Source: a virus
DNA: 64,000 nucleotides
IMG/VR virus record: IMGVR_UViG_3300027771_001853
Location: 1-64,000 of that record
Direction: 5' to 3' (one strand)
In this document: in pieces, positions 1 through 64,000 of the stretch
Position numbering within the stretch: the first letter of the stretch is position 1
Layout: the number at the start of each line of letters is the position of its first letter
Notes under the pieces: model-generated
What the model saw: the letters and a program-made list of their open reading frames with translations, nothing else
What the model was told of the DNA's origin: nothing
Database searches by the model: none
Program-made: the position numbers and the translations under genes

Positions 1-755
1 ACAGGGGGGAGGGGCACCCCATATAGCCGCTAGGGGGCTAATATGGTTCTATAGGTGGGGGTATGTTGGATATGATAGCTCCCTCCCCTCCTTAATTATT
101 ATAGTACCCTACGTCTCATCCTATAGGATTATGTATAGTGTGCATTAGATTTTTTCTTTAAATAATATTATATCCCCCGGGACACCACGCTATCATGTAG
201 TGTAAGACCCGCCCTCCCACAACCTAAAGGTACAACTTTTATTTGACGTGGCCTAATTAAATGTGTGACAATGTGTCGTAGCAGTTATGGAACGTATAAA
301 TTGTTAGTAACTTTTTATAACTCAGCGTGTCTGACACATTGTCAGGGGGAAATTGTTAATAACTTCTAACAAATAGTGGTCTAAAAACTTGACATTGTCA
401 GAATGTCAGTCCATACAGCGGGAGCGGGACAATCCCTTTAAGGGCTTTTACAATTCTTTATCAGTAGTAAGTATCAGTCATTATGACAGAAAACTATCTA
501 CTGTGAATCAGTATAGGGGATTACAAAGTGGTAGGGTGTGGGAGTAAGTGGTAAATAGTGGAATATAGTATCCGATAAAGATAGTCTGTTATGGTACACG
601 TAGTATATAAGTATAGGGCACACGTTAAACCCCTATAGGATTAGTTATAAGCCGCAGTAAATCATATATAAAAGTTTGTAAATGGAAAGGGTAGGAAACC
701 CTCTCAACATAGAGTAGGTAACTCTAAAATGGATGGTTATATAGTGAGGTTTTAA
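1..755. other. Long noncoding region with repeats
   Basis: No convincing coding region is visible on either strand, which is unusual in so dense a genome. The first 60 bases are G-rich with small hairpins (GGGGCACCCC; TAGCC/GGCTA). CCTATAGGATTA occurs at 120-131 and again at 632-643. A cluster of inverted and direct repeats lies at 267-401. It could be a replication origin, a regulatory junction between gene blocks, or a region of structured RNA; the sequence alone does not decide. Confidence 0.6.
267..401. repeat. Iteron-like repeat cluster (GACAATGTGTC family)
   Basis: GACAATGTGTC at 267-277 is the exact reverse complement of GACACATTGTC at 333-343. ACATTGTCAG occurs directly at 336-345 and 392-401. 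TTGTTAGTAACTT (301-313) and TTGTTAATAACTT (353-365) precede the last two copies at similar distances, giving a roughly 52-56 bp repeated unit. Such arrays commonly bind replication or regulatory proteins; that role is inference. Confidence 0.6.
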
Positions 756-813
756 TTAGGGTTTTGTAATAGAGTTTAAATAAGTCATTGCAGAAGAGAG
801 AGTAGAAAACTCT
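688..813. repeat. Three small look-alike hairpins with AGGNA/AGAAA loops
   Basis: Three 15-base perfect 5-bp hairpins share a layout: AGGGT-AGGAA-ACCCT (688-702), AGAGT-AGGTA-ACTCT (711-725) and AGAGT-AGAAA-ACTCT (799-813). The third lies inside the end of the 62-residue gene at 756-944. The similar purine-rich five-base loops suggest repeated protein-binding sites, but short hairpins also arise by chance. Confidence 0.35.
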
Positions 814-944
814 TTAATAGTCCATGTGAATAACCACCACTTAGCAACTACTCTGTACCCATTTATATCACCCTTTACTAGATAGTTCTTCTTAAACATC
901 TTTAATGATATTAACGTTCTGGCTAATTGACTTCCACTATACAT
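756..944 (-). CDS. Small hypothetical protein (62 aa)
   Basis: Not recognised. It is basic and aromatic, with a VVAKWWLFTWTIKEF stretch that looks like beta strands in a small folded protein. It is the last gene of a leftward chain and overlaps the end of the zinc-ribbon gene at 937 by eight bases, which supports its being real. A small hairpin lies near its 3' end. Confidence 0.5.
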   Translation of the reverse strand: MYSGSQLARTLISLKMFKKNYLVKGDINGYRVVAKWWLFTWTIKEFSTLSSAMTYLNSITKP

Positions 945-1158
945 CTTCTATGTTGTTTTGGTGAGGATAATAATCCTTTATGTTATAGGGTCCTTTAATA
1001 ATAAGGTTATCATCTATAGGTTCTTTAACATCTGATAGATGTTGACATATGGAACATTCTGCTAGGGTGACTTCATCCTTTAGTTCTATACCTTCTTCAT
1101 GACCACACTCCTTACAAGGTAGTATATTCACTATACGTATATCATTATGGTTATCCAT
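937..1158 (-). CDS. Small zinc-ribbon protein (73 aa)
   Basis: Two CxxC pairs (CKEC near residue 16 and CSIC near residue 35) predict a zinc ribbon; the C-terminal half is acidic and polar. It lies in a chain of overlapping small leftward genes. Similar small zinc proteins recur in this window (2393, 18449, 23911, 50034). A nucleic-acid or protein-binding role is possible but not shown. Confidence 0.65.
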   Translation of the reverse strand: MDNHNDIRIVNILPCKECGHEEGIELKDEVTLAECSICQHLSDVKEPIDDNLIIKGPYNIKDYYPHQNNIEDV

Positions 1159-1274
1159 TATTCTTTAGTGTTGAAGTGTGCCCATACCATCATTATTATC
1201 ATTAGGAATATCCCTGTGAATAACATCATGTCTACTATTGTGCTTATTGATTCTACTACCCCTGGTTCTTCCAT
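1158..1274 (-). CDS. Small single-span membrane protein (38 aa)
   Basis: A 38-residue reading frame starting MEEPGVVESI has one long hydrophobic segment (MMLFTGIFLMIIMMVW), so it predicts a single-pass membrane peptide. Its stop touches the start of the 73-residue zinc-ribbon gene (TAATG junction) and its start overlaps the end of the gene at 1256, the same packing as its neighbours. Function unknown. Confidence 0.6.
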   Translation of the reverse strand: MEEPGVVESISTIVDMMLFTGIFLMIIMMVWAHFNTKE

Positions 1275-1663
1275 TCTTTCCAGTAATCGAAGTCTTTAAG
1301 TTTCTCTAGGAAACTTCTCTCCACCGTTACGGTAGTGCTATCTTCTTGTTTGTTTACTTGCATATGATTGTATGCAATGATTTCTTCTTGTGTAGGGTAG
1401 TTAGATTCTTTTTCTGGTGTCATGGTAGTTATGTTCTCCATGTCATCCATTATGATATCTTCCTTCCCTATCTTTCCTTTCATCTCTAAATCCATAATTC
1501 TTTTATCGTTAATCTTTTTTTCTTCATCACTTAGTTTAGTTATGAACGAATCCTCACTCTTATAGTATGGATTGTCTGCACCATACTTATTAGAGTTCTC
1601 TTCACCTGCTTCAGTAAAGTATCTTTCTTTGTTCCAGTTGTCACTATTATTCTCTCCCATCAC
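1256..1663 (-). CDS. Acidic hypothetical protein (135 aa)
   Basis: Not recognised. It is highly charged, low in hydrophobic residues and rich in E, D, N and K, so largely helical or disordered. It starts with MM; either methionine could be used. It overlaps small membrane-peptide genes on both sides, as expected for a phage early or accessory gene string. Confidence 0.6.
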   Translation of the reverse strand: MMGENNSDNWNKERYFTEAGEENSNKYGADNPYYKSEDSFITKLSDEEKKINDKRIMDLEMKGKIGKEDIIMDDMENITTMTPEKESNYPTQEEIIAYNHMQVNKQEDSTTVTVERSFLEKLKDFDYWKEWKNQG

Positions 1664-1730
1664 TAAATCCTGTTTTAAATCCGTACCACATTAATATTAT
1701 TAGTAAGCATATCATTATTGCTCCCACCAT
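1647..1730 (-). CDS. Very small membrane peptide (27 aa)
   Basis: A 27-residue frame (MVGAIMICLLIILMWYGFKT...) is almost entirely one transmembrane helix with a short charged tail. It begins 2 bases beyond the stop of the gene at 1732 and overlaps the start of the gene at 1256 by 17 bases. The packing and the strong hydrophobic pattern support it; no function can be assigned. Confidence 0.5.
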   Translation of the reverse strand: MVGAIMICLLIILMWYGFKTGFSDGRE

Positions 1731-1731
1731 A

Positions 1732-1959
1732 CTACCTTATCCCTAGTCTTCTAACTTGTTCTGTAATGTCAGTCATTAGGTTTTTGATTCTGTCTACCTT
1801 CATCTGGTTATCTCTATCGTATTGTACAGTACTGTCGTTATCCACGTAAGAACTTTGTTCTTCTATAGGTGTTTGTTGTATTGCTGATAGTTGATTCTCT
1901 AGTCTTACGTATTCTCTCATTAACCAGTCGTACTTTCTTGCTTTTTCTTCTCCTCTCAT
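1732..1959 (-). CDS. Coiled-coil hypothetical protein (75 aa)
   Basis: The start is placed at 1959 (MRGEEKARKYDWL) rather than at an upstream ATG, because this ATG sits beside the stop of the preceding gene (TAATATG) and the longer form would overlap that gene by 83 bases. The product is charged and helical (REYVRLENQLSAIQQ; MKVDRIKNLMTDITEQVRR) and probably forms a coiled coil. Function unknown. Confidence 0.6.
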   Translation of the reverse strand: MRGEEKARKYDWLMREYVRLENQLSAIQQTPIEEQSSYVDNDSTVQYDRDNQMKVDRIKNLMTDITEQVRRLGIR

Positions 1960-1960
1960 A

Positions 1961-2188
1961 TTATGTTGTTTTAATACTTTGTTTAGGTTTATAGTACTTC
2001 TTCTTCTTTTTTCTTTTATAAGTAGTCTCCTCCTTCTTCTCATTCATAGATTTGAAGGTAGTACTCATTAGTTCTAGGTTTGTTACTCTTATACCCATCT
2101 TTTTCATTCCTTTGTTATTAGAATATAGGTTATATAAAGTAATCGTTGCTACTATTACTACTATAAGTAATATTGTTGTTTCTATCAT
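1961..2188 (-). CDS. Membrane-anchored basic protein (75 aa)
   Basis: An N-terminal transmembrane helix (residues 4-19, ILLIVVIVATITLYNL) is followed by a strongly basic tail rich in lysine (KRKKKKKYYKPK). The gene overlaps the upstream gene by four bases (ATGA). A membrane anchor with a cationic cytoplasmic tail could bind nucleic acid or acidic partners; this is inference. Confidence 0.6.
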   Translation of the reverse strand: MIETTILLIVVIVATITLYNLYSNNKGMKKMGIRVTNLELMSTTFKSMNEKKEETTYKRKKKKKYYKPKQSIKTT

Positions 2189-2373
2189 TTTTCTTTGTTT
2201 TTTATTTTATTTATTGAGATTAGTATTTCTTCCCATAATATTATTGTTAATACCACTAACATGATTGGACAGAAGACTATTAACGTTATTATAGTTTCGA
2301 AGAACCCTAACATTAGTATTCCTGTTATTACTACTGCTTTATTTGTTAAAAACCTCTTCATTAACCTCATCAT
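2185..2373 (-). CDS. Two-span membrane protein (62 aa)
   Basis: Two adjacent hydrophobic helices (about residues 12-27 and 28-50) with a short basic N-terminus and lysine-rich C-terminus fit a small hairpin membrane protein. The topology would also fit a holin-like protein, but no family motif was recognised. It shares a four-base overlap with the next gene downstream. Confidence 0.55.
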   Translation of the reverse strand: MMRLMKRFLTNKAVVITGILMLGFFETIITLIVFCPIMLVVLTIILWEEILISINKIKNKEK

Positions 2374-2392
2374 TAACCATCTTAAACCTAAG

Positions 2393-2620
2393 TTAGTCTC
2401 TTATTATGTTCTGCCTTCTTATTTCTCGTTTTCTTTTTATTCTCATTCTGAACTCCTTAGCGTCCTCTTCACTCATTGTTATTCTTTCATCACACTCATT
2501 ACAGAACTTAACTGTTAGAACTGTATCTGAAACATAGTCCGTACAATAGTTTACTTGTTTATCACATTTTGAACAGTATGTTGTTTTATCGTCTTTCATT
2601 TTAAAAATCTTCGTAGTCAT
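2393..2620 (-). CDS. Small zinc-ribbon protein (75 aa)
   Basis: CSKC (near residue 16) and CNEC (near residue 37) with further cysteine form a zinc-ribbon pattern, followed by an arginine/lysine-rich tail (RMRIKRKREIRRQN). The basic tail suggests nucleic-acid contact. It is one of several small zinc proteins in the window. Confidence 0.65.
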   Translation of the reverse strand: MTTKIFKMKDDKTTYCSKCDKQVNYCTDYVSDTVLTVKFCNECDERITMSEEDAKEFRMRIKRKREIRRQNIIRD

Positions 2621-2696
2621 CTGGGACTTGTTTAATGATATGATTTTTTACAAACTTAGTCCACCATACCTTTAATTTATTATATATTCCCCTCAT
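2601..2696 (-). CDS. Very small hypothetical protein (31 aa)
   Basis: A 31-residue frame (MRGIYNKLKVWWTKF...PDDYEDF) is amphipathic and basic with an acidic end. It overlaps the start of the zinc-ribbon gene at 2393 by 20 bases, matching the packing of the cluster. No family recognised. Confidence 0.4.
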   Translation of the reverse strand: MRGIYNKLKVWWTKFVKNHIIKQVPDDYEDF

Positions 2697-2711
2697 ATTA
2701 TTTTATTATGT

Positions 2712-2787
2712 ATGACCGGGGTTTCGTAATTCGACCCGAACCTCGTAAGAGTGAAGGGAAGGGTCGAGTTATGTGAACCATGGTCAT
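2712..2787 (-). ncRNA. Candidate structured RNA: 76-nt rod-like hairpin
   Basis: Three colinear stems close one rod: ATGACC/GGTCAT (2712-2717 with 2782-2787), GGTTT/GAACC (2720-2724 with 2775-2779) and a 10-bp stem with one wobble (2728-2737 with 2761-2770). The 23-base apical loop contains its own CTC-GTAA-GAG mini-hairpin. It lies in the otherwise empty 2697-2877 gap, downstream of the lysin gene. Strand is assigned by the direction of the neighbours. Confidence 0.55.
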
Positions 2788-2861
2788 TCCCATAAATGAA
2801 TAGTAATAAAACCTGAGTAGAAAGATAGTCTATTTGGGGATTACCGTAAAAATAAAACCTC

Positions 2862-2874
2862 CACACTACGTGTG
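2862..2874 (-). terminator. Possible terminator after the lysin gene
   Basis: CACAC-TAC-GTGTG forms a 5-bp hairpin right after the stop codon at 2878. On the minus strand a T-rich tract (GGTTTTATTTTT) follows after a short spacer. The spacing is not ideal, so it may be weak or incidental. Confidence 0.35.
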
Positions 2875-2877
2875 ATA

Positions 2878-4254
2878 TTAGACTTTTCTATCGTTTCTAT
2901 CCTTAATATTTCGTTTGGAGTAGAACTTGTTGTAGAGTTTCCGAGCTTGGTTGGCTCTCTTATTACGTTTCCTTGGGTTGTTGGATGATGATGGTCTCTC
3001 GAAATTAACCATGAAGGATATAGCAGCGTTTTCTGGGGTGTCAGTATCTAATAGTTTCCTATATGCTTTGTTCTCCTTGTTTTGTAGTTCGTACCACAGA
3101 TATTCTAATTGAGCTGTTGGGTCGGTCACAGTTAACTTCTTATCTCGGGCAAATTGATTTAATCTTAATAGTCTAGATTTATGCCATTGTGCTAACCCCA
3201 TAGATGTCCCACCGTCACCTATAACTCCTGTCTGCCAAGTACCGGCAGACTCCGTTTTAATGTTACCGGCAATACCGGCGGCTTGTGGTGATGTTAAACC
3301 CTTTCCTACAAAGAACTCTATAATTGTATTAGGGTTAACCTTAACTGAACCAGGGTAAAATTTACCACTTAAAGGTAGTACAAAATTAGCGTTTGGGTCT
3401 ACAAGTCCTTGATTCTCAGCGTTTTTAACAGCAGTAGGGTCATTTTCCTGTGGTTTCTTATTCACATTAACTTTATCCTTCATGGCCTTTAACATTTCAG
3501 TTGTGATTACCTCACCAGTATCCGATGGGAAATAATCTCTTTGGAACGCGTTAACCGCTGCTAGTGTTTCAGGACCATATTTACCATCTATACCGAACTC
3601 AGGTAAAATATAATTTCGGGCAATTAAGTCTGTCTGCATTTCTTCTACTTGGCCCTCCATTTCTGTAGGTCCGGAACCACCAGTACATTTACTACCACAC
3701 CCATCCCATAATATAATGGTCCCTTCGTCTCTTTTTACATCTGGTTCATCAACCACACTAGAACTTTCTATATGATGTTCAGGGTCCACCCATTTATTCT
3801 TATACTTTAATCCGAAATGTAAGTGAGCACCTAATGAATTACCAGAACCAGTTTTACCTCTATCACCACCTGTAACACCTATAAGTTGCCCTTTAGTGAC
3901 TTTTTCATTCTTATTAACTTTGATTTGACTCATATGACAATAAGAACTTTTATAACCATTATTATGTTTAATAATTATCATACCACCACAAGCACCACTA
4001 TCTCTATTAATTTTACTAACAGTACCATCTGCTATAGCGAATGCTTGGGTGTAGTCCGCTTTATAATCTGTACCATTATGTGCTCTACATTTTTGACCAC
4101 TTAGACATCGTTTAGGGGAAAACTTACTATTAACACTAAGGCCACCCTTTAATGGAGCACCTAAAACCGCTTCAGATAAAACCTTGATTTTCTTGGGTTT
4201 AAGACTTTCTATTAGAATTTCTAATTGCTCACTACTGATTATTACATTTCCCAT
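2878..4254 (-). CDS. Virion lysin: M23 peptidase + peptidoglycan-binding + tail lysozyme
   Basis: A 458-residue modular murein hydrolase. Residues about 50-160 form an M23 (LytM-like) metallopeptidase with the HNGTDY region and the HLHFG motif. Residues about 195-265 resemble a peptidoglycan-binding helical domain (GIDGKYGPETLAAVNAFQ). Residues about 310-440 resemble a phage tail lysozyme (NIKTESAGTW; GGTSMGLAQWH). Near residue 23 the segment KIKVLSEAVLG matches the [I/L]-x-E leader cleavage pattern found on many proteins here, so the first part may be removed in the prohead. It starts four bases after the giant gene ends, so the two are probably co-transcribed. Likely role: local cell-wall digestion on entry. 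Confidence 0.85.
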   Translation of the reverse strand: MGNVIISSEQLEILIESLKPKKIKVLSEAVLGAPLKGGLSVNSKFSPKRCLSGQKCRAHNGTDYKADYTQAFAIADGTVSKINRDSGACGGMIIIKHNNGYKSSYCHMSQIKVNKNEKVTKGQLIGVTGGDRGKTGSGNSLGAHLHFGLKYKNKWVDPEHHIESSSVVDEPDVKRDEGTIILWDGCGSKCTGGSGPTEMEGQVEEMQTDLIARNYILPEFGIDGKYGPETLAAVNAFQRDYFPSDTGEVITTEMLKAMKDKVNVNKKPQENDPTAVKNAENQGLVDPNANFVLPLSGKFYPGSVKVNPNTIIEFFVGKGLTSPQAAGIAGNIKTESAGTWQTGVIGDGGTSMGLAQWHKSRLLRLNQFARDKKLTVTDPTAQLEYLWYELQNKENKAYRKLLDTDTPENAAISFMVNFERPSSSNNPRKRNKRANQARKLYNKFYSKRNIKDRNDRKV

Positions 4255-4257
4255 ATA

Positions 4258-7200
4258 TTATAAGTATTCAAGTCCGTACCTTCCCACCCCTTGGTACCAC
4301 TTATCCGGTGGTATCATCTCCTTTAATTCTGAATTATCAGCATTTACGTAAGTTTCTAAATCATCCGTCTTGATTCTTCTATTTACGGTCCATTGTTTTA
4401 CAGAACTGTCCGTTTCTACTTCAGTAAACTTAGGGTCTGGACGGTCTACATCATCATCTTCCTTACCAACTGGTTCGTCACTTATTTGCATAGAAATTTT
4501 AATCAGTGTATCATCAGTTTTACCATCATAATCCATAATATTTATCTGGTTTTTCCCCACTTTATCCACAAAAAACACATTACCTCCAGATAAAACGTCC
4601 TCCAATCCAAAATCGGGTTCCCTCGCCTGTCCGTTTCTACGCTTAAACCCTAACCTTTTAAGAATCTCCATAAACTTTATATTGTTATTTTTTCCCCTTC
4701 TTAGTGAATCCTCATCTTCTAATTCATGAAGTAACCAATTATTCATTAATGTGTTAATTTCTTCACCCACATCATCTTCATAACCATAACCATCATAATA
4801 AATGTCAGATAGATTACTCTCAATTTCATTCCAAGGTTCCTTTAACATCTCTGAGAAGTTAGTGACCCCAAACATTTTAATAATCCATAATAGTTGGAGC
4901 CAACTAAGTTTTACAATTGTTTTATCCATATAAAAATCATCCTCAAATAAAAGTTCATCTGAAATGTGTTTGGACATCTCACTTGCTCTATGAGCCCCTA
5001 TACCATACCCTAATGCACTTATTATATCATTTAACACTTCAGTGACATCACCACCACCTATACGTTTCATTGGGTCTAGGATATCACCTTCGCCAGCATC
5101 CCTACTATTTTGTTGTATATATTCCTCATTTCCAGTTAACTCCATTACTTTATTCCAGTTAGCCAACGTATCTTTACTCCAATGTACAGCCGTATAATCA
5201 ACTTCAGTTTCTTCAACATCTTCATAGGGATGGTCGTACGTATTAGTGTCCCTACCAACCTCATAGAAATATAAATCATCGTCCGTTAACAATAACACGT
5301 CCTCCACATACCTATTCTTATCCATACGTATTTCCACACCATTATCCGTTATGTGTATTTGGTCCAATGAAGAAGAATACCCGTATGGGTTGGGTTCGTT
5401 ATCATATGATATAGTGGTGTCTTCACCCGTAAAATCTTCTAATGTATCATAGATATCCTCTTGGTTAGTTACACCTCTTTTTTCCTCATTCACCATAATA
5501 CCGTAGATTGATTTAAGAAAAGTGTCATTGGAAGATTTGTCACTATTTGATGTGGTATTGTTGGTACTGTTCATAAAGCCCTTTATATCCTCACTAGTCC
5601 TTATCATGTTAAATTTAATTTTCTCCCTCTCATCAAATTCTACATTAAAAAACTTGGCTAGTTCTGGTTTATCACTTAGATACCTTTTAAACTCTACCTT
5701 CTCTAAATACTTTAGACTATTCCCCAGCTTTTCGTAGAACGAATAAAAAGGTTTATCACGTAGAAACGGCACTTTTCCCTGATGGTGCATAATGTGAGTC
5801 TTTCTTCTATACCCCTCCTGTTCTTCTGTAATATATATTGTCCCTGTATTTAACAATTTTTTAATAAAATGGTCACCCAATCCTCCACAAACCGACTCAG
5901 AAATTAACGAACAAAAAGATTCTTTATTTAATGGTACCACAACTTTAACTTTACCATTATCGAACATAGTCCTAACCTTAATATTCTTATTTTCGATTTG
6001 TTCATTTAATTGTGGTTCCTTAAAAGTCATCCTACTATTCACCCAATCAGTTAAAATGTTAACCATTAAATCAGCTTCTTCTTGTGGTACTCCACGTTCT
6101 ACCATACCAGGAATTGTTTGGTATAGGACTTCTATCGGCACAAACCCTTCATGGTCGTAAGAATACAATTGCATCTTACCACCATCATAATCTAATTCAC
6201 CTTCTGGGTGTGGATATATACCAAAACTATTATCCAGTGCATCAAATAGTTGTGTGGTTAAGTCTATATTTTTTTTATCTTCTGGTTTGTCATACTGTTC
6301 TTGTAATTGTGAGTATATTTCAGGAAATAACTTACCATAGCTCTTAACCAACCTTCCCGCTAAACTATTAGCTTCATCTTCTATGGGTCCACCTATTTCT
6401 GGATGTGGTTTATCTATTAACCCATCTTCTTTTTGTTTATGGTGGACTAACTCATGAGCAATACTTCTTAATATATCAGCTAATTGTCTTTGGTACCCTC
6501 TAACCTTAACTATTTCTTTTTTATTATTATAGTAACCTGTAGTATATTCGGATGTTGGTTCTACCTCTACTTTAATTGGTGGTGAATTTTTAATCCCTAA
6601 TTCATTCTTAACAAAATCCACAAAATCATTATATCGTGCTTCACTATAAGGGTGGGTGGTATCTATAATATCTATTTGGGATTCACTTAATTCTAATTCC
6701 TCTTGTGTTTGGTATACGTAATCATAAAGTTCATCACCTAATAATTTCCCAAATGCTGAATCACTAGGGTAGTGAACTTTTGCCATGTTACGACTGTACG
6801 CGATATCCTCACCTATTTGTTTAAGTTCATTACCATACTCAGGGTATAAATCTGATAGGTACCTACCTATGAATCTACCTTGAGTAGCGTGACCAGAAGG
6901 GTATGACGGTGTAGAAGCACTCTGTAATGTTTCACTATCTAACGTTAACCCTTTTGCGTTTGCTATTTGCCATGGTCTTGGTCGATTATAGTGGTATTTT
7001 AATTTAAGAACTATAGCTCTCACTCCATTCATTACCTCCTTTATTTCATTAGTTGGGTACTCTAATTGTTTAGAGTTTAGGAAAATTTTAAAGTGTTTGT
7101 CCACATTATCAGCACTCTCAACCAACTCACTATCCACTTTTATGGTATCTAAATAATCTAGTTCTTCCTCAGTCGTATCTGATTCATTTTGTGGTGGTGG

Positions 7201-10200
7201 AATGTTTTTAAAATTATTTATAGGGAACCCGTTTAAACTACCTAAATCCTTACCCATTCTTCTTTTATGTTTATCTTTAGGTTCGTCCCTGAATACTAAA
7301 TCGTTAAGTGATTCATTTAATTCTCCTCTTAAAAATCCTTTTCTTAGTATCCATTGGTCCGCACGGCCAGACTGGGGAAAGGTTTGTGGGGAACTATCTT
7401 TAGGAAAAATATACAGTGGTTTCGCACGTCCTCCACCTGCTAACATAGCACCTGTACGTTGTTCGTCGGTTATGCCCAGAGGTTCAATTTGGTAATAAGG
7501 GTTATCGTAATCAGGACGGTTATCTCTTCTGTTGGGGTCGGAAGCGTTATGATTATACTTAATCCCTACAACCACATAAGGTTTATATAATTCTGGTGCC
7601 CCGAAATCATGAATCCCTTCAGTAGAGACTACTATTATCTCATCACCAACCATTAAATCTGGATTTAAGTTAGATTCTTTATGTTCAGTAATAGCTTGTG
7701 GTGGTTCAGCATAAATCCATGTATCACCTTGGTATAAACGTTTAGGTGAACTATGAATGTTATAACCAGGTTTAAGTGGTTCTGCAGGTTCTAAATAATA
7801 ATATCTTCGGTAGTCTACGTGGAGTTCATTTGTATAGTGGCTATCAGCTATTTCAATTACTCTATAAACACCAAATCTTTCTGGTATACTTTCATCTCTG
7901 CCAATACTCCTATCTTCAACATCAATTACCCTTATAATGTCATCTACTTCTAACTCAGGATTTAATTTAGTTTCTTTATGTTCTTTGATGGTTTTACCCA
8001 CTTTAATCCATGTATCTTCTTGGTACATTCTTTTTATATGCCTCAGGTAGTCACACTTCATCAGCTCTTCACAGTTAACATCTAGTGGTACTAAATCATA
8101 TGTATCAGTACCATCACCATTTCCAGACCATTTTTCATTCATCACCTCCTCTACTTTATACTTTCCCCATTTGTCCGGCATCCATTCAGATGCCATACCA
8201 ATATCAATTACTCTTATAACATCACCTACCTCTAACTTAGGATTTAACTCTGGTTGATTATGTTCACTAAGTGTTAATCTATCCACACCGTTAGCTCTTG
8301 GGGTATTGGTGAGAATCCATTCGTATATCCAAGGGTATAATAGTTTTTCATAACCCTCATAATCTCCGTACCCACTGTCCAAACTTTCTTCATATTCATC
8401 TAATTTGTCTTCTGGAACTAATGTATACCTCCACCTCCACTTTGATTTATGTCCGTTAGATTCTTTATCTACAACAGTATATGGTGTATATTTTGCTGGT
8501 CTCATCTGTTCACTAGGGACATTATATGTTGTTGTGCCATTTTCCCTCTCTCTATCTACATCCACTATGAGTATAGTATCACCATATGTTAATTCAGGAC
8601 TTAACCCTGGTTGTTCGTCGGTTTGTTCGTCCATGTTTCTTCTATTGCCATCATAATATTTGCTTGATTCATTCCCAAGTCCTTCGTCGAATTTACCTGG
8701 TTCACTAAACACAATATGGTCTAAAGTTAAATCCACTGGTAGACCTATTAACACAGAACGTAAATCTTCTTCAATCTCTTCGTATACGTAATTAAGTTGC
8801 TCTTCATATCCATCTTCTCCTAATTCACTTATCTCCCATAAAGATATATCTTGGACGGTACCATCTGGAAAACTTACTGGTAATTCTGTATCCCCATTAA
8901 CTACCACATTCACACTTACATCACCGTTATTGTAGTTGAATATATCACTTACAATATATTCGTATTGCCATTGGTCTTGTAACCCTTCTAATCTATCTTT
9001 TACAATGTTACTTAATTCTTCGTCCCCATAATACTCTTTTAGGTTATCCCAAACCACAGACCTCTCCTCTAAGTTACCCATATTAATCCCCAATAACTTT
9101 AACTTATTCTTGTCTAGTGTTGGCCCCATCTTTCTCCAGAAGTTGAATAGTAGGTCTTGTGTTTTTTTAGGGTCGTTTTGTATAATTTTAGATATTTCCT
9201 CTTCATTTAGTGATGAACCTAATTCATTTAATTCATCATTACTTACTTGACTCAGTCTACCTTCATCGATACCGTACAATTTGAAATAATCATTAAAAAG
9301 TGTCTCGTTTATTTTAAATCTTAAAGCACTTCTATCTAATTCTGACGTTAACCACGCTATTTCACCATTATAAGTGTACTCTGGACTATCCCCTGCATCA
9401 GCAATATCTGTCCAAACTAAATCATAGTCAATTACTGTTATATTTTTCTTCCATAAACTTTTAGAGAATTCCCTCTCATATATGTAAGGGTTAACAATTG
9501 TGAATGTTATCTCCGTTCTAACAATATGTTCCCTACCTAATGTATTCCAGGTTGACCTGTCCATACCACTATCGACGTGTTTAAGACTACCCACATCTAA
9601 CATAACTGGTATTACGTGTGTTGTCCCATCCACAAAACTTGCAAGTCTTTTATGTTTGACCTCCTTACCGGAGAGTTGTGACTCTTGGTTTATAATCTTT
9701 TCTTTCCAATCTTGATTGTGATATGTACGAAACCTTCTAGACTCTTTTAACTCTTTTTCTTCTACCCCTTGTTTAATAGGTAAAGGTGGGTCCAATAAAA
9801 ACTTTTGGTTAAGGTAGTTTCTTAATAGGTTTTCTACGAACCAATCTGGAACTGGTCTACTATCTGGTTCATTCGATGCAACATCCGAGACATATCGGGC
9901 AAATTTAAGTTTATATTTATCCCTAATCATTTGTAAAAGACCATCAGAAATGAAGAATACTTTACCTAATGGGTCATCACCAATAGCGACATCTGGAATA
10001 TAATCTCCTTCTGCAATATCCATCGCCTTTAGTACAACTTTACCCCACCAGGATTTATAACCTTTAGTATCTTTAAGTGCTGGTGTGATTATCTTATTAA
10101 TTGCTCTAGTCGCGGTAACACCAACAGCCGCTAATAATATTTGTGGTATAAAAAATGGTACAATTCTCCAAATAGTTTTAAATAACCCTCTTCCCATATC

Positions 10201-13200
10201 ACCAGTAATTCGTTTCCTAGTTGCCTCCTCAACTAGTTCTCGTAACTGACCAAACGTTATAGGTCCTTGTGCTGAACAAAACCCTTTTACCTTACAAATA
10301 TTATCTGTTACTTCACTGGAAGGTGCTACATACCCTTTAATAGCGTCTGTTTTACCACCAGTATAAACATATTCTGATTCTGGATTGTTACGTTCTACGT
10401 CATCTTCAACATCACTAACTATTTTTTCCCATTCACTATCTTCACCCTCAAAGTCTTCAGGGTCACTTGGTTCTAACATTCCTTGACCAAACACATCCGA
10501 ATCTTCTTTCAAGATGGCAATTTTTTTCGTATTATCTATCTCCAATTCATGGTCGTCAGTATCACCCCACTCATAGGGTTCCATATCAACATCATAATCA
10601 TACCAATGGTTTTGGGCTGTATCTGTTGCATCCTGACTATTATAAGCATTTATTTCTATGGTCCCAGATTCCCATGTTTTTTGCCAATAAGAATTGGTTG
10701 CTTGTACTTCGTATTTTAATGGGTAAGTTTTAATAGCTGTACCAACTTCACTATAATCACAAGGAACATCCTCCGCAGCATAACACCCTTCATTCCAATT
10801 ATCTATTGCCCATTTAGCGAATCTTGTTGAACTAGCGTAGTAACCTCCATCATATTGAGTAGGTATACCAAAAAGTTTTATATTTTTAATCCACTCATCA
10901 TCTGGTATTTCCAAATTAGAAATAATATAATTCAATTTATCTTTAGTAAAAATTTTAGTGATGAAATTTAAAATTTTAACTTCGTTGTTGGTTAGTGGTT
11001 CGTATATAGAATAATCTTCAGACTCTTTATCATCCCCTTCATTATCTGGTGTAAGCCAATCACCTGTGTTAGCCTCTGTTAGTATCATAGGTTTTTCGTC
11101 CAACCATTTATCTATTCTTTCCATCAGTTTTAGAAACTCAACACCAGTTACTTCTGTGTCATAGCTTTCATAATCACCATAATCGGTAACCTCAGTCTCT
11201 CCTCCCCAATCCCAAAACTCATCATTTCCTTTATCTGTTGCGTCATTTTCGTCATACGCTAAAAGAGTGACCTCACCTCTTTTGTATTCTACTTGGGAAC
11301 CACTTTCATCCCTTGTAACTGTATACCATTTTAGTGGGGTTCTAATTGGTGCACTTATATCTTTATAGTCCCCGTCTTCTGTAGCTTTATCCCAGTTATC
11401 TAGTGCAAGTTTAGCGAACTGTGAATGTTTTGCGTTATCATCAAAATTATTTGCCTTAGTTATACCAAATAATTTTAAGTATTTAAAATATTTGTTTGCC
11501 GAACCATAATTATGTGGTGTTTCAGTGGTTAAATCTTGTAGTTCAGTTCTAGTAAAATTTCTGTAAAGCATTTTTAAAATACTAAGTTCAAAATTTGTAA
11601 AAGGGTGGGTTTCTGAATTGATTTGGTTTATTAGCTCCTCATCATGATGTTTATCGGCTGACCAATCCTCCTGTTCAACAATAGAATGACCACTTGCACC
11701 AGGTAACTTTTCGTGTTGGGATTGGGTTAATTTTTGTTCATCTGACAAGTCTGGTTCGTAAGTTAATTCAGTCAACCTATCACTTAGTGTTTCATTTATG
11801 TCATAGTCTGGCTGCCAATATCCGTCATACCATCGTGTATCTACTTGTAAACATTCACCTCTTTTTCCCTCACAATACTCACCCATCATAAATTCTTCTT
11901 CAACTAACATACCAAATAGTGCTGTTGCGTTGATTTCGTGGCTATGCATGTCGTTTATCATGATACTTTCTATGGTTTCTCCAATATAATCTGTGTGGTA
12001 TTCAAACACATCTTCAGTATTATCCCATTTATCATTTATCCAATCTCTAAGGTCACTATTAATAGTCCAGCTTATTCTACCGTTGTCATCTCGGTTTATT
12101 TTACCGTATTCCTGAAAATGTTCTGCTAATTTATCTTCAATATCATTACCCATCGCATTTAATGTAGCGTATGTTGATTCGTCATTGTTTGCCCACAATA
12201 TGTAGTGTTGGATATCGTCTATTTCTCCTTCGTATTTTTCTATTAGTTCTTCTTCCTCTTCGTTTTGTGGTTGTTCAGATAGTATGTGTTCTGCAACTTC
12301 CTGAGATACACCACCAAAAATACTACTAATAGTTTTCCAATTACTTTCATCAATTTGGTCTGTCATGTAAGTGTCCCACTCAAAATTAAACCAATCTTCC
12401 GTTTCGTTAAATTCGTCATCACCACATAAGTATTGTTTAATATACTCATCTTTTCCAATCTCTATCTCAAATAGATTTGATAGGTCATCACAATTAAGAG
12501 TATAAGATACTGGAATAGGGGTTTGACTAAATTGGATGTATCTTTTTAATAACATTGACATTAGTAAGTCTATACCCTCTGTTAAACCAAGCAGTTTTAA
12601 CACACCAACATCTACCCCTCTCTTATCCCATTGTCTAAAAATCACTTCAACCATATTGTCTGGTAGGGAATCCTCAACATGTTTAATTTCATCATCATCT
12701 AAATGACCTACAGGGTATTTAAATTCTCCTGTTGGCCACATTTTTATTTGCTTACTGTCTTGTTCCAACATTCTTTCACCTTCCCCATTAAATCTTTCCT
12801 TCTTTACACCTACTAAGCTTTTAAGAAAAATCCCTAGGTAATATACAGTATCACCTTCGTTTTCTTCTTCAAATTCTACAACTTCCCCCTGTTTATTATC
12901 AGGAAAGTGTTCCCAAATTTGTGCTTCATCTTCGTCTGTGTAGTCATCCGTTTGTTCATCAAATATAAGAAAATTACCATCTGTCCCCTCATCTAACATC
13001 ATCAATATATCATCATAATCGTGCGTAGTCGACATGTCAACATCAGGTATACATAAAACCTCAACATGATTATATGGGTAAAAATAAACCTCAGTAGTTA
13101 GAGTATAGTACTCAACACACTCACAATCATCGTCTTGGATGTTTAGATTTATCTCATTTTCATCACACTCAACCTCCACGATAGACCCATCAGGTCTTAC

Positions 13201-15018
13201 AACTTCTTTTTCTTGTCTTTTACAATCACACTCTTCACCACTAAGTTCACCATAACCATCTTCATCACAATCTTCATCCCGTGCAAAAGAGGTAAATTCT
13301 CCTTTATAAGTTATATAATACCTCATAAACTCATCCGGCACCACTAAATTATCTGGTGGACCATCATAACTTTGATTCAAATGGTTTAAAGTTAACCATA
13401 CTACTTGTGCTGATTCTTTTTGGCCTCTAGGAAAACTAAAATACTGAACTAGGACATCCCAGAAATTGGTGAATGTGTACTTTCCTCCACGTCTCCTTTC
13501 CATCATTTTATAGACTGTTTTTAGGATAGAGTGTAGTTTTGGGTGGGTGTATCCGTTGTATGATAAATCAGCTTCATTTAGGTTTCCCTTAGTTTTAGTT
13601 CTTTCTAACTCAAACTCATCATCTTCCCAGTCATTCTTTCTTTGTTCACCCTCGTCATTATAATCAGAAGCTCCTGTGTCTACTAATTTAATTACGTTTG
13701 GGTACGTAGGTTGTTTTAGATATTCGGTAACGGGAACTCCTGCACGTTCTAATTCTTTCATAAAATTATAAAGGGTGTAGTAATCTTGTTTTAAGGTCCC
13801 ATTAATCATTTCACCTCTTTCGTCTGGTGGAAACTCATCCATACATTTTCCCAGTCCAGATTCGTCAACACCATCCTCACCACAATAATGTTTAAACTCC
13901 TCAACTATATCTTCATATACATCAAATAACAATATTGCGTGTACCCAATCTAAGTTTGTATTATCTATTATCTCTAATCGGTCGTTGAGTGTTGGTAATC
14001 CAGCATCATCTATTACTCTTTTAGTGTCTTCCCATTCTTCCTCCTCTTTATTAAATTTGGTGATGGAATTACCTCTAAAGTCATAGTGATATGTGTCGGA
14101 CCAATCTACACTAGAATTTAAAAGTCCTAATTTCTTTCCATCATGAACTGCATCTGCAACAGTCTCCAAAGCATCCTCAAAGTTACCACCTGGTCTATTA
14201 AAACTTTCTACATATGCTGATGGGTGATAGGTGTTGTATAAGTTACTATATAACTGGTTACGGTATTTAGGCCATATAGACGTTAAGAACTTCTTAGTTA
14301 GTTCAGTTTCGGTTGACCCTTCAGTTATCTTTTGTTTTATGTCTTTAGTTTTTACCCATTTAACTTCACTTTCTACCAGGTTAAACGTTTTTGGGTGCAT
14401 GGTAACAGATTCTAGTAGGGTATCACTTTCGTTAACTGTGACTGGCATCCCACCATCCTCAAAACCAATAACTAATAAAGATTCATTTAATAAATCACTG
14501 TTAGATTCTAATTTAGTTTCTATTATTTTTACAGTATCACCAACATTAACTACGGGATTTACCACTTCGTTGGTTGGGCTTTCTTCTAGATATTTTAGGT
14601 AATTAGCCCAATTTAGTTCTGCCTTTGCTGAAGATACCTCATCTGGGTCTTTGTCATACCCACCTTTACGGTTTTCTTCTTTTTTATCTGGGTCTTGTAA
14701 GTGATGAGTGTATTCGTGTAATAAGGCTTTAATGATGTCTTCTTTATCTTTCATATTAGGGTAATATACGAATATCTTATTTTCATATACATCGTATTGT
14801 GCTTTTGACGTTTGACTTTCTTCTCCTTCCATCTCTGGAATACCACTTAATCTAGCATAGATATCCTTCCATAATTCAACTGTAGGTGTTCCATCCACAT
14901 ACATACTTTTACCTAAGTCGTTTACGATATGTGGGTACACTTTATCTATAATATCCTGTACAACGTATTGTTGGTCGATATCGTACTGTAATTCTGAGTC
15001 TAATATTTGTTTATTCAT
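4258..15018 (-). CDS. Giant multidomain virion-type protein (about 3,590 aa)
   Basis: The start is set at 15018 (MNKQILDSELQYD); an in-frame ATG at 15066 would add 16 residues. Visible parts from the N-terminus: a zinc-protease-like HEYTHH motif (residue about 101); beta-rich NPxVxVGD repeats near residue 157 and four more at about 2143-2450; acidic, Cys-containing stretches; two copies of a KLFGI/DNW/AYDxxDATD domain near 1180 and 1380; a hydrophobic segment (IVPFFIPQILLAAVGV) near 1630; a PAP2-type phosphatase signature (NRPRPW, PSGH, SRNMAKVHYPSD) near 2660-2760; and a second HELVHH motif near 2856. Strings such as ILTEAN and ILKEDS resemble prohead-protease sites and could split it. No whole-length family is recognised. 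It precedes the lysin gene, consistent with an injected or tail-associated virion protein. Confidence 0.85.
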   Translation of the reverse strand: MNKQILDSELQYDIDQQYVVQDIIDKVYPHIVNDLGKSMYVDGTPTVELWKDIYARLSGIPEMEGEESQTSKAQYDVYENKIFVYYPNMKDKEDIIKALLHEYTHHLQDPDKKEENRKGGYDKDPDEVSSAKAELNWANYLKYLEESPTNEVVNPVVNVGDTVKIIETKLESNSDLLNESLLVIGFEDGGMPVTVNESDTLLESVTMHPKTFNLVESEVKWVKTKDIKQKITEGSTETELTKKFLTSIWPKYRNQLYSNLYNTYHPSAYVESFNRPGGNFEDALETVADAVHDGKKLGLLNSSVDWSDTYHYDFRGNSITKFNKEEEEWEDTKRVIDDAGLPTLNDRLEIIDNTNLDWVHAILLFDVYEDIVEEFKHYCGEDGVDESGLGKCMDEFPPDERGEMINGTLKQDYYTLYNFMKELERAGVPVTEYLKQPTYPNVIKLVDTGASDYNDEGEQRKNDWEDDEFELERTKTKGNLNEADLSYNGYTHPKLHSILKTVYKMMERRRGGKYTFTNFWDVLVQYFSFPRGQKESAQVVWLTLNHLNQSYDGPPDNLVVPDEFMRYYITYKGEFTSFARDEDCDEDGYGELSGEECDCKRQEKEVVRPDGSIVEVECDENEINLNIQDDDCECVEYYTLTTEVYFYPYNHVEVLCIPDVDMSTTHDYDDILMMLDEGTDGNFLIFDEQTDDYTDEDEAQIWEHFPDNKQGEVVEFEEENEGDTVYYLGIFLKSLVGVKKERFNGEGERMLEQDSKQIKMWPTGEFKYPVGHLDDDEIKHVEDSLPDNMVEVIFRQWDKRGVDVGVLKLLGLTEGIDLLMSMLLKRYIQFSQTPIPVSYTLNCDDLSNLFEIEIGKDEYIKQYLCGDDEFNETEDWFNFEWDTYMTDQIDESNWKTISSIFGGVSQEVAEHILSEQPQNEEEEELIEKYEGEIDDIQHYILWANNDESTYATLNAMGNDIEDKLAEHFQEYGKINRDDNGRISWTINSDLRDWINDKWDNTEDVFEYHTDYIGETIESIMINDMHSHEINATALFGMLVEEEFMMGEYCEGKRGECLQVDTRWYDGYWQPDYDINETLSDRLTELTYEPDLSDEQKLTQSQHEKLPGASGHSIVEQEDWSADKHHDEELINQINSETHPFTNFELSILKMLYRNFTRTELQDLTTETPHNYGSANKYFKYLKLFGITKANNFDDNAKHSQFAKLALDNWDKATEDGDYKDISAPIRTPLKWYTVTRDESGSQVEYKRGEVTLLAYDENDATDKGNDEFWDWGGETEVTDYGDYESYDTEVTGVEFLKLMERIDKWLDEKPMILTEANTGDWLTPDNEGDDKESEDYSIYEPLTNNEVKILNFITKIFTKDKLNYIISNLEIPDDEWIKNIKLFGIPTQYDGGYYASSTRFAKWAIDNWNEGCYAAEDVPCDYSEVGTAIKTYPLKYEVQATNSYWQKTWESGTIEINAYNSQDATDTAQNHWYDYDVDMEPYEWGDTDDHELEIDNTKKIAILKEDSDVFGQGMLEPSDPEDFEGEDSEWEKIVSDVEDDVERNNPESEYVYTGGKTDAIKGYVAPSSEVTDNICKVKGFCSAQGPITFGQLRELVEEATRKRITGDMGRGLFKTIWRIVPFFIPQILLAAVGVTATRAINKIITPALKDTKGYKSWWGKVVLKAMDIAEGDYIPDVAIGDDPLGKVFFISDGLLQMIRDKYKLKFARYVSDVASNEPDSRPVPDWFVENLLRNYLNQKFLLDPPLPIKQGVEEKELKESRRFRTYHNQDWKEKIINQESQLSGKEVKHKRLASFVDGTTHVIPVMLDVGSLKHVDSGMDRSTWNTLGREHIVRTEITFTIVNPYIYEREFSKSLWKKNITVIDYDLVWTDIADAGDSPEYTYNGEIAWLTSELDRSALRFKINETLFNDYFKLYGIDEGRLSQVSNDELNELGSSLNEEEISKIIQNDPKKTQDLLFNFWRKMGPTLDKNKLKLLGINMGNLEERSVVWDNLKEYYGDEELSNIVKDRLEGLQDQWQYEYIVSDIFNYNNGDVSVNVVVNGDTELPVSFPDGTVQDISLWEISELGEDGYEEQLNYVYEEIEEDLRSVLIGLPVDLTLDHIVFSEPGKFDEGLGNESSKYYDGNRRNMDEQTDEQPGLSPELTYGDTILIVDVDRERENGTTTYNVPSEQMRPAKYTPYTVVDKESNGHKSKWRWRYTLVPEDKLDEYEESLDSGYGDYEGYEKLLYPWIYEWILTNTPRANGVDRLTLSEHNQPELNPKLEVGDVIRVIDIGMASEWMPDKWGKYKVEEVMNEKWSGNGDGTDTYDLVPLDVNCEELMKCDYLRHIKRMYQEDTWIKVGKTIKEHKETKLNPELEVDDIIRVIDVEDRSIGRDESIPERFGVYRVIEIADSHYTNELHVDYRRYYYLEPAEPLKPGYNIHSSPKRLYQGDTWIYAEPPQAITEHKESNLNPDLMVGDEIIVVSTEGIHDFGAPELYKPYVVVGIKYNHNASDPNRRDNRPDYDNPYYQIEPLGITDEQRTGAMLAGGGRAKPLYIFPKDSSPQTFPQSGRADQWILRKGFLRGELNESLNDLVFRDEPKDKHKRRMGKDLGSLNGFPINNFKNIPPPQNESDTTEEELDYLDTIKVDSELVESADNVDKHFKIFLNSKQLEYPTNEIKEVMNGVRAIVLKLKYHYNRPRPWQIANAKGLTLDSETLQSASTPSYPSGHATQGRFIGRYLSDLYPEYGNELKQIGEDIAYSRNMAKVHYPSDSAFGKLLGDELYDYVYQTQEELELSESQIDIIDTTHPYSEARYNDFVDFVKNELGIKNSPPIKVEVEPTSEYTTGYYNNKKEIVKVRGYQRQLADILRSIAHELVHHKQKEDGLIDKPHPEIGGPIEDEANSLAGRLVKSYGKLFPEIYSQLQEQYDKPEDKKNIDLTTQLFDALDNSFGIYPHPEGELDYDGGKMQLYSYDHEGFVPIEVLYQTIPGMVERGVPQEEADLMVNILTDWVNSRMTFKEPQLNEQIENKNIKVRTMFDNGKVKVVVPLNKESFCSLISESVCGGLGDHFIKKLLNTGTIYITEEQEGYRRKTHIMHHQGKVPFLRDKPFYSFYEKLGNSLKYLEKVEFKRYLSDKPELAKFFNVEFDEREKIKFNMIRTSEDIKGFMNSTNNTTSNSDKSSNDTFLKSIYGIMVNEEKRGVTNQEDIYDTLEDFTGEDTTISYDNEPNPYGYSSSLDQIHITDNGVEIRMDKNRYVEDVLLLTDDDLYFYEVGRDTNTYDHPYEDVEETEVDYTAVHWSKDTLANWNKVMELTGNEEYIQQNSRDAGEGDILDPMKRIGGGDVTEVLNDIISALGYGIGAHRASEMSKHISDELLFEDDFYMDKTIVKLSWLQLLWIIKMFGVTNFSEMLKEPWNEIESNLSDIYYDGYGYEDDVGEEINTLMNNWLLHELEDEDSLRRGKNNNIKFMEILKRLGFKRRNGQAREPDFGLEDVLSGGNVFFVDKVGKNQINIMDYDGKTDDTLIKISMQISDEPVGKEDDDVDRPDPKFTEVETDSSVKQWTVNRRIKTDDLETYVNADNSELKEMIPPDKWYQGVGRYGLEYL

Positions 15019-15037
15019 TACTTTTTTCTTATCTTTG
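15006..15037 (+). promoter_or_regulatory. Bacteroidota-type promoter for the HAD gene
   Basis: TTTG (15006-15009), a 20-base spacer and TATCTTTG (15030-15037) match the known Bacteroidota -33/-7 consensus. It points at the gene at 15111, leaving a leader of about 70 bases, and overlaps the start of the divergent giant gene. Confidence 0.65.
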
Positions 15038-15110
15038 TATTGTAGTTCAACATACAATAAATACATCGGAACTACAGCTATTTTTATAAATATTAACTAA
15101 TACACATTAT

Positions 15111-15545
15111 ATGGATTTATATCTCTTCGATTTCGACAATACTTTAGTTCAAACCCCTTATCCCGACTCTATATATTATATGGACAGAAAAGAAAGTTTA
15201 AATGATTCCCGTTGGGAATTTAAAATTAACCAAGAAGTAAAATCATATTATGATAAAGCTAAGAAAAATAATAATAATAGGGTAGTCTTATTATCTAATA
15301 GAGTTAGGGAAGTTGAAAAACCTTTAAGGGAGTTACTATCTAGACTTGGGTATGTGTTTGACGATTATCTTTTAATCGAGAATGGTGAGAGGTCTAAAGC
15401 TAAAAGACTATTAGACTACTTGGAGATTATAGATGAGGTGAAGAACATTCACTATTGGGAAGATAAAGATAAACACATAAAGGACGTTTCAGAAAATGTA
15501 CCTGAAAAGTATGGTGTTGGTGTGACTGTTCACAAAGTTACTTAA
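15111..15545 (+). CDS. HAD-superfamily phosphatase (144 aa)
   Basis: The N-terminal FDFDNTLVQTP carries the DxDxT nucleophile motif of HAD hydrolases, followed by LLSNR (motif II) and YWEDKDKH (motif IV-like acidic pair). Size and order resemble the stand-alone HAD domains linked to nucleic-acid end repair (the phosphatase half of polynucleotide kinase). It is one of few rightward genes, has its own host-type promoter and overlaps the end of the convergent kinase gene by eight bases. A 3'-phosphatase role with that kinase is possible but unproven. Confidence 0.75.
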   Translation: MDLYLFDFDNTLVQTPYPDSIYYMDRKESLNDSRWEFKINQEVKSYYDKAKKNNNNRVVLLSNRVREVEKPLRELLSRLGYVFDDYLLIENGERSKAKRLLDYLEIIDEVKNIHYWEDKDKHIKDVSENVPEKYGVGVTVHKVT

Positions 15546-16227
15546 CCTTCTCTATTGTTTCGTGAGGTCTACTAGCTAAATCGTACGGACTATCATTGTT
15601 AACGACCCACACATGATTAAACTTATCTACCATATTACCTATATTATCACTAACCAATTGGTGGTAACTGGTTACCATTTCAGGTGATAGACTCCTACTC
15701 CTTTTTTCATTTCTTTCATGAGCTACACCCAAACTAGTTTTAACATAAATTAAAGTAGTTTCGTAACCATTGTCGTTAGCTAACCTCCAAACATCTTCCA
15801 TAACTTTTTGTTGTCCACCCCCAGCATCAAACACCACATTGGGTAACTCTTTCCTATCTTGTTCTAAAAATTGTTTAAGAAACCTAACCGTTACATTTCT
15901 AGGGTCAGAGGTGGTGAATGATTGACTAAGAATTTCTTGATATCCTTCTGGTGTGGATATGTTAGCTTCCCAATTATCACCCCATAGTTTCTTTGCTAAC
16001 TGAACTCGGTAGTTATCAACATTAAATTCTTTTATGTTAGGTAAATCTATTAGATTTCTAGAGACAAAACTTTTACCAGCACCTGGTCCACCAACTACCA
16101 CTATAAAATTATTATCTAGTCTATCAAACCCAACTACTTTAGCCTCAGTCATTAATATTTTTTCAATCTGTGATTCCGTCACCATAATATTAAATGGACC
16201 TTTCTTTTTCTTAATTAAGTTCTTCAT
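15538..16227 (-). CDS. P-loop kinase with capsid-type leader (229 aa)
   Basis: A Walker A motif (GGPGAGKS, residues about 47-54) and an AAA/zeta-toxin-like layout (FNVDNYR; VFDAGGGQQ; ERNEKRSR) indicate a small-molecule or polynucleotide kinase. Upstream of the P-loop, QIEKILMTEAK matches the leader and cleavage pattern of its neighbours. It overlaps the superoxide dismutase gene, so they share a transcript. Zeta-toxin kinases phosphorylate UDP-activated sugars, whereas T4-Pnk-like enzymes act on nucleic acid; the sequence does not settle which fits. Confidence 0.75.
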   Translation of the reverse strand: MKNLIKKKKGPFNIMVTESQIEKILMTEAKVVGFDRLDNNFIVVVGGPGAGKSFVSRNLIDLPNIKEFNVDNYRVQLAKKLWGDNWEANISTPEGYQEILSQSFTTSDPRNVTVRFLKQFLEQDRKELPNVVFDAGGGQQKVMEDVWRLANDNGYETTLIYVKTSLGVAHERNEKRSRSLSPEMVTSYHQLVSDNIGNMVDKFNHVWVVNNDSPYDLASRPHETIEKVK

Positions 16228-16870
16228 ATTTCTCCGATACTTTATCCCAGTTAACCACCTTCCAAAAGTTGTTTATATATTTTTTTCTATCCGACATGTA
16301 ATTTAAATAGTAAGCGTGTTCCCACACATCTAAACCCAATAATGGTTCTCCAAGATTATCCATTAAGGGGTTGTCTTGGTTTGGTGTGGTAACTATTTTA
16401 AGTCTACCGTTTTTTAAAACCAACCAACACCAACCAGAACCAAATACTTTTCCAGAGTCTTCATCAAATTGTCTTTTAAAATTATCTAAACTACCAAAAT
16501 CTTTATTTATCTTAGTTTTTAACTCTTTAGATAGTTTTGTTTTATCTGGTGTTATATAATCTCTAAAAAATAAACTATGGTTATAATAACCACCAGCATT
16601 ATTTCTAGTAAATGCATCATAACTCTTAATGCCTTTAATTATCTTTTCGATATCTTTGGTGGGATTTTTTCTTTTAGATAATGCTTCGTTTAGTTTAGTC
16701 GTATACCCTTTATAGTGTTTATTGTAGTGTTCCCACATTGTTTCATAACCCACAAAGTCTTTTACAGAATTGTAGTCGTAAGGTAAAGTAACTCTTTTGA
16801 AGAATGTTTTCTTAGCTTCTGTTAATAAAGTACTTCTTAATATTTTTTTAATTAAATTATTCATCACCAT
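16211..16870 (-). CDS. sodB: Fe/Mn superoxide dismutase with N-terminal leader
   Basis: Family landmarks are all visible: WEHYNKHYKGY (first metal His), GGYYNHSLFF (second His), GSGWCWLV and LDVWEHAYYLNY (Asp and last His). It disproportionates superoxide. Before the enzyme core it carries NNLIKKILRSTLLTEAKK, a leader ending in LLTE-A like the other packaged candidates, in place of the usual short N-terminus. A second ATG at 16864 overlaps the previous stop (TGATG) and is the likelier start. The absence of a signal peptide argues against export. It lies in a tight operon with leader-bearing genes. Confidence 0.9.
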   Translation of the reverse strand: MVMNNLIKKILRSTLLTEAKKTFFKRVTLPYDYNSVKDFVGYETMWEHYNKHYKGYTTKLNEALSKRKNPTKDIEKIIKGIKSYDAFTRNNAGGYYNHSLFFRDYITPDKTKLSKELKTKINKDFGSLDNFKRQFDEDSGKVFGSGWCWLVLKNGRLKIVTTPNQDNPLMDNLGEPLLGLDVWEHAYYLNYMSDRKKYINNFWKVVNWDKVSEKYEELN

Positions 16871-17526
16871 TTTCTACATGACCAATACCTAGCTTTCCAT
16901 TTTGGGCCAGGTGTATCACATTTATGTCTCGCTCTAAAAGATTTTCTTGCCTCTGGGTTGGACTTTCTTATCTTCATAGTCTTTTCCCCTTTCTTTTTAG
17001 CGGATGTCCCACCATGACCAAAGTTAACTTTAACCACATTACCTTTATCATTTTTAACATACACTTTAAACTTCTTAATATCACCCCTTGTGGGTTTATT
17101 AAGTGTTACTTTTCTTCCTTGGTACTCCGCTTCTTGCAATATACTTTCAGTTTTGAAACCCTTACAAGCAGCTGGAGTCGGTCTACATCTTGGTTTCTTT
17201 CTTTCTTCACCCTCACTTCTACCACAAGCTTTACATTTACCATCATTACAGGTATTACAATCTACCCAACCACTAGTCTTACCTGGAGCTCCTTGTCTTT
17301 CAAACCAACCATGTAATCCTTTATCTTTTTCTTTAGAGAAATCTGTTTTTTCTTTTATGTCTTCTTCACTTAGCCCTTTCCATATTTTACCAGCCCTACA
17401 TTTTACCACAGCTCCTGAAGCATAAGCAGATGGCCAAACATCGTATTTTCTTTTAGCTATACTAGTACACCTATCGTCCTTTTTCTTTTTAGTTTCTTCT
17501 AGTATTCTTTTTATTATATCTCTCAC
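16864..17526 (-). CDS. Two-part Cys-rich phage protein with leader (220 aa)
   Basis: It begins MRDIIKRILEETKK (leader type). Residues about 20-120 contain KRKYDVWPSAYASG and a Cys-rich GWVDC...CGR...RCRP pattern resembling the DUF5872 family of phages and giant viruses. After an internal SILQEAEYQG, which looks like a second cleavage site, comes a domain ending KSFRARHKCDTPGPK and KARYWSCRKW, typical of conserved structural-type proteins in large marine phages as far as I recall. Two packaged modules may be fused and separated by proteolysis. Exact role unknown. Confidence 0.7.
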   Translation of the reverse strand: MRDIIKRILEETKKKKDDRCTSIAKRKYDVWPSAYASGAVVKCRAGKIWKGLSEEDIKEKTDFSKEKDKGLHGWFERQGAPGKTSGWVDCNTCNDGKCKACGRSEGEERKKPRCRPTPAACKGFKTESILQEAEYQGRKVTLNKPTRGDIKKFKVYVKNDKGNVVKVNFGHGGTSAKKKGEKTMKIRKSNPEARKSFRARHKCDTPGPKWKARYWSCRKW

Positions 17527-18398
17527 AAACTTAAATTTTTATACTTATTTATTACTTTTTTTAATTCTTTACTATATCTAGAATTACCCCATTTAATAAT
17601 TAAGCCATCTAAATCATCAAGCACGTCATTTTCTTCAGGACTTGGCCCAACTGTTTCTGTTATTGGGGCTTCTTCTTTTTTAAATCCTTCAGGTCCTTTA
17701 CCTGAACCGTAACCACTATCTGGGTAAATAATTTCATATCCCTTTATGTCTTGTTGTTCTCTACCTTGTCCTTCCCATTCGATAATATCTTCCTGATATC
17801 CCTTGTCATGCGACCATTCCCAAGAGTCATATGTACCATCCTCATCATATACGACAGTATCTTCCGCATCATCTTCATCGTAAGCCACTACTGTAACTTC
17901 CCATTCAATACTTTTATAGACCTGCACATTTTCCTCCATAGATAAAGTATATCTTTTTAGTGCTCTTAACTTAAGTTGGTCGTATCCGGTTATGGTGTTA
18001 TTTTTTAACCCATCAAAGTTATCGTGTGCTGCCCAAAATATTTTGTCTATTAGAGTACCATAATCTGTGCTTTTTGCATCTAACCCTATTAATTTAAGGA
18101 CGTTCAATGCCTCACTTTGCCGTTCCCATAAATTATCCCCAAGCTGAGTTCTACTAGAGAACCAATCTTTGTCATGTGCATTTACTAACAATTTTACACC
18201 TTTAAAAAATATATTTTTAGTTATAGTAGTAGTACTATACTTTTTATCCGTACGATTAAGCGTTCGGGATGTGTATGATGTTGGTGGGACCATATCATTT
18301 GAAGGCTCGGAGTCATAGTGAGGGTCGGCCCAAGTTCCACTACCCATCATCGTATCATCTGTTTCTTCTCGTAATACAGTTTTAATTATACTTTTCAT
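17523..18398 (-). CDS. Leader-bearing KLFGI-domain protein (291 aa)
   Basis: It starts MKSIIKTVLREETDD, a leader with a VLRE site. The middle carries NVLKLIGLD, then FWAAHDNFDG, then EVTVVAYDEDDAEDT and YDSWEW, the same order of blocks as two regions of the giant protein. No known family was recognised. It heads a four-gene overlapping operon (18398 to 15538). TATTTAT lies five bases before the ATG, a motif seen before several virion-type genes here. Confidence 0.7.
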   Translation of the reverse strand: MKSIIKTVLREETDDTMMGSGTWADPHYDSEPSNDMVPPTSYTSRTLNRTDKKYSTTTITKNIFFKGVKLLVNAHDKDWFSSRTQLGDNLWERQSEALNVLKLIGLDAKSTDYGTLIDKIFWAAHDNFDGLKNNTITGYDQLKLRALKRYTLSMEENVQVYKSIEWEVTVVAYDEDDAEDTVVYDEDGTYDSWEWSHDKGYQEDIIEWEGQGREQQDIKGYEIIYPDSGYGSGKGPEGFKKEEAPITETVGPSPEENDVLDDLDGLIIKWGNSRYSKELKKVINKYKNLSL

Positions 18399-18448
18399 TA
18401 CTAATAAATATAATCAAATAATGTATGGTATTAGAAAAATAGATATTT

Positions 18449-18670
18449 CTACTCAGCTAATTTAAATTCTTTATTGATGTGCCCACATTTAGTACATTTA
18501 TAAGTCTCCATAGGGACCATACTATCTTCCGTTTCTAAAGTTATTAACTTAGATACTCTTCTAATCATTAATACTTTGTCAAAATATTTGCTTTCACACC
18601 CTTCTGCTTCACATTCTACAGCTGTAGTAGAACTCATATCAATTTGTCTTGGTTGTCTGTTTAAATCCAT
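18449..18670 (-). CDS. Zinc-ribbon protein, paralogue of 50034 (73 aa)
   Basis: CEAEGC and CTKCGHIN frame a zinc-binding fold with a P-containing beta region between them. The protein at 50034 has the same layout (CDNCGS...CADCNHIN), so they are likely paralogues. Members of such families in phages are often small transcription- or replication-associated proteins, but no specific role is supported here. Confidence 0.65.
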   Translation of the reverse strand: MDLNRQPRQIDMSSTTAVECEAEGCESKYFDKVLMIRRVSKLITLETEDSMVPMETYKCTKCGHINKEFKLAE

Positions 18671-18930
18671 GTTTTATCTCTAATTATTTTTAATTTTTTT
18701 AAATTATTACACTTATCGTATTCTTCCCTATTTTCAAAGTAAGAAATGAGTCTGTTTATTGATTTATAGGTACTATCTGGTTTGGTGTCTTTGTGGTCCG
18801 CATTAAATTCTAGCTCCCAATTATCAACACCACCAATTAATAGTTTATAAGCACTATTCATTGATTGATTTTCTCTTTCAAATTCGTTTAAATTGTCATC
18901 ATTTTCTAAATATTCTAAATCTAACCCCAT
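18661..18930 (-). CDS. Small protein with UVR-like motif (89 aa)
   Basis: The C-terminal half contains FENREEYDKCNNLKKLKII, similar to the UVR-type helical hairpin (E-Y-x-x-C-x-x-[IL]-K) also visible in 56832 and 62477. A host-type promoter (18938-18969) sits only seven bases upstream of the ATG, suggesting an almost leaderless mRNA. Function unknown. Confidence 0.6.
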   Translation of the reverse strand: MGLDLEYLENDDNLNEFERENQSMNSAYKLLIGGVDNWELEFNADHKDTKPDSTYKSINRLISYFENREEYDKCNNLKKLKIIRDKTWI

Positions 18931-18937
18931 AATACTT

Positions 18938-18969
18938 CAAATATATAGTGTTGTGCCCATAAAATCAAT
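18938..18969 (-). promoter_or_regulatory. Bacteroidota-type promoter for 18930
   Basis: On the minus strand ATTG, a 20-base spacer and TATATTTG match the Bacteroidota consensus with one change in the -33 element. The -7 box ends seven bases before the start codon. Confidence 0.6.
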
Positions 18970-19025
18970 GATTTTATTCCTTCTGGAGTATATTTATATT
19001 AGAATTAAAACTAAAATAATATATT

Positions 19026-20675
19026 ATGAAAAAACAACAACTTTTAGAACAACAAGAAAAGATAATGAAAATGTTCTCATATTCACCTGGTATGACAATA
19101 TCAGAGAATGATGAACAATATAGTGAAGAAACAACTCAAGTGAACGAAATAGCTCCATTAGCCGCTATAGGTTGGGGGTTAACTGCTGCTTGGGCAGGAT
19201 ATGAAATTTGGAAATGGGCTACAAACACATGGGGAGCTAAAACTCTGGGTCCTAGATTAAAAGCAGCAACTGACCCAGGTACTTGGGAAGAAATCACAAA
19301 CTCTATGAAACAAACTTCTATTAAATTAGGGGAGGATATCTCGGGTAAGTTGAAGGTTATGTCAAGTTCGGATGCTGGTCAACTAGCTGACTTTCTGTAT
19401 AATGCAATGGATGGAGCAGGGACAGATGAAGAAGAAATAAGAGAGGCAATGGATAAAATGAGTTCATTTATGGATTTAGCTTACGTAGCGGATAAATTTG
19501 GTACTAGAGAAGGTTACACTTTGTGGGGTTGGTTGGATGACGAATTGAGTCAGTCATACTTTAAAACATACGTTATGCAACCTATGAGTTCTAAACCACT
19601 TCTTATATGGGATGGAAAACAATACAATAGTTTAGAAAAGTGGGCAGCAGAATTAAGTAAGTTGGTTGATGATAAATCAGCACAACCAAAGAATGATGAC
19701 CAAAATAAAAAGACTATTATAAATGCACTTAAAGGTAAAAAAGGTTCTTGTATGGAAGAATACCTAGCAAATGCAGTAATAGGGTCTACAAAAAAAGGTG
19801 TTCCATTCCTAAAATATACGGAAGGTGGGGTAGAATTAAATGTTTTTGCTAATGGTAGATTTATTGACGTAAAAACTAATAAGATGGGTACGATTCAAAA
19901 TTGTGATGAAGTGGTTACTGAATCCGTAAGTAGTATTTTAAACTTAAACTGGGTATTAGGTTCACTTACAGAACAATTTAAAGTGGTATATGATGATGAC
20001 AAAGAAAACGTTGTTACTATAAAAGATAAAGAAGTTGTTAAAACTGATGATACTGGTGGTGAAGAAGTTGAGAAAGAGGTAGTTACTAAATCTAAATGGA
20101 CGAAATACACTGGAGACCCAACAAAAGATGTTGTAAAAATGATGCATTACAACAAAGATGCTAATTCAGTAATTAAACAAATTCAAAAAGCTATAGGAGC
20201 TAAAGAAGATGGTTACTATGGTAATAACACTAAGAAAGCTGTAATGGGTTGGCAAAAGGAGAACGGACTGAAGGTTGATGGTTCAATTGGTCCTGAAAGT
20301 TGGGCTAAAATAACTACATCTACTGATGAGGTGGGTGGTGAAACAACAGTTGATACAGCGGTAGAAAAAGCAATAGAAACAGAAGCTAGTAAAGTAGTAC
20401 AACAAGTTCAGCAAAAGAAAATTAATGTACCTACAGCAAGAGAAAAATTAATGAAAGATGTTTTAGAATCTCAAGGTAATAAGAAAATGCAAAAGAACTA
20501 TTGTCAAAATTTAATAGCGTTCGAGGCTGGTATGTTAAAAAGTAATATGGAAAAAGCAACTAACTTAAAAGCTCTAGGAGCTTGTTATGATGACCATAAC
20601 TTTGGGGCTGGGGGTATGTCTAGAAAAGTTAGAAAATCTTACAACTTAAAGACATCAGGTAACAACATTAGTTAA
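19026..20675 (+). CDS. Annexin-like / peptidoglycan-binding protein (549 aa)
   Basis: Residues about 115-175 resemble an annexin-type repeat (DAGQLADFLYNAMDGAGTDE and then LWGWLDDELS). Residues about 378-430 form a peptidoglycan-binding helical domain (QIQKAIGAKEDGYYG; WQKENGLKVDGSIGP). MTISENDE near residue 24 could be an [I/L]-x-E processing site. No signal peptide is evident, so it is more likely virion-borne than exported by Sec. It is a lone rightward gene ending at a bidirectional terminator. Assignment of domains is good; overall function is inference. Confidence 0.7.
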   Translation: MKKQQLLEQQEKIMKMFSYSPGMTISENDEQYSEETTQVNEIAPLAAIGWGLTAAWAGYEIWKWATNTWGAKTLGPRLKAATDPGTWEEITNSMKQTSIKLGEDISGKLKVMSSSDAGQLADFLYNAMDGAGTDEEEIREAMDKMSSFMDLAYVADKFGTREGYTLWGWLDDELSQSYFKTYVMQPMSSKPLLIWDGKQYNSLEKWAAELSKLVDDKSAQPKNDDQNKKTIINALKGKKGSCMEEYLANAVIGSTKKGVPFLKYTEGGVELNVFANGRFIDVKTNKMGTIQNCDEVVTESVSSILNLNWVLGSLTEQFKVVYDDDKENVVTIKDKEVVKTDDTGGEEVEKEVVTKSKWTKYTGDPTKDVVKMMHYNKDANSVIKQIQKAIGAKEDGYYGNNTKKAVMGWQKENGLKVDGSIGPESWAKITTSTDEVGGETTVDTAVEKAIETEASKVVQQVQQKKINVPTAREKLMKDVLESQGNKKMQKNYCQNLIAFEAGMLKSNMEKATNLKALGACYDDHNFGAGGMSRKVRKSYNLKTSGNNIS

Positions 20676-20701
20676 TTTAATTAAACAATGTATTTATAAA
20701 C

Positions 20702-20728
20702 AAAAAGGGACTTATCGTCCCTTTTTTT
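20702..20728. terminator. Bidirectional intrinsic terminator
   Basis: AAAAAGGGAC (20702-20711) and GTCCCTTTTT (20717-20726) form a 10-bp stem with a 5-base loop, with T tracts on both strands. It sits between the convergent genes ending at 20675 (+) and 20728 (-). Confidence 0.85.
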
Positions 20729-21282
20729 TATTCTGCACCTCTTTTTACCTGGTGATAACTTAGGTCTACTGGGGTTTCTCTCCCAAATATCTTAACACTA
20801 ACACTTAGTGACTTTTTATTTTTATTTATAGAATTGATTGTACCGGTAAACGTAGCGAAAGGACCTTCAGTAATCGTAATGGATTCTCCAAGAAAATAAG
20901 TTTCACCCATATCTATTTTTTGTTCTTCACCTTCTAATTTAGCTAATAACCCCTCTTTTTCTCTTTTACTCATTCTTGTTGGTACTTCCCCACCTAAAAA
21001 ATTCATAGCGTTTTCTACCGCCCTAACTTTACTAATTGTTTCCCCATTAAGGATTTCATTAACAGCTTCTACAATAATGTAACCAGGTAAAAGATTTTTT
21101 TCCACAATAACTTTAGAGGTACCGTTTTTCTTTCTTCTTAGTTGTACGGTTTTGTAGGTTGGGTTGATGATTCTGGACACTTCCTTTTCTAGTTTAGTAT
21201 CAGTTAACATACTTCTCTCTATACTTTCCCTAACCTTTTTCTCTTTACCTGTTATTGTCCTTAAGACGAACCAATTTTTCAT
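20728..21282 (-). CDS. nusG: NusG-family transcription factor (184 aa)
   Basis: The N-terminal NGN domain is recognisable (NWFVLRTITGKEKKVRESIE; LLPGYIIVE). The C-terminal KOW domain is complete (ITEGPFATFTGTI; KIFGRETPVDLSY; QVKRG). NusG links RNA polymerase to ribosomes or Rho and increases processivity. A full-length phage copy could replace host NusG or act as an antiterminator. It is the last gene of a group with cyclophilin and a small basic protein. Confidence 0.9.
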   Translation of the reverse strand: MKNWFVLRTITGKEKKVRESIERSMLTDTKLEKEVSRIINPTYKTVQLRRKKNGTSKVIVEKNLLPGYIIVEAVNEILNGETISKVRAVENAMNFLGGEVPTRMSKREKEGLLAKLEGEEQKIDMGETYFLGESITITEGPFATFTGTINSINKNKKSLSVSVKIFGRETPVDLSYHQVKRGAE

Positions 21283-21300
21283 AATACACTAATTTTTATA

Positions 21301-21726
21301 TTAAACTATTTCTACACTAAACGTATCACCTTGTGTTATTTGTGGTATAATGTCTAGTCCTTCAGTGACTTTCCCAAAACATGTGTGGTTCCCATCTAAA
21401 TGTTGTGTACCTTCTCTACTGTGACAAATAAAGAATTGTGACCCACCTGTATTTCTACCAGCGTGTGCCATTGATAGTACTCCCTCATCGTGATGTTGGT
21501 TTCCACCGTTAAGTTCACAATCTATAGTATGTCCTGGACCACCAGTACCATTTCCTAATGGGCAACCACCCTGTATTACAAAATTAGGGATAACTCTATG
21601 AAATGTTAAATCTTTGTAAAACCCATCCTTCGCTAATTTAACAAAGTTATCTATTGTTGCTGGTGCATCTTTTTCATAAAAGTCTACCACCATTGTTCCT
21701 TTATTTGTTATAATTTTTCCTTGCAT
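21301..21726 (-). CDS. Cyclophilin-type peptidyl-prolyl isomerase (141 aa)
   Basis: Typical cyclophilin blocks appear in order: [13 protein letters not shown] (with catalytic Arg), [26 protein letters not shown] and [12 protein letters not shown]. It has no signal peptide and is close to the minimal bacterial cytosolic length. It accelerates proline isomerisation in folding. Its position beside NusG and a small basic protein suggests a role in phage protein assembly, by inference. Confidence 0.93.
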
Positions 21727-21729
21727 ATT

Positions 21730-21975
21730 TTATATTTTTATTTTATTTAAATTATTATCGTCATTGTTAGTATCTGGGGAGATAGCACCACTATCTATTT
21801 TCATTGGTTTATCTTCTTTACCTTCACCCTCCATTTGTAATTCTTGTGCTTGTTTATAAATTTCTTCCATCTTGTTTTTGTACTCCTTCATTTCAGTATT
21901 CTTTGCTACTGCTGTTCGTTTTTTAAAACTTGTAACTTTCTTTTTATGGTCTTTTCTATGTCTAGATTTTGGCAT
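21730..21975 (-). CDS. Small basic-to-acidic helical protein (81 aa)
   Basis: The N-terminus is strongly basic (MPKSRHRKDHKKKV), the middle is a helix (MEEIYKQAQELQMEG) and the tail is acidic and Asn-rich. I recall similar MPKSRHRK-starting small proteins in large marine phages, function unknown. It ends four bases before the cyclophilin gene. Confidence 0.6.
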   Translation of the reverse strand: MPKSRHRKDHKKKVTSFKKRTAVAKNTEMKEYKNKMEEIYKQAQELQMEGEGKEDKPMKIDSGAISPDTNNDDNNLNKIKI

Positions 21976-22048
21976 ATCTTAATTTTATTTAAATGATTAT
22001 AATTTTATGTGTTAACTAATAATATAACTTATTTTGAACTGTGTCAAA

Positions 22049-23257
22049 CTATGGGGTAGATTTAAATATATAAGAAGCTTTATGTTTACAATGGGGACAA
22101 TGTATTTCACTTGTTTCCCAAGGTTGTGGGTTAGTTGGTATTGTCCAATTGTCACCACATTCACCACACACATAAACATTACTACACTTTAAAGTAACAC
22201 TGTGTGGTTTTATCTCTTTAGTTGGATTGTAGGTTATCCCTAACTTATCCTCAATTAATTGTATCCTCTCTAACATTATATCTTCCATATTTATAACCGC
22301 TTTTGGTTCTATCACTGGTTTGTCATTCATGGTGGTTGGTCCTACCCTGAACGTTTCTAATTCTTTCTTTTCTGTTTCTATAGGGGTTGGTTTACTTTTT
22401 TTACCACATCCACAGTCTTTAATATATGGAGCAAATTTTTCCTCTAACTTCTTTTTCATTTCTTCCGTATACAATTCTGGTACTTTTTCTGACTCTGGTG
22501 GGTGAACACACTGTTCTATAATGTCTTTCCAATATTTTTTTAAATCAGTAACTTTCATACTGGATTTACCATCACCAAAATCACTAAATCTTTTTCTATA
22601 GTTAGTTGCGACTACAGAATAATCATCAATATAATTACCAGTTTTTGGGTTTTCAATTAGTGAATGGTGAGCGTCACCAGTTGCCCATCTATAAACATAA
22701 GAAGTTAAAGCACCAAATAAAGATTCTTCTAGTTCACCACCTATTAGTATATCCCAGTAGAATGGTGGGTCAGCATATTCAGAATGTTTTGTATAATACT
22801 CATCTAAAGATATTTTAGTTCTATCGAATATCCACGTACCTTCACATAGGTTTGATGTTCTGTGGTATTCTTTATTCCTTAATGATATCCATACGTCTTT
22901 TGGTTTCCAAGCTGGTTTATCGGTATTTTTAATTCCCTCCACACAGTCAGTTAAATGCCAAGGTAAATACAAATCGTCATTATCCCAAAAATGTATATAT
23001 TTCCCATTAGATTTTTGTATACCTACCATTTTTACGTGTCTAAGAGTGGGCACATCTTCTGATTTTAAATTTAAAATAGTGACTTGTGGATGATTAAAAA
23101 TTAATGGAACTTCATGATGGTTTACAATTATCAGTTCTTTGTTTTGGTAGTCTTGGTGTAGAAAGCACGTCAGGGCTTCACACGCTACCTCATAATTCCC
23201 ATAGGTCCCCATTATACATGAGACCATTTCTTCGTTATATTTATGTTGTGTTATCAT
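22049..23257 (-). CDS. Family-2-like glycosyltransferase with zinc-ribbon tail (402 aa)
   Basis: A GT-A fold start (VSCIMGTYGNYEVACEALTC; LIIVNH) and the metal-binding HFWDNDDLYLPWH mark a family-2-type glycosyltransferase. Residues about 350-395 add a zinc ribbon (CGECGDNW; CPHCKH). Possible targets include phage DNA bases, virion proteins or host surface glycans; the sequence does not choose. The cytosolic character (no signal, no transmembrane helix) fits DNA or virion modification. Confidence 0.8.
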   Translation of the reverse strand: MITQHKYNEEMVSCIMGTYGNYEVACEALTCFLHQDYQNKELIIVNHHEVPLIFNHPQVTILNLKSEDVPTLRHVKMVGIQKSNGKYIHFWDNDDLYLPWHLTDCVEGIKNTDKPAWKPKDVWISLRNKEYHRTSNLCEGTWIFDRTKISLDEYYTKHSEYADPPFYWDILIGGELEESLFGALTSYVYRWATGDAHHSLIENPKTGNYIDDYSVVATNYRKRFSDFGDGKSSMKVTDLKKYWKDIIEQCVHPPESEKVPELYTEEMKKKLEEKFAPYIKDCGCGKKSKPTPIETEKKELETFRVGPTTMNDKPVIEPKAVINMEDIMLERIQLIEDKLGITYNPTKEIKPHSVTLKCSNVYVCGECGDNWTIPTNPQPWETSEIHCPHCKHKASYIFKSTP

Positions 23258-23304
23258 AGATAAAGTATAAATCTAAAGTATTTTCGGTAAATACTTAAAC
23301 ATAG

Positions 23305-23335
23305 TTTGTATTATTACAATAATTTACTATATTTG
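23305..23335 (+). promoter_or_regulatory. Bacteroidota-type promoter for the 23373 operon
   Basis: TTTG (23305-23308), exactly 19 bases, then TATATTTG (23328-23335): a perfect match to the Bacteroidota consensus. It faces the genes at 23373-24328, with a leader of about 35 bases. Confidence 0.8.
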
Positions 23336-23372
23336 TACCAACGAATCTTTAACTTTAATTATAAATAAAACT

Positions 23373-23555
23373 ATGGCAAAAAAAAGAAAACTAAACAGTA
23401 ACAACCCAAAGTACAAAGTAACTACAAAGGACGATTCACCAGTGGTGAAAGAAAAAAAATTAATGTGTAACGCAGCTATAAGGAATGCAAGTGGTGAAAT
23501 TGTACCAGGAAAAACTGTAGCTGTATATGGTGTATGGTGTGAGGACGATGAATAA
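23373..23555 (+). CDS. Small hypothetical protein (60 aa)
   Basis: It has a basic N-terminus (MAKKRKLNSNNPKYK) and a compact C-terminal part (CNAAIRNASGEIVPG; VYGVWCEDDE). It is the first gene of a short rightward operon with its own strong promoter. No family recognised. Confidence 0.6.
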   Translation: MAKKRKLNSNNPKYKVTTKDDSPVVKEKKLMCNAAIRNASGEIVPGKTVAVYGVWCEDDE

Positions 23556-23567
23556 CATTTAAATTTT

Positions 23568-23891
23568 ATGAAACCAGAAAAAATCCTAGAAGACCAAATT
23601 ATAATGGTCATTAAAACAGTGGAAGACCCAGAAATACCGGTTAACATATATGAATTAGGTTTAATCTATTTTATTAATATAACTAAAGCTGAGGATGGTT
23701 ATGATGTAGAGATTGAAATGACTTTGACAAGTCCAAACTGTCCTGTGGCGGAAAGTATGCCAGAAGAAGTTAGGACTAAAGTAGAGAACTTAAAAGATGT
23801 TAATAAATCTGAAGTCATTATAACTTGGGAACCCACCTGGGACCAAAGTTTTATGAGTGACGAAGCAAAACTAGAACTAGGTATGTTATAA
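23568..23891 (+). CDS. SufT/MIP18-like Fe-S assembly protein (107 aa)
   Basis: The PVNIYELGLIYFINI block and TSPNCPVAESMPEEV with the conserved Cys identify the DUF59/MIP18 family, whose bacterial members (SufT, PaaD) help mature Fe-S proteins. Length is typical. It lies 12 bases after the 60-residue gene in the same operon. A phage copy might support Fe-S enzymes during infection. Confidence 0.85.
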   Translation: MKPEKILEDQIIMVIKTVEDPEIPVNIYELGLIYFINITKAEDGYDVEIEMTLTSPNCPVAESMPEEVRTKVENLKDVNKSEVIITWEPTWDQSFMSDEAKLELGML

Positions 23892-23910
23892 ATTTACAAA
23901 GTAAATACGA

Positions 23911-24087
23911 ATGATTGTGGATAATAAAAAAGATAAGTGTGTTGTGTGTGATAAGGAGACCCCTTACTTGGTTTCTACCCCTGTCGGTGGTAGAATAAAT
24001 TACGTGGAAGGTGCTGGACAATTATGTACTAAGTGTTGGTCTACCACCTATTTAACTAAAAAAAGAAAATATGAAAAAAGAAATTAA
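23911..24087 (+). CDS. Small zinc-binding protein (58 aa)
   Basis: A 58-residue frame has CVVC near residue 10 and CTKC near residue 39, a compact zinc-ribbon pattern, followed by a basic tail. It lies 19 bases after the SufT-like gene and overlaps the next gene by 17 bases, supporting translation as part of the operon. Confidence 0.6.
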   Translation: MIVDNKKDKCVVCDKETPYLVSTPVGGRINYVEGAGQLCTKCWSTTYLTKKRKYEKRN

Positions 24088-24328
24088 GTTACCTGAATGG
24101 TTTACTGGTGAATTATATGAGGAAGGTGGAAAGGTATCAAATAGATTTTCAGGTGAGGAATACGAACTAAACGCAATGGAATTAAGTATGTACGATTTTG
24201 TTATGGGTGCAACAATAGTAGCTGAAATGGGTATATTTAATGAATCACAAGATGTTAAAGACCTAAGAAAGGGTTTAGAGTGGTTTAAGAAGAATAATAG
24301 TGAAGCCTATATGACTTTATTGGACTAA
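24071..24328 (+). CDS. Hypothetical protein (85 aa)
   Basis: Soluble, acidic and helical (MELSMYDFVMGATIVAEMG; LRKGLEWFKKNN). I recall similar short proteins with an ELNxxELSMYD-like stretch in marine phages, of unknown function. It is the last gene of the rightward operon and its stop overlaps the convergent nuclease gene. Confidence 0.6.
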   Translation: MKKEIKLPEWFTGELYEEGGKVSNRFSGEEYELNAMELSMYDFVMGATIVAEMGIFNESQDVKDLRKGLEWFKKNNSEAYMTLLD

Positions 24329-24714
24329 CCTAAAAATATCTTCTTTTTCCCACCGTCATACACATATGCATGCCCTTCTGTTATTAATAAGTCATTAACA
24401 CAAATAGAATTACCATCTGTATCTTGTATGAATAATTCACCAAGTACTCTACCATATTTCCCTACTCCATGAGACTTTAATCTAAAGTATCCTGGCTTTG
24501 ATGATGTTTCTTCTAACAACTCTATCACTCTTGCTTTTGCAGCTAGACCTTTCTTTTTTTCTTCAACGTCTCTTGTTCTAGATTCCCAAGCGTCAAGTCC
24601 CATAAAACGGATTCGTTTCTTAAACCATATATCGAAACCTACATCAATAAGAGCATCAACAGTGTCACCGTCTACTACTCTATCTAGTTTTGCTCTGTAA
24701 ATATACTTTTCCAT
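24325..24714 (-). CDS. Staphylococcal-nuclease-like (thermonuclease) protein (129 aa)
   Basis: VVDGDTVDALID (metal Asp), IRFMGLDAWESR (catalytic Arg, Asp and Glu) and GKYGRVLGEL (second Arg) are the SNase landmarks in order. No signal peptide is present, so it acts inside the cell or virion, possibly degrading host nucleic acid. The catalytic set appears intact. Confidence 0.88.
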   Translation of the reverse strand: MEKYIYRAKLDRVVDGDTVDALIDVGFDIWFKKRIRFMGLDAWESRTRDVEEKKKGLAAKARVIELLEETSSKPGYFRLKSHGVGKYGRVLGELFIQDTDGNSICVNDLLITEGHAYVYDGGKKKIFLG

Positions 24715-24869
24715 TAGTAGTATAATTCAAACCCAAAGTTTAATAGCATGAACCTTAATTCTTCACTATCTACTCTTATTTCTAATACTGTAAAAGTACC
24801 TAACCTAAAAGTTAAACTATACTTTTCTTTTTTGTTACCGGCATTAAAACCGTTTATCCAATTTACCAT
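24714..24869 (-). CDS. Small hypothetical protein (51 aa)
   Basis: A 51-residue frame (MVNWINGFNAGNKKEKYSLT...) reads as a small beta-rich protein. Its stop overlaps the nuclease start by one base (TAATG), and TATTTAT lies about 20 bases upstream. The junction supports translation; no family recognised. Confidence 0.5.
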   Translation of the reverse strand: MVNWINGFNAGNKKEKYSLTFRLGTFTVLEIRVDSEELRFMLLNFGFELYY

Positions 24870-24900
24870 AATATTCTTTTTATTTTTATATAAATACTTC

Positions 24901-25812
24901 TTATTTTAAAACATACAAATCAATCTCATTATATTTGTATTGTTTGGTCCCTATATTCTCTAAAAAATCTATTTGACTTGTTTTTCTTCTATTCATACAA
25001 TCGTGGATTGTGTAAACACCATCCTTATGTGTTCCTGAAATATAAACTTGGTCACCATAATTAAAAATCCCGCCATTTCTTTTTAACATGTCCTGACTAA
25101 CGGCAATCCAATTCCAACCAGATACTTTATATGGGTCAATGATACTACCATCTGCTGTTATTAATGGACTATCGTCACATTGTCCTTCTACTGGGTGGTA
25201 CATTGTAGCCCTTACCTCTATAGGGGTACAATCTATATAAGGCATAGGGTCTATTGTTTTACCCTCGTGCGATATTTCATAATGTAGGTGTTGTCCCGTA
25301 ACTTTTCCAGTACTCCCCATTATACCAATTGCTTGATTGTCTTCCACACTATCCCCTATTTTCACGAATATCCGATGTAAATGAGCATACTTACTTGTAA
25401 ACCCAAATAGGTGTTCTATTTCTACACACCTACCATAACCATAATTCCATCCTGAATATCGTACCACACCTGAACCAGTAGCGTATACAGTATCTCTCCA
25501 GGTATCAATTAAATCCACCCCTGAATGCATTCTATATCTACCAAATATCGGGTGTTTTCGTACACCAAAACCATCTTGTATTGCAATAGTATCTAGTGGT
25601 GGACCAATGGGTAAACTTTTAAAAGTATTATGGTATACACTATCTAATACATTTAATTGGTTATTGAGTGAATCTATAAGTTCTAATTTTTCTTTTAGGT
25701 TTTCTTCTCTATCTTCTAGTTGGGTTTTTAGTTGGTGGGATACTAACGAGACTGCACATATGATTGATAATAGGATGACCCATATGGATGTATGTATTTT
25801 ATTTTTACTCAC
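24901..25812 (-). CDS. Membrane-anchored M23 peptidase with 3D-like domain (303 aa)
   Basis: A transmembrane anchor (residues 8-24) and a short coiled coil lead into an M23 peptidase (HSGVDLID; SKYAHLH; GQHLHYE). The last part (WIAVSQDMLKRNGG; GVYTIHDCMNRR) resembles a 3D/double-psi-barrel domain of lytic transglycosylase-associated proteins. The product would face the periplasm and cleave peptidoglycan cross-links, perhaps in lysis. The gene is adjacent to, but on a different theme from, the deoxyribosyltransferase-like gene upstream. Confidence 0.85.
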   Translation of the reverse strand: MSKNKIHTSIWVILLSIICAVSLVSHQLKTQLEDREENLKEKLELIDSLNNQLNVLDSVYHNTFKSLPIGPPLDTIAIQDGFGVRKHPIFGRYRMHSGVDLIDTWRDTVYATGSGVVRYSGWNYGYGRCVEIEHLFGFTSKYAHLHRIFVKIGDSVEDNQAIGIMGSTGKVTGQHLHYEISHEGKTIDPMPYIDCTPIEVRATMYHPVEGQCDDSPLITADGSIIDPYKVSGWNWIAVSQDMLKRNGGIFNYGDQVYISGTHKDGVYTIHDCMNRRKTSQIDFLENIGTKQYKYNEIDLYVLK

Positions 25813-25818
25813 AAACTC

Positions 25819-26706
25819 TTATTTAAAGTTAGCTAAAAATTCCCAAATCTCATCACCTTTAATAATTTTTGTTACCGATGGTAACATCCAAGGTGAAATA
25901 TTAGATACTTTCTTATCGTTAGTTAACCAAATGAATATCTGAGAATTCTTAAGTGCACTTACTTGTGCTTCACCAAAAGTTCCAGCTCCAGCTGTCCCAT
26001 CAAAATTAATTAAATTAGTATCACATATTTTTAACATATATAAATCTTGTACTACAATATTCTCACGTATTTTTTTCTGGAAGGTTTTAAAAGTTTCGTC
26101 ATCTAGTTCGTTAGCTTTCCAAGCTTTAAATAATTCCCCAAACTCAGCGTCTTCCTCCCTTACAGTTTCTGCTCTAAGTGGATTAAGGATAGCTGGAGTT
26201 TGTAGACCATCAAAACTCATCTCACCATTTGTAACTAAATCTAGTAACCTATCACCTTCGACTACATGGTCAGAACCAAAAAATTCTTCTACTTTTGTTC
26301 TCCATGATAAAGCATCTTTTGCAAAATCTATACCACCACCAAGATACATAGCTCTAGGTGTGAATATCCCATTCATATCATAAGGGTCCAAAACCTTTAA
26401 CATATCTATAGTGTCAGCCATTTCTGCCGCACTAGAATTTATTAAAAAACTAGAAGCTTTGTCGGTTAGATATCTTTTAACCCATTTTAACATTTTACCT
26501 AATGCTCCATCAGCCTTATATTCTGGTATACCACCATAACTTATTTCCCCCAATTCTTGTTCCTCTTCACTTGGGGCATTCATTAAAGCGTTCTCTAAAG
26601 CTTTCTGTATTTCTTTTCTTGTTTCGTACGGTAGGGAAAATATCTCGTCTTGGACTTCTTTTTCCTCCACATATTCACGTAAAATTTTTCTAGTATCCAT
26701 TTTCAT
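25819..26706 (-). CDS. Nucleoside 2-deoxyribosyltransferase-like protein with leader (295 aa)
   Basis: It starts MKMDTRKILREYVEE (leader with ILRE). The core MYLGGGIDFAKDALSWR, VVQDLYMLKICD and GTAGAGTFGEAQVS matches the Rossmann-like nucleoside deoxyribosyltransferase family, with ISPWMLPSVTKII at the end. An N-terminal helical extension of about 100 residues precedes the core. It overlaps deoC by 17 bases, so both may act on deoxyribosides. Whether it is catalytic or an NAD/nucleotide-binding relative is open. Confidence 0.7.
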   Translation of the reverse strand: MKMDTRKILREYVEEKEVQDEIFSLPYETRKEIQKALENALMNAPSEEEQELGEISYGGIPEYKADGALGKMLKWVKRYLTDKASSFLINSSAAEMADTIDMLKVLDPYDMNGIFTPRAMYLGGGIDFAKDALSWRTKVEEFFGSDHVVEGDRLLDLVTNGEMSFDGLQTPAILNPLRAETVREEDAEFGELFKAWKANELDDETFKTFQKKIRENIVVQDLYMLKICDTNLINFDGTAGAGTFGEAQVSALKNSQIFIWLTNDKKVSNISPWMLPSVTKIIKGDEIWEFLANFK

Positions 26707-27790
26707 CTGTTTCCTTTCCTAAATAAATATCTAAAGCTCTTGATGTTCCCACTCTTGTAGCCCCAGCATTTATCATTTTATTTAAATCTTCTTTATTATA
26801 TACACCACCAGAAGCTTTAACAGGTAAATCCCCTGACATCGATTTCATTATTTCTACATCCTCTGGTGTTGCTCCAGTACCATTATAAAACCCTGTCGAG
26901 GTTTTTATGTATACGTTCTGTGCCTCTGTTGGGAACTCATCCATCACTATAGAACTTATGAGTTTACTTATTTCTGCTATTTCCTTTTTATCTAAAGCTC
27001 CAGTCTCTATTATCCACTTAACCATTTTCCCATTCTTTAAACCCACACCGGTACCCTGTACTATATCCTCATTAAATTTATCTAAGTTTCCATTTTTAAA
27101 TGCTGTATAATCAGCAACATAGTCAAGTTCATCAGCACCATTATCTATAGCTTCCATAGCTTCATGAACTTTCTCTGAAGTTGTACCTCTACCATCTGGA
27201 AAATCTATAACGGTACCTATCAATACTGAAGAGTCGTTTTTATCGATATAATCTCTTGCTACTTCCACAAAAGAAGGTCTAATCATAACTAATTTAAAAC
27301 TATGGTCTACAGCTGTTTTTATAGTATCTAATACTATGGTAACATTTTCTCTTTTGGTTATCCCAGCTTGGTCTGCTGTTTTTAAATAGGTAGAATCAAG
27401 GTACTTACGTATGTCGTCCTCTTCTTGTTCTTTTAACGTACCTACATTTTCCCACATCTTTGGTTTGGTTGGTCCTAAAAAATAACTTAGGTTCATTTCC
27501 ATATCCTTAATATTGTGTAAGTTACCTAACCTTTCATTCTTATCGTAGTCTCTCCAATAAACATCTTCGTCCCCATCGACATAAATGTAGAATGGTGTGT
27601 TAACTACATCTCCGGGTAATTTAACGTAGATGTCGTAAGCCATATGTCCTGGTATTTCTCTACCTGCAGATTCATAAGGAAATACATCTTCTACCGTATG
27701 TCCAATAGAATTAAATAAACCTACTATATCTTTTAGATACGGTAAATTTTGTTTTGTGTTTTGGGTTTCTTCTTGTTTATCTGAATACAT
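26690..27790 (-). CDS. deoC: Deoxyribose-phosphate aldolase with N-terminal extension (366 aa)
   Basis: Residues about 130-360 form DeoC: YIKTSTGFYNGTGAT holds the Schiff-base lysine, and PVKASGGVYN holds the second active lysine. DeoC cleaves deoxyribose-5-phosphate to acetaldehyde and glyceraldehyde-3-phosphate. About 130 extra N-terminal residues form a separate, unrecognised domain followed by TLKEQEEDD. The overlap with the deoxyribosyltransferase-like gene suggests a shared nucleoside-breakdown or salvage task. Confidence 0.88.
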   Translation of the reverse strand: MYSDKQEETQNTKQNLPYLKDIVGLFNSIGHTVEDVFPYESAGREIPGHMAYDIYVKLPGDVVNTPFYIYVDGDEDVYWRDYDKNERLGNLHNIKDMEMNLSYFLGPTKPKMWENVGTLKEQEEDDIRKYLDSTYLKTADQAGITKRENVTIVLDTIKTAVDHSFKLVMIRPSFVEVARDYIDKNDSSVLIGTVIDFPDGRGTTSEKVHEAMEAIDNGADELDYVADYTAFKNGNLDKFNEDIVQGTGVGLKNGKMVKWIIETGALDKKEIAEISKLISSIVMDEFPTEAQNVYIKTSTGFYNGTGATPEDVEIMKSMSGDLPVKASGGVYNKEDLNKMINAGATRVGTSRALDIYLGKETDENGY

Positions 27791-27843
27791 AATTAATATT
27801 GTCTATAATAATAAATATAATTTTAAATAAGAATAGAATCAAA

Positions 27844-28110
27844 TTAACTGTCTATTGTTTGGTCGTAAATTATCTCCCCAACCACTAAGTCATCTTCAGT
27901 GATACCTGTCCCATCACCAACCCAATAACTATTGTTAATGTAAGTGTATTCGGATAAGGTTGTTTTGTTAATAAATGTATTTGTGGGGTCACTAACAGTA
28001 TCACTCGTTATTATTATTCTTTTAGTCCCATCATTACTGATATGACAATATTTTATATTCCCTTTTGTTAAAGTATTAAAAACTGTTGTTGTTACTATAT
28101 AATAATTCAT
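27844..28110 (-). CDS. Small tail-fibre-associated protein (88 aa)
   Basis: Thr-, Asn- and Tyr-rich with short beta repeats (IIITSDTVSDPTNTF; EYTYINNSYW). It abuts the LamG-type fibre gene (shared base at 28110), so it is probably part of the adhesin set. No family recognised. Confidence 0.6.
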   Translation of the reverse strand: MNYYIVTTTVFNTLTKGNIKYCHISNDGTKRIIITSDTVSDPTNTFINKTTLSEYTYINNSYWVGDGTGITEDDLVVGEIIYDQTIDS

Positions 28111-29054
28111 TATTTATCTTCTATACTTGAGTCACCGTTTATGGTAAAAGCTGGACCACCACTTACAGAGTTATTTCCATCACCCTCAAAATTCCACCAA
28201 CCCACTAAATTGTTCGCTCTAGAATGGTTCGCTAAATTCATTGGGGTACCCCCATTCCAAATTTCCGTTACGTCACTACCACTAAGAACCACATCCCAAA
28301 TAGACAAACCATTAAATTTAGTGTCGTTGGTATTCCCAGCTTTGGTAAAATTCCAACTATTAGAACCTAATGTTATTTGTTTATCATCATTACCCATAGC
28401 AGGTGTCCCAACATTATTTCCCACCGTTTTACCATTTTCGGCTGAATAAAAACCTAACCCACAATCAGTCTGATTCCAGTATAATTTACAATTAAAATAC
28501 CCACCTGAATTAGCGGCACCCCTAGTTATTGTTATCAAAGTATAATCATCATCGCCAACATTTCCTCTATTTGTATTAGTCCAATATGAGGCTCCTAATC
28601 CAGATGCTGCGTACGCGTTAGCGTAAACTCCATTGTTTGAGTGAAATAACCAAAAGTTTTGACATTTATCGTTTTGTGCACTTCTCCACTCAAACATTAA
28701 CCTATTAAGGTTTTCATAGTAAAAGATTCTAAAGGTATCAGCGTTTACACCGGTTGCACCAACATTAGTGGAGGAGAATAAGTGTATATTGGTATTTAAA
28801 CTTGTAGTCCATCCTGGCTTTATCCAAAAAGAAACTGAAAATAAATCGGCCTGGTCAAAGGTATAGTCACCATCAGAATCTGTTATGTAAACAGCGTTCC
28901 CTGTCCCTGTTGTTGGTGATTTTGCCACCGCTTTAGCGTCAGTAAATAATGAGATTACCTGGTCCATTATTTTAGCAATACCAGTTATAGCTGTTCCCGA
29001 TACTTTAGAAATGGCTGTAGCTAACTTCCCTGTTATTTTACTTACTGTTCCCAT
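28110..29054 (-). CDS. LamG/concanavalin-like tail adhesin (314 aa)
   Basis: A short helical N-terminus (ISKVSGTAITGIAKIMDQV) may attach to the virion. The rest is a LamG/concanavalin-like jelly roll (FSVSFWIKPGWT; TLITITRGAA; LVGWWNFEGDG), typical of sugar-binding fibre tips. It lies one base after the large fibre gene, suggesting joint assembly in host recognition. Confidence 0.78.
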   Translation of the reverse strand: MGTVSKITGKLATAISKVSGTAITGIAKIMDQVISLFTDAKAVAKSPTTGTGNAVYITDSDGDYTFDQADLFSVSFWIKPGWTTSLNTNIHLFSSTNVGATGVNADTFRIFYYENLNRLMFEWRSAQNDKCQNFWLFHSNNGVYANAYAASGLGASYWTNTNRGNVGDDDYTLITITRGAANSGGYFNCKLYWNQTDCGLGFYSAENGKTVGNNVGTPAMGNDDKQITLGSNSWNFTKAGNTNDTKFNGLSIWDVVLSGSDVTEIWNGGTPMNLANHSRANNLVGWWNFEGDGNNSVSGGPAFTINGDSSIEDK

Positions 29055-29055
29055 A

Positions 29056-30936
29056 TTAACTTAATTCTACCCATGTTTTATCTGGGTCAAACCATATTTG
29101 CCCGTTTACACTATCCATCACATATCCAACTATTCTAACAAATGTACCAGTATAATTTAATGATGCGTCGTTATCAGTAACAAATCCACTAGTCTTACTT
29201 ATGTATATTGGGTTACTTATCGTACCCGGGTCATACGTTAGTGTGTAATACCCTTTAATTAAAAAACCACCTGAACTATTAGTTTCCAAAGCAATACCTA
29301 AGAATCCTTTACTTAAATTAGGTACATCAGCATCAGATTTTACCCAAGTTCCCCCAGTTAAACAATACAGACTTCCTTTATCTACTGAGTATTCATTACC
29401 ATACGGGTCATACAATACGTCACCCATATATCGGTTGTTGGTTGCACTTGGTGCAGAAAATGTTCTCACACCTTGTATTGTAGCACCACTTATATTACCT
29501 GAGGCTATCACATTGGTAGTATTTACATTAGCTATAGTTCCTACTGTTAACTTATCTTGAATATTAAGTGTAACTGCTGATAATGTGGAACCAGAAATAA
29601 AAGAATTAGACATAAAACTGTTAGATACCATATCACCCTTTACCTCTATTCGGTCTGTGGTGTTTCTACCTAACCTCAACCCATCAATAGTATTTGAATT
29701 ACCTAACAAGATAACGTTTTGTTCATCGTCTGTACTTAGACTTGCAAATGTTTCTTGGCCTAGTAAATAAGAGTTCGCGATAACCTTACCACCTACAAAA
29801 GCATTATTAGAGGTATAAACAGTTGCTGCTGATAATGTAGTAGCAGAGATAAGTCCTGAGATTACCGCTTGACTGGGACTACCATTCCCACCTATTCTTA
29901 GGTTAGGCATGGACCCTAACGTTTTATCACTATCCTTCCAAACTGTAAATTGATTAGCTGTTATAGGACCAACCTTATCTACAGCAGAAGAACCAGATAA
30001 TGAGGCTTTTGTTAAAAATAAGTTCTGTAATTTACTAGACCCACTATATATTGTCCCATTAATATACACATCAGTAGTAGCACTCACACCACCAATAACC
30101 GTTAATTTTTGATTGGGTGTTGTTGTTCCAATACCAACATCTCCGGCTCCAGTTACACTTAACCTATTAGTGTTGTTAGTCCATATAGAATATGGATTGT
30201 TTCCATACACATAAGTATTGAAATCTGATATTGAACCAGATGCCCCAATGATATTATAGGTATTACTAAAAAGAGCATTTGCTGCACTACCATTTCTAAA
30301 TTGTAAATTACCACCATTAGTTAAACTTATTTTTACATTTCCATCTACTTGTAGTTTTTCTGTTGGTTCTGTTGTTCCAATACCAACATTTCCATTAGCA
30401 AGAATTCTCATTTTATCAGTTGCATCAACTTGAAATTGCATATATGATGAATTTGCTACTATTCTTGAATTACTACTCCAAGATAAATATTGATTATCAC
30501 TTATAGTTAATTTTCCACTAAATTTTCCAGTCCCTACAACATCAAGTTTTGTTGTTGGCGAACTCGTTCCAATACCAACATTCCCAGTTAAACCACTGTT
30601 TGAGTAGTTTCCATTACCGTCGGTTGACCAGTACGAAACTGGTACATTAATAGTTGTACCACTAGTGGTGTGTAATTTAAGGACCGTATCGTCCATCGTG
30701 GCAGCAGAAATATAAATGTCACCACTTACTGTAAGTTGTGACCAAGTAGCGTTTCCGGCCACATCAGATTTTAGGAAGTAACCACCTTCTTGGTTACCAT
30801 CCACATATCTTAAGTTCCCATTAACAATAAGGGGGTTAGGGGTTGTACCTTGTAGGTTTTGTACATTTCCAGCTGAGTCTGCCTGTAATAGCAGTTGGTA
30901 TGTATTTTTTATTTTAAGGTTTGATAAATCAGCCAT
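29056..30936 (-). CDS. Large tail-fibre protein (626 aa)
   Basis: Repeated GNVGIGTSSPTTKLDV and VGIGTTEPTEKLQVDG blocks and beta-helical Ser/Thr/Asn-rich segments are characteristic of phage fibres and related surface adhesins. A C-terminal region (GNEYSVDKGSLYCLTGGTW) may be the receptor-binding or trimer-forming end; no endosialidase chaperone domain is evident. It heads the fibre block. Confidence 0.82.
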   Translation of the reverse strand: MADLSNLKIKNTYQLLLQADSAGNVQNLQGTTPNPLIVNGNLRYVDGNQEGGYFLKSDVAGNATWSQLTVSGDIYISAATMDDTVLKLHTTSGTTINVPVSYWSTDGNGNYSNSGLTGNVGIGTSSPTTKLDVVGTGKFSGKLTISDNQYLSWSSNSRIVANSSYMQFQVDATDKMRILANGNVGIGTTEPTEKLQVDGNVKISLTNGGNLQFRNGSAANALFSNTYNIIGASGSISDFNTYVYGNNPYSIWTNNTNRLSVTGAGDVGIGTTTPNQKLTVIGGVSATTDVYINGTIYSGSSKLQNLFLTKASLSGSSAVDKVGPITANQFTVWKDSDKTLGSMPNLRIGGNGSPSQAVISGLISATTLSAATVYTSNNAFVGGKVIANSYLLGQETFASLSTDDEQNVILLGNSNTIDGLRLGRNTTDRIEVKGDMVSNSFMSNSFISGSTLSAVTLNIQDKLTVGTIANVNTTNVIASGNISGATIQGVRTFSAPSATNNRYMGDVLYDPYGNEYSVDKGSLYCLTGGTWVKSDADVPNLSKGFLGIALETNSSGGFLIKGYYTLTYDPGTISNPIYISKTSGFVTDNDASLNYTGTFVRIVGYVMDSVNGQIWFDPDKTWVELS

Positions 30937-30971
30937 AACTTAAATTTTACTATACAAGTCACGAAAGTAAA

Positions 30972-31430
30972 TTATCGTTTATAGTTCCTTAAAATATCTT
31001 CTAACTGTCTTTTAGTTAAGGTTACTTTTTTCTTTGGGTTCGGTTTGGAGTTTTCTTCCTTGATAACTTTTCTTTCTGGGTATTTTACTTCAACCTTAGG
31101 TGCTTTAGTCTCAACTAGAGATTTAGTAGGTTGTTTTACTTCCACAGTCACACTTTTAGATTGTTTTAGTTCATATTCTGAGTTCCATGGGTTAAAATAC
31201 ATATCGTCCGCTACTACCTCTAACCTCATATTACCACCTTCACTAACCAATCCTTTTATTTTTTTAATTGGGACAACACAAACACCGTTATTGTTTATTT
31301 CCCCGTTAAACACTAAAGAGTTTTCATCACTTTCTATTATTAATCTAGCAAATGAATTAGAGATACTTGTCCCTTCTAACTGAATTGAACATTCAAACAG
31401 GTTTGGTTTATCCGAATATAGTGTATACAT
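30972..31430 (-). CDS. Conserved marine-phage protein (152 aa)
   Basis: It begins MYTLYSDKPNLFECSIQLEG and has a small beta domain (ARLIIESDENSLVFNGE; MRLEVVADDMYF) followed by a basic, Pro-rich linker and a C-terminal helix (KRQLEDILRNYKR). I recall similar proteins in large marine T4-like phages; function unknown, possibly structural or scaffolding. Confidence 0.65.
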   Translation of the reverse strand: MYTLYSDKPNLFECSIQLEGTSISNSFARLIIESDENSLVFNGEINNNGVCVVPIKKIKGLVSEGGNMRLEVVADDMYFNPWNSEYELKQSKSVTVEVKQPTKSLVETKAPKVEVKYPERKVIKEENSKPNPKKKVTLTKRQLEDILRNYKR

Positions 31431-31436
31431 AACTTT

Positions 31437-31745
31437 TTATTTATTTATAAATACCTTTAACTTTATCTTTCTCAATTCTTTTTCTACTATTGTGAAATCA
31501 TTTGCAGTTACAGATACGTTTGGGTTAAAGTATTTAGATTCTTCATATTCTTCATCTTTTATAAAACATAGAAGTTTTATGAACTTTTTTTGGTTTGGTT
31601 TCTTTTGTTTACGTAATCTAGTTAATTGTGCTGTATATCCCCCACCTATTACCTGTGAGGCAACATCGCACGCCTCTTCCCACGTAAAGTCAGCTTCGTT
31701 CCATACATGGTCAAACTCATTCCATCTACATTCAGCATTTCCCAT
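31437..31745 (-). CDS. Conserved phage protein (102 aa)
   Basis: The N-terminus is Trp-rich with a repeated pattern (CRWNEFDHVWNEADFTWEEA) and the rest is basic (RLRKQKKPNQKKF). It lies between the small membrane protein and the 152-residue gene in the fibre block. I recall similar proteins near marine phage tail genes; function unknown. Confidence 0.6.
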   Translation of the reverse strand: MGNAECRWNEFDHVWNEADFTWEEACDVASQVIGGGYTAQLTRLRKQKKPNQKKFIKLLCFIKDEEYEESKYFNPNVSVTANDFTIVEKELRKIKLKVFINK

Positions 31746-31926
31746 CGTTTTTGTCTTTTTTAAACCAATAATCTATTACATTCTGAAATGAACTTAAAAA
31801 TCCACCTATAATAATAAACAAGAGGTCACGAGTTGTACCCATGACCTCTCGTGTAAATATACAATAGATTAGTGCAGCAAAAAGAACTAAAAACATAATA
31901 GTTATTATAGTTCTAGCTAAATCCAT
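31732..31926 (-). CDS. Small two-span membrane protein (64 aa)
   Basis: Two hydrophobic helices (TIITIMFLVLFAALIYCIF; LLFIIIGGFLSSFQNVI) flank a short polar loop, with a charged C-terminus. The topology would suit a holin, and it lies at the end of the tail block, but no holin motif is decisive. Confidence 0.55.
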   Translation of the reverse strand: MDLARTIITIMFLVLFAALIYCIFTREVMGTTRDLLFIIIGGFLSSFQNVIDYWFKKDKNDGKC

Positions 31927-31931
31927 TTTTA

Positions 31932-32093
31932 TTATAGTTTACAACATTTAGACCCACAATTGTATGCTAGGTACGCTGCTACTACTAAAGCTGGTACGGC
32001 AACCATCCAATCACTGTGTGCCATTTCCCAACCTGCAAATAAAGCTACTGGGTAACCCAAGTAACATTTACATATGTTTAAATATTTTTCCAT
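31932..32093 (-). CDS. Small Cys-rich membrane protein (53 aa)
   Basis: A 53-residue frame starting MEKYLNICKCYLGYPVALFA has one or two hydrophobic segments and a C-terminal CGSKCCKL. It fits exactly between the TonB-receptor stop and the membrane gene at 31732. Such small membrane proteins in phages can be holins or antiholins; not assignable here. Confidence 0.55.
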   Translation of the reverse strand: MEKYLNICKCYLGYPVALFAGWEMAHSDWMVAVPALVVAAYLAYNCGSKCCKL

Positions 32094-32098
32094 GTTTT

Positions 32099-34504
32099 CT
32101 AAAATTTAGTTTTTAACGAAATTATCACATTCCTTCCTGGTGCTGATATACCTGAAGCAAATGTTCGGTAGTGCTGGTCTAGAATATTTTCTAGACTTAA
32201 TTGTAATTTAACTTTTTTGTTAAATTTATATTGAATTGAGCTATTGAGTACCCACCAAGAAGGGTACCCTTCATCGGTACCTAAATCCTCATTGTCTACC
32301 CCAGTCGAGTTCATTTCCTCAATATGTTTCCATGCAGTATAAATACCCCATATATTGTACTCTAACTTACCAGTCTTAATCTTAAATAAAGATTTACCAT
32401 ACCCTGGAGGTATATGACCTAGAGGTTCATTATTAGATACATCATAACCTCTTTGCCATGTGAATGATTCTTCGTAGAATAACCATGAATTTAATTTAGA
32501 TTTTACTCCGAATGACCAACCATATATGTAAGCTTCTGGTGAGTTCATTAATGATTGTACATTCAATTCTTCATCTTCATGTATTTGTGTGTAACCTAAA
32601 TCATGTTTTACTATCGCGTCTTTAAGGTGAGTATAGAATACGTTACCTGTTGTTTGCATTCTTTTTTTCTTCCAAGTAATACTCATTTCACCATTATAAG
32701 CGTACTCTGGTGTTAAATCAGGGTTAGGTACAACCATATTACCTTTTTTAACAAATACTTTACCATAATCATCTATATTGGGATTTCTAAAACCTGATGA
32801 TGTTACCCAATCAAACTTCCATTTTTTAGATGGTTTATAAATTAAATTAAGATTACCAGTTAATGCTCCGTTGTTGAACTCTATCTGGTCTGTAACAAAT
32901 ACTGGGTCCGTATCTCTGAATACCATATCACCAAGTACTCTTGAGTATCTTAGTCCTGCATTCCATACTATATGTTCGTTAACCTCTTTCTTGTATGAAC
33001 CATATAAAGCTGCTGTAGATAGGTTACTACCACCTGATGGGTACCTTGACTGTGTACCTTCAGTAGAGGTTGATAGTACGTTATTGTGTGTTAATTCCAT
33101 ACCGTAAACTAAATTGTCTAATGAAAAGTCCCAGTTAAAGCTAAACACATCCACATCTATGTATGTGTTATTATATTCATCTGATAGATATTTTCTAGTT
33201 ATCCTATCTTCTTCTATAAATTGGTATGCTAATGTGATGTTATGACTGTTAAATAATTTACTGGAAGTGTAAGTGTTTATATCAATAGATGACATAAATC
33301 TTGTTTGGGGACCATATGACCATTCACTCCATGTTAAGTAACCGTCTTTATACTCCTGTAAGTTATCGTACCTAGGTATGTTTGTTGTTGTAGAAAATTG
33401 GTTATTAAACCTCAAAAACACATTTTCAGATATTCTCCATGATGTATTGTTTAATAGGTCTATTTGTTTATACCCTGTACCGACTTGTGTATTTGGGTCC
33501 GTATTTTCAACCATCACACCATCTTCCATATAATGATTAACTAATCCCCAGTCAGTATAACCATGTGGTCTCCACTCCCCCATTTTTAAATCACCATATT
33601 GTTTTAAAGTAACTGAAAAGAAATTAGCTAGATTATCACCACCTATATTATTATCAACATGAATAGAAGATTCGTTAGCAGCGGTACCATATCTAAGTTC
33701 CGCACTAGTTTTAATGAATATCTTATCATTTTTACTAAACTCAGGTTTCTTTGTGTAGAAATGTACTACACCACCTAAGGCATCACTTCCATAGATTGTT
33801 GATGATGGTCCAAATACTACCTCAACTATCTCTAAAGCGTTTGGGTCTACTGTTAATGCGTTCTGTAGGTGACCTGAACGATATATAGCGTTATTCATTC
33901 TAACACCATCAACCACAAGTAAAACCCTATTAGCTTCAAACCCTCTTATGATTGGTGAACCACCACCTAATTGAGATTTCTGAATGGTTAGTCCTTGTGT
34001 TGCTGTTAGTAGGTCAGCTGTGGTAGATTGGTTTGCGTTTTCTATTTGTATAACATCAAGAGATTGTATCTGATAAGCTACATTTTCTCTTAACTCTCTT
34101 ACTTTACTAGCTGAGATTACAACATCATCTAAGTATTCCGATGATTGGTGCAATAGAATTACATAATCTTTCTTAAGCATTTCTTGTTTGGTTATGTGTC
34201 GTGTTTCATAACCAATAAAAGAAATTGATAATAAAATAACATCTGACTTAAATAAAGATAAGTCTGCTCGGCCATCTATATCTGTAGTAGTTCCTTTCAC
34301 TATAGAGTCTCTGAATGTCGTATTACTTCCAGGACTAATAAGTAATTGTTTAGAGATTATATTAGCAAATGGTATAGGTTCTAATGTTTGTTGGTCTTTT
34401 AGGGTTAATGTCTGACCACAAACCGAACCCGAACATATAAGTAAAAAGAGGATTAACAAATATCCTCCAAATAGTTTTAATTGTATTTTAGTCATCTCCC
34501 TCAT
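32099..34504 (-). CDS. TonB-dependent outer-membrane receptor (801 aa)
   Basis: A signal peptide (residues about 10-30) leads to a carboxypeptidase-regulatory-like domain (DQQTLEPIPFANI; DIDGRADLSLF), a plug (GLTIQKSQLGGGSPIIRGFE; LLVVDGVRMNN; STIYGSDALGGVVHF) and a beta barrel ending in an aromatic residue (ISLKTKF). It is full length for the family, which imports haem, cobalamin, siderophores or glycans with TonB energy. The next gene upstream overlaps it by four bases. An intact copy in a phage is unusual. Possible roles are nutrient capture, receptor exchange or superinfection exclusion. Confidence 0.92.
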   Translation of the reverse strand: MREMTKIQLKLFGGYLLILFLLICSGSVCGQTLTLKDQQTLEPIPFANIISKQLLISPGSNTTFRDSIVKGTTTDIDGRADLSLFKSDVILLSISFIGYETRHITKQEMLKKDYVILLHQSSEYLDDVVISASKVRELRENVAYQIQSLDVIQIENANQSTTADLLTATQGLTIQKSQLGGGSPIIRGFEANRVLLVVDGVRMNNAIYRSGHLQNALTVDPNALEIVEVVFGPSSTIYGSDALGGVVHFYTKKPEFSKNDKIFIKTSAELRYGTAANESSIHVDNNIGGDNLANFFSVTLKQYGDLKMGEWRPHGYTDWGLVNHYMEDGVMVENTDPNTQVGTGYKQIDLLNNTSWRISENVFLRFNNQFSTTTNIPRYDNLQEYKDGYLTWSEWSYGPQTRFMSSIDINTYTSSKLFNSHNITLAYQFIEEDRITRKYLSDEYNNTYIDVDVFSFNWDFSLDNLVYGMELTHNNVLSTSTEGTQSRYPSGGSNLSTAALYGSYKKEVNEHIVWNAGLRYSRVLGDMVFRDTDPVFVTDQIEFNNGALTGNLNLIYKPSKKWKFDWVTSSGFRNPNIDDYGKVFVKKGNMVVPNPDLTPEYAYNGEMSITWKKKRMQTTGNVFYTHLKDAIVKHDLGYTQIHEDEELNVQSLMNSPEAYIYGWSFGVKSKLNSWLFYEESFTWQRGYDVSNNEPLGHIPPGYGKSLFKIKTGKLEYNIWGIYTAWKHIEEMNSTGVDNEDLGTDEGYPSWWVLNSSIQYKFNKKVKLQLSLENILDQHYRTFASGISAPGRNVIISLKTKF

Positions 34505-34671
34505 AGTGATGTGTTTTCTTGTACGTATTCCTCAACCACCTCAATTTCATCTTCTTTTTTAAGGACACATTCAGCACAACAACTACTAACTCCGTGGTTT
34601 ACTTGGATTGGTGTGAACCAAGTCATTAAAGCTGCCATAAATAACCCTAGTACCTGTATTGTTTTTCTCAT
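34501..34671 (-). CDS. Small exported Cys-rich protein (56 aa)
   Basis: A 56-residue frame (MRKTIQVLGLFMAALMTWFT...) has a signal-peptide-like N-terminus followed by SSCCAECVLKKED and an acidic tail. It overlaps the TonB-receptor start by four bases and its own start abuts the upstream gene, so it is probably co-translated. It could be a periplasmic partner of the receptor. Confidence 0.6.
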   Translation of the reverse strand: MRKTIQVLGLFMAALMTWFTPIQVNHGVSSCCAECVLKKEDEIEVVEEYVQENTSL

Positions 34672-35225
34672 TATTTACTGTTACTCATATTGAATCCTAG
34701 TATAAGTGATATTCTAGCTCCTGTTGGGTCACCACCATCTCCCCATGCAGATGATTTACCTGGTACAAATGCTATATTTACTGGAAAGTTTAAGTCTCCT
34801 GATTTGAAGTTCTTTCCTATTGTGAATACCATACCAATACCTGATAGAGATAAGTTAGGTCCTATTGCTGCTTCCATGCCATTTCCAGTTCTTATACCTA
34901 CTAGAGATGATACAGCTGGTAGAAACATTCCTTGTTCCATTCCACCTACAACAACCACCCATTCTACCAATCCTGCTACTTCACCATTGTCTACGAATCT
35001 TGTTTCCCATTGCCATCCATATTGTGATATGAATGCCATCTTCTGACCTTCTGTATAAACCTCATCAAAACCATTATATTCAGATGACCTATCATTGATA
35101 AAGTCTGCTGAACTACCATGTGTTAGTAATGTGAATCCAATTCTTGGTCCTGCTAATCTGTCTATCTGTGCATTGGCTGTTAGCAACCCTAACCCTAATG
35201 CTAATGTTAATATAATTCTTTTCAT
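34671..35225 (-). CDS. Exported outer-membrane-like beta protein (184 aa)
   Basis: A clear signal peptide (MKRIILTLALGLGLLTANAQ) precedes a Gly-rich alternating beta pattern (AGLVEWVVVVGGMEQGM; GPNLSLSGIGMVFTIG) like that of small outer-membrane barrels of Bacteroidota. It shares a start/stop overlap with both neighbours in the envelope operon. Specific function unknown. Confidence 0.7.
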   Translation of the reverse strand: MKRIILTLALGLGLLTANAQIDRLAGPRIGFTLLTHGSSADFINDRSSEYNGFDEVYTEGQKMAFISQYGWQWETRFVDNGEVAGLVEWVVVVGGMEQGMFLPAVSSLVGIRTGNGMEAAIGPNLSLSGIGMVFTIGKNFKSGDLNFPVNIAFVPGKSSAWGDGGDPTGARISLILGFNMSNSK

Positions 35226-36523
35226 TATTTTGTTTTAAATATCTTATTATTATTAATGATATACATTCCTATTGGTAAGTCAATAAAGTCAACTTTCCAT
35301 TCTCTACCTAACACATCAAATATCCTATTATCTATAGGGTTTATAAATATTACTTCTTTTATACCTACTGTGGTGTTACCTGTTTCAAATTTGATTTCTT
35401 CTTTGGAACCAAAGTCACCACCTTGTACTATCATATTACCTAAACCATCGGTAACAGTATACGAACCATTACCATAACTACAACATATACCATCCCCGTA
35501 AAAATCTTCTATCTTGAACGTCACACAAGTGTTCGGTGGGATGACTCCTGTTGATGGTGTTTGACTCATAACACCTTGTGTACTTAAATCACTATATGGT
35601 CCTCCAGTCATATAAGAAACACTACCATCACCTATCGACCATGTTGTTTCTGAACCATACATGTCTGTTACTATTGTTACAGTTATATCTGTATGGACAT
35701 TCGTTAATGGACCAACCACCTCTATATTTTCTTCATCCCCATTAGGTCTAGTGTCTGTCACACCATTTGGTGAAACAACTTTTGCTGTCCAAGTTCCTGG
35801 TGTTGTTATTAAATAATTTATTGTGAATATTGTACGACCAAAAGGTGATAGGTTTCCTTGCCATTGTTGAGTGTGGACTAGGTTACCTGATGGGTCCCTC
35901 AATTCTAATGTTGCTGATGTAAGGTTAACATACGCACTAGCGTTATATATTTCAACATCTGGTTCGTTACCATTTGTACATATCTTCATTCCTTGATGTA
36001 GTAATAGGGTTGCGTCATCATTTTGCCATTGAAAGGCTTGTGAACAATTTACCACTTCATTCCAAAATACCCATTTTTCATTTCGTTGTATCTCAGGTGC
36101 TATCCCAGTTCCACAATGTAAGAACAATGTAGGGTACCCAGCAAATGTATAATTACTAGCTACTGAACTCCCTTGATTGTTCGGGCCTATAATGGGGTAG
36201 TCAACACCAGTTATCCAATCTCCTTGGCTACCACCAGCACCTTGTAATTTAGCTATTGAAGAATTTCCGTCCCCATCAATCCAGAAAACCATAAATTCAT
36301 CTGTACCGTTTGGTCCGAAGTCGTGATACAACTCTTGCATTATATGGGCTGAGTGCCATATCCAACAAGGTCCACACCAATGTGCTGATATATCCACTAG
36401 GACTGCTTTATTAGTATGGTCTGATATGTCGTATACCACACCATTAAAATCACCAGCCATCCATGTCTGAGAATATGTAGTGAGTGTTATTACACTTAAT
36501 AGTATTATTAATAGTTTTTTCAT
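35225..36523 (-). CDS. Secreted thioredoxin-like protein with T9SS-type tail (432 aa)
   Basis: A signal peptide (residues 1-18), then a thioredoxin-like domain with ISAHWCGPCWIWHSA carrying CxxC, then beta domains including YGSETTWSIGDG and DGICCSYGNGSY, which match domains in the 1,321-residue adhesin. The end (IDNRIFDVLGREW; IGMYIINNNKIFKTK) resembles a T9SS type A sorting domain. It would be exported and perhaps attached to the host surface. Confidence 0.8.
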   Translation of the reverse strand: MKKLLIILLSVITLTTYSQTWMAGDFNGVVYDISDHTNKAVLVDISAHWCGPCWIWHSAHIMQELYHDFGPNGTDEFMVFWIDGDGNSSIAKLQGAGGSQGDWITGVDYPIIGPNNQGSSVASNYTFAGYPTLFLHCGTGIAPEIQRNEKWVFWNEVVNCSQAFQWQNDDATLLLHQGMKICTNGNEPDVEIYNASAYVNLTSATLELRDPSGNLVHTQQWQGNLSPFGRTIFTINYLITTPGTWTAKVVSPNGVTDTRPNGDEENIEVVGPLTNVHTDITVTIVTDMYGSETTWSIGDGSVSYMTGGPYSDLSTQGVMSQTPSTGVIPPNTCVTFKIEDFYGDGICCSYGNGSYTVTDGLGNMIVQGGDFGSKEEIKFETGNTTVGIKEVIFINPIDNRIFDVLGREWKVDFIDLPIGMYIINNNKIFKTK

Positions 36524-36556
36524 AGTTCTTTTTTTTACGAAATTATTTATAAAAGG

Positions 36557-37894
36557 TTACAGTTTATATTTTATACCTATAGTGGTTTTATAATCTTGTA
36601 CCCCATAGTAGTTTGATATCTCACCTGATATAGCTAGAGTGAACTTCTTCCCTAATTTTAATCCTGCTTCTAGACCACCATCATACTCAAATACATTTTC
36701 TGTTGGTGCCCAATCAGCTTCCATACCAAAGGCTTTTATCGTCACATCGTTACCTGAGGTTATTGTTGCGACTCCTGGTACACTTAAGTCAGTTTGTTGT
36801 GGGTATAAGTTTATCCATGTATTAAAAAAGTATAGTTTGGATTCCGAAAAGAAATCTAAACCTATAACTGGTGAACCTGTCCATGCCCATATTCTTTTTT
36901 TAGCGTTGTATTGATTGGTAACATAAGGTTCAGACAATACAGGGTCTAGTATCTCGGTGTACGTACCAACCAGTTCTTCATTAGACCATTCATTATTATT
37001 ATCAAAATCATAAAACACATTTTGAGCTACTGAACCAGTGTCCCAGTAAGCGTTTTCATAGAACCCAATAAAATCATCTGTGTAAGCTGCCCATGGTGTT
37101 GCTCTGACATTATACCCTACCGTAAAATTTACGTTTTGGTTTACTCTATAAAGTAGTCGTATACCACCTTTAGCAAATTCCTGGTTGGACCCATAGTCTT
37201 CTATTAAAGCGTTTACCCTACTTTTATGGTCCCCTTCTAACCAAAACCCATATCGTTTAAATATTTTTGTATATCTAACATATTGTCGTGATTCGGAATA
37301 CTCCCTACCATCATTCCTAATGTAATCCCAAGTAAGTTTATATTCCACACCTTGTGAGTTAAAGGCATACGAATCCTTACCTTCATCTTTTTTTAATTCT
37401 TCATCTTTTCTACCAAATAAATTTTGTGGACATGTAACACAAGATTCACTAGCTTTCTTTTTTATCCCAAACGAATAAACATAATCATCTTTTATTGTAA
37501 GGTCCGCAAAATCTTTAGGTCTAGCAATAAACCCACCAAACTGTAATTGTATCCCAGTGAATAAATTAGTTTTACCCCATTTAATCACATCCTGACTAGT
37601 AATGTTTTTAAAATTAATACTGTCCCACATAACCTCAGCTCTAAGTTCTGCTATGGTTGGTAGTTGTATTTTTGTCCTTAATCTTAGTGTGTCTAATTTT
37701 TTAAGGTTTTTCTGACATCGGATATATTCTTTATAACATATAATAAAGTTATCTATCTTTCCTGAGTTAATGTACTCACCCAGGTATATGTTTTGTGTCT
37801 TATCCCATACAGGTAACTTAGGTTCTATACAATCTTGACTAAAACTAGTAGTGAAGAAAACAACGAATGTGATTAATAATAATAACTTTTTCAT
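36557..37894 (-). CDS. Exported beta-barrel-like protein (445 aa)
   Basis: A signal peptide (MKKLLLLITFVVFFTTSFSQ) is followed by a short helical region and then alternating aromatic beta strands typical of outer-membrane barrels, ending in YKTTIGIKYKL. A CVTC pair lies near residue 155. It lies in the middle of the envelope operon. No substrate can be deduced. Confidence 0.7.
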   Translation of the reverse strand: MKKLLLLITFVVFFTTSFSQDCIEPKLPVWDKTQNIYLGEYINSGKIDNFIICYKEYIRCQKNLKKLDTLRLRTKIQLPTIAELRAEVMWDSINFKNITSQDVIKWGKTNLFTGIQLQFGGFIARPKDFADLTIKDDYVYSFGIKKKASESCVTCPQNLFGRKDEELKKDEGKDSYAFNSQGVEYKLTWDYIRNDGREYSESRQYVRYTKIFKRYGFWLEGDHKSRVNALIEDYGSNQEFAKGGIRLLYRVNQNVNFTVGYNVRATPWAAYTDDFIGFYENAYWDTGSVAQNVFYDFDNNNEWSNEELVGTYTEILDPVLSEPYVTNQYNAKKRIWAWTGSPVIGLDFFSESKLYFFNTWINLYPQQTDLSVPGVATITSGNDVTIKAFGMEADWAPTENVFEYDGGLEAGLKLGKKFTLAISGEISNYYGVQDYKTTIGIKYKL

Positions 37895-37895
37895 T

Positions 37896-38273
37896 TTATT
37901 TAATTATACTTACCCCTCCAAGACTTTTTATTTGTAGTTCTATTTTCTTAAACTCAACATCTATCTCTTTGGTTATGTCAAACACCTTATCTTCTAGTGT
38001 GTTGATGGTTTTAATTTTTTTATTAAGTCTTTCCTCGACCACACCTATTTCAGTTTCTAGTTTTTCTTCCATTGTCACAAACTTTTCAAGTACCATATCA
38101 GTCTCACCTTCGAAATCTTCATCAAATGCTTTTTGTTTTTCTTCAAAAATATATATTTGATTTTTCATAGTTTGAAATTCTCCGTATATTATCCCTAAAG
38201 TGAAGACAAACCCTATTAGGGTTATCCACATCTGTGGGTCTATTTTTTGTAAGAAACTTGTTTTTTCTGCCAT
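37896..38273 (-). CDS. Membrane-anchored coiled-coil protein (125 aa)
   Basis: One transmembrane helix (residues about 14-30, WITLIGFVFTLGIIYGE) is followed by a long heptad-rich coiled coil (LEKFVTMEEKLETEIGVVEE). It begins two bases before the barrel gene. It may span the envelope or link an inner-membrane component to the exported proteins, by inference. Confidence 0.65.
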   Translation of the reverse strand: MAEKTSFLQKIDPQMWITLIGFVFTLGIIYGEFQTMKNQIYIFEEKQKAFDEDFEGETDMVLEKFVTMEEKLETEIGVVEERLNKKIKTINTLEDKVFDITKEIDVEFKKIELQIKSLGGVSIIK

Positions 38274-38279
38274 AATATT

Positions 38280-38876
38280 TTATCTTTCTAATGTTAATTC
38301 TCTGTACTGATAATGTTCCGCAGTGAGTGGTAATTGGCCATCATATCTTCTAACATTTTCTATTACCCATTTATTTGTTGTTTTATATGTTGTTGTCCAT
38401 TCCTCAACCTCTAGTCCTAAATAATAAGTAGCTGGAACATATAAATATGTAAAATCCATTACATTACATAAGGGTTTTTCTGCTTTCCAATTCCACCCTA
38501 ATGTTGATGAATCTTGTAGTGATGAGTTATGGTTATCACCCCATCTCATATCTGATGGGTACCCTTCAGCTCTTGTGCCATATATTAAATTAAAGTCAGC
38601 AACACTATCAAAGGTTATTGTCCCTATGTTTAATGTAGAATCATTAACATATTCTACCCAAGCGGACAAATCTAATTTAAACCCTTCTTCTAACATATAA
38701 AATTTACTTATCTGCCATTCCCCAGATATCTCCGTAGGGTCTACCGCTGCTGGTAATTCAAAGGGTGTTATAGGTTCTTTTTCACAAGCACTTAAGATTA
38801 AAACCCAAAAAAGTAACATACACCCCAAGTAAATCTTAGTTAAATGGTTACTAACAAATTTATTAACGTTTTTCAT
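38280..38876 (-). CDS. Lipoprotein (198 aa)
   Basis: A hydrophobic signal ends in a lipobox (LILSAC, Cys near residue 31) followed by EKEP, so it should be lipid-anchored. The mature part has GEWQISKFYM and beta repeats similar to lipocalin-like lipoproteins of Bacteroidota. It lies in the envelope operon next to T9SS-type genes. Confidence 0.75.
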   Translation of the reverse strand: MKNVNKFVSNHLTKIYLGCMLLFWVLILSACEKEPITPFELPAAVDPTEISGEWQISKFYMLEEGFKLDLSAWVEYVNDSTLNIGTITFDSVADFNLIYGTRAEGYPSDMRWGDNHNSSLQDSSTLGWNWKAEKPLCNVMDFTYLYVPATYYLGLEVEEWTTTYKTTNKWVIENVRRYDGQLPLTAEHYQYRELTLER

Positions 38877-38887
38877 ATTATAATTTT

Positions 38888-39358
38888 TTAATCTAAAGGG
38901 CCATACTTTTCACTAGCCATTGCATCACCAAAGTCTTTAGACCCCGGTAATTCAAAAGAAATATAGTAAGGGTGTTTATCATAATCTTTTGTGGTGGTTC
39001 CATAATAAGAATCAATAGAATATGATATTATGTCACCTCTTCGTGTAAGAGACAAGATTATTTCTTTTATCTTGTCCTTCCAATTACTCTGTTTAGTTGG
39101 GTCAAAAGTTGTGTCATCTGGATTATGCATTTGTAAATCTGTAGGGACCTTAATGGACTCAATTGTGTTTGGTAGTTTATCCACAAAATCTAACATCTCT
39201 TTATAGTCATTTGTTTTAAAGACATATGGGTTAGTTCTAAATTCTTCAACCTCACCTCTTCTATGGTAAGTCCCAGGAAATCCCTTTGATGATACCCTAT
39301 GGTGTTGGACAGGGTTCTTGTATTCTTCTTTTAATATATTTCTAATTAGTTTTTTCAT
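38888..39358 (-). CDS. Leader-bearing hypothetical protein (156 aa)
   Basis: It begins MKKLIRNILKEEYKN, the clearest ten-residue leader in the window, closely like the T4 capsid-targeting type. The remainder is soluble and not recognised (YKEMLDFVDKLPNTIESIK; YYISFELPGSKDFG). It sits inside the envelope operon although it has no export signal, and overlaps the giant adhesin stop by four bases. Confidence 0.65.
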   Translation of the reverse strand: MKKLIRNILKEEYKNPVQHHRVSSKGFPGTYHRRGEVEEFRTNPYVFKTNDYKEMLDFVDKLPNTIESIKVPTDLQMHNPDDTTFDPTKQSNWKDKIKEIILSLTRRGDIISYSIDSYYGTTTKDYDKHPYYISFELPGSKDFGDAMASEKYGPLD

Positions 39359-42300
39359 TGTTTAATTACTTTATGGTTAATTATCATACCTCTAAAGGTA
39401 ATTCTTAAATCGTATATTCCAGCTGGTAAGTTAATCATATCTATTTCTTTAGCTTTTTCTTTATATATAAGATGATTCCCAAACATATCATAAACGTTAA
39501 CATCTATATCTTCTTTTGTTTTAATATTTATTTTATCTCTAGTAGGATTTGGGTAAACCACTACTTTATTTCTACCCATATCCTCCAAACCTAAAGGGCT
39601 TCCAAAGGTACAATAATCATATTGTGACTGACAAAAAGCGTCCCATTGATTATTAAGACAGTACGGGTCTACCTCATAAACTACCCAAGCGTAACACGTA
39701 TCATTTAACCAGTAAGGTAATCCAACACCCGTTACTGTATTCACATCGTAATATAAACATGAACCATCATCAGTGTTAGCGTTCTGGTCGTAGTTATTTA
39801 CTGTCACAGTACTAAATCCTGGTATATAATTAGTATATGTACTATATAGATACCCTTGGAAGTCATATCCGTCCGTACACCCTAAGACTGTCGCTATGCA
39901 AGTCCCATTATCTGTATTAACTAATGGGTCGTAGTTGAATGCTGTTGAATCCATACACCCATACATAAATGGGATACACGGGTTAGTTATGTCTGTCTCA
40001 CTTACTTGATTTGTGTTAGCTGAAACGTCGTAGTTAAACATTGTGTTATCCATACACCCATACATAAACGGGACACAACTCCCATTATCTGTATTAGCTA
40101 ATGGGTCATAGTTAAACATCAATGAGTCCGTACAACCATATGTAAATGGTACACAACTCCCATTATCCACATTAACCGTTGGGTTATAGTTAAACATTGT
40201 GTTGTCCATACACCCATAAACAACCAAATTTAAACAACTTCCGTTATCAAAATCCGCTGTAAATCCTTGATTATAAAATTCTAGATATAAAGGGTCAGTA
40301 CAACCTGGGTTATAATAACAACTATTATCGTTTGTATTAGATAGTGGGTTCCAGTTAGAAGCTGTCACATCAGTACACCCATAAATGTAAGCTACACATG
40401 AACCATTATCTGTATTAACTAATGGGTTATAGTTAAACATTGTGGAATCAGTACAACCATAAATGTAAGCTACACAACTAAAGTCATCTGTATTAGCACT
40501 AGGATTAAAATTTAGTGCTGTAGGGTCAGTACAACCCTCTATAACTGAAACACAGGTACCGTTATCCGCATTGGCTACAGGGTCGTAGTTGAACGCGGAG
40601 GTATCAGTACAACCATAAATAAAAGTTATACAAGAACCATTATCCGTGTTTGCTGTTGGGTTATAATTAAACATTGTGTTGTCTGTACAACCATTAATAA
40701 ATGGTACACAGGAACCATCATTCACATTTGCATTAACATTAAAGTTAAACATTGTTGGGTCCGTACACCCTAGGAAAGGATAAACACAACCACTATTAGT
40801 GTTAGCTAAACTATCGTAATTTAAAGCTGTCTGGTCTGTACACCCAATCACCACTGGCATACACGAACCATCGTCAGTATTTGCATTTACATTGAAATTA
40901 AAAGCGGTTGGGTTTGTACAACCTAGGATTGGGTAGATACACCCACTATTAGTGTTAGCTAAAGAGTCGTAATTCATTGCCGTTATATCAGTACAACCAA
41001 TAACAACAGAGACACAAGTACCGTCATCTGTATTTGCGTTTACATCATAGTTAAAGGCTATTGGGTCTGTACACCCTAATATTGGGTAAACACAACCTGA
41101 ATTTGTATTTGCTGTGGAATCAAAATTAAGAGCAGTCGGGTCCGTACATCCAATAACAACAGAAACACAACTATTATCATTAGTATTTGCACTAACATTG
41201 AAATTAAAGGCTGTCTGGTCTGTACAACCTAATATTACTGGTACACACGAACCATTGTTTGTGTTTGCTGGTGGGTCATAATTAAATGCGAGAATATCTG
41301 TACAACCAAATACGATTGGGTAACAAGAACCATCCTCGGTATTGGCAGCTGCATTATAATTAAACATTGTATCATCCATACACCCTAATATTACTGGAAT
41401 ACATGATGATGGGTCGTTTGTGTTTGCTGAAGGGTTAAAGTTGAATGCCGTTGAGTCCATACATCCAATTATGGTAGCTACACAATTACCATCGTCAACA
41501 TTTGCTAATGGGTCGTAATTGAAGGCTAGTGTATTTGTACACCCTAATACTATTGTAATACAATTACCATCTGGCATATTGGCTAACGAATTATAATTTA
41601 ATGCGGTTACATCCATACAACCAAGTATTCCTGGTGTACAGTAATTACCACATTGTGGAATTGAGTTGTATTTGTAAGGGAATTGTATCATTGGGTCTGT
41701 CCAAGAATTAGTCCCTCCTGATAATGTAGTGTCACCTTCAGGTCCTATTAAATAAAACCCACATTGATTTGCTGTTGTCTCAGAATTACCTTGAGTAAAG
41801 AACATTATATCTACTGGACTGGATGAACTTAGGTTAATTGTATATGAATTACTTGCCCCGTCAGAAGGTCCCATTGTATATGGTCCTAATATTGTTGTAC
41901 CTTGTAATACACCCAACCAACTTCCAAACCAACCATCTTGTGCACCATCAGTTATTACTAATGTATAATCACAATTTGGGACTAGGGACATTGTGTTCGC
42001 TGATGAGTCATAGTCTGGTGATGTTATATCTGTACAACCTAATACTACTGGTGTTAAACAAGAACCGTCATCTGTGTTTGCTTGTGGGTTATATTCTGTA
42101 AATCCTGGAGTTGTACAACCTGGAATTGAATTTGGTGTACAAGGTTGGACGGTGTATGTCACACTTGTATCCATCCCAAAGTCTGCATTACCTGGTAGTA
42201 TGGCCATTATAGTGTCCCCACATAACGTTTGAACTAGTACTGTTCCGTCAACCCCACCATAACAAGTTCCACACATACCATCACCAAAACCATCATATAA

Positions 42301-43320
42301 GTTAAAATTAATTACTGTTCCATTTGGTACACATGTCTCTGTAATTATAGGAACTCCTGTTATTGAGTAGCTTGGGGAACTTACTAATACTATTCCATTA
42401 GTGTCTGTTATTTCCCATGAAGTTTCTCCTGGGTACGTATCTGGTATTACTGTTACAACTATATTTGATTCCCCATTTATACAATTAGCTGGTGGAGCTT
42501 GACATGAACCGTCAGGGGTATTAGCCCAAGGGTTGTAGTTTAATGCGGTAGGGTCTGTACAACCAAGAATACATTCTCCAGTTGTAATAACTAAAGTATC
42601 TGTATAACTTGAGTCAGCTAGCATACCTAAAAAATAATATGTAGTGTTTGGTTGTTGGTTAGAATACATCAACCCTGTATTTGAAAAGTTTCCGGGATAA
42701 GGATACCAATTGTTTCCTAAATCATATGGGTTATCTGATTTCGTATATGAGGCCATTCTACAACTCAGGTTTGCCATGTTTGACCAATGGTAATAAACCA
42801 CATTCCCAGCAACGTTACAATAAGTTTCTACCCAAAAAGTGTCTAAACCATTACATGGAGGATACACACATGAACCATCATCAAAATCGGATAATGAATC
42901 GTAGTTTAATGCTAACGTATCTAAACAACCCCCAACTGGTGGAGCACATGGTGCAATAATTAATGTTTGTGTATATAAAGCACCGAAATCATCTTCAATA
43001 AAAGCTAGAGTATCTGCACAACTAGTATCTGTTACTGTAATACTACCTCCTGGGCAGCAATATCCGTCGCTAAAAGCATCGTATACATTTAAAGTATAAG
43101 TACCGTTAACTACAGAGTCAATGAATATAGTTGTATCTGCTTGACCAAACCAATAGTCACCAGGTAATGCAAATGCTAAAGTGTCTCCGTATGCGTCTAA
43201 AATTTCCCAAGAAGTTTCTTGAGCGTAGTTGTCGAATTTAAAATCAACCTTTATTTGTGTTTGTGTGAACCCTAAAAAAGGTATCAGTAATGTTGTTATA
43301 TATAGAAAAATGTTTCTCAT
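39355..43320 (-). CDS. T9SS-secreted adhesin with about 27 GCTD repeats (1,321 aa)
   Basis: A signal peptide (residues 1-20) leads to a domain with ETSWEILDAYG and DGYCCPGGSITV, a second such domain (ETSWEITDTNG), and about 27 copies of a 26-28 residue repeat of the form GCTDPTAFNYDPxANTDDGSC. The C-terminus (VVYPNPTRDKINIKTKEDID; NLPAGIYDLRITFRG) is a T9SS type A sorting domain. Repeats with paired cysteines of this kind are found in Flavobacteria cell-surface proteins. The protein would be displayed on the infected cell. Confidence 0.88.
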   Translation of the reverse strand: MRNIFLYITTLLIPFLGFTQTQIKVDFKFDNYAQETSWEILDAYGDTLAFALPGDYWFGQADTTIFIDSVVNGTYTLNVYDAFSDGYCCPGGSITVTDTSCADTLAFIEDDFGALYTQTLIIAPCAPPVGGCLDTLALNYDSLSDFDDGSCVYPPCNGLDTFWVETYCNVAGNVVYYHWSNMANLSCRMASYTKSDNPYDLGNNWYPYPGNFSNTGLMYSNQQPNTTYYFLGMLADSSYTDTLVITTGECILGCTDPTALNYNPWANTPDGSCQAPPANCINGESNIVVTVIPDTYPGETSWEITDTNGIVLVSSPSYSITGVPIITETCVPNGTVINFNLYDGFGDGMCGTCYGGVDGTVLVQTLCGDTIMAILPGNADFGMDTSVTYTVQPCTPNSIPGCTTPGFTEYNPQANTDDGSCLTPVVLGCTDITSPDYDSSANTMSLVPNCDYTLVITDGAQDGWFGSWLGVLQGTTILGPYTMGPSDGASNSYTINLSSSSPVDIMFFTQGNSETTANQCGFYLIGPEGDTTLSGGTNSWTDPMIQFPYKYNSIPQCGNYCTPGILGCMDVTALNYNSLANMPDGNCITIVLGCTNTLAFNYDPLANVDDGNCVATIIGCMDSTAFNFNPSANTNDPSSCIPVILGCMDDTMFNYNAAANTEDGSCYPIVFGCTDILAFNYDPPANTNNGSCVPVILGCTDQTAFNFNVSANTNDNSCVSVVIGCTDPTALNFDSTANTNSGCVYPILGCTDPIAFNYDVNANTDDGTCVSVVIGCTDITAMNYDSLANTNSGCIYPILGCTNPTAFNFNVNANTDDGSCMPVVIGCTDQTALNYDSLANTNSGCVYPFLGCTDPTMFNFNVNANVNDGSCVPFINGCTDNTMFNYNPTANTDNGSCITFIYGCTDTSAFNYDPVANADNGTCVSVIEGCTDPTALNFNPSANTDDFSCVAYIYGCTDSTMFNYNPLVNTDNGSCVAYIYGCTDVTASNWNPLSNTNDNSCYYNPGCTDPLYLEFYNQGFTADFDNGSCLNLVVYGCMDNTMFNYNPTVNVDNGSCVPFTYGCTDSLMFNYDPLANTDNGSCVPFMYGCMDNTMFNYDVSANTNQVSETDITNPCIPFMYGCMDSTAFNYDPLVNTDNGTCIATVLGCTDGYDFQGYLYSTYTNYIPGFSTVTVNNYDQNANTDDGSCLYYDVNTVTGVGLPYWLNDTCYAWVVYEVDPYCLNNQWDAFCQSQYDYCTFGSPLGLEDMGRNKVVVYPNPTRDKINIKTKEDIDVNVYDMFGNHLIYKEKAKEIDMINLPAGIYDLRITFRGMIINHKVIKQ
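39890..41630 (-). repeat. Tandem GCTD coding repeats (about 22 units)
   Basis: Units of about 78-84 bp encode GC[TM]D-x-x-[AM]-x-N-[YF] and end in NTDDGSC. Further copies lie outside the run at about 42.0-42.6 and 42.9 kb. Around 40.8-41.1 kb, units alternate between a long form and a shorter NTNSGC form, showing a two-unit higher-order duplication. Confidence 0.85.
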
Positions 43321-43385
43321 ATTAAGTTCTTTAGAAATAAATATCTTAATGCTTTCAAATGAGAAGGGGGGAGGAAGTTTTTAGA

Positions 43386-43559
43386 TTACTTGGTTTTATC
43401 TTCTAAAATAACAAACTCGTCTGGGGATATGGATACCTGTACCCATTCATCGTTTCTATCATGGTAAGGTCTGGTATATTCGTATTTTGTTATCTTATTA
43501 TTGATAACATCATTTTTATGTACCCAAATGTATATTTTTTCAATTACGTTATACCCCAT
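43386..43559 (-). CDS. Small hypothetical protein (57 aa)
   Basis: A 57-residue frame (MGYNVIEKIYIWVHKNDVIN...) with a mixed beta pattern ends in DEFVILEDKTK. It begins just after the stop of the 102-residue gene. Not recognised; the codon pattern and spacing support it. Confidence 0.5.
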   Translation of the reverse strand: MGYNVIEKIYIWVHKNDVINNKITKYEYTRPYHDRNDEWVQVSISPDEFVILEDKTK

Positions 43560-43560
43560 T

Positions 43561-43869
43561 TTATATTGTTGTAGTCCATATTAAACCACCCTCAATGTCA
43601 TATGAGTTTGGCCCATTGACCCATGAATTAGGATTTCGTCTCTTATCTATTGCTGTCATATGTTCTTGACTATACTTCCACTGTAACTCAACTATATCGG
43701 ATTCTGGGATACCATATAACTTTAAATCATCTATAGATTTACATGAAGAAACTACCCTATCCAATAATTTAGATGATTTTATCATTTTCTTCAAGTGCTT
43801 GTACACCCAATCAATTAGTATTTTATTACGGGCTATTAAAGTAATGTCATTATATGTTCTTGTTTCCAT
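43561..43869 (-). CDS. Hypothetical protein with a KLYGI motif (102 aa)
   Basis: It contains SIDDLKLYGIPESDIVELQW, which resembles the KLFGI helix of the giant protein, and a C-terminal GPNSYDIEGGLIWTT. No other domain recognised. Two bases separate it from the next gene. Confidence 0.55.
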   Translation of the reverse strand: METRTYNDITLIARNKILIDWVYKHLKKMIKSSKLLDRVVSSCKSIDDLKLYGIPESDIVELQWKYSQEHMTAIDKRRNPNSWVNGPNSYDIEGGLIWTTTI

Positions 43870-43888
43870 TTTATTTATTATTTTTTGA

Positions 43889-44161
43889 TTAGTCCCAACA
43901 TCGAGATAATTGTATTTTTTGTTCTTGTGTAAGTGAATCTATAAAATCCACCCATTCATTTCCACTCATATTTAAAGCGGGTCTTATATATTCACCATCA
44001 CAAATACTATTATCTATGTGTGGTGCAGAATTAACCGCTGGGGTCACTATTTGTTCGTTTCCATAATCACCTGATTTTCTTTTTTTAACTTCACCAGTAT
44101 CAGGATTTCTTTCGAATATCCAATATTTTCCTTCCCATTCGTCTTTATTCTGTAATTTCAT
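43889..44161 (-). CDS. Hypothetical protein (90 aa)
   Basis: The N-terminus (DEWEGKYWIFERNPDTGEVK) is beta-like and the C-terminus (EWVDFIDSLTQEQKIQLSR) helical. Not recognised. It shares a four-base overlap with the 36-residue gene upstream. Confidence 0.55.
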   Translation of the reverse strand: MKLQNKDEWEGKYWIFERNPDTGEVKKRKSGDYGNEQIVTPAVNSAPHIDNSICDGEYIRPALNMSGNEWVDFIDSLTQEQKIQLSRCWD

Positions 44162-44268
44162 TTTATACTATCCTTTAGTTTTTCCTGTTTACGTAACTCC
44201 TCATCACTAGTATTATAATTGTGAATGCGATGTAGTACAGTAATATGTTTATCACCATTTATTCCCAT
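44158..44268 (-). CDS. Very small hypothetical protein (36 aa)
   Basis: A 36-residue charged frame (MGINGDKHITVLHRIHNYNT...) overlaps the next gene by four bases (ATGA) and the previous one by ten. The overlaps are the main support. Confidence 0.45.
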   Translation of the reverse strand: MGINGDKHITVLHRIHNYNTSDEELRKQEKLKDSIK

Positions 44269-44633
44269 ATTGTGTCTCCGTCACCACCTATCCACATCAC
44301 ATCTTCATCTAGATATGGGACACTATCTGATACCCCGTCTACACAAGGTGAACCTGTAGTATCGTAGTATATGGTAGATGGTTCTTTCATCTCTAATGAA
44401 TCTTGTGGTGTTAAAGTATCCACAAGTAAACTAGGATGAATATAATTCAATGAACGGTTTGCCGGTCTTGGGTCATTCTTTATTTTCTCACCCATATCGT
44501 CATTAAACCCAGTATAGTCACCTATAAATAACATAGTGATAACGATAACCAAGACTAACCCTACGTACCCTATTATAGTAAAGATTGATGAATCTTTTTG
44601 TTGTTTCGGTGTTTTTCCTTGATTGTCTGTCAT
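44259..44633 (-). CDS. Single-span membrane protein (124 aa)
   Basis: A transmembrane helix (residues about 18-40, FTIIGYVGLVLVIVITMLFI) is followed by an acidic soluble part (PYLDEDVMWIGGDGDTIW). It overlaps the glutaredoxin gene by four bases. Not recognised. Confidence 0.6.
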   Translation of the reverse strand: MTDNQGKTPKQQKDSSIFTIIGYVGLVLVIVITMLFIGDYTGFNDDMGEKIKNDPRPANRSLNYIHPSLLVDTLTPQDSLEMKEPSTIYYDTTGSPCVDGVSDSVPYLDEDVMWIGGDGDTIWE

Positions 44634-45133
44634 TGTGTTATTTGTTGTTCATTCTCCGGTCCACCGATTACTGGTGAATCCCCCATTTTTGGTATATTTA
44701 TGAGTGTTTCTGTGTTTTTATTACAATCACACATCTTCCCTTCTTTTATCTGAGTTAAATCCGCGTCAAGTTTGTTTAACTTCTGCATCATTTGACCAAA
44801 AACTTGTTGGGTACTCACAAATTGAAAGTGAATATTTTTTAACATTTCTAAATTAAATATCCTTTCATCTTTATCGTTCCCGTACTTCTCAATCTCTTCA
44901 AGTACTGTGATGAGTTGTCCTGGGTTCATAAAGTCTCTATTAGGCATAAGATAGTGTCCGTTAACTTTTAGTGTTGGGAACATGTAGGACATTGCGTCCG
45001 ATTTGACCTTGTGCCAGGCTTCAGGGTTATCGTTGATGGTATACTCTTTGTAGGTATACCCATTTTCGTCTAGTCTGTCTTTTGTTTGTTTACAAAAATG
45101 ACATCCACTGTTGGTGTAAATTAAAATCTCCAT
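44630..45133 (-). CDS. Glutaredoxin-like protein with C-terminal extension (167 aa)
   Basis: MEILIYTNSGCHFCKQTKDR carries the CxxC redox pair (CHFC), and MFPTLKVNG the cis-Pro region. After residue about 90 a helical extension and CDCNK follow. Phage glutaredoxins usually reduce ribonucleotide reductase. It is one of three thioredoxin-fold proteins without export signals in the window (with 56242 and 56534). Confidence 0.8.
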   Translation of the reverse strand: MEILIYTNSGCHFCKQTKDRLDENGYTYKEYTINDNPEAWHKVKSDAMSYMFPTLKVNGHYLMPNRDFMNPGQLITVLEEIEKYGNDKDERIFNLEMLKNIHFQFVSTQQVFGQMMQKLNKLDADLTQIKEGKMCDCNKNTETLINIPKMGDSPVIGGPENEQQITQ

Positions 45134-45227
45134 ATTATTATTTTATTTAAAGTTTATAAAAAGTTATCGCATAAGTCAAACTTATTAGAATAATAATAAA
45201 AAACAAATAAGAGGTAAATAAAATATA

Positions 45228-45650
45228 TTAGATTTTGTCACCGGTAGCAATACCAGCTTTAAAGTCTAATTTAACATTAAGGGTAAAATCTCCCTTTTTA
45301 TTAGTTAAGGTATAATCTGAATGAAATTTACCTTGTTGGCTTTTGTGTGATTTTTTAAACCCGACTATATCAAAATTATGGTCTTTAAGGAAATCCCTAA
45401 AGTGCTTGTCATATTGTTTATATGCTTTAGCTTCTTTTGAGTTTGATGGGTCTTTCGGTTCTGCGTCAACTTCAAACATCTCCCCTTCTTTAGTTTCGTG
45501 ATGTCCTTCCTGTGTAGGTGCTGGTTTACGTTTTCTAGGGCTTACTGGGTTGTCAGAAAAAGGGTAAGATAATTTCTCATCATCTTCCTTTAGTACTTTA
45601 TTGATTATGTTAACCAATTCTTTTTCCGTTAATTTTATAATGTTTGACAT
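45228..45650 (-). CDS. Leader-bearing hypothetical protein (140 aa)
   Basis: The N-terminus has ELVNIINKVLKEDDEK, a leader ending in VLKE. A charged, Pro-rich stretch follows and then a small beta domain (DFTLNVKLDFKAGIATG). TATTTAT and TATAAATA-like sequence lies upstream of the ATG. Function unknown; a packaged internal protein is inferred from the leader. Confidence 0.6.
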   Translation of the reverse strand: MSNIIKLTEKELVNIINKVLKEDDEKLSYPFSDNPVSPRKRKPAPTQEGHHETKEGEMFEVDAEPKDPSNSKEAKAYKQYDKHFRDFLKDHNFDIVGFKKSHKSQQGKFHSDYTLTNKKGDFTLNVKLDFKAGIATGDKI

Positions 45651-45680
45651 AATATTGATTTATAAATAAATATAACGTAT

Positions 45681-46130
45681 TTACCGTTTTTCCAATCCTT
45701 TTATTTTTTTCCACATACGTTTAAGACGAGTTTCATCACCAAAAAATACTTTTGCTATAACCAAACCAACAAATCTAATCATTGTATAGGTTAAACCTAT
45801 TGCTAGCATAAAGAATAATAGTGTTGGGAAGTACACTATAGAAAACGATATTAGGTATTCTTTAGTACTATCAAAGGGTCTATATGTTTTTTGTGAATTA
45901 AAATTTTCCGTTCTCTCTTGTAATACAAGTGGGTCTTCTCCCCATTTAACTTGTGGTGGTGTGAGTTCACTACAATTAACACAGTACCCACTTTGGTAAG
46001 TACCGTATAAAGAACTTAAAAGGTGCAACACCATAAAAAATATAACTATGTTTTTAAGTTTGAATATTGTTTTACGGTATTCAAAAAGTTTACTACTTAA
46101 CTTGTTTAATATGTTTAATATTTTTTCCAT
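45681..46130 (-). CDS. Two-span membrane protein (149 aa)
   Basis: Hydrophobic helices near residues 27-45 and 92-125 flank a soluble loop containing GYCVNC (CxxC). The C-terminus is basic (RLKRMWKKIKG). It overlaps the 82-residue gene by 38 bases, so a downstream start is possible. Not recognised. Confidence 0.55.
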   Translation of the reverse strand: MEKILNILNKLSSKLFEYRKTIFKLKNIVIFFMVLHLLSSLYGTYQSGYCVNCSELTPPQVKWGEDPLVLQERTENFNSQKTYRPFDSTKEYLISFSIVYFPTLLFFMLAIGLTYTMIRFVGLVIAKVFFGDETRLKRMWKKIKGLEKR

Positions 46131-46341
46131 CTGGATTTTCTTTATCTAATTCTAACTCTTCGTCTTCAGTAGTCAAGTCGTCAGCTACAGGAATGGGGTG
46201 GTCCCCATTCAAAGGTCTGTCTTGTGGTGCTCTTCTAACAGAAAAAACTCTACCTGGTGATATGTAGTTACCAGCTACCGCTTCTTTTACTATTTCTATT
46301 AAAGTATTAATCATACCCATAAATATGTTTATTTTTCCCAA
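46093..46341 (-). CDS. Small leader-type protein (82 aa)
   Basis: The N-terminus MINTLIEIVKEAVAGN (from the second Met) carries an IVKE-A site like the packaged candidates. The rest is polar and acidic (DDLTTEDEELELDK). TATTTAT lies four bases before the start. No family recognised. Confidence 0.55.
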   Translation of the reverse strand: MGKINIFMGMINTLIEIVKEAVAGNYISPGRVFSVRRAPQDRPLNGDHPIPVADDLTTEDEELELDKENPDGKNIKHIKQVK

Positions 46342-46802
46342 CTGATATTCTTAACCTCAATACTTTGCCAATGTCGTTCACACCCTATCCCCAATAATTT
46401 TAAATAGTTTTTTAATTCGTCACTTAATAAGTCTCTTAGTTTTTCGCGTATCATTTTGTGGGCGTTGTGGCCCCAAATACGGTCAGAATTACCTTCATAC
46501 CATCTACCACAGCTAAGTTTATATTCAGCTACCTTACTTATATCTCTCATATATGCTGAGCCGGAGTAAGATTGGCAAGTTGTGGCCTTACCGGATACTT
46601 TAACATTAACAAGAATTCTATTCCCTCTCGGGTTTAGTGGTGTTTGCTTTACATCCCAGCCCTCATTTTCACTCACAATATTAGTTATTCTACATTTAAC
46701 ATCTAACTCACGACTCCAATTTCCAGCATCTTCTGTTATATTGTTTATATGGAATATCTTTTTTCTAATTATTCTTTTCGCTTTTAATGGTAATCTTTTC
46801 AT
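46329..46802 (-). CDS. Hypothetical protein with KLLGI motif (157 aa)
   Basis: A basic N-terminus (MKRLPLKAKRIIRKK) with HINNITEDAG, possibly a leader site, leads to a beta domain (NRILVNVKVSGKA) and a C-terminal helix NYLKLLGIGCERHW that matches the KLFGI signature. A host-type promoter lies four bases before the ATG, suggesting an almost leaderless transcript. Confidence 0.6.
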   Translation of the reverse strand: MKRLPLKAKRIIRKKIFHINNITEDAGNWSRELDVKCRITNIVSENEGWDVKQTPLNPRGNRILVNVKVSGKATTCQSYSGSAYMRDISKVAEYKLSCGRWYEGNSDRIWGHNAHKMIREKLRDLLSDELKNYLKLLGIGCERHWQSIEVKNISWEK

Positions 46803-46806
46803 ACTA

Positions 46807-46838
46807 CAAAGATAAGTAAATTTACTTTAATAACCAAA
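46807..46838 (-). promoter_or_regulatory. Bacteroidota-type promoter for 46802
   Basis: On the minus strand TTTG, a 20-base spacer and TATCTTTG match the consensus exactly. The -7 box ends four bases before the ATG. The remaining 46839-47052 stretch shows no gene. Confidence 0.75.
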
Positions 46839-47052
46839 CAATAAGGCATAAAAAAAAGTATGAACCGAATAATAATACTAATCGGGTCACCCTACATAGA
46901 AAGATAGAACACGGTAACCATTAGTATAACATATAAAACCGAACTAAAGTCTATTTTTGGTTGCATTGTTTCCATACCAATAAGTAATTAGATTCACTTA
47001 AAAACCAAAGTATTTGGTATTATGTTATTGTTAAGTTTTTAACCCGTATAGG

Positions 47053-47511
47053 TTATATAAATTCTGGGGTTTCTCTTTTCTTCCAGGAATGTAAATGTGA
47101 TTTATCTTTAACATAATAAAGTCGATACGATTCAACATGGTCATCGCTTTTATACTCCTCTGGCATCGCTAGGGTTGGTTGTGTGAATTTACCATCTGGT
47201 ATGTTAGGGGTATTATTAGTTAACCACTCTATGTGTTGTTGTGTTTTATGTGTTTTCCCATACCGATGGGTATACTCTTTACATAATCCCATACCTAACT
47301 CACATAACCAAGTGTAGTTTGACTTATTACTTCTAGCCCAAACTGCTGATGGGTGGTTTTTATGTGTTTCTCTGTAAGGTCCTTCACCACCTGACACCCA
47401 GTGAGTGGTAGAAAGTAACTGTGCTGTCTCTAAAATCATTTTAACCACATGTTTGTCCACATGATACTTTGAACAGGTCTCGGGGTCTTTATGTAAGTAG
47501 AATATATTCAC
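47053..47511 (-). CDS. Conserved phage protein, MNIFYL...DKHVVKM family (152 aa)
   Basis: It uses a GTG start. NIFYLHKDPETCSKYHVDKH, VKMILETAQLLSTTHW and KNHPSAVWARSNKSNYTWLC are blocks I recall from a protein common in marine phages, sometimes labelled a DNA glycosylase; I do not consider that function secure. Many His residues are conserved-looking (HVDKH, THKNHP). A TATCTTTG -7-like box lies four bases upstream, without a clear -33. Confidence 0.7.
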   Translation of the reverse strand: MNIFYLHKDPETCSKYHVDKHVVKMILETAQLLSTTHWVSGGEGPYRETHKNHPSAVWARSNKSNYTWLCELGMGLCKEYTHRYGKTHKTQQHIEWLTNNTPNIPDGKFTQPTLAMPEEYKSDDHVESYRLYYVKDKSHLHSWKKRETPEFI

Positions 47512-47524
47512 AACACAAAGATAT

Positions 47525-47557
47525 AAAAAAAAACCGAAAGTTTTTAGTTTTCGGTTT
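47525..47557 (-). terminator. Intrinsic terminator after 47581
   Basis: AAACCGAAA (47531-47539) and TTTCGGTTT (47549-47557) form a 9-bp stem with a 9-base loop, followed by a T tract on the minus strand. It ends the transcript of the exported gene at 47581. Confidence 0.8.
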
Positions 47558-47580
47558 AATTATATTTTATTTTTAGTTGG

Positions 47581-48099
47581 TTACTTTACGATAATAAATT
47601 TCTTTTGGTTTCTAATGTACATCACTCCTTTAGTTGGGTTAATTACTTCTCTACCCATTAAGTCATACATTACATTGTTAGCACCTTCATTCTTCATTAA
47701 CTCTTCGATTCCAGTTGGGTTACCCATATTCATTAGTACCCACGTATCAGTCATGAAATCATATACTAATGAATCACAATAATTACAAATATAAGTCATG
47801 GAGTCAAAATATATAAAAGCATCGTAACATAATTTAACAGTGTCTTGTGGGGTTATAAGTGGAAATGAGTATGGGTCGTTACCTTGTGGTATATAACAAG
47901 TTAATGCATTACATGCTGAAAAATTCCAATCTATAGAATCTACTATATTAATTATTCCAGGTGCGTTTCCTGTTACTGTTAATGTATTCCAGGTTGTACT
48001 GTCTACTACTATCGAATATGATAGTGAGTCACAAGGAATCATTTGTGCTTGTGTTTGTAGTCCAAGCGAGACTAATACTACTAGTAAAAATTTCTTCAT
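47581..48099 (-). CDS. Exported protein with T9SS-type tail (172 aa)
   Basis: A signal peptide (MKKFLLVVLVSLGLQTQAQ) precedes a Cys- and Asp-rich beta region (CDSLSYSIVVDST; YICNYCDSLVYDF). The end (NVMYDLMGREVINPTKGVMY) resembles a short T9SS sorting domain. A single-gene unit with its own terminator, apart from the main envelope operon. Confidence 0.75.
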   Translation of the reverse strand: MKKFLLVVLVSLGLQTQAQMIPCDSLSYSIVVDSTTWNTLTVTGNAPGIINIVDSIDWNFSACNALTCYIPQGNDPYSFPLITPQDTVKLCYDAFIYFDSMTYICNYCDSLVYDFMTDTWVLMNMGNPTGIEELMKNEGANNVMYDLMGREVINPTKGVMYIRNQKKFIIVK

Positions 48100-48235
48100 T
48101 TTGTTTCTTTTTTAGTTATTTATGTCTTTTAATTATATAATATATATATCTATTTGTCCAGTTTTATCACGAATAAAGAATATACTTAAACACATATAGT
48201 TTAGTACAATATCACTATATTATACACAATTACAT

Positions 48236-48262
48236 ATAAAAAAACCCCACCGAAGTGGGGTT
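48236..48262 (-). terminator. Strong intrinsic terminator
   Basis: AACCCCAC (48243-48250), loop CGAA, and GTGGGGTT (48255-48262) form an 8-bp GC-rich stem followed by an 8-base T tract on the minus strand. It closes the transcript that contains the vWA gene and its 3' region. Confidence 0.9.
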
Positions 48263-48293
48263 AATCTCAGGAAGGGGTTTCAATTTAATTTAT

Positions 48294-48380
48294 TTAATTG
48301 TTAGATTGCGGTAATCTTCCTTTCATATATAAATCGCCTAGGGCGAAGTAAAGTACAATCTTCTGGGTAGTCAGAATCAT
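48294..48380 (-). CDS. Possible 28-residue peptide downstream of the vWA gene
   Basis: ATG at 48380 opens a 28-codon frame (MILTTQKIVLYFALGDLYMK...) inside the 3' region before the terminator. It overlaps the structured RNA candidate by 16 bases. It could be real or chance; a 10-codon frame (MGRPKNLFGN) also overlaps the vWA stop. Confidence 0.3.
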   Translation of the reverse strand: MILTTQKIVLYFALGDLYMKGRLPQSNN

Positions 48381-48481
48381 TTTTTTATTCCTAGTTTATT
48401 TTATCGTCAAGGTGGGGAATAATATCCACCTCTCTCTCTTGGTTTTGTTTTTAGTTGCCGAAGAGATTCTTTGGTCTACCC
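48365..48481 (-). ncRNA. Candidate structured RNA in the vWA/TROVE-type 3' region
   Basis: The ends pair: 48365-48370 (GGGTAG) with 48476-48481 (CTACCC), then 48374-48378 (GAATC) with 48465-48469 (GATTC), separated by a 3x6 internal loop. Inside is a GGTGG/CCACC hairpin. A closed lower stem with an internal loop recalls Y RNAs, which bind TROVE/Ro proteins. The fold is seen by eye; the Y-RNA comparison is inference. Confidence 0.45.
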
Positions 48482-48482
48482 A

Positions 48483-49916
48483 TTAGACCTTAATAGATTC
48501 ATATCGAGCGGACCCGATAGTCTCCATCATCATATTATAAGGTGTCATATCCTGACAACTTAATATACTTTTCATGATTGAGGGTGAGAATCCTGACACT
48601 AACGCTGTTCCCATCTCGTCGAAACTAGTTGGTACGTTGTCTTGTCTACTTTGGATATTCCAATAAACAATCCCTGGCATTTTGTAACCAGCTTCCTCAT
48701 ACATCCCTTTAATCATTTCTTGTGCAGTTGGGTTCCAGTCTGTTACTTTGTCATAGTTATCACTGATTGCTTCATCAAACTCCATATCCGAAAGGATAAG
48801 AACTTTGGTCGGCATCTCTGATACTGAAACATCGTGTTTTACTGCTTGGTCTAAGATTAACTTAAACGTTGCTTGTAAATCAGTACTCATTCCCCAGTCT
48901 GCTCTCTCCAGTTGAGTTAACCTTTCGGCTAACGAACCTTCGAGTAATTGTAGTTGTGGTCTCGAAGAAAATGTTATGAATGCGTTTTTGAAGACACCTT
49001 CATTTCTCTCTGAGATGTACAAACCCAATGATGTTGAAACATCCATACAAGTAACGTTACCGTTATTTCCAGCGGAATTTCCCATCGAACCTGATACATC
49101 AACTACAGGTAACACTCTTTCACTAATACCTTCCATGTAATTTGGAAGAGACTCCCATTGTGCTTGTGCAACATCCCTTTCCCCACCAAATTTGATGGAT
49201 TTAGTTATGTCATAAGGGTATACAGCTCCAGCGTTGATTGTAGTTTTACCTTCAACTAAAGCTCTTTTGTACTCCTCATACCTCTCTTCGTCATTCTTCA
49301 TGAAAGTTTTTTGATACCTTGACGAGGCTAAGGATGGAAGTTTCGAATAATCGATACTTTTCCAATCCTTTGCACACATCTTGGTTTCAACCACATCGGT
49401 AAGTCCTACTAATAACTTACGGTATTGTTTTGGGGACATTCTAAGGTACCTACGAATAATATTCGCTTTCATACCTTTTCTTGGCATCCATTTAGCACAT
49501 AAACCATCTTCGTTATCCAAAGCAGTTTTTACTAAATTAAGTGCCGAGTCCCAACAGTTCTGAGTTCCAACCAACGTTAAAACATCATCCCATCTACCGT
49601 ATTCACTAATTAAGTGAATGTTTTTATGTAAAACTTCTCTGTGGTTGTCACATAACCATAATAGACAATCTCTGAAGATTTGTCTCTCACCAGCTCCACC
49701 ACGGACATCACGTGCCCAAAAAATAATCCTAATTGTTGTGAGAGGGTCTTCATTAAAAGCTTTCGAAACCTTGGCGTGAAGTCTGTCTTTGCTCGCACCA
49801 CGCATCGCTCCTACTTGAAAAAATAGGTCAACACAATGTTTGAGCGAGGATGAGTTTGTGGTCATCCCTTTCTCAGTCGTTGTGTCTTTTTGTTGTATGG
49901 CGTCGATTAAATTCAT
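48483..49916 (-). CDS. TROVE/DUF2828-like protein with vWA domain (477 aa)
   Basis: The N-terminal half is a helical repeat (FWARDVRGGAGERQIFRDCL; HLISEYGRWDDVLTL). The C-terminal half is a von Willebrand A domain with an intact MIDAS (VVDVSGSMGNS; STDLQATF; ILSDMEFDEA). Relatives bind RNA (Ro60) or are uncharacterised (DUF2828). No leader or signal is present, so it acts in the cytosol. A structured 3' RNA lies directly downstream. A TTGACA-N16-TATAAT sequence lies upstream. Confidence 0.82.
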   Translation of the reverse strand: MNLIDAIQQKDTTTEKGMTTNSSSLKHCVDLFFQVGAMRGASKDRLHAKVSKAFNEDPLTTIRIIFWARDVRGGAGERQIFRDCLLWLCDNHREVLHKNIHLISEYGRWDDVLTLVGTQNCWDSALNLVKTALDNEDGLCAKWMPRKGMKANIIRRYLRMSPKQYRKLLVGLTDVVETKMCAKDWKSIDYSKLPSLASSRYQKTFMKNDEERYEEYKRALVEGKTTINAGAVYPYDITKSIKFGGERDVAQAQWESLPNYMEGISERVLPVVDVSGSMGNSAGNNGNVTCMDVSTSLGLYISERNEGVFKNAFITFSSRPQLQLLEGSLAERLTQLERADWGMSTDLQATFKLILDQAVKHDVSVSEMPTKVLILSDMEFDEAISDNYDKVTDWNPTAQEMIKGMYEEAGYKMPGIVYWNIQSRQDNVPTSFDEMGTALVSGFSPSIMKSILSCQDMTPYNMMMETIGSARYESIKV

Positions 49917-49979
49917 GGTTATAGTTTTTAAACAATATTATAATTTATAAAAGTTCATAAAGTAACTGAACGTTGTTAT

Positions 49980-50007
49980 ATTATAATAAAAAAATTGGTT
50001 GTGTCAA
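49980..50007 (-). promoter_or_regulatory. Possible TTGACA/TATAAT promoter for the vWA gene
   Basis: On the minus strand TTGACA (50002-50007), a 16-base spacer and TATAAT (49980-49985) form a classical sigma-70 pattern about 64 bases before the gene. This differs from the Bacteroidota type seen elsewhere, so it may be phage-specific or chance in AT-rich DNA. Confidence 0.4.
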
Positions 50008-50033
50008 GCCGCCAGAAGGAGTTTTTTTTAAAT

Positions 50034-50294
50034 TTAAGCTTTTTTCTTAAGTAACTCTTCCTTTAGCCCACTTAACGAGTGTTTTCCATCCGGTATTAAA
50101 TCTTCATTGATGTGATTACAATCCGCACATTGGAATATAATCATAGGTGCGAAAGTTGGTCTTTCCATCTGTGCTACATCAGCAGTGATTTTTTTAAGGA
50201 TGTGTCTTTGTTTGAATAATCCAGAACCACAATTGTCACACATGACATCTTGTAAATCGTCTGGATTAATATTTAATTCTTGTTGTTCTTGCAT
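50034..50294 (-). CDS. Zinc-ribbon protein, paralogue of 18449 (86 aa)
   Basis: CDNCGSGLFKQRHIL and FQCADCNHINEDL give a four-Cys zinc ribbon with the same spacing and the shared CxxCxHIN end as the protein at 18449. A lysine-rich helix ends the protein. Function unknown. Confidence 0.68.
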   Translation of the reverse strand: MQEQQELNINPDDLQDVMCDNCGSGLFKQRHILKKITADVAQMERPTFAPMIIFQCADCNHINEDLIPDGKHSLSGLKEELLKKKA

Positions 50295-50371
50295 AATATA
50301 ATATTTTTATATAAATGTACTAAGAGGATGCTAGTTAGTCAAATATTTATTATAAAAGATTGTAGAAAATA

Positions 50372-50716
50372 ATGGAACTTATTATAAACAAAAATAACTA
50401 CCCTTTGGAGTTGATGTTGACCGAACCCCAAATAAGAAAGGGTATGATGGGTAGAAATAAACTAGATGGTGGAATGTTGTTTGTGTTTGATAACGTTTCT
50501 CCTAGAGCTTTCTGGATGAAAGACTGTAAGATACCTTTAGATATAATATACCTAACTAATGGTAAGGTAAATAAAATCTACAATTCATGTTTACCATGTA
50601 AAAGGTTAAAGTGTAAGAACTATCCTGGTGTTGGGGATTCGGTACTTGAATTAAACGGTGGTACAGTTAAAAGAGAAAATATCCAAAAAGGTGATTTATT
50701 AAGATTTAAGTCTTAA
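50372..50716 (+). CDS. DUF192-family protein (114 aa)
   Basis: LMLTEPQIRKGMMGRNKLDG, MLFVFDNVSPRAFWMKDCKI and PLDIIYLTNGKV are the signature blocks of DUF192. Bacterial members are often exported, but this one has no signal peptide. A lone rightward gene whose stop touches the convergent leader-bearing gene. Role unknown. Confidence 0.85.
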   Translation: MELIINKNNYPLELMLTEPQIRKGMMGRNKLDGGMLFVFDNVSPRAFWMKDCKIPLDIIYLTNGKVNKIYNSCLPCKRLKCKNYPGVGDSVLELNGGTVKRENIQKGDLLRFKS

Positions 50717-51115
50717 TTATTCCCTAGTCTTAATATACTCTAGAATGGTTGTTGCCATTTGTTCATCAAAAAACTCTGGGTCTAATTCAGCAACTATTTC
50801 ACTTGTAGTGTCATCACTTTCTAACTCACCAGTTTCGAGATATATCACGTACTTAGGTGGGCCAAAAACAGTTTCATATTCTAAAACTAACTGACCACCT
50901 TTATATGGTAAATTTTTAATCACACTATTTTCTTCTTCTGGTTCGACATGTTGTGGGTCACCAGGTTCAGCGTATTTTTGTTGTGTTTTTTTAAAAGAAT
51001 CGTCATAGAAATAATCAGGATTACCACCTGGAGTATCATTTCTAGAGTCTTCTTTAATAATTTTTTTAACCAAGTTTTGTATGTGTTGTGGGGATATGTT
51101 TACCTTTCTTTTCAT
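50717..51115 (-). CDS. Leader-bearing hypothetical protein (132 aa)
   Basis: QHIQNLVKKIIKEDSRND at the N-terminus is a leader ending in IIKE-D. The remainder holds a small beta domain (YKGGQLVLEYETVFG; KYVIYLETGELESDD) and an acidic tail. Its start touches the DHH gene stop, placing it in the operon of packaged candidates. Confidence 0.62.
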   Translation of the reverse strand: MKRKVNISPQHIQNLVKKIIKEDSRNDTPGGNPDYFYDDSFKKTQQKYAEPGDPQHVEPEEENSVIKNLPYKGGQLVLEYETVFGPPKYVIYLETGELESDDTTSEIVAELDPEFFDEQMATTILEYIKTRE

Positions 51116-52539
51116 TATTGGGTTAGTTTTTTAAGTTTTTCTACCATAGCGTTTTGAATCCATTTCACCATTTTAACATATTTTGTTTGTTGTCCAGATT
51201 TCTTTTTGTATGGTTTGTCAAAATTTCTTGTCGCTCTACTAAAAAAGTTTAACCCACTTATGTTAGTTATACATTTATGCCCTCCACTATTAGACTGTAT
51301 AACATCCCATATAGAAACTGTTATTCTATCCAGATAACTTTTTTCGGTCTCAGTTAAATTTGCCCAAGGTGTATCCACCATTTTAATTGTATTTCCATAC
51401 TCTGGGGAATCTTCAGGTGGCATATTTTGTAAATGGTCCTTATATAAAGCAAATAAATCAGACGATTTAAAACCAATACTTTCTTCTTCAGCTTTAGTTT
51501 CACCTATACGTTTTATAACAGAAATGGGTACTTGGTGTCTTTGTAGTCCTGGTTTAATGGTCTCCAACACTTCTTGAGCTACATCTGCTAAGTTCACACC
51601 TTTAATAGCTCTATCTTCTTTAAACGGATTACATGACGCTTGTACTAGACCCATAGGCCAAGCTATAACTAGAAAATCAGCGTCAGGGTATAATTTAAAT
51701 GGTGTGTACCTATCGTAAGACCCTGGTTTAAACATACTACCTCCACCGTATTGAGATATGATACCATCTTCGTAAGTTACATTAGCGTTTTTACTTTGTG
51801 CGTCCACATAACTTTCTTGGTTTTTTTGCATGTCTTCTGGTGTAGCAAATCCCCTTTCTTTTGCTATCCTCCTAATGTTATTATAGATGTTTAACAGAGA
51901 AGGTTCTGATGTCATAACTAACTCTTCTAGAAACCCTGGTTTATTTTTATAAGCTAATAACAATTTATTTGTTAATAGTGCTAACATTTGTTTATTCTTA
52001 GGTACACCACCTTCTTTATCCAAGTCGTACAAATAATTCATAACCTCTTCAGGTTTAATCCCATACTTCGCATAATCAGCACTATCCATGGTAGAAATCA
52101 TCCTAATATCATCATTAGGGAATATATCTTGTGGGCTTACTATTTGAGATACTGTCTCAACGTTTGACCTTGCTCCTCTAAATTGGGTTGACGTATCATC
52201 TTCTACCCCAGTTTGGCTATCGTGATGGTCAGTATGTATAATCATCTGTGGTTTACCGTGAGCAAAATCCACCAATACTGGCATAACATCACCCCTAGCT
52301 TTATCTATTAGTGGTTTTTGTACTGAAAATTCCTTATCACCATATTGGATTACATGACTACCTATAACTTTTATCCCGTAAGATTCCAAATAATTCTTCA
52401 TCGCTAAAGCAGTTGTAACCCCATCCGTATCTTGGTGGAAGTATATTTCCGCTTTAGGGTATCTTTGAGCTAACGCGGTAATATTACGTATTCCGCTTTC
52501 TTTTAATAAGATTTGTGAGAGTGTATTAACTAATTCCAT
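51115..52539 (-). CDS. DHH-family phosphoesterase with leader (474 aa)
   Basis: It begins MELVNTLSQILLKESGIR (leader, LLKE-S). The DHH domain shows IYFHQDTDGVTTALAM, PVLVDFAHGKP and IIHTDHHDSQTG, the metal-binding set of RecJ-like exonucleases and oligoribonuclease/cyclic-dinucleotide phosphodiesterases. A C-terminal region with HKCITNISGLNFF resembles a DHHA1-type substrate domain. It could degrade host nucleic acid or signalling nucleotides; the sequence does not choose. TATTTAT lies three bases before the ATG. Confidence 0.78.
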   Translation of the reverse strand: MELVNTLSQILLKESGIRNITALAQRYPKAEIYFHQDTDGVTTALAMKNYLESYGIKVIGSHVIQYGDKEFSVQKPLIDKARGDVMPVLVDFAHGKPQMIIHTDHHDSQTGVEDDTSTQFRGARSNVETVSQIVSPQDIFPNDDIRMISTMDSADYAKYGIKPEEVMNYLYDLDKEGGVPKNKQMLALLTNKLLLAYKNKPGFLEELVMTSEPSLLNIYNNIRRIAKERGFATPEDMQKNQESYVDAQSKNANVTYEDGIISQYGGGSMFKPGSYDRYTPFKLYPDADFLVIAWPMGLVQASCNPFKEDRAIKGVNLADVAQEVLETIKPGLQRHQVPISVIKRIGETKAEEESIGFKSSDLFALYKDHLQNMPPEDSPEYGNTIKMVDTPWANLTETEKSYLDRITVSIWDVIQSNSGGHKCITNISGLNFFSRATRNFDKPYKKKSGQQTKYVKMVKWIQNAMVEKLKKLTQ

Positions 52540-52551
52540 ATTTCATAAATA

Positions 52552-53160
52552 TTACGCACATCCACCTGAAGAACAAAATAAGGTGGAGGTCGCTATTCTT
52601 CTTTCATTATGCCCCCAGTCACCGTTTATTATGGTGTTAGATGCTTTTTTATAATTTCCTTGTTCAATATCCACAATAAGTGTAGGAGAATGTATAAAAG
52701 CATTACAACCTATATTATACGCTATATCAATCATTGCACGATACATACCTAAAGTTAGTAAACGATTATTCGTGTCTCCAGTTGTCGCTCTAGATTGCCA
52801 ACTTTTTATACATCTTGCCGCTTCGTTAATATCAGGAACCGTTAATGCTTTTGCTGTTTGGAGGGTCATCTCTTTATTGTTATCCCTATATTCTTGAATA
52901 ATTGATTCTTGGGTTGTCCCGAATCCAATAGTTAGTGTACCGTAAATTGTGCCTCCAGTATATCTAATAGGTGTTCCTTCTTTCCACTTTCTCATATCGT
53001 CATACACATAAGGAATGTGGTTTCCATATACGTCTCCTTCATGTTTCCTTATATGGTCAAACAATTCTTGGCCAGCTACATTTCCAGTCCCTTTTTGAAA
53101 ATCCAAAAAAGTCGGTGTAGTTTCTTCTACTAATAACGATAATGTATGAAGTAATCCCAT
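52552..53160 (-). CDS. GH24-type lysozyme with leader (202 aa)
   Basis: A leader MGLLHTLSLLVEETTP precedes a phage lysozyme: IRKHEGDVYGNHIPYVYDD supplies the catalytic Glu, GTLTIGFGTT the Thr/Gly strand, and IDIAYNIGCNAF the family helix. An insertion of about 20 residues separates the Glu from the TIGFG strand. The leader suggests a virion-internal lysozyme rather than a pure endolysin. TATTTAT lies four bases before the start. Confidence 0.85.
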   Translation of the reverse strand: MGLLHTLSLLVEETTPTFLDFQKGTGNVAGQELFDHIRKHEGDVYGNHIPYVYDDMRKWKEGTPIRYTGGTIYGTLTIGFGTTQESIIQEYRDNNKEMTLQTAKALTVPDINEAARCIKSWQSRATTGDTNNRLLTLGMYRAMIDIAYNIGCNAFIHSPTLIVDIEQGNYKKASNTIINGDWGHNERRIATSTLFCSSGGCA

Positions 53161-53183
53161 AACTATAAATACTCACTTAATTA

Positions 53184-53414
53184 CTATTGATGTGTGGAAT
53201 TTTTGATTTGTTGAATGGCTCTACCCAAATACCAAGATGCTTTTTCTAGGTCCTCTATTGTTTCGTTCTTCTTACCAGCACGAGATATGTACTTAACCAC
53301 GTTCCCTAATGAAAAATTTAAGTCCCAAGCTTCTATAACCTTTATAGCTTCATAAATGTTCTCTTCACCTCCATAGTGTATTGGGTGGTTTACCATTTCT
53401 TTCTTTGTCCCCAC
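53184..53414 (-). CDS. DUF3310 protein (76 aa)
   Basis: VNHPIHYGGEENIYEAIKVI, LGNVVKYISRAGKK and LEKASWYLGRAI match DUF3310, a small family found widely in phages and often called nucleotide-kinase-like without biochemical proof. It lies between the lysozyme and the 125-residue gene. Confidence 0.88.
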   Translation of the reverse strand: MGTKKEMVNHPIHYGGEENIYEAIKVIEAWDLNFSLGNVVKYISRAGKKNETIEDLEKASWYLGRAIQQIKNSTHQ

Positions 53415-53415
53415 T

Positions 53416-53793
53416 CTAAGTGCTCTTTATATTTTTCTTAACAGATTGTTTAATTAGTGAGTCCTCATCAAGTTCCTCCTCACTTGTATTCCCTATTACC
53501 ATTTCTAAAGCTTCCTTATTATCTTCTTCTAATTTTTCTATTAAAGTTAAAACTTTTTCTTGTAGGTCGTTTGTTTTCATCACATCAGATTTAAGTACAC
53601 TTATTAGTTCTACTTTTGTTTCAAAATCTCCAGGTAATACTAACACCTTATACCCAAAATCTTTCATTAATTGATTGGCGAACATTCTCAATTCTTCTGA
53701 TGGTGGAACTCTTAACATCTGTATAACTAGAATCGGTTCATACTTCCCCTCTAATAAATTCTCTAGATTTTTTAATATTTTTTTGCTGTCCAT
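53416..53793 (-). CDS. Helical hypothetical protein (125 aa)
   Basis: Acidic and helical, with PILVIQMLRVPPSEELRMFA and VLVLPGDFETKVELISVL reading as a small alpha/beta domain. The C-terminus is basic (IKQSVKKNIKST). It ends just before the DUF3310 start. Not recognised. Confidence 0.6.
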   Translation of the reverse strand: MDSKKILKNLENLLEGKYEPILVIQMLRVPPSEELRMFANQLMKDFGYKVLVLPGDFETKVELISVLKSDVMKTNDLQEKVLTLIEKLEEDNKEALEMVIGNTSEEELDEDSLIKQSVKKNIKST

Positions 53794-53861
53794 AATTTTT
53801 TTTTATTGATTAAATTTAAATATACCCCCACCAAAGTAAATATAAAATATTTTCTCTTTTC

Positions 53862-53893
53862 TTGCGTTGGTTAGGTTATTTTTATTATATTTG
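53862..53893 (+). promoter_or_regulatory. Bacteroidota-type promoter for the bS21 operon
   Basis: TTG (53862-53864), 21 bases and a perfect TATATTTG (53886-53893). The -33 element is imperfect. It faces the small zinc gene and bS21 gene, with a leader of about 40 bases. Confidence 0.6.
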
Positions 53894-53934
53894 TATCTAT
53901 AAAAGTAATTATAACAATATAATTATCGAAACTC

Positions 53935-54189
53935 ATGAAAAATAAAATAAGTGGGATTTTTGCTAGAGGTTCTACTAGAACCGAAGTTGATGAACTTTTA
54001 TCAAAGAAGAGTCGGATTGAATGGGAGTTGGGTAAGATAAGAAAGGGTTGTAACCATACTAATCAGTCTTTAAAACTGATTAACACTGGTGGAATGTCTT
54101 CCTTCCAAATACGTTGGGTATGTGAGGATTGTACTAGTCCGGTTGGTTGGCCTACTAAAGAGGAAACAATAAAATTTTTAAAAACTTAA
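53935..54189 (+). CDS. Small Cys/His protein (84 aa)
   Basis: CNHTNQSLK near residue 39 and VCEDCTSPVGWP near residue 62 suggest one zinc site; the N-terminus is a basic helix. It lies nine bases before the bS21 gene and probably shares its promoter. A ribosome- or RNA-related role is possible from context only. Confidence 0.6.
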   Translation: MKNKISGIFARGSTRTEVDELLSKKSRIEWELGKIRKGCNHTNQSLKLINTGGMSSFQIRWVCEDCTSPVGWPTKEETIKFLKT

Positions 54190-54198
54190 TAAAATAAT

Positions 54199-54387
54199 AT
54201 GTTAATAACAGAAGTAAAACAGGGAAACATTAATAGGGCGTTAAAGGATATGCGTCATAAGTTTAGAAATACTAAAACATTTCAAAGACTTAAGGACCTT
54301 AGATATTTTGAAAAGCCTTCGGCTAAAAGAAGACTTAAGTTAGAAAAAGCCGTAAGAAGGGACGAAAAACGTAGAGAAGAAGAGTAA
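54199..54387 (+). CDS. rpsU: Ribosomal protein bS21 homologue (62 aa)
   Basis: VKQGNINRALKDMRHKFRNT, LRYFEKPSAKRRLK and KAVRRDEKRREEE fit bS21 (VxxGxxxxxALxxxxxK...FxKPSxxR...K). Phage-encoded bS21 is known from several large phages. In Bacteroidota, bS21 takes part in hiding the 16S anti-Shine-Dalgarno tail, so a phage copy could alter start-site choice. The upstream sequence lacks a clear Shine-Dalgarno. Confidence 0.85.
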   Translation: MLITEVKQGNINRALKDMRHKFRNTKTFQRLKDLRYFEKPSAKRRLKLEKAVRRDEKRREEE

Positions 54388-54397
54388 TTTAGTTGTA

Positions 54398-55600
54398 TCA
54401 CCTATATCTACCATACCTATCTAAATTCCCATCAGGTTCTATAAAACTCCATTCTTCCCAGTTGGGGTCTATTTCATTACTCAATAAATCTTCTAACCAA
54501 GGTATTAATTTAATCGGTATCATAATTTCAGGGTCATATGGTACGTACCAATCTTCATTTCTCACTTCAAGTACCTCACTATTACCTTCTTCAAATGCTT
54601 CCCACACCCAAGTAGTGTATTGGTTACCATAAGCTAACCCATATAATTTAAAAACCTGTATAATATCATCCATTACCCCTCTTACCTTAACTAATGCAAA
54701 TTCAATATTTTCTTCAACATCTCGCCAACTACCATCTCTTTTTCTCATTGCTTCTGGCCATCGTCTTTGTGCATTAAAATATGCCTCCAACCATACCCTT
54801 AATTCTTTCCGGTATTTACCATCAATAATATTGAATGCTATGTCCTCATCTACATCTTCTTCTTCTTCTGTTTCTTCTTGTTCTAAAATGTGGTCTCCAG
54901 CTGAGTGTTTGTGGGACGCGTGAGAAGTTAATTGTACTTCTTCTAGTTCTTCATCAAACACATCTGAATCCATATAATCTATAAAGTCAGAAGTAAAAAC
55001 CCCTTCTGTTAAATTATCTGGTGGTGTGTTTCTGTTTTTAAGTTCACGTAATCTCCTAACTAACCTATTAAATAGATTTTTTATTGATAGTATTCCGACG
55101 GAGAATAATAAAGCTTTAAAATATTGGGGTGCCATCTCCATGGTTAGATGTTCTGAGTTCGTGTAGGCCCTGATAGCGTCTATAATTGGTAGAAACATAA
55201 ACGTAAACGAAGCTATGTCTAGTAGGTTGGTAACTACGAATCCCGAGGTTTCCGCTATTTTTATACCAATATCTTCTACGGTTTTTAAAAAAGTAACTGA
55301 TTTGTTTAGTGTCGGTTCTAGTCCCCTACCTTTAATAAGGTTTACTAGTTTTTTAATTTCCGCACTATTGTCCCTTATTACCAAAGCGACTGCTGCTATA
55401 AAAACCATAGCAATTTCTACTTCAGTAAACTTAGGGTCTTGATTTAATAACAAGTCTTTAACTGGACCATAAAATGCCGTTATACCAGCACCCCATGTGA
55501 GTGTTCCCTCTATGTGTACCCCCACACTATCAAGTAATTCTTTTAAAAAACTATCTTTAGTGTCTTGTTGTTCTAATATAAGTTCTATTTGTGTTTTCAT
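54398..55600 (-). CDS. Leader-bearing membrane/KLFGI protein (400 aa)
   Basis: A leader MKTQIELILEQQDTK is followed by helical, partly membrane-spanning segments (IAMVFIAAVALVIRD; FTFMFLPIIDAI; ALLFSVGILSI). Near residue 238 DHILEQEETEEE repeats the leader motif, and then a KLFGI-type domain follows (QVFKLYGLAYG; TWVWEAFEEGN). The layout suggests two modules separated by a second cleavage site. TATTTAT lies seven bases before the ATG. Confidence 0.68.
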   Translation of the reverse strand: MKTQIELILEQQDTKDSFLKELLDSVGVHIEGTLTWGAGITAFYGPVKDLLLNQDPKFTEVEIAMVFIAAVALVIRDNSAEIKKLVNLIKGRGLEPTLNKSVTFLKTVEDIGIKIAETSGFVVTNLLDIASFTFMFLPIIDAIRAYTNSEHLTMEMAPQYFKALLFSVGILSIKNLFNRLVRRLRELKNRNTPPDNLTEGVFTSDFIDYMDSDVFDEELEEVQLTSHASHKHSAGDHILEQEETEEEEDVDEDIAFNIIDGKYRKELRVWLEAYFNAQRRWPEAMRKRDGSWRDVEENIEFALVKVRGVMDDIIQVFKLYGLAYGNQYTTWVWEAFEEGNSEVLEVRNEDWYVPYDPEIMIPIKLIPWLEDLLSNEIDPNWEEWSFIEPDGNLDRYGRYR

Positions 55601-55631
55601 TACAACAATAAATACTAGTAGTTAGTCCAAT

Positions 55632-56258
55632 TTAATGAAAAATTACTGCACCATAATTAGATGCTAATGAAAAAGCTTTTTTCCACTCATCATATTTCAA
55701 TCTAAACCATCTAACATCATCTAAAGTATATTCATCATTTTCTTCTTGTCCATCTTCTTTTCTTTGTTTTAGGAAACCTGGTGTGTGGTCGGGGTGACCT
55801 TTCATTAATACCCATTTGTCTATAGTGGTCATTATTTTTTTTTCATTATCTACAAAATCTTGGTATAGTTTTTTTGAGACAACTGGTCCAATAAAACCAT
55901 CAGCGTCAGAAAAATTAATTAATTCTTCAAAGGGCCTGCCTTTGTACCCTCCACCATCTACTTTTGCCCACACATCAGAAGAACCACCATAATAACCAGC
56001 GGCATGAGCTAATTCGTCCCTCCACATACCATATCCAGTATAGGAACCAGCTCTAAACCCAAAGTAGTCATTTGAGGAGGTATAAAAACCATCATCTAAT
56101 CCTTCTGCTTGTTCGGTAAACGAATTAGGTTTTTGAAAACGCCAAACACTACCTGCTTGTTCTTCCTCCCAATCGTAGTATTCGTCTGACCAAGGTTTTA
56201 TACCTTCAGGTAATTCTATTCTTTCTAACTCACTAAGTGCACTAATGTCTAATCCCAT
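55632..56258 (-). CDS. Conserved phage-type protein (208 aa)
   Basis: It begins MGLDISALSELERIELPEG and is Trp/Tyr/Gly rich (FGFRAGSYTGYGMWRDEL; AGYYGGSSDVW), with a C-terminal helical part. I recall proteins with an MGLDI start in phages and bacteria, without known function. It overlaps the glutaredoxin stop. Confidence 0.6.
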   Translation of the reverse strand: MGLDISALSELERIELPEGIKPWSDEYYDWEEEQAGSVWRFQKPNSFTEQAEGLDDGFYTSSNDYFGFRAGSYTGYGMWRDELAHAAGYYGGSSDVWAKVDGGGYKGRPFEELINFSDADGFIGPVVSKKLYQDFVDNEKKIMTTIDKWVLMKGHPDHTPGFLKQRKEDGQEENDEYTLDDVRWFRLKYDEWKKAFSLASNYGAVIFH

Positions 56259-56532
56259 TGATATAATCTTTAACTAATTTAAAACATTCTTTAGGTTCCT
56301 CGAAATCCAAGTCTGGAACGAAGAACTTAGAACTGCCAGTATCTGTGTTAATTACCTTGGCTGTTGGGACAAAGTCCTCACCGGTAAGTTTCTTTACGTT
56401 CTCCCATAAATTAACTCTTTCCTCAATGTCTATAGGTCTATAATCAATCCCTTCATTCTGGAAATAACCTTTTAATTCATCACAATAAGGACATCCTTCC
56501 ATACTATATAACACAATCTTATAATTCTTCAT
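56242..56532 (-). CDS. grx: Glutaredoxin (96 aa)
   Basis: IVLYSMEGCPYCDELKGYF has the CPYC active site, and FVPTAKVI the cis-Pro. Length is standard for a class I-like glutaredoxin. It lies next to thioredoxin, giving two electron routes, for example to ribonucleotide reductase. Confidence 0.9.
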   Translation of the reverse strand: MKNYKIVLYSMEGCPYCDELKGYFQNEGIDYRPIDIEERVNLWENVKKLTGEDFVPTAKVINTDTGSSKFFVPDLDFEEPKECFKLVKDYINGIRH

Positions 56533-56533
56533 A

Positions 56534-56851
56534 TTAATTTAAGTAATACTTTATTTTATCACTATAGAAAGATTTAGGTTTAACCCCACTCATCCTCTCA
56601 GCTTCTTTACCATTTTTAAATATAATGATGGTTGGTATGCCCCTTATACCGTATTTTTTCGCCAAATCTGGGGACTCTTCTGTGTCTACCTTCCCAACAC
56701 AAATACTAGAATCACCTTTATAATCGTTTATTAATTCATTCATTATTGGTGTTAACATTTTACACGGGCCACACCAAGCTGCCCAAAAATCTACTAACGA
56801 TACTTTGTTATTTTCAATTTCCGTATCAAAATTACTTTTTGTTAATTTCAT
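56534..56851 (-). CDS. trxA: Thioredoxin (105 aa)
   Basis: VDFWAAWCGPCKMLTPIM has the canonical WCGPC, and IRGIPTIIIFKNG the cis-Pro loop. Full length, no signal peptide. It overlaps the start region of the 119-residue gene and lies one base after glutaredoxin, so redox and glutamine synthetase genes form one operon. Confidence 0.95.
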   Translation of the reverse strand: MKLTKSNFDTEIENNKVSLVDFWAAWCGPCKMLTPIMNELINDYKGDSSICVGKVDTEESPDLAKKYGIRGIPTIIIFKNGKEAERMSGVKPKSFYSDKIKYYLN

Positions 56852-57191
56852 ATCTTATAAATCCTGTTTTGTTCTCTCCGGGAGAACTTGTTATTATTTC
56901 CTCTTCAAAATTATAAATATCGAGGTTTTTTATTAATTTTTTTATTTTTAAGCATTCACCATATTCTTCTATTTCTACATAATACTCCATAGCTTTTTCT
57001 AAACCCGATTTCCATTCACCCTTAGGTACACTCAATGTTACATCTTGGTTTTTTATTTCTGCTATGTTGACTGATTCTAAATTACCTTCTATCCCTTCAG
57101 TTATATTTTCAACTATACTTTTCATAATAATTGGTTTTTTAGCTTTAGCTTCAAAGTCTTCTAATGATATTATGGGAATTTTTCTAGTCAT
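56832..57191 (-). CDS. Small protein with UVR-like motif and possible leader (119 aa)
   Basis: From an internal Met near residue 23 it reads MKSIVENITEGIEGN, a ten-residue leader of the packaged type, so the true start could be near 57125. The middle has YYVEIEEYGECLKIKKLIKN, a UVR-like helical motif. Its first ATG overlaps the glutamine synthetase stop. Function unknown. Confidence 0.6.
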   Translation of the reverse strand: MTRKIPIISLEDFEAKAKKPIIMKSIVENITEGIEGNLESVNIAEIKNQDVTLSVPKGEWKSGLEKAMEYYVEIEEYGECLKIKKLIKNLDIYNFEEEIITSSPGENKTGFIRYEINKK

Positions 57192-58219
57192 TATAGTATA
57201 TTTTCTAATATTACATTTGAGACTTTGTAGGGGTCAGCGTTAGAAGCTGGTCTTCTATCTTCTAAATAACCTTTTTGGTCTAGGTGGGTTTTAATCGGTA
57301 TCCTTATACTAGCTCCTCTATCTGAAACACCATAACTAAATGTTTTAATTGATTGGGTTTCATGAAGACCTGTTAGTCTTTCTTCATTCTTAGAACCATA
57401 CTCTTTAATATTCTTTTTATGGTTTTTCTTAAAGTTTTCACATATATCCATAAACAAATCTGAACCACCTTCTTCTCTCATTTTAGAACTAGAAAAATTA
57501 CAATGCATACCTGAACCATTCCAATCCCCTTTAACTGGTTTCGGGTGAAGTTCTACCTTTACGTTATACTTTTCGGATATCCTATACAATAAGAACCTAC
57601 TCAACCATAAATCATCGGAAGCTTTCTTAGCTCCTTGACCAAATAACTGATATTCCCATTGACCTAACATAACCTCAGCGTTTATACCGGTTAAACCTAG
57701 GTTAGCTTGTAAACAAACCTCTAAATGTTCTTCAGCTATATCCCTACCTACCGCATTTTCAGTACCAATACCACAATAATACTGACCTTGTGGTTCAGGG
57801 TAACCAGTAACTGGGAAACCTAAAGGTTTTGCGTCGGACATTAATGTGTATTCTTGTTCGAAACCAAACCAAATATCTTCGTCAACATCTAGAAGATGTC
57901 TCTTATTGCTTATATGTGGGTTACCATCTGGATTTAATACCTCACATAAAACTAAAAATCCGTCATGTCTTTGTGGGTCACTAATAACCCTTACTGGTTT
58001 TAATACACAATCAGAATCACTCCCTTCTGCTTGTTGTGTACTACTTCCATCAAAAGACCATTCTGGTAATTCTTCAACTTTAGGTATTGCACTACCGTTT
58101 ACTGTTTGTTCGTGTATTACTGTTGTATATGGGTCGAAATCCCATACTTTAGTTTTACTCCTTAAGTTTGGTTCTGGTTTATAACCATCCAACCAAATAT
58201 ACTCTAATTTAACTTTCAT
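57191..58219 (-). CDS. glnA: Type II-like glutamine synthetase (342 aa)
   Basis: The beta-grasp and catalytic regions are visible: YIWLDGYKPEPNLRSKTK, LPEWSFDGSSTQQAEG, WFGFEQEYTL, NGSGMHCNFS and LEDRRPASNADPY. The length matches the short (GSII-type) enzymes of Bacteroidota. It makes glutamine from glutamate, ammonia and ATP, a nitrogen donor for nucleotide synthesis. It is first in an operon with thioredoxin and glutaredoxin. Catalytic residues appear intact. Confidence 0.95.
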   Translation of the reverse strand: MKVKLEYIWLDGYKPEPNLRSKTKVWDFDPYTTVIHEQTVNGSAIPKVEELPEWSFDGSSTQQAEGSDSDCVLKPVRVISDPQRHDGFLVLCEVLNPDGNPHISNKRHLLDVDEDIWFGFEQEYTLMSDAKPLGFPVTGYPEPQGQYYCGIGTENAVGRDIAEEHLEVCLQANLGLTGINAEVMLGQWEYQLFGQGAKKASDDLWLSRFLLYRISEKYNVKVELHPKPVKGDWNGSGMHCNFSSSKMREEGGSDLFMDICENFKKNHKKNIKEYGSKNEERLTGLHETQSIKTFSYGVSDRGASIRIPIKTHLDQKGYLEDRRPASNADPYKVSNVILENIL

Positions 58220-58327
58220 CTATTTAAAACTTTATGTTTAGTTTATTAAAACAACTTTCTTGTCATTTCAATTATACTAAATAAAACTTTAAAAGGTAAG
58301 TTTACTAATAAGAAATTTATTTTTTGG

Positions 58328-58621
58328 TTACTCTTTATGAGATTTCCCTACCCTTCTCATTAATTTAAATTCGTAATCGTTATCGTTAGCCCAGTTTTCA
58401 ATATCGAAAATCGATACACTCATACCTGTACCAAAAGGAAGTTCCCGATGTTCACCCATTTTACTATCAACATGTACTATATTTTCACTCGGTGATTGGT
58501 AGATATTAATCGTTTTAGGGTTTTTGCCCCAACCCCCCTGGTTAGATAACCTAACATGACTCATCATCCCTAGGTAATCCTTTATCTCCAATTCTATTAA
58601 TGGCATAAGTTTCATACCCAA
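58328..58621 (-). CDS. Hypothetical protein (97 aa)
   Basis: Soluble, mixed alpha/beta (MPLIELEIKDYLGMMSHVRL; VHVDSKMGEHRELPFG). Not recognised. TATTTAT lies five bases before the ATG. It follows the PcfJ-like gene in the same direction. Confidence 0.55.
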   Translation of the reverse strand: MGMKLMPLIELEIKDYLGMMSHVRLSNQGGWGKNPKTINIYQSPSENIVHVDSKMGEHRELPFGTGMSVSIFDIENWANDNDYEFKLMRRVGKSHKE

Positions 58622-58647
58622 TAAATACTATCTATACATATAATGGG

Positions 58648-60453
58648 TTAAAATGGTAAGTCATCATTAAATTCATAAAACTCCACATTTTTAGTTAACT
58701 TATAAGAATCTTTAACATATTCAGTCTCCACACTATGTGGAACTAAGTTTAACTCATCACTGTTAGGGTATTTTTTAATGTTACAATAAAGTTTAGTCTT
58801 AAACTGACTAATAACTTCTTCCCAATCATTAGTTAACGACACATTTCTTTTTAATCTATTTTGTGGGTTAAGTGATTTTCCTTCATACCTAAACTCACAT
58901 GTAGCTCTTTCACCACCATCAGGGTCACCTTTCCTTATAGAGATAATATAACAATTTTTCTGTGTGACATACGTACGAACACAACTTGTTTGGTGTTGTC
59001 CTTCTTTAAAGTAATCTAAATCACTTTTTAATAGGATTGGATAGTAACCCACATCTTTTACCTTTATTCTTTCTGGTATTGCCTTTATAAGTGTTTCGTC
59101 GTGAATTAACACCGTCCTTGTATTACTTTCATGGTAATGTAGCTTAGTTGCCCAATCTGAATGTTCTTCGGTAAATTCATCCATGTTTTTCGCCTTTATC
59201 TTTACTTTTTCGTTGTACTTGTTGTTAAGTTTGTGTCTTTGGTTTAAATGGTCCATTAGTTCGGTCCACCTTAACTTTACTAGATTTTTCCCATCATTTA
59301 AAATTTTAACAATATTTCTTTTCTCATATGTCGTTAACCCTTCACCATACTCATGTTGAGCAAAATCCGGTAATAGACCGTCCCTTTGTTCTTTATATTC
59401 TTTAGTGTCTTTATGGAAATAAGAATGATTAACATTTTTTATAAAATCTAACCCCAGTACTTTTTGGATGGCAGCGAATTCAGGGTAACTCAAATCCGGA
59501 TTCTGATTGAATACCCCTATGTTTGATTTACTCTTTATATTATAGTAATCTAATGTAGCGGCAACCAACTTCATTTTATTTCTCTTTATCTTCCTCATCC
59601 CAGGATAAAAAGTGGTTAACACGTGTCCCCAAAGGTTAGGGCATTTTATCTTTTTTGCCTTCACAAACCAAGCTGCTGACATTAAATGTATAACATTATG
59701 AAAATTAGCAGCATCTAATGTGACATTACTATGGAACCCAAAACAACTTTTAAATTGTTCTTCTAGTTCTTTTATAGTGTAGTCTTTTGATAGTACTTTG
59801 TAATAGATTTGTGATTGTATGTGTGTTAATGCGGTTGCTATTTCTATTTGTATTTGGGACTTGGCTAAAGCAGTCTTAATATAAGGGGTCTTATCCGTGG
59901 TGGTTACACTAAAGTTCGGTATCCTCATAAAAGATAATAGTTCCTCGTATGATATCTGTTGTGGTGGGGGCACAATTAATGGATTTTTATTTGTACTAGT
60001 CCTCATCTTTCTTTTATAAAAATTACTAGTAGTGTAGTAGAAGTCTCCAGTCTTTAAATTAAAAGTAACATAATAATTTTCTCTATGTTTATGAAAGTGT
60101 TTTTTACCCACCCTCCTAAGCTTTTGGAATTTGTATATCCCTAACCGGACTTTGTCTTCACCATCTTGTTCCAAAACTATAGTTAATCTTTTAGTGTGAG
60201 CTTCATAACAATCATCAAAAGCTAACTTTAACCACTTTTGTTCTTCCACATTATCAAAAACTTTATCTATTGTCCATACTCCGAGTGATGGGTCCTTTAA
60301 ATTTTTTTCCTGGTCACCCCATGGGTACTCATTTGTTTTTTTTTTGGAAATTTCACTAACTTTTTCCAAATCAGAATAAGGTTTATAACGTATAAGTGTC
60401 AAATTTTCCCACTTAAATTTAGCTAATTCTTTAGTGTCTTTCCTTTTTTCCAT
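58648..60453 (-). CDS. PcfJ-like protein (601 aa)
   Basis: The C-terminal half carries GQHQTSCVRTYVTQKNCYII and ISIRKGDPDGGERATCEFRY, the signature of PcfJ-like proteins seen on plasmids and phages, with no established function. The N-terminal half is basic and helical. A promoter box ends four bases before the ATG. No transmembrane segment or signal is present. Confidence 0.7.
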   Translation of the reverse strand: MEKRKDTKELAKFKWENLTLIRYKPYSDLEKVSEISKKKTNEYPWGDQEKNLKDPSLGVWTIDKVFDNVEEQKWLKLAFDDCYEAHTKRLTIVLEQDGEDKVRLGIYKFQKLRRVGKKHFHKHRENYYVTFNLKTGDFYYTTSNFYKRKMRTSTNKNPLIVPPPQQISYEELLSFMRIPNFSVTTTDKTPYIKTALAKSQIQIEIATALTHIQSQIYYKVLSKDYTIKELEEQFKSCFGFHSNVTLDAANFHNVIHLMSAAWFVKAKKIKCPNLWGHVLTTFYPGMRKIKRNKMKLVAATLDYYNIKSKSNIGVFNQNPDLSYPEFAAIQKVLGLDFIKNVNHSYFHKDTKEYKEQRDGLLPDFAQHEYGEGLTTYEKRNIVKILNDGKNLVKLRWTELMDHLNQRHKLNNKYNEKVKIKAKNMDEFTEEHSDWATKLHYHESNTRTVLIHDETLIKAIPERIKVKDVGYYPILLKSDLDYFKEGQHQTSCVRTYVTQKNCYIISIRKGDPDGGERATCEFRYEGKSLNPQNRLKRNVSLTNDWEEVISQFKTKLYCNIKKYPNSDELNLVPHSVETEYVKDSYKLTKNVEFYEFNDDLPF

Positions 60454-60457
60454 GTTA

Positions 60458-60489
60458 AAAATATACGTTTTTTACTTAATTTAACCAAA
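60458..60489 (-). promoter_or_regulatory. Bacteroidota-type promoter for the PcfJ-like gene
   Basis: On the minus strand TTTG, 20 bases, then TATATTTT (one change from the consensus). The box ends four bases before the start codon, so the mRNA would have almost no leader. The rest of the 60490-60741 gap shows no convincing gene. Confidence 0.6.
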
Positions 60490-60741
60490 TATTTTCAAAA
60501 GAATTTATTCTTTTTTGCCATCACTTGTAGGTAAAAAGTATAATTTTTTATCGAGTTTTTTAGTTTACTAATACAAAGTTAACACTTTTTTATTACTTTT
60601 AAGTCTATTTATGGATAGTTATTTTGAGGAAAAAACGTTTTTATGGATGGAAAAGTGTTGTGTGATGAGCAAAACATGAACCATAACATTAAAAACAAAA
60701 GCTCTTACAAAGCATAAACTAAATTAAAAAAAAATTGATTT

Positions 60742-60966
60742 ATGGATTCAGTAATGAAATACATCACAGGGTTTTTTAGTGGACTAGGGACAATTATGAT
60801 GGCCTTAGTACCAGTATCAATCATGTGGTATGTCTTGACTGGTGGAGCAATATTCAATATGGATGTAGTTGCAAACCTTACAGCACTAATCACCTCTATA
60901 GGTGAAGGTGGGTTTGTTGGCTTAATCGTATTAGTAATGTTGGCATCATTCTTTACTAAGAAGTAA
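60742..60966 (+). CDS. Small two-span membrane protein (74 aa)
   Basis: Hydrophobic helices near residues 10-40 (SGLGTIMMALVPVSIMWYVL) and 52-70 (GFVGLIVLVMLASFF) with a short acidic centre. It precedes the exported barrel gene. It may be a membrane-modifying or holin-like protein; no family recognised. Confidence 0.6.
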   Translation: MDSVMKYITGFFSGLGTIMMALVPVSIMWYVLTGGAIFNMDVVANLTALITSIGEGGFVGLIVLVMLASFFTKK

Positions 60967-61069
60967 TAGAGTGTATATTACTTAAGATTTTGATGGTTAC
61001 CTACTCCCATCTTAATTGAAAAGAAGTAAAAGTGTTAATTGGGTATAAAAGGATAAAAAAATATTTATA

Positions 61070-61495
61070 ATGAAAAAATTGATTTTAACATCCGCTATAG
61101 CATTCGCAACGTTATTTGCTTCAGCTCAGAATTTCATGGTCGTAACGACTTTTGATGGGGACCAAGAAGAAACTATGGATAAAGTATCACAAAACTTAGG
61201 TTTTGGTTACGCTTTAAACAACACATGGACTTTAGGTTTGATTCAAGCTGGAGAAGATATTGATGGTGAAATGACTTACGACTTATTTGGTCGTTACAAT
61301 TGGAACAAAGACATGTATGTATCTTTTCAAGCACCTACAGAAGAAACTATGGACAACTTAACTGTTGGACTTGGTTATTCTTACAATGTATGGAAAGGTC
61401 TTAATGTTGAACCAAACTATAGTATGGGATTAAAAGAAGATGAGGACGGAGAAAGAGAGGGAACTTTCAATCTTGGTTTATCATATAAATTCTAA
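61070..61495 (+). CDS. Exported porin-like beta-barrel protein (141 aa)
   Basis: A signal peptide (MKKLILTSAIAFATLFASAQ) is followed by alternating strands (LGFGYALNNTWTLGLIQ; TVGLGYSYNVWKGLNVEPN) ending in FNLGLSYKF with a terminal Phe, as in small outer-membrane barrels. TATTTAT lies directly before the ATG. A seventh or later exported protein in the window, separate from the main island. Confidence 0.75.
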   Translation: MKKLILTSAIAFATLFASAQNFMVVTTFDGDQEETMDKVSQNLGFGYALNNTWTLGLIQAGEDIDGEMTYDLFGRYNWNKDMYVSFQAPTEETMDNLTVGLGYSYNVWKGLNVEPNYSMGLKEDEDGEREGTFNLGLSYKF

Positions 61496-61524
61496 TATAG
61501 GAATTGTATTAAGTTGTTTAGGAC

Positions 61525-61574
61525 GGTTGCAAATTAGTTAAAGTTTTTCCCGCAACCAAAGATGGAAACTAATT
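61525..61574 (+). ncRNA. Candidate H-type pseudoknot in 3' region
   Basis: GGTTGC (61525-61530) pairs with GCAACC (61552-61557). AATTAGTT inside that loop (61532-61539) pairs with AACTAATT downstream (61567-61574). The crossing 6-bp and 8-bp stems with 1-, 12- and 9-base loops fit an H-type pseudoknot. It lies between convergent genes; the + strand is assigned because it follows the barrel gene. Confidence 0.45.
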
Positions 61575-61608
61575 ACGGATTTTAAATTACTTAAGTGTCA
61601 CAAAATAG

Positions 61609-61636
61609 AAACCCCCCCTGGAAACAGGTGGGGTTT
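61609..61636. terminator. Bidirectional intrinsic terminator
   Basis: AAACCCC (61609-61615) and GGGGTTT (61630-61636) close a stem whose inner part is CCTG-GAAA-CAGG. A T tract follows on the plus strand. It separates the convergent genes ending at 61495 and 61643. Confidence 0.85.
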
Positions 61637-61642
61637 TTACTT

Positions 61643-62410
61643 TTATACATAATCTTCAGCTAATTCCCAAAGTTTTTTATTAACATCAACCTGTCTATCA
61701 ATATTGGTTAACTCTCTAGCTGTTTGATTTCTTCCATTCCTTAGTTTATAACTAAGACCACCTCTTATTAGTTTTTCTTGTACCACATTTAACACTTTCC
61801 ATAAACTATTACCTTCATCTTCTTCCCTCAAAGGATTTAATACGTCCTCCATAGATAATATATCGTTACCATCTTTCCATCTTGTCAATATAGCTTTTTT
61901 AGCGAAAGATATTTTTTCTTGTGGGTCCAACATCCTATCTTCAAACTTGGTGACCCTTCCGATTATTGTTGGGATTGATTCCACAACTTCGTCTGTTACT
62001 TCTTTAACTTGGTCTAAGTCGTACCATTGGTGTTTTATCCTAATTTGACCAAATGTCTGGTCAGCTACTATTAGACCGTTAGCACAAACCAACCTAAATA
62101 ATCCAGCGTGAAGACTAAAAGCGTTTCTACCATCATGTGAATTAGTCATTACTATTTCTGGTATAACTCCATTTATTTTTGACATCTTATCATTTCTAAA
62201 CCTTAACATGTGTTTAGTGTGTAACATATTTCCCTTAGATTTTCTTTGTTCTGCCTTATAGGGTAACCACCCTTGTCTTGCCATATCTTCTACCATTTGT
62301 AGGGTAGGTATAAATGTATATTTTTTGGAAACTTTTTCTGAAGGTTCTTCAGTAAACACTGAAGGTGCGTTGTTTTTAATTTCATCGTAAGTTAAAGGTT
62401 CATTTGTCAT
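61643..62410 (-). CDS. DUF932-family phage protein (255 aa)
   Basis: FIPTLQMVEDMARQGWLPYK, GRNAFSLHAGLFRLVCANGL and RVTKFEDRMLD are typical of DUF932, found on phages and plasmids and sometimes linked to DNA metabolism without proof. It has a perfect host-type promoter (62445-62475). Confidence 0.85.
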   Translation of the reverse strand: MTNEPLTYDEIKNNAPSVFTEEPSEKVSKKYTFIPTLQMVEDMARQGWLPYKAEQRKSKGNMLHTKHMLRFRNDKMSKINGVIPEIVMTNSHDGRNAFSLHAGLFRLVCANGLIVADQTFGQIRIKHQWYDLDQVKEVTDEVVESIPTIIGRVTKFEDRMLDPQEKISFAKKAILTRWKDGNDILSMEDVLNPLREEDEGNSLWKVLNVVQEKLIRGGLSYKLRNGRNQTARELTNIDRQVDVNKKLWELAEDYV

Positions 62411-62444
62411 AATATATTTTATAGTTTTAGTTATTAATTCTATA

Positions 62445-62475
62445 CAAATATACTGATTTATCTTTAAATTACAAA
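62445..62475 (-). promoter_or_regulatory. Bacteroidota-type promoter for DUF932
   Basis: On the minus strand TTTG, exactly 19 bases and TATATTTG: a perfect match. It lies just beyond the 57-residue gene stop and leaves a leader of about 30 bases. Confidence 0.8.
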
Positions 62476-62476
62476 G

Positions 62477-62650
62477 TTAATTCACTTTATTTTTAATATT
62501 TCTTAGAACCACACAAATCTCATATCTTTCCTCAAATTCAAAAAATTTCATAAGATTAGTAATTTCACCGTAATAAGGACTTGATACCCTATTTAGACAT
62601 AAATCATAGAACATCTGAATATTTACGTTGTAGTCGTCTCTAAACATCAT
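62477..62650 (-). CDS. Small protein with UVR-like motif (57 aa)
   Basis: A 57-residue frame (MMFRDDYNVNIQMFYDLCLN...) starts right at the ClpP stop. Its end has FFEFEERYEICVVLRNIKNK, similar to the UVR-like segments of 18661 and 56832. Function unknown. Confidence 0.6.
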   Translation of the reverse strand: MMFRDDYNVNIQMFYDLCLNRVSSPYYGEITNLMKFFEFEERYEICVVLRNIKNKVN

Positions 62651-63334
62651 CTACTTCTTAATTTCTCTCTTAGATTTTACAATATCGTCAATGATACCAT
62701 ATTTCTTAGCTTCTTCCGCATTTAACCATAAATCTCTTTGGGCATCCTTTTCTACTCTTTTTGCTGTTTTACCACAGTATGCCCCTAGTAGTTTAAATAA
62801 CGTATCATTTACGTTTTCCCATTCTTTCATGGTAATTCTTGCGTCTTGTATATTACCTACAGCTCCACCACTTGATTGGTGTAACATTGTTCTACTAAAC
62901 CTTAAGGAGTACCTTTTTCCTTTGGTCCCGGCTCCTAATATTAAGGACCCCATTGATGCTGCCATACCGGTATTGATTGTTACTATGTCTGGTTTTACGT
63001 AATCCATAACATCTATAATGCTTAGACCAGATTTAACTGAACCACCTGGACTATCAACATGCATTGTTATATCGTCGTCACTTACACTATCTAAAAACAT
63101 TAGTTGTGCTTGTACCACAGTAGACATTCTGTCATTTACTTCACCTGCTACCCATAATAATCTATCCATCATTAATCTAGAAAACACGTCCATAGCTGTA
63201 ACATTTAATTGTCTTTCTTCTAAAATTAATGGTGTTAAACTATTTTCTATGTGTTGTTGGTATTGGTGTTGTTCTAACCCACTTATGCCGTGATTGTGTA
63301 ATGCGTATTTTTCAAATTCTTTTTTTATATCCAT
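62651..63334 (-). CDS. clpP: ClpP-family serine protease (227 aa)
   Basis: ITMHVDSPGGSVKSGLSIID, GMAASMGSLILG (catalytic Ser), SRTMLHQSSGG (catalytic His) and DLWLNAEEAKKYGIID (catalytic Asp) show a complete triad. An N-terminal extension of about 30 residues precedes the core. Phage ClpP proteins may serve as head proteases or partner host Clp ATPases. Other prohead-protease candidates are not visible in the window. Confidence 0.92.
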   Translation of the reverse strand: MDIKKEFEKYALHNHGISGLEQHQYQQHIENSLTPLILEERQLNVTAMDVFSRLMMDRLLWVAGEVNDRMSTVVQAQLMFLDSVSDDDITMHVDSPGGSVKSGLSIIDVMDYVKPDIVTINTGMAASMGSLILGAGTKGKRYSLRFSRTMLHQSSGGAVGNIQDARITMKEWENVNDTLFKLLGAYCGKTAKRVEKDAQRDLWLNAEEAKKYGIIDDIVKSKREIKK

Positions 63335-63345
63335 TTTGTTTTTTT

Positions 63346-64000
63346 TTAATAAGGTAAAAATTCTTTTAGTTTATTTAATCTTTCCCAAGGGAAATCTTTT
63401 GTTTTGTCATCTGGTTCAATTAAATGACCGAAGTGACCATTAAGTGAAGTTTTTAAATATATGGGATTTAAAAGTCCCATTTCTCTAATAGCGTCATCTA
63501 TATTTAAAGGAAATAAATCGAGAACTAAACTATAGATAAAGTCATGTGGGACAAATGGTTTTTCTCTACCGTAATCTAATGATAAAAATTTACCATCTGA
63601 TTGTCCAATAATAAAGGATATTCCTACAGTACATTCCTTTGCCCATCCTGCCGCTACTATATGTTTAGCTATCCATCTTGCTAGATAAGCTCCCGACCTA
63701 TCTACTTTAGATGGGTCTTTACCTGAAAAAGCTCCACCACCAACAGGACTATAGGGACCATATTGGTCAATCACTATCTTTCTTCCCGTTAAACCACAGT
63801 CAGCGTCAGGACCACCTACAGTCCATGGACCAGCTGGGTTAAATAAAAACTTAGTATCTTCATCAAAGTAATTTCTTATCTCTTCAGTTTCATCAACCAA
63901 CAAAGACACCATAAACTCCTTATTTCTATATTGTTTTGGGTCTATAAAAACTGGATGCATAGTAGAAATGACCATTTCTTTAACCTTTTGTGGTATACCA
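63346..64000 (-). CDS. metK: S-adenosylmethionine synthetase, C-terminal part
   Basis: The frame runs off the right edge of the window, so the start is missing. Visible blocks are TKFLFNPAGPWTVGGPDADC, GLTGRKIVIDQYG, GGGAFSGKDPSKVDRS and GAYLARWIAKHIVAAG, the conserved C-terminal two-thirds of MetK. It makes S-adenosylmethionine, the methyl donor for DNA or RNA methylation. It lies 11 bases upstream of ClpP in the same direction. Confidence 0.92.
   Translation of the reverse strand, partial: GIPQKVKEMVISTMHPVFIDPKQYRNKEFMVSLLVDETEEIRNYFDEDTKFLFNPAGPWTVGGPDADCGLTGRKIVIDQYGPYSPVGGGAFSGKDPSKVDRSGAYLARWIAKHIVAAGWAKECTVGISFIIGQSDGKFLSLDYGREKPFVPHDFIYSLVLDLFPLNIDDAIREMGLLNPIYLKTSLNGHFGHLIEPDDKTKDFPWERLNKLKEFLPY

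Follow-up and report, generated by a model that had tools for sequence, protein, structure and literature searches.

Interchangeable N-terminal leaders resembling T4 capsid-targeting propeptides on the predicted enzyme cargo of a giant T4-like phage

Why should a superoxide dismutase, a kinase-like protein, cell-wall hydrolases and several proteins of no assigned family begin with the same kind of peptide? The window analysed here is a 64,000-nt stretch of a 297.6-kb phage record, and the initial annotation had proposed that thirteen of its proteins are capsid cargo, marked by a leader ending in [ILV]-x-E. The motif was indeed found within residues 6-40 of all thirteen, the leaders being 10-28 residues long, and the four strings quoted as examples are present: MKKLIRNILKEE in 38888-39358(-), STLLTEAKK in 16211-16870(-), KTVLREETD in 17523-18398(-) and KKIIKEDS in 50717-51115(-). 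The prohead protease gene, which the initial annotation had advised looking for, was also found: the record encodes a single S77 (gp21-type) protease (PF03420, E 1.5e-26) together with a gp23-type major capsid protein (PF07068, E 1.3e-63). Judged by sequence, this is a giant, T4-like phage with a T4-type head, and its host is probably a member of the Bacteroidota. We consider it likely that the leaders are T4-type propeptides for capsid targeting, which the S77 protease would remove, and that the enzymes are packaged and injected. The thirteen proteins and one of three further possible cases are listed below (a slash marks the predicted cut).

2878..4254, minus strand: peptidoglycan hydrolase (M23, PG-binding, phage-lysozyme2; Pfam), leader MGNVIISSEQLEILIESLKPKKIKVLSE/AVLG, with the cut predicted after MGNVIISSEQLEILIESLKPKKIKVLSE
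15538..16227, minus strand: P-loop kinase-like protein (AAA_33; Pfam), leader ...MVTESQIEKILMTE/AKVVGF
16211..16870, minus strand: Fe/Mn superoxide dismutase (SOD), leader MVMNNLIKKILRSTLLTE/AKK (Pfam, orthologue junction, alignment, model)
16864..17526, minus strand: protein with phrog_7595-like C-terminus (PHROGs), leader MRDIIKRILEE/TKKK, GTG start
17523..18398, minus strand: protein with leader MKSIIKTVLRE/ETDD (motif only)
25819..26706, minus strand: protein weakly matching FolE (GTP cyclohydrolase I; NCBIfam, E 0.0011), leader MKMDTRKILRE/YVEE
38888..39358, minus strand: protein with leader MKKLIRNILKE/EYKN (motif; resembles the leader type searched for in IMG/VR)
45228..45650, minus strand: protein with LTE-type leader MSNIIKLTEKELVNIINKVLKE/DDEK (motif only)
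46093..46341, minus strand: short ORF of 82 aa with TTG start, MGKINIFMGMINTLIEIVKE/AVAG (motif only)
50717..51115, minus strand: protein with LTE-like leader MKRKVNISPQHIQNLVKKIIKE/DSRN (orthologue support)
51115..52539, minus strand: DHH phosphoesterase-like protein (Pfam E 4e-4, below the cut-off), leader MELVNTLSQILLKE/SGIRNI
52552..53160, minus strand: T4-type lysozyme (PF00959; Pfam), leader MGLLHTLSLLVE/ETTP
54398..55600, minus strand: protein with leader MKTQIELILE/QQDT (distant relatives)
19026..20675, plus strand: PG-binding protein (Pfam; one relative), possible third leader type (MKKQQLLEQQEKIMKMFSYSPGMTISE/N)

Relatives back the leaders of nine of the thirteen proteins (2878, 15538, 16211, 16864, 25819, 50717, 51115, 52552 and 54398), often with the leader itself exchanged. 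Four relatives of 2878 carry other leaders, for example MKILITEKQLNRILLNE/E, MKIVITEEQLQKILKIKSTLNE/A and MKTLIKKILRETKVKLLNE/K, and in eight further matches, where the similarity is confined to one domain, a leader is absent. Orthologues of 15538 begin with MKNLIKDIIKEELLLE/EKV, MRNLIKKILREETTPTLLLE/EKV or MVVRELIKKILREEFLSE/EKV, those of 25819 with MRNRIKNLLRE/Y, MNTKRIIRE/F, MSKRIRQIIRE/Q or MKKIIKKILKE/E, and relatives of 16864 exchange leader types altogether (MKIRLTESQ...INLDE/KKK; MKNIIKKILREETRYLNE/AKK; MGKVNKAYIENIIKEILSE/KKA in Flavobacterium phage immuto). The orthologue of 50717 (65% identity) has MKRKINISPIQIQKLVKRIIKE/DAGK, relatives of 52552 have MKLINQLTLLIE/Q and MRIIITENQLNTLVE/QTED, and distant relatives of 54398 (22-28% identity) bear other leaders such as MKIILTEEQYKEVLNE/NIIK, the junction not being clear in three of them (L235, L236, L238). 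A degenerate scan returned no relatives of 2878 and 25819 and, for both 54398 and 52552, a single contig, the same one, at 100% identity; relatives were later obtained from the comparison loci and a genome search for the first pair and from the comparison loci for the second. A tblastn search with a 29-residue leader query found nothing. For 17523, 38888, 45228 and 46093 no relatives were found among the comparison loci, to which that search was confined (no IMG/VR scan), and it is the motif itself that suggests their cargo status; 46093 is the weakest of the thirteen. Family searches gave no match for 17523 (Pfam, PHROGs, NCBIfam) or 38888 (Pfam). Among the three possible cases, 19026 is a plausible leader-bearing protein through a single relative with MKKMKKNLINEDIRKMMGLIDYDRGKTLTE/N, 46329 was rejected as cargo because its relatives are without the motif, and 56832 is unsupported.

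Of the enzymes named in the initial annotation, Pfam matched the superoxide dismutase (Sod_Fe_N, E 4e-14; Sod_Fe_C, E 8e-41), the kinase-like protein (15538) and the lysozyme (52552), and the DHH phosphoesterase-like protein gave a match of 21.1 bits, below the cut-off of 28.1. The label deoxyribosyltransferase-like was dropped, since none of the proteins scanned had such a match in Pfam, PHROGs or NCBIfam at E 0.01.

The comparison of SOD and DHH orthologues is the evidence of most weight for the leader, which can be read directly in their N-termini. The [ILV]-x-E junction stands fixed before the SOD domain in 41 of 42 distinct phage N-termini versus 3 of 57 bacterial ones, drawn from 77 ORFs (80 loci and the window) and 65 ORFs (80 bacterial loci) after those not fitting the search expression had been dropped. 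The junction Glu is invariant across 23 aligned phage SODs, as are H48, H98, D181 and H185, which we take to be the metal ligands. Among eight close relatives the pairwise identity is 0.38 in the leader and 0.81 in the mature part, in an alignment whose window row starts one codon late; in distant SODs up to 160 residues lie ahead of the junction where another domain precedes. In the DHH proteins the junction falls exactly 20 residues before HxDxDG in 48 of 48 distinct N-termini (two of 80 loci, having no full ORF, were dropped), which carry at least three leader types, 7-42 residues in length and just 7 in many orthologues. In both families the upstream leader thus differs in length, sequence and type, and the place of the junction is constant.

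The same site is found in the head genes. The N-terminus of the S77 protease has the [ILV]-x-E leader pattern in all 17 records read (the first 17 found to encode S77), and the propeptide region of the major capsid protein contains a matching site, LINE/AT. In the combined logo of SOD, DHH and protease, where the Glu itself served to place the site for SOD and protease, P3 is I, L or V in 105 of 105 sequences, so that the A-x-E motif of S80-type cleavage is not seen; P4 is hydrophobic in 101/105, P5 in 5/105, and P2 is variable.

The leaders are also portable. Two types were recognised, MKxLIKKILxE and xLTExQ/D...vikE, perhaps with others. Searching 2.9 million IMG/VR viral contigs with an 11-residue leader pattern yielded 60 matches, every one of them at or close to the start of an ORF and with an in-frame stop at most 26 codons upstream. 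These fall on 31 unrelated protein groups (two proteins under 40 aa were left out of the grouping), and in a relative the leader is carried by a tRNA nucleotidyltransferase. The tag is therefore modular: unrelated mature proteins bear it, and relatives exchange its types. The S77 protease was found in 12 of the 35 leader-pattern contigs of at least 20 kb (the remaining 13 of 48, all below 20 kb, were left out of the S77 and gp23 search), including 4/4 of at least 200 kb, and in all 11 with full-length gp23. It was not found in the other 23 of these 35, as in 18 of 27 IMG/VR contigs with the SOD and 11 of 15 with the DHH protein. The S77-less leader contigs include some of 160-194 kb, which are also without gp23 above the cut-off and may be fragments; G046 and G074 have partial gp23 frames, yet no S77.

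From these features we infer docking, cleavage, packaging and injection. During head assembly each protein would be docked on the prohead core by its N-terminal peptide, which is short, amphipathic and of one of a few interchangeable types, and the S77 protease would cut behind the sequence polar-hydrophobic-[ILV]-x-Glu. Once matured, the enzyme would remain inside the head and pass into the next host together with the DNA.

A rival reading is that the leader serves for docking alone: it would attach to the prohead core or to some other part of the virion without being cut off, with [ILV]-x-E as part of the binding face. Encapsulin cargo-loading peptides remain on their proteins, and the amphipathic and portable nature of the leaders would suit such a tag. 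Targeting and processing are, moreover, separable within the T4 capsid-targeting sequence (PMC9026906). However, the P1 Glu and P3 [ILV] persist through replacement of the other leader residues, P2 varies, and the protease N-terminus shows the same logo; we thus regard an uncleaved tag as unlikely.

The genome-wide comparison of N-termini proposed in the initial annotation depended on how strictly the motif was defined. In the enrichment sets, which excluded bacterial loci of GC above 45% and ORFs below 60 or 70 aa, gene starts were mechanical (longest ORF); annotated starts were used for the comparison of motif and mass spectrometry in phage PA5oct and for reading the immuto leaders. Among ORFs of 60 aa or longer in 201.6 kb of the 297.6-kb record, a span that includes the window, bare [ILV]-x-E stands at residues 6-30 in 102 of 222, against 74 on average and never more than 93 in 200 shuffles; in T4 it is present in 26 of 57. 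This count is weak evidence, insufficient alone to identify cargo, and the bare form was rejected for that use as too common. Among the 210 ORFs of 70 aa or more, 17 have the amphipathic form [ILV]..[ILV][ILV].E, against 4.7 after shuffling and at most 11 in any of 100 shuffles. Polar-hydrophobic-[ILV]-x-E was found in 34/210 versus 17.1 shuffled (z 4.2); within the window its enrichment is only suggestive (12/70 versus 6.1), equalling the best of 200 shuffles. Across the 201.6 kb the strict forms exceed all shuffles. N-terminal enrichment was likewise seen in relatives (z 3.8), immuto (6.7), T4 (2.6) and PA5oct (5.5), and the stricter amphipathic forms are enriched in immuto as in this phage. 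Immuto, which grows on Flavobacterium sp. LMO8, is itself T4-like, encodes S77 and is rich in leaders (for example on KNV73_gp084, gp077 and gp076). Equal frequency in unrelated bacteria, which the initial annotation had named as evidence against its reading, was not found: the amphipathic form stays at background there (11/863 versus 14.5 shuffled, loci of GC at most 45%), with no N-terminal enrichment (z -0.8). In crAss001 the stricter forms are at background, there is no enrichment (z 0.3) and a search for S77 gave no match; the idea of crAss-like phages as carriers of LTE leaders, finding no enrichment in crAss001, was rejected. The LTE of a prohead-cluster protein (L003:1460-2191) was a false positive, absent in both orthologues.

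A tag for intracellular sorting, to a membrane, a replication compartment or degradation, would leave the tagged proteins outside the virion altogether. An amphipathic helix could bind membranes, and the virion mass spectrometry of the distant phage PA5oct, taken as a validation set for the packaging reading, came out negative: its flags do not separate leader from non-leader proteins. The motif lies at residues 6-30 in 15 of 93 ESI-MS/MS-flagged proteins versus 21 of 167 others (p 0.46), and at residues 6-20 the trend is reversed (6/93 versus 18/167), the unflagged set being 167 genes at about 41-260 kb, with genes outside and some short ones inside left out. The list may include non-virion proteins, because ribonucleotide reductase and thymidylate synthase are flagged too. 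The SOD-like EST35_0261 of PA5oct (MNDSIKKYISIAE/AASS) has an ESI-MS/MS flag. Against sorting, the motif matches the protease's own N-terminal site and the LINE/AT site in the capsid propeptide region, and crAss001 lacks the enrichment along with an S77 match; we hold sorting to be quite improbable. The very improbable view that Lys/Ile/Glu-rich N-termini of AT-rich genes yield the motif by accident holds for its bare form, agrees with two of the three possible proteins having failed or found no support, and may explain 46093, 46329 and 56832 singly, but for the whole set it is already contradicted by the strict forms that exceed every shuffle, the junction conserved in relatives and the database matches, all 60 of which lie at or close to an ORF start.

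Processed capsid-targeting leaders are, in our reading, best in keeping with the S77 and gp23 genes, the background level in bacteria and crAss001 and the fixed junction behind exchanged leaders. We lean towards a wider view as well, that T4-like giant phages not yet in culture, probably of Bacteroidota, form a large group with a common packaging code of a few interchangeable leaders on dozens of unrelated genes. The injected set could then be read in the genome, and would include metabolic and antioxidant enzymes, SOD among them, that act ahead of phage gene expression. If so, a short tag would predict the injected proteins of giant T4-like phages from mostly unannotated genomes, and hypothetical proteins would become testable candidates for first-contact effectors. 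An injected SOD would suggest that these phages counter oxidative stress at entry, and the leaders would be candidate delivery tags for protein packaging in phages beyond T4 and P1.

The closest known system is that of T4, where IPI, IPII, IPIII and Alt carry targeting sequences cut by gp21; there, as here, a gp23/S77 head goes together with N-terminal propeptides, predicted ones in our case, on different proteins. Incorporation of IPIII requires its first 10 residues (PMC9026906); within the targeting sequence residues 4 and 7 serve in targeting, and 8 and 10 govern processing (PMC9026906, section 2.6). T4 propeptides have 10-19 residues, and our control reading gave MKTYQEFIAE/A for IPII and IPIII, with the hydrophobic-[ILV]-x-E end of the leaders described here, and FLTE/AE for gp23. 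In contrast to T4, the leaders are Lys-rich amphipathic or LTE types, several per protein family, and the predicted cargo comprises many enzymes (SOD, DHH, kinase-like, cell-wall hydrolases and, in a relative, tRNA nucleotidyltransferase). Compared by eye only, the two sets have amphipathicity and the terminal phi-[ILV]-x-E in common and little else; therefore our claim is that the leaders would work like the T4 sequence, not that they descend from one. The ejection proteins of the giant phages SPN3US and phiKZ, many of which are ejected with the DNA, have propeptides cut after x-x-E by an S80-type protease, with the motif AXE and several propeptides of more than 100 residues in SPN3US and S-Q-E in the examples from phiKZ and 201phi2-1 (PMC5694885, PMC7411985); here, by contrast, the motif is [ILV]-x-E, most leaders are short and the protease is of the S77 type. 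In phage P1 a reporter protein foreign to the phage is sent to the capsid by the N-terminal 30 residues of DarB (PMC9024508). That sequence is described for DarB of the Dar system, not as a tag common to dozens of unrelated proteins. Chlorovirus PBCV-1 packages a Cu/Zn SOD in its virion, and infected cells contain less superoxide than with virus without the gene (PMC7019647). A SOD is thus carried in the particle, as predicted here, but PBCV-1 is a eukaryotic algal virus with another SOD family, and the consulted sections of that paper do not mention a gp21-like leader. Judged against these systems, the one described here would represent a novel form of the T4 mechanism, in which the predicted enzyme cargo is unusually broad.

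Our data support the proposal of the initial annotation that the short amphipathic N-terminal peptides ending in [ILV]-x-E are capsid-targeting leaders: the record holds both a gp21-type prohead protease (S77) and a T4-type capsid protein (gp23), the junction after the Glu stays fixed while the leaders ahead of it are exchanged, and the residue pattern at the junction is shared with the protease. Leaders of the T4 type are the best explanation and, in our judgement, quite a probable one; packaging, cleavage and injection are still predictions.

The fixed junction was followed in relatives of window proteins. Among the Fe/Mn superoxide dismutase (SOD) relatives from IMG/VR (77 ORFs, 42 distinct N-terminal segments), [ILVM]-x-E lies 8 or 10 residues before LPY, the opening of the SOD fold, in 41 of the 42 distinct phage segments, versus 3 of 57 distinct segments from bacteria (65 ORFs) with the motif 4-16 residues before LPY. 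The exceptional phage segment, found at three loci, has no residues ahead of the domain, perhaps through a mis-set start. The junction Glu is invariant across 23 aligned SODs, and the pairwise identity of eight close relatives is 0.38 in the leader and 0.81 in the mature part. The AlphaFold2 model of the SOD places the leader as a low-confidence helix (pLDDT block means 51 and 39) off the confident core. For the DHH phosphoesterase-like protein (78 ORFs from 80 loci), [ILV]-x-E stands exactly 20 residues before HxDxDG in 48/48 distinct N-termini, the leaders ranging from MKKIIKE to MKIEITEQQLEFINKSLLNE and MKRLKLTESEIDSLIDRVLLKE. Many phage SODs are fusions (loci L024-L092, e.g. L029:5911-7452, L034:5572-6654 and L074:5554-7650), in which either the C-terminus is longer by about 280 residues (total length about 509-520 aa) or a domain of about 120-130 residues is added at the N-terminus (total length 361-369 aa). 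The [ILV]-x-E junction remains immediately ahead of the SOD domain in them, and the extra parts of six fusions gave no Pfam match over the cut-off.

The prohead protease gene sought by the initial annotation was found when the whole record of 297,623 bases, of which the window is bases 1-64000, was examined: there is a single S77 match (PF03420, E 1.5e-26, 240342-240809), within a head cluster that seems to follow the T4 order and whose portal and scaffold were assigned from position and by eye. The capsid protein of the record matches T4-like gp23, and its best-ranked named relatives belong to Flavobacterium phage immuto (68% of the query aligned, at 35.9% identity), to a Microcystis phage and to Rhodothermus phage RM378, so the host is likely one of the Bacteroidota. 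A run of 17 ORFs adjoining the head genes (L002:715-14348, record 220.7-234.3 kb) appears by eye, from N-terminal sequence, to be sugar-nucleotide, glycosyl- and methyltransferase-like; the strict leader is absent from residues 6-30 of all 17.

The S77 proteins themselves carry [ILVM]-x-E 22-27 residues before their NxRxYP motif in 17/17 read. The logo common to SOD, DHH and protease has Glu at P1, a variable P2, I/L/V at P3 (105/105), a hydrophobic P4 (101/105) and a P5 that is not hydrophobic (100/105), the Glu having been used to place the site in SOD and protease, not in DHH. Capsid proteins of the phage and two relatives have LINE/AT (the slash marks the predicted junction), one of several candidate [ILV]-x-E sites in their first 100 residues. 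The T4 controls read MKTYQEFIAE/A (IPII and IPIII), TITE/A (IPI) and FLTE/AE (gp23). According to PMC9026906, packaging of T4 IPIII requires only the first 10 residues, and residues 4 and 7 of the T4 capsid targeting sequence (CTS) serve mainly targeting, 8 and 10 controlling processing.

Bare [ILV].E alone cannot identify cargo, because it occurs at residues 6-30 in 102/222 ORFs of the record versus a shuffled mean of 74 (maximum 93), and in 26/57 in T4. Stricter amphipathic forms confirm the leader observation of the initial annotation: [ILV]..[ILV][ILV].E is found in 17/210 ORFs of the phage (shuffled 4.7) and polar-phi-[ILV]-x-E in 34/210 (shuffled 17.1, z 4.2). The former also exceeds shuffles in immuto (6/49, shuffled 0.7), relatives (8/132, 2.6) and PA5oct (14/384, 6.9), and is not enriched in crAss001 (2/96, 2.2) or bacterial loci of at most 45% GC (11/863, 14.5). 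The latter reaches z 3.8 in relatives, 6.7 in immuto, 2.6 in T4 and 5.5 in PA5oct, with background values in crAss001 (z 0.3) and bacteria (z -0.8); equal frequency of the motif in bacteria is thus not what we find. T4 and immuto have an S77 match, and crAss001 has none. Over the two thirds of the genome that were examined, the excess over shuffles suggests about 12-17 true leaders; for the polar-phi form the window by itself gives a borderline result (12/70 vs 6.1), and L003:1460-2191 and ORF 46329 are false positives.

Cargo candidates in the window are the Fe/Mn SOD, a P-loop kinase-like protein, the DHH-like protein, a T4-type lysozyme, an M23/lysozyme cell-wall hydrolase, one protein that matches FolE weakly, and further proteins without an assigned function. 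Relatives of the kinase-like protein and of ORFs 16864, 2878, 25819, 52552 and 54398 likewise keep the junction and carry other leaders ahead of it. Four relatives of the hydrolase 2878 exchange the leader at the kept junction, and eight further matches sharing one domain only are all without leader; relatives of 54398 are distant, the junction being unclear in three. The immuto homologue of 16864, KNV73_gp084, has MGKVNKAYIENIIKEILSE/KKADRC. Other features seen were:
Window 4258-15066, minus strand: one ORF spanning about 10.8 kb and encoding 3602 aa, which on this strand lies immediately upstream of the hydrolase with a leader (2878-4254)
Window 34671-43320, minus strand: several ORF starts resembling secretion signals by eye (MKKLLIILLSVITLTTYSQ and similar), unusual in phage proteins
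L008:13431-13889, L008:14200-14601 and L008:2013-3284: possible further leader type, LTESEKDRIRGLH or VSEEEKNRIKGLH, followed in one case by LIKE/T

We searched 2.9 million IMG/VR contigs for two leader patterns. M-K-K-L-I-K-K-I-L-K-E-E occurs in 2 contigs, both with S77, and M-K-[KN]-[ILF]-I-[KR]-K-I-[ILMF]-[KR]-E was matched 60 times (52 stretches, 48 contigs), always at or near ORF starts, since an in-frame stop lies within 26 codons upstream in every case (median 5). Stripped of 11 residues, 58 leader proteins sort into 31 groups that blastp does not connect at E 1e-4 (largest n=14). A Pfam scan of ten returned two matches, a GP88 protein and a tRNA nucleotidyltransferase (PF01743, E 6e-40). 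The tRNA nucleotidyltransferase/poly(A) polymerase-type protein, at L330:1645-2802 (plus strand), has the leader MKKLIKKILREN, suggesting that this relative may inject a tRNA repair enzyme.

Among 35 leader-pattern contigs of at least 20 kb, S77 is present in 12 and gp23 over the cut-off in 13. S77 accompanies full-length gp23 in 11/11, the twelfth S77 lies at a contig end, and both genes are present in 4/4 contigs of 200 kb or more; no S77 was found in two contigs with partial gp23 frames, and neither gene in contigs of 187 and 160 kb. S77 was found in 9/27 IMG/VR contigs with SOD relatives and in 4/15 with DHH relatives; PA5oct and a Vibrio phage have it too, and none was found in MW462191.1. 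Of 18 records tested for both, the phage of the window included, nine have gp23 over the cut-off together with S77 and nine have neither (one of these with a sub-threshold broken gp23 match), which fits contigs being fragments without the head module.

The sole virion data at hand, from the distant phage PA5oct, whose MS list may include contaminants, do not help the capsid-targeting case: ESI-MS/MS-flagged proteins are not significantly richer in the motif (15/93 vs 21/167, p 0.46), and other forms of the motif gave no separation either; if only residues 6-20 are counted, the flagged proteins have it less often, a reversed trend. As an anecdote only, the flagged hypothetical protein EST35_0261 (MK797984.1 172979-173527) has an IAE/A N-terminus and a tblastn match to the window SOD (26% identity), making it a candidate for an SOD carried in the virion of a cultured phage.

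Among the open-access papers listed in our literature searches, none dealt with capsid-targeting leaders of phages of Bacteroidota. PBCV-1 packages a Cu/Zn SOD (PMC7019647), which would be a parallel to the phage SOD, if the latter is injected. The mechanism proposed here is the one known for the T4 CTS. The phage departs from T4 in its leader sequences, in their being interchangeable and in the wide range of enzymes among the predicted cargo.

Follow-up and report, generated by a model that had tools for sequence, protein, structure and literature searches.

Bacteriophage T4 packages internal head proteins and Alt as cargo, and its cargo proteins carry N-terminal capsid-targeting sequences (CTS) of 10-19 residues which are removed by the prohead protease gp21 (PMC9026906). 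The published cleavage motif of gp21 is L/I-x-E, and in T4 processing is blocked when Asp takes the place of the Glu (PMC9026906). In the large phages phiKZ and SPN3US, inner-body and ejection proteins are packed in the head and cut after Glu by a gp21-like protease (gp175/gp245) (PMC5694885, PMC10052503). Iyer et al. (2017) described another group, the polyvalent proteins, such as DarB and DdrB of phage P1, with a published set of 131 domains; their processing has been proposed to occur mainly by zincin-like metallopeptidase domains or by a C-terminal assemblin-like domain (PMC5512222).

A giant open reading frame, P0001, was analysed against this background. It is proposed, with a probability of about 0.75 and on the basis of sequence comparison, to encode a head-cargo polyprotein which would be cut by a gp21-like S77 protease at L/I-x-E and whose pieces would be ejected together with the DNA. 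No description of a cargo polyprotein processed by the head protease of T4-type phages was found in the open library searched, which is not proof of novelty.

The giant open frame and its genome

The window, the whole stretch of 64 kb that was analysed, comprises bases 1-64000 of a 297,623-base (297.6-kb) virus record with a T4-type genome; beyond it, the gene content of the record was taken from one 20-kb stretch. ORF translation of the window gives P0001 as a single open frame of 3602 codons on the minus strand (Table 1), and the plus strand of the same interval is full of stops. The frame originally predicted at 4258-15018 is real, but it lies on the minus strand and extends to 15066; the shorter version had been begun at Met17, which is preceded by an A-rich stretch and may be the true start. 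The landmarks named for it were recovered: HEYTHH at residue 117, HELVHH at residue 2871 (2855 when numbered from Met17), a complete PAP2 signature (K2688, PSGH at 2723 and SRNMAKVHYPSD; Pfam PAP2 E=6.9e-8), both of the suggested sites ILTE↓A (1331) and ILKE↓D (1521), where the arrow marks the predicted cut, and the neighbouring lysin. Each of the two sites terminates one copy of a duplicated module, and the internal repeat families were borne out by the module comparison.

Table 1. Modules of P0001 (by residue) and other features of the window; sites are written with an arrow at the predicted cut.
Feature	Residues	Window position	Strand	Site or remark
Giant ORF P0001, proposed head-cargo polyprotein	3602 aa	4258..15066	-	modules single or reshuffled in relatives
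Zincin-like HEYTHH module with one SH3/KOW-like repeat	1-249	14320..15066	-	then KITE↓G
HExxH of HEYTHH module		14701-14718	-	
Module	250-498	13573..14319	-	then NLNE↓A
Region	499-1131	11674..13572	-	then SIVE↓Q; homologous stretches in L100a, L101, L107
Repeat module A, copy 1	1132-1331	11074..11673	-	end ILTE↓A; comparison with relatives
Repeat module A, copy 2	1332-1521	10504..11073	-	end ILKE↓D; comparison with relatives
Hydrophobic-segment module	1522-1775	9742..10503	-	end ELKE↓S; most conserved module
Region and first GDxI (SH3/KOW-like) repeat	1776-2268	8263..9741	-	end TLSE↓H
Three GDxI-family repeats	2269-2585	7312..8262	-	TIKE↓H (2362), AITE↓H (2461), ELNE↓S (2585)
PAP2 phosphatase-like module	2586-2795	6682..7311	-	end ELSE↓S; Pfam, fold, 19 homologous modules
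HELVHH IrrE/ImmA(M78)-like module	2796-2923	6298..6681	-	then QLQE↓Q; HExxH at 6439-6456
C-terminal part	2924-3602	4261..6297	-	possible sites QLNE↓Q (3022), LISE↓S (3057)
Lysin (M23, PG-binding, phage tail lysozyme domain)		2878..4254	-	downstream of P0001; leader-like N-terminus ...KIKVLSE↓A
Four genes upstream of P0001		15538..18398	-	leader-like N-termini: LMTE↓A (AAA_33 kinase-like), LLTE↓A (Fe/Mn superoxide dismutase), ILEE↓T, VLRE↓E
Kinase-like P-loop protein (AAA_33, weak zeta-toxin match)		15538-16227	-	leader-like MVTESQIEKILMTE↓A
Fe/Mn superoxide dismutase (Pfam Sod_Fe_C 8e-41)		16211-16870	-	leader-like N-terminus MNNLIKKILRSTLLTE↓A
Tail-fibre-like gene		29056-30936		
TonB-dependent receptor (6e-27)		32099-34504	-	phage-encoded
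Secreted protein, type IX secretion sorting domain (2.8e-11)	1321 aa	39355-43320	-	phage-encoded
DUF2828/DUF7788 protein		48483-49916	-	PHROG 'RNA-binding protein' (7e-152)
DHH phosphoesterase-like protein (weak)		51115-52539	-	leader-like N-terminus, ILLKE↓S
Phage lysozyme		52552-53160	-	leader-like N-terminus, LLVEE↓T
Glutamine synthetase (Gln-synt_C 8e-15)		57191-58219	-	phage-encoded; same N-terminal sequence in L101, L107 homologues

The record encodes the head genes that such a scheme calls for. The prohead protease is T4-type and gp21-like (Peptidase_S77, E 1.5e-26; region G000:240342-240809 of the record), and the capsid protein is of the gp23 type (E 1.3e-63); ORFs of their cluster were read by eye as genes for portal, scaffold and terminase. 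Proteins related to the capsid protein occur on at least 599 contigs. Ahead of its conserved core the capsid protein has the predicted cleavage site LINE↓A, and each of the 81 sequences compared has an LxE site there, L014 with LINE↓Q. Of the 24 records of relatives, 14 yielded an S77 protease, and most of the others are fragments.

A bacterium of the Bacteroidota is the probable host: among the products of the window are a TonB-dependent receptor and a protein bearing a type IX secretion sorting domain. Bacteroidota-like signal peptides were also seen on further window genes (34671, 35225, 36557, 38280, 47581 and 61070). The 64-kb window contains no tRNAs. The superoxide dismutase of the window is a candidate head-packed protein, judged by its leader-like N-terminus.

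Module exchange and the L/I-x-E motif

In related phages, segments of P0001 occur as separate genes or reordered within proteins of 515-3039 aa. These relatives were reached through the hydrophobic module, the HELVHH module and the PAP2 alignment; a peptide-pattern search returned no full-length relatives of P0001, and the whole PAP2 and whole HEYTHH segments, used as single queries, found none. In closer relatives the shuffled modules make up giant proteins of 938-3039 residues. In locus L100 the order is repeat A, PAP2 and hydrophobic module, compared with repeat A twice, hydrophobic module, repeats, PAP2 and HELVHH in P0001. The PAP2 module forms a 202-residue protein by itself in G009 and stands alone in many more loci. 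The hydrophobic module shares 62-75% identity among fused relatives and is free-standing in proteins of 204-253 aa in L105, L106, L108, L109 and phages of 635-735 kb; in L105 this protein has 204 residues and bears a leader, and in a 735-kb phage it has 237 residues. A protein of G001 opens with the counterpart of the module at residues 250-498 and matches residues 253-495. For the C-terminal part, a relative was detected for residues 2924-3044 only (L102, 26%).

Most of 31 loci, cyanophages among them, encode the HELVHH module as a small protein of its own, and such stand-alone proteins are often without a leader. In L100, L103 and L104 the module is the first domain of a leader-bearing protein of 415-436 residues encoded next to the giant gene, which a tagged lysin adjoins there as it does here. 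Fusions at the motif occur as well: LTE↓G links the module to a P-loop kinase-like one in L125, L136 and L137, and LNE↓Q links it in L139 to an apparent superoxide dismutase, identified by eye from its motifs. Both of these fusion partners are single tagged genes in the window, directly upstream of P0001.

Leaders close to that of T4 IPIII were observed elsewhere. In a 735-kb phage (L010:9842-10555 and neighbours), several proteins begin with the T4-IPIII-like leaders MKNYKQFVNE, MIKDYKLFRVFEELTE and MDYMKSYKDKLNE, and these N-termini suggest that megaphages use capsid-targeting leaders. In Synechococcus phage S-SRM01, a cytidyltransferase with the N-terminus MKNFHQFITE↓A (L008:6599-7921) lies two genes away from a stand-alone HELVHH homolog.

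The placement of the motif was measured against shuffled and altered motifs. In eight giant proteins [LI]xEQ was counted 34 times versus 7.3 expected from shuffles (z=10.2), and the control [LI][NKTSR]D[AQSTE] stayed at chance level. [LI]xE was located within 8 residues of 62 of the 109 module (alignment) boundaries versus 26.8 by chance, with none of 2000 random shifts as high, and within P0001 alone [LI]xE[QASHTDNG] was located within 6 aa of 13 of the 39 boundaries versus 4.9 (p=6e-4); these p-values are optimistic, because boundaries drawn from homologous proteins are not independent. The control [LI]xD did not follow the boundaries (18 versus 25.8 expected near the 109; 4 versus 7.7 in P0001), nor did [AVFYWM]xE in P0001 (7 versus 9.5). 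The charged control [DEKRNQSTGPH]xE showed a slight excess (28 versus 21.5), so the linkers are somewhat Glu-rich, and on these counts the Leu/Ile requirement is what sets the boundary signal apart.

The same pattern was found at repeats and leaders. [LI]xE occurs within 22 aa upstream of 20 of the 24 GDxI repeat starts in the eight giant proteins (6.8 at random; [LI]xD 0 versus 6.3), and directly upstream of all 19 distinct PAP2 modules (10.3 by shuffle). The PAP2-preceding site of fused copies (LNE↓SLNDLVF in P0001) shares its alignment column with that of stand-alone copies, where it closes the leader (MDDLINKIVE↓ETIDSMVY in L144, MSIKKIIRE↓ELESMVY in L145). Likewise, the end of the N-terminal leader MYTLKEIRKILNIQE↓Q (ILNIQE↓Q) in L100 and L104 is the aligned counterpart of SIVE↓Q, an internal site of P0001. 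Within small genes, residues 5-38 contain [LI]xE at twice the frequency of the bodies; the ratio is 7.7 for [LI]xEQ and 0.9 for [LI]xD. Over residues 2-36 of all window genes the count was barely above shuffled sequence (30 versus 26), a weak measure because most genes are untagged. Plain [LI]xE is present in 63 copies in P0001, many of them within domains, and since the motif is short, common and often inside domains, the exact cut list of P0001 is a prediction. The N-terminus of P0001 itself (MNKQILDSELQ...) shows no clear leader, which is the main gap for its entry into the prohead.

PAP2 and zinc-peptidase-like modules

The PAP2 signature spans residues 2688-2777 and all three parts of it, KxxxxxxRP, PSGH and SRxxxxxHxxxD, are matched; the Pfam match passes the curated cut-off and the catalytic residues are invariant across four aligned homologs. 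Residues 2586-2930 were modelled with AlphaFold2 from a 23-row alignment (pLDDT 82.8), rows of the annotated phage collection being left out of the alignments used for folding. The PAP2 part of the model matches the PhoN/PhoC class A acid phosphatases (Foldseek E 7.4e-5; TMt at most 0.60 to PhoN), and the module is thus predicted to fold like these soluble enzymes, with a putative phosphatase activity. Residues 2586-2795 resemble them in predicted fold and catalytic motif; the P0001 module differs in having no secretion signal and in sitting within a phage polyprotein. In the model, the last PAP2 helix finishes at the ELSE↓S site (2795), and an unstructured linker (model residues 212-223) follows immediately.

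In the HELVHH module, H76, E77, H80, E101, A104 and N105 are invariant over 19 aligned homologs, and the third ligand is Glu. Seven of these 19 homologs match Peptidase_M78 (best E 8.9e-4). The P0001 module itself gives E 0.06 against Pfam M78 and does not reach the cut-off, so it is called M78-like and not a member. Its fold matches in BFVD and PDB are to phage IrrE-like proteins (TMt 0.76) and, weakly, to PprI. The likeness to IrrE/ImmA/PprI consists of HExxH...E-x-x-A-N, the weak Pfam M78 match and the fold. Support for HEYTHH is weaker than for HELVHH; the module is 56% identical to an L102 module bearing HEHTH and matches Pfam DUF3920 below the cut-off only. The hydrophobic module contains one hydrophobic segment (maximum KD19 1.91); its AlphaFold2 model reached pLDDT 44 and a profile search matched no solved structure.

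ImmA and PprI act by cleavage of regulators. By analogy, it may be guessed that the M78-like peptidase of P0001 cleaves a host regulator, and, equally as a guess, that the PhoN-like phosphatase acts on nucleotides or lipid phosphates.

Proposed head cargo, alternative readings and known systems

Starting from the protease and capsid genes, the modularity, the motif at module edges, the predicted PAP2 fold and the conserved zinc-binding residues found here, a route of cleavage, packaging, ejection, enzymatic activity and action on the host is proposed from comparison of sequences. P0001 would be made as a single chain of about 10-14 modules or pieces and built into the prohead core. During head maturation the S77 prohead protease would cut it after L/I-x-E, giving two zinc-peptidase-like modules, the PhoN-like PAP2 phosphatase, SH3/KOW-like repeats, the conserved hydrophobic-segment module and others. 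The freed modules would stay in the head and then be ejected into the host with the DNA. L/I-x-E would thereby double as the leader end on single cargo proteins and as the linker in fused ones, and cargo genes could therefore be joined, split and reshuffled at these sites.

The original prediction had placed an injected or tail polyprotein here, with ILTE↓A and ILKE↓D among its release sites, and a use in host takeover. Its core, a polyprotein that would be freed by proteolysis and injected, is well supported by comparison (the fit of the motif, the S77 gene in the genome, module edges, leaders and controls), but for a tail protein there is no indication, the host-takeover role is only putative, and the comparison favours head cargo. 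A structural protein of the tail or baseplate, or one acting at the cell surface, with the motif coincidence as a by-product of charged linkers, is considered highly improbable. The adjacent lysin does bear a phage tail lysozyme domain, and a tail-fibre-like gene lies further along the window. However, the lysin has a leader-like N-terminus of its own, P0001 has no tail family match along its full length, and motifs altered to [LI]xD, [VMFAYW]xE and others do not track the boundaries. It is also conceivable that P0001 is injected uncleaved as a multidomain polyvalent protein, in which the modules act joined and the L/I-x-E linkers are leftover leaders of fused tagged genes; this is regarded as unlikely, yet less so than the tail reading. 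In polyvalent proteins, enzyme domains of disparate kinds occur together with zincin-like peptidases, and injection is inferred for them (PMC5512222); some, e.g. ArdC and TraC1, travel whole. The stand-alone PAP2 copies carry their leaders at the same column as the fused site, so a fusion would bring the site along. The site before 20 of the 24 tandem repeat units, where no leader is needed, and the strong LxEQ enrichment speak against leftover leaders, although incomplete cleavage is still compatible with both.

Least probable of all is cleavage of P0001 by its own zinc-peptidase modules in place of the prohead protease. Such self-processing has been put forward for P1 DdrB and other polyvalent proteins (PMC5512222), and P0001 holds two HExxH modules. 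Against this, the giant chains of L100, L103 and L104 contain the same sites without HExxH, which among the giant chains is found only in P0001 and L102, and the sites have the motif of the S77 protease; in those three loci, a separate nearby gene does encode HELVHH.

Extending the preferred head-cargo polyprotein reading, it appears somewhat more probable than its opposite that T4-type jumbo phages share a 'cargo grammar', in which a protein preceded by L/I-x-E is carried singly with a leader or strung with others, and the head protease yields injected enzymes in equal copy. If so, tailed phages would have a head-delivered polyprotein payload that recombines between cleavage sites, and large phages a route to deliver equal doses of several enzymes. 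The giant, seemingly featureless proteins of many uncultured T4-type jumbo phages would be explained as strings of head-delivered proteins, and cut sites, mature ends and candidate injected effectors, as modules bounded by L/I-x-E, could be read from sequence.

Among known systems, the T4 internal head proteins and Alt are alike in the S77 protease, gp23, short leaders ending in L/I-x-E (here on single genes and on the L100 and L104 relatives) and cargo genes beside late genes (PMC9026906). T4 cargo is encoded by one gene per protein and cut once or twice near the ends, whereas P0001 has many modules per chain, with predicted internal sites. Polyvalent proteins share with P0001 the single chain, the disparate enzyme domains, the zincin-like peptidases and the inferred injection (PMC5512222). 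P0001 contains PAP2, two HExxH modules and repeats, in agreement with the polyvalent criterion of at least two disparate domain types; no match to polyvalent domains was found in it among Pfam 2025 families. It differs in the separate T4-type prohead protease and in the sites at almost every module edge. The phiKZ and SPN3US proteins are likewise head-packed cargo of large phages, but long propeptides are removed from them and no splitting into many retained modules has been described (PMC5694885, PMC10052503), unlike what is proposed for P0001. The scheme for P0001 would thus combine T4 cargo (CTS and gp21) with the polyvalent-protein idea; it differs from the latter in that the protease is a separate one of the head, whose predicted sites lie where modules meet.
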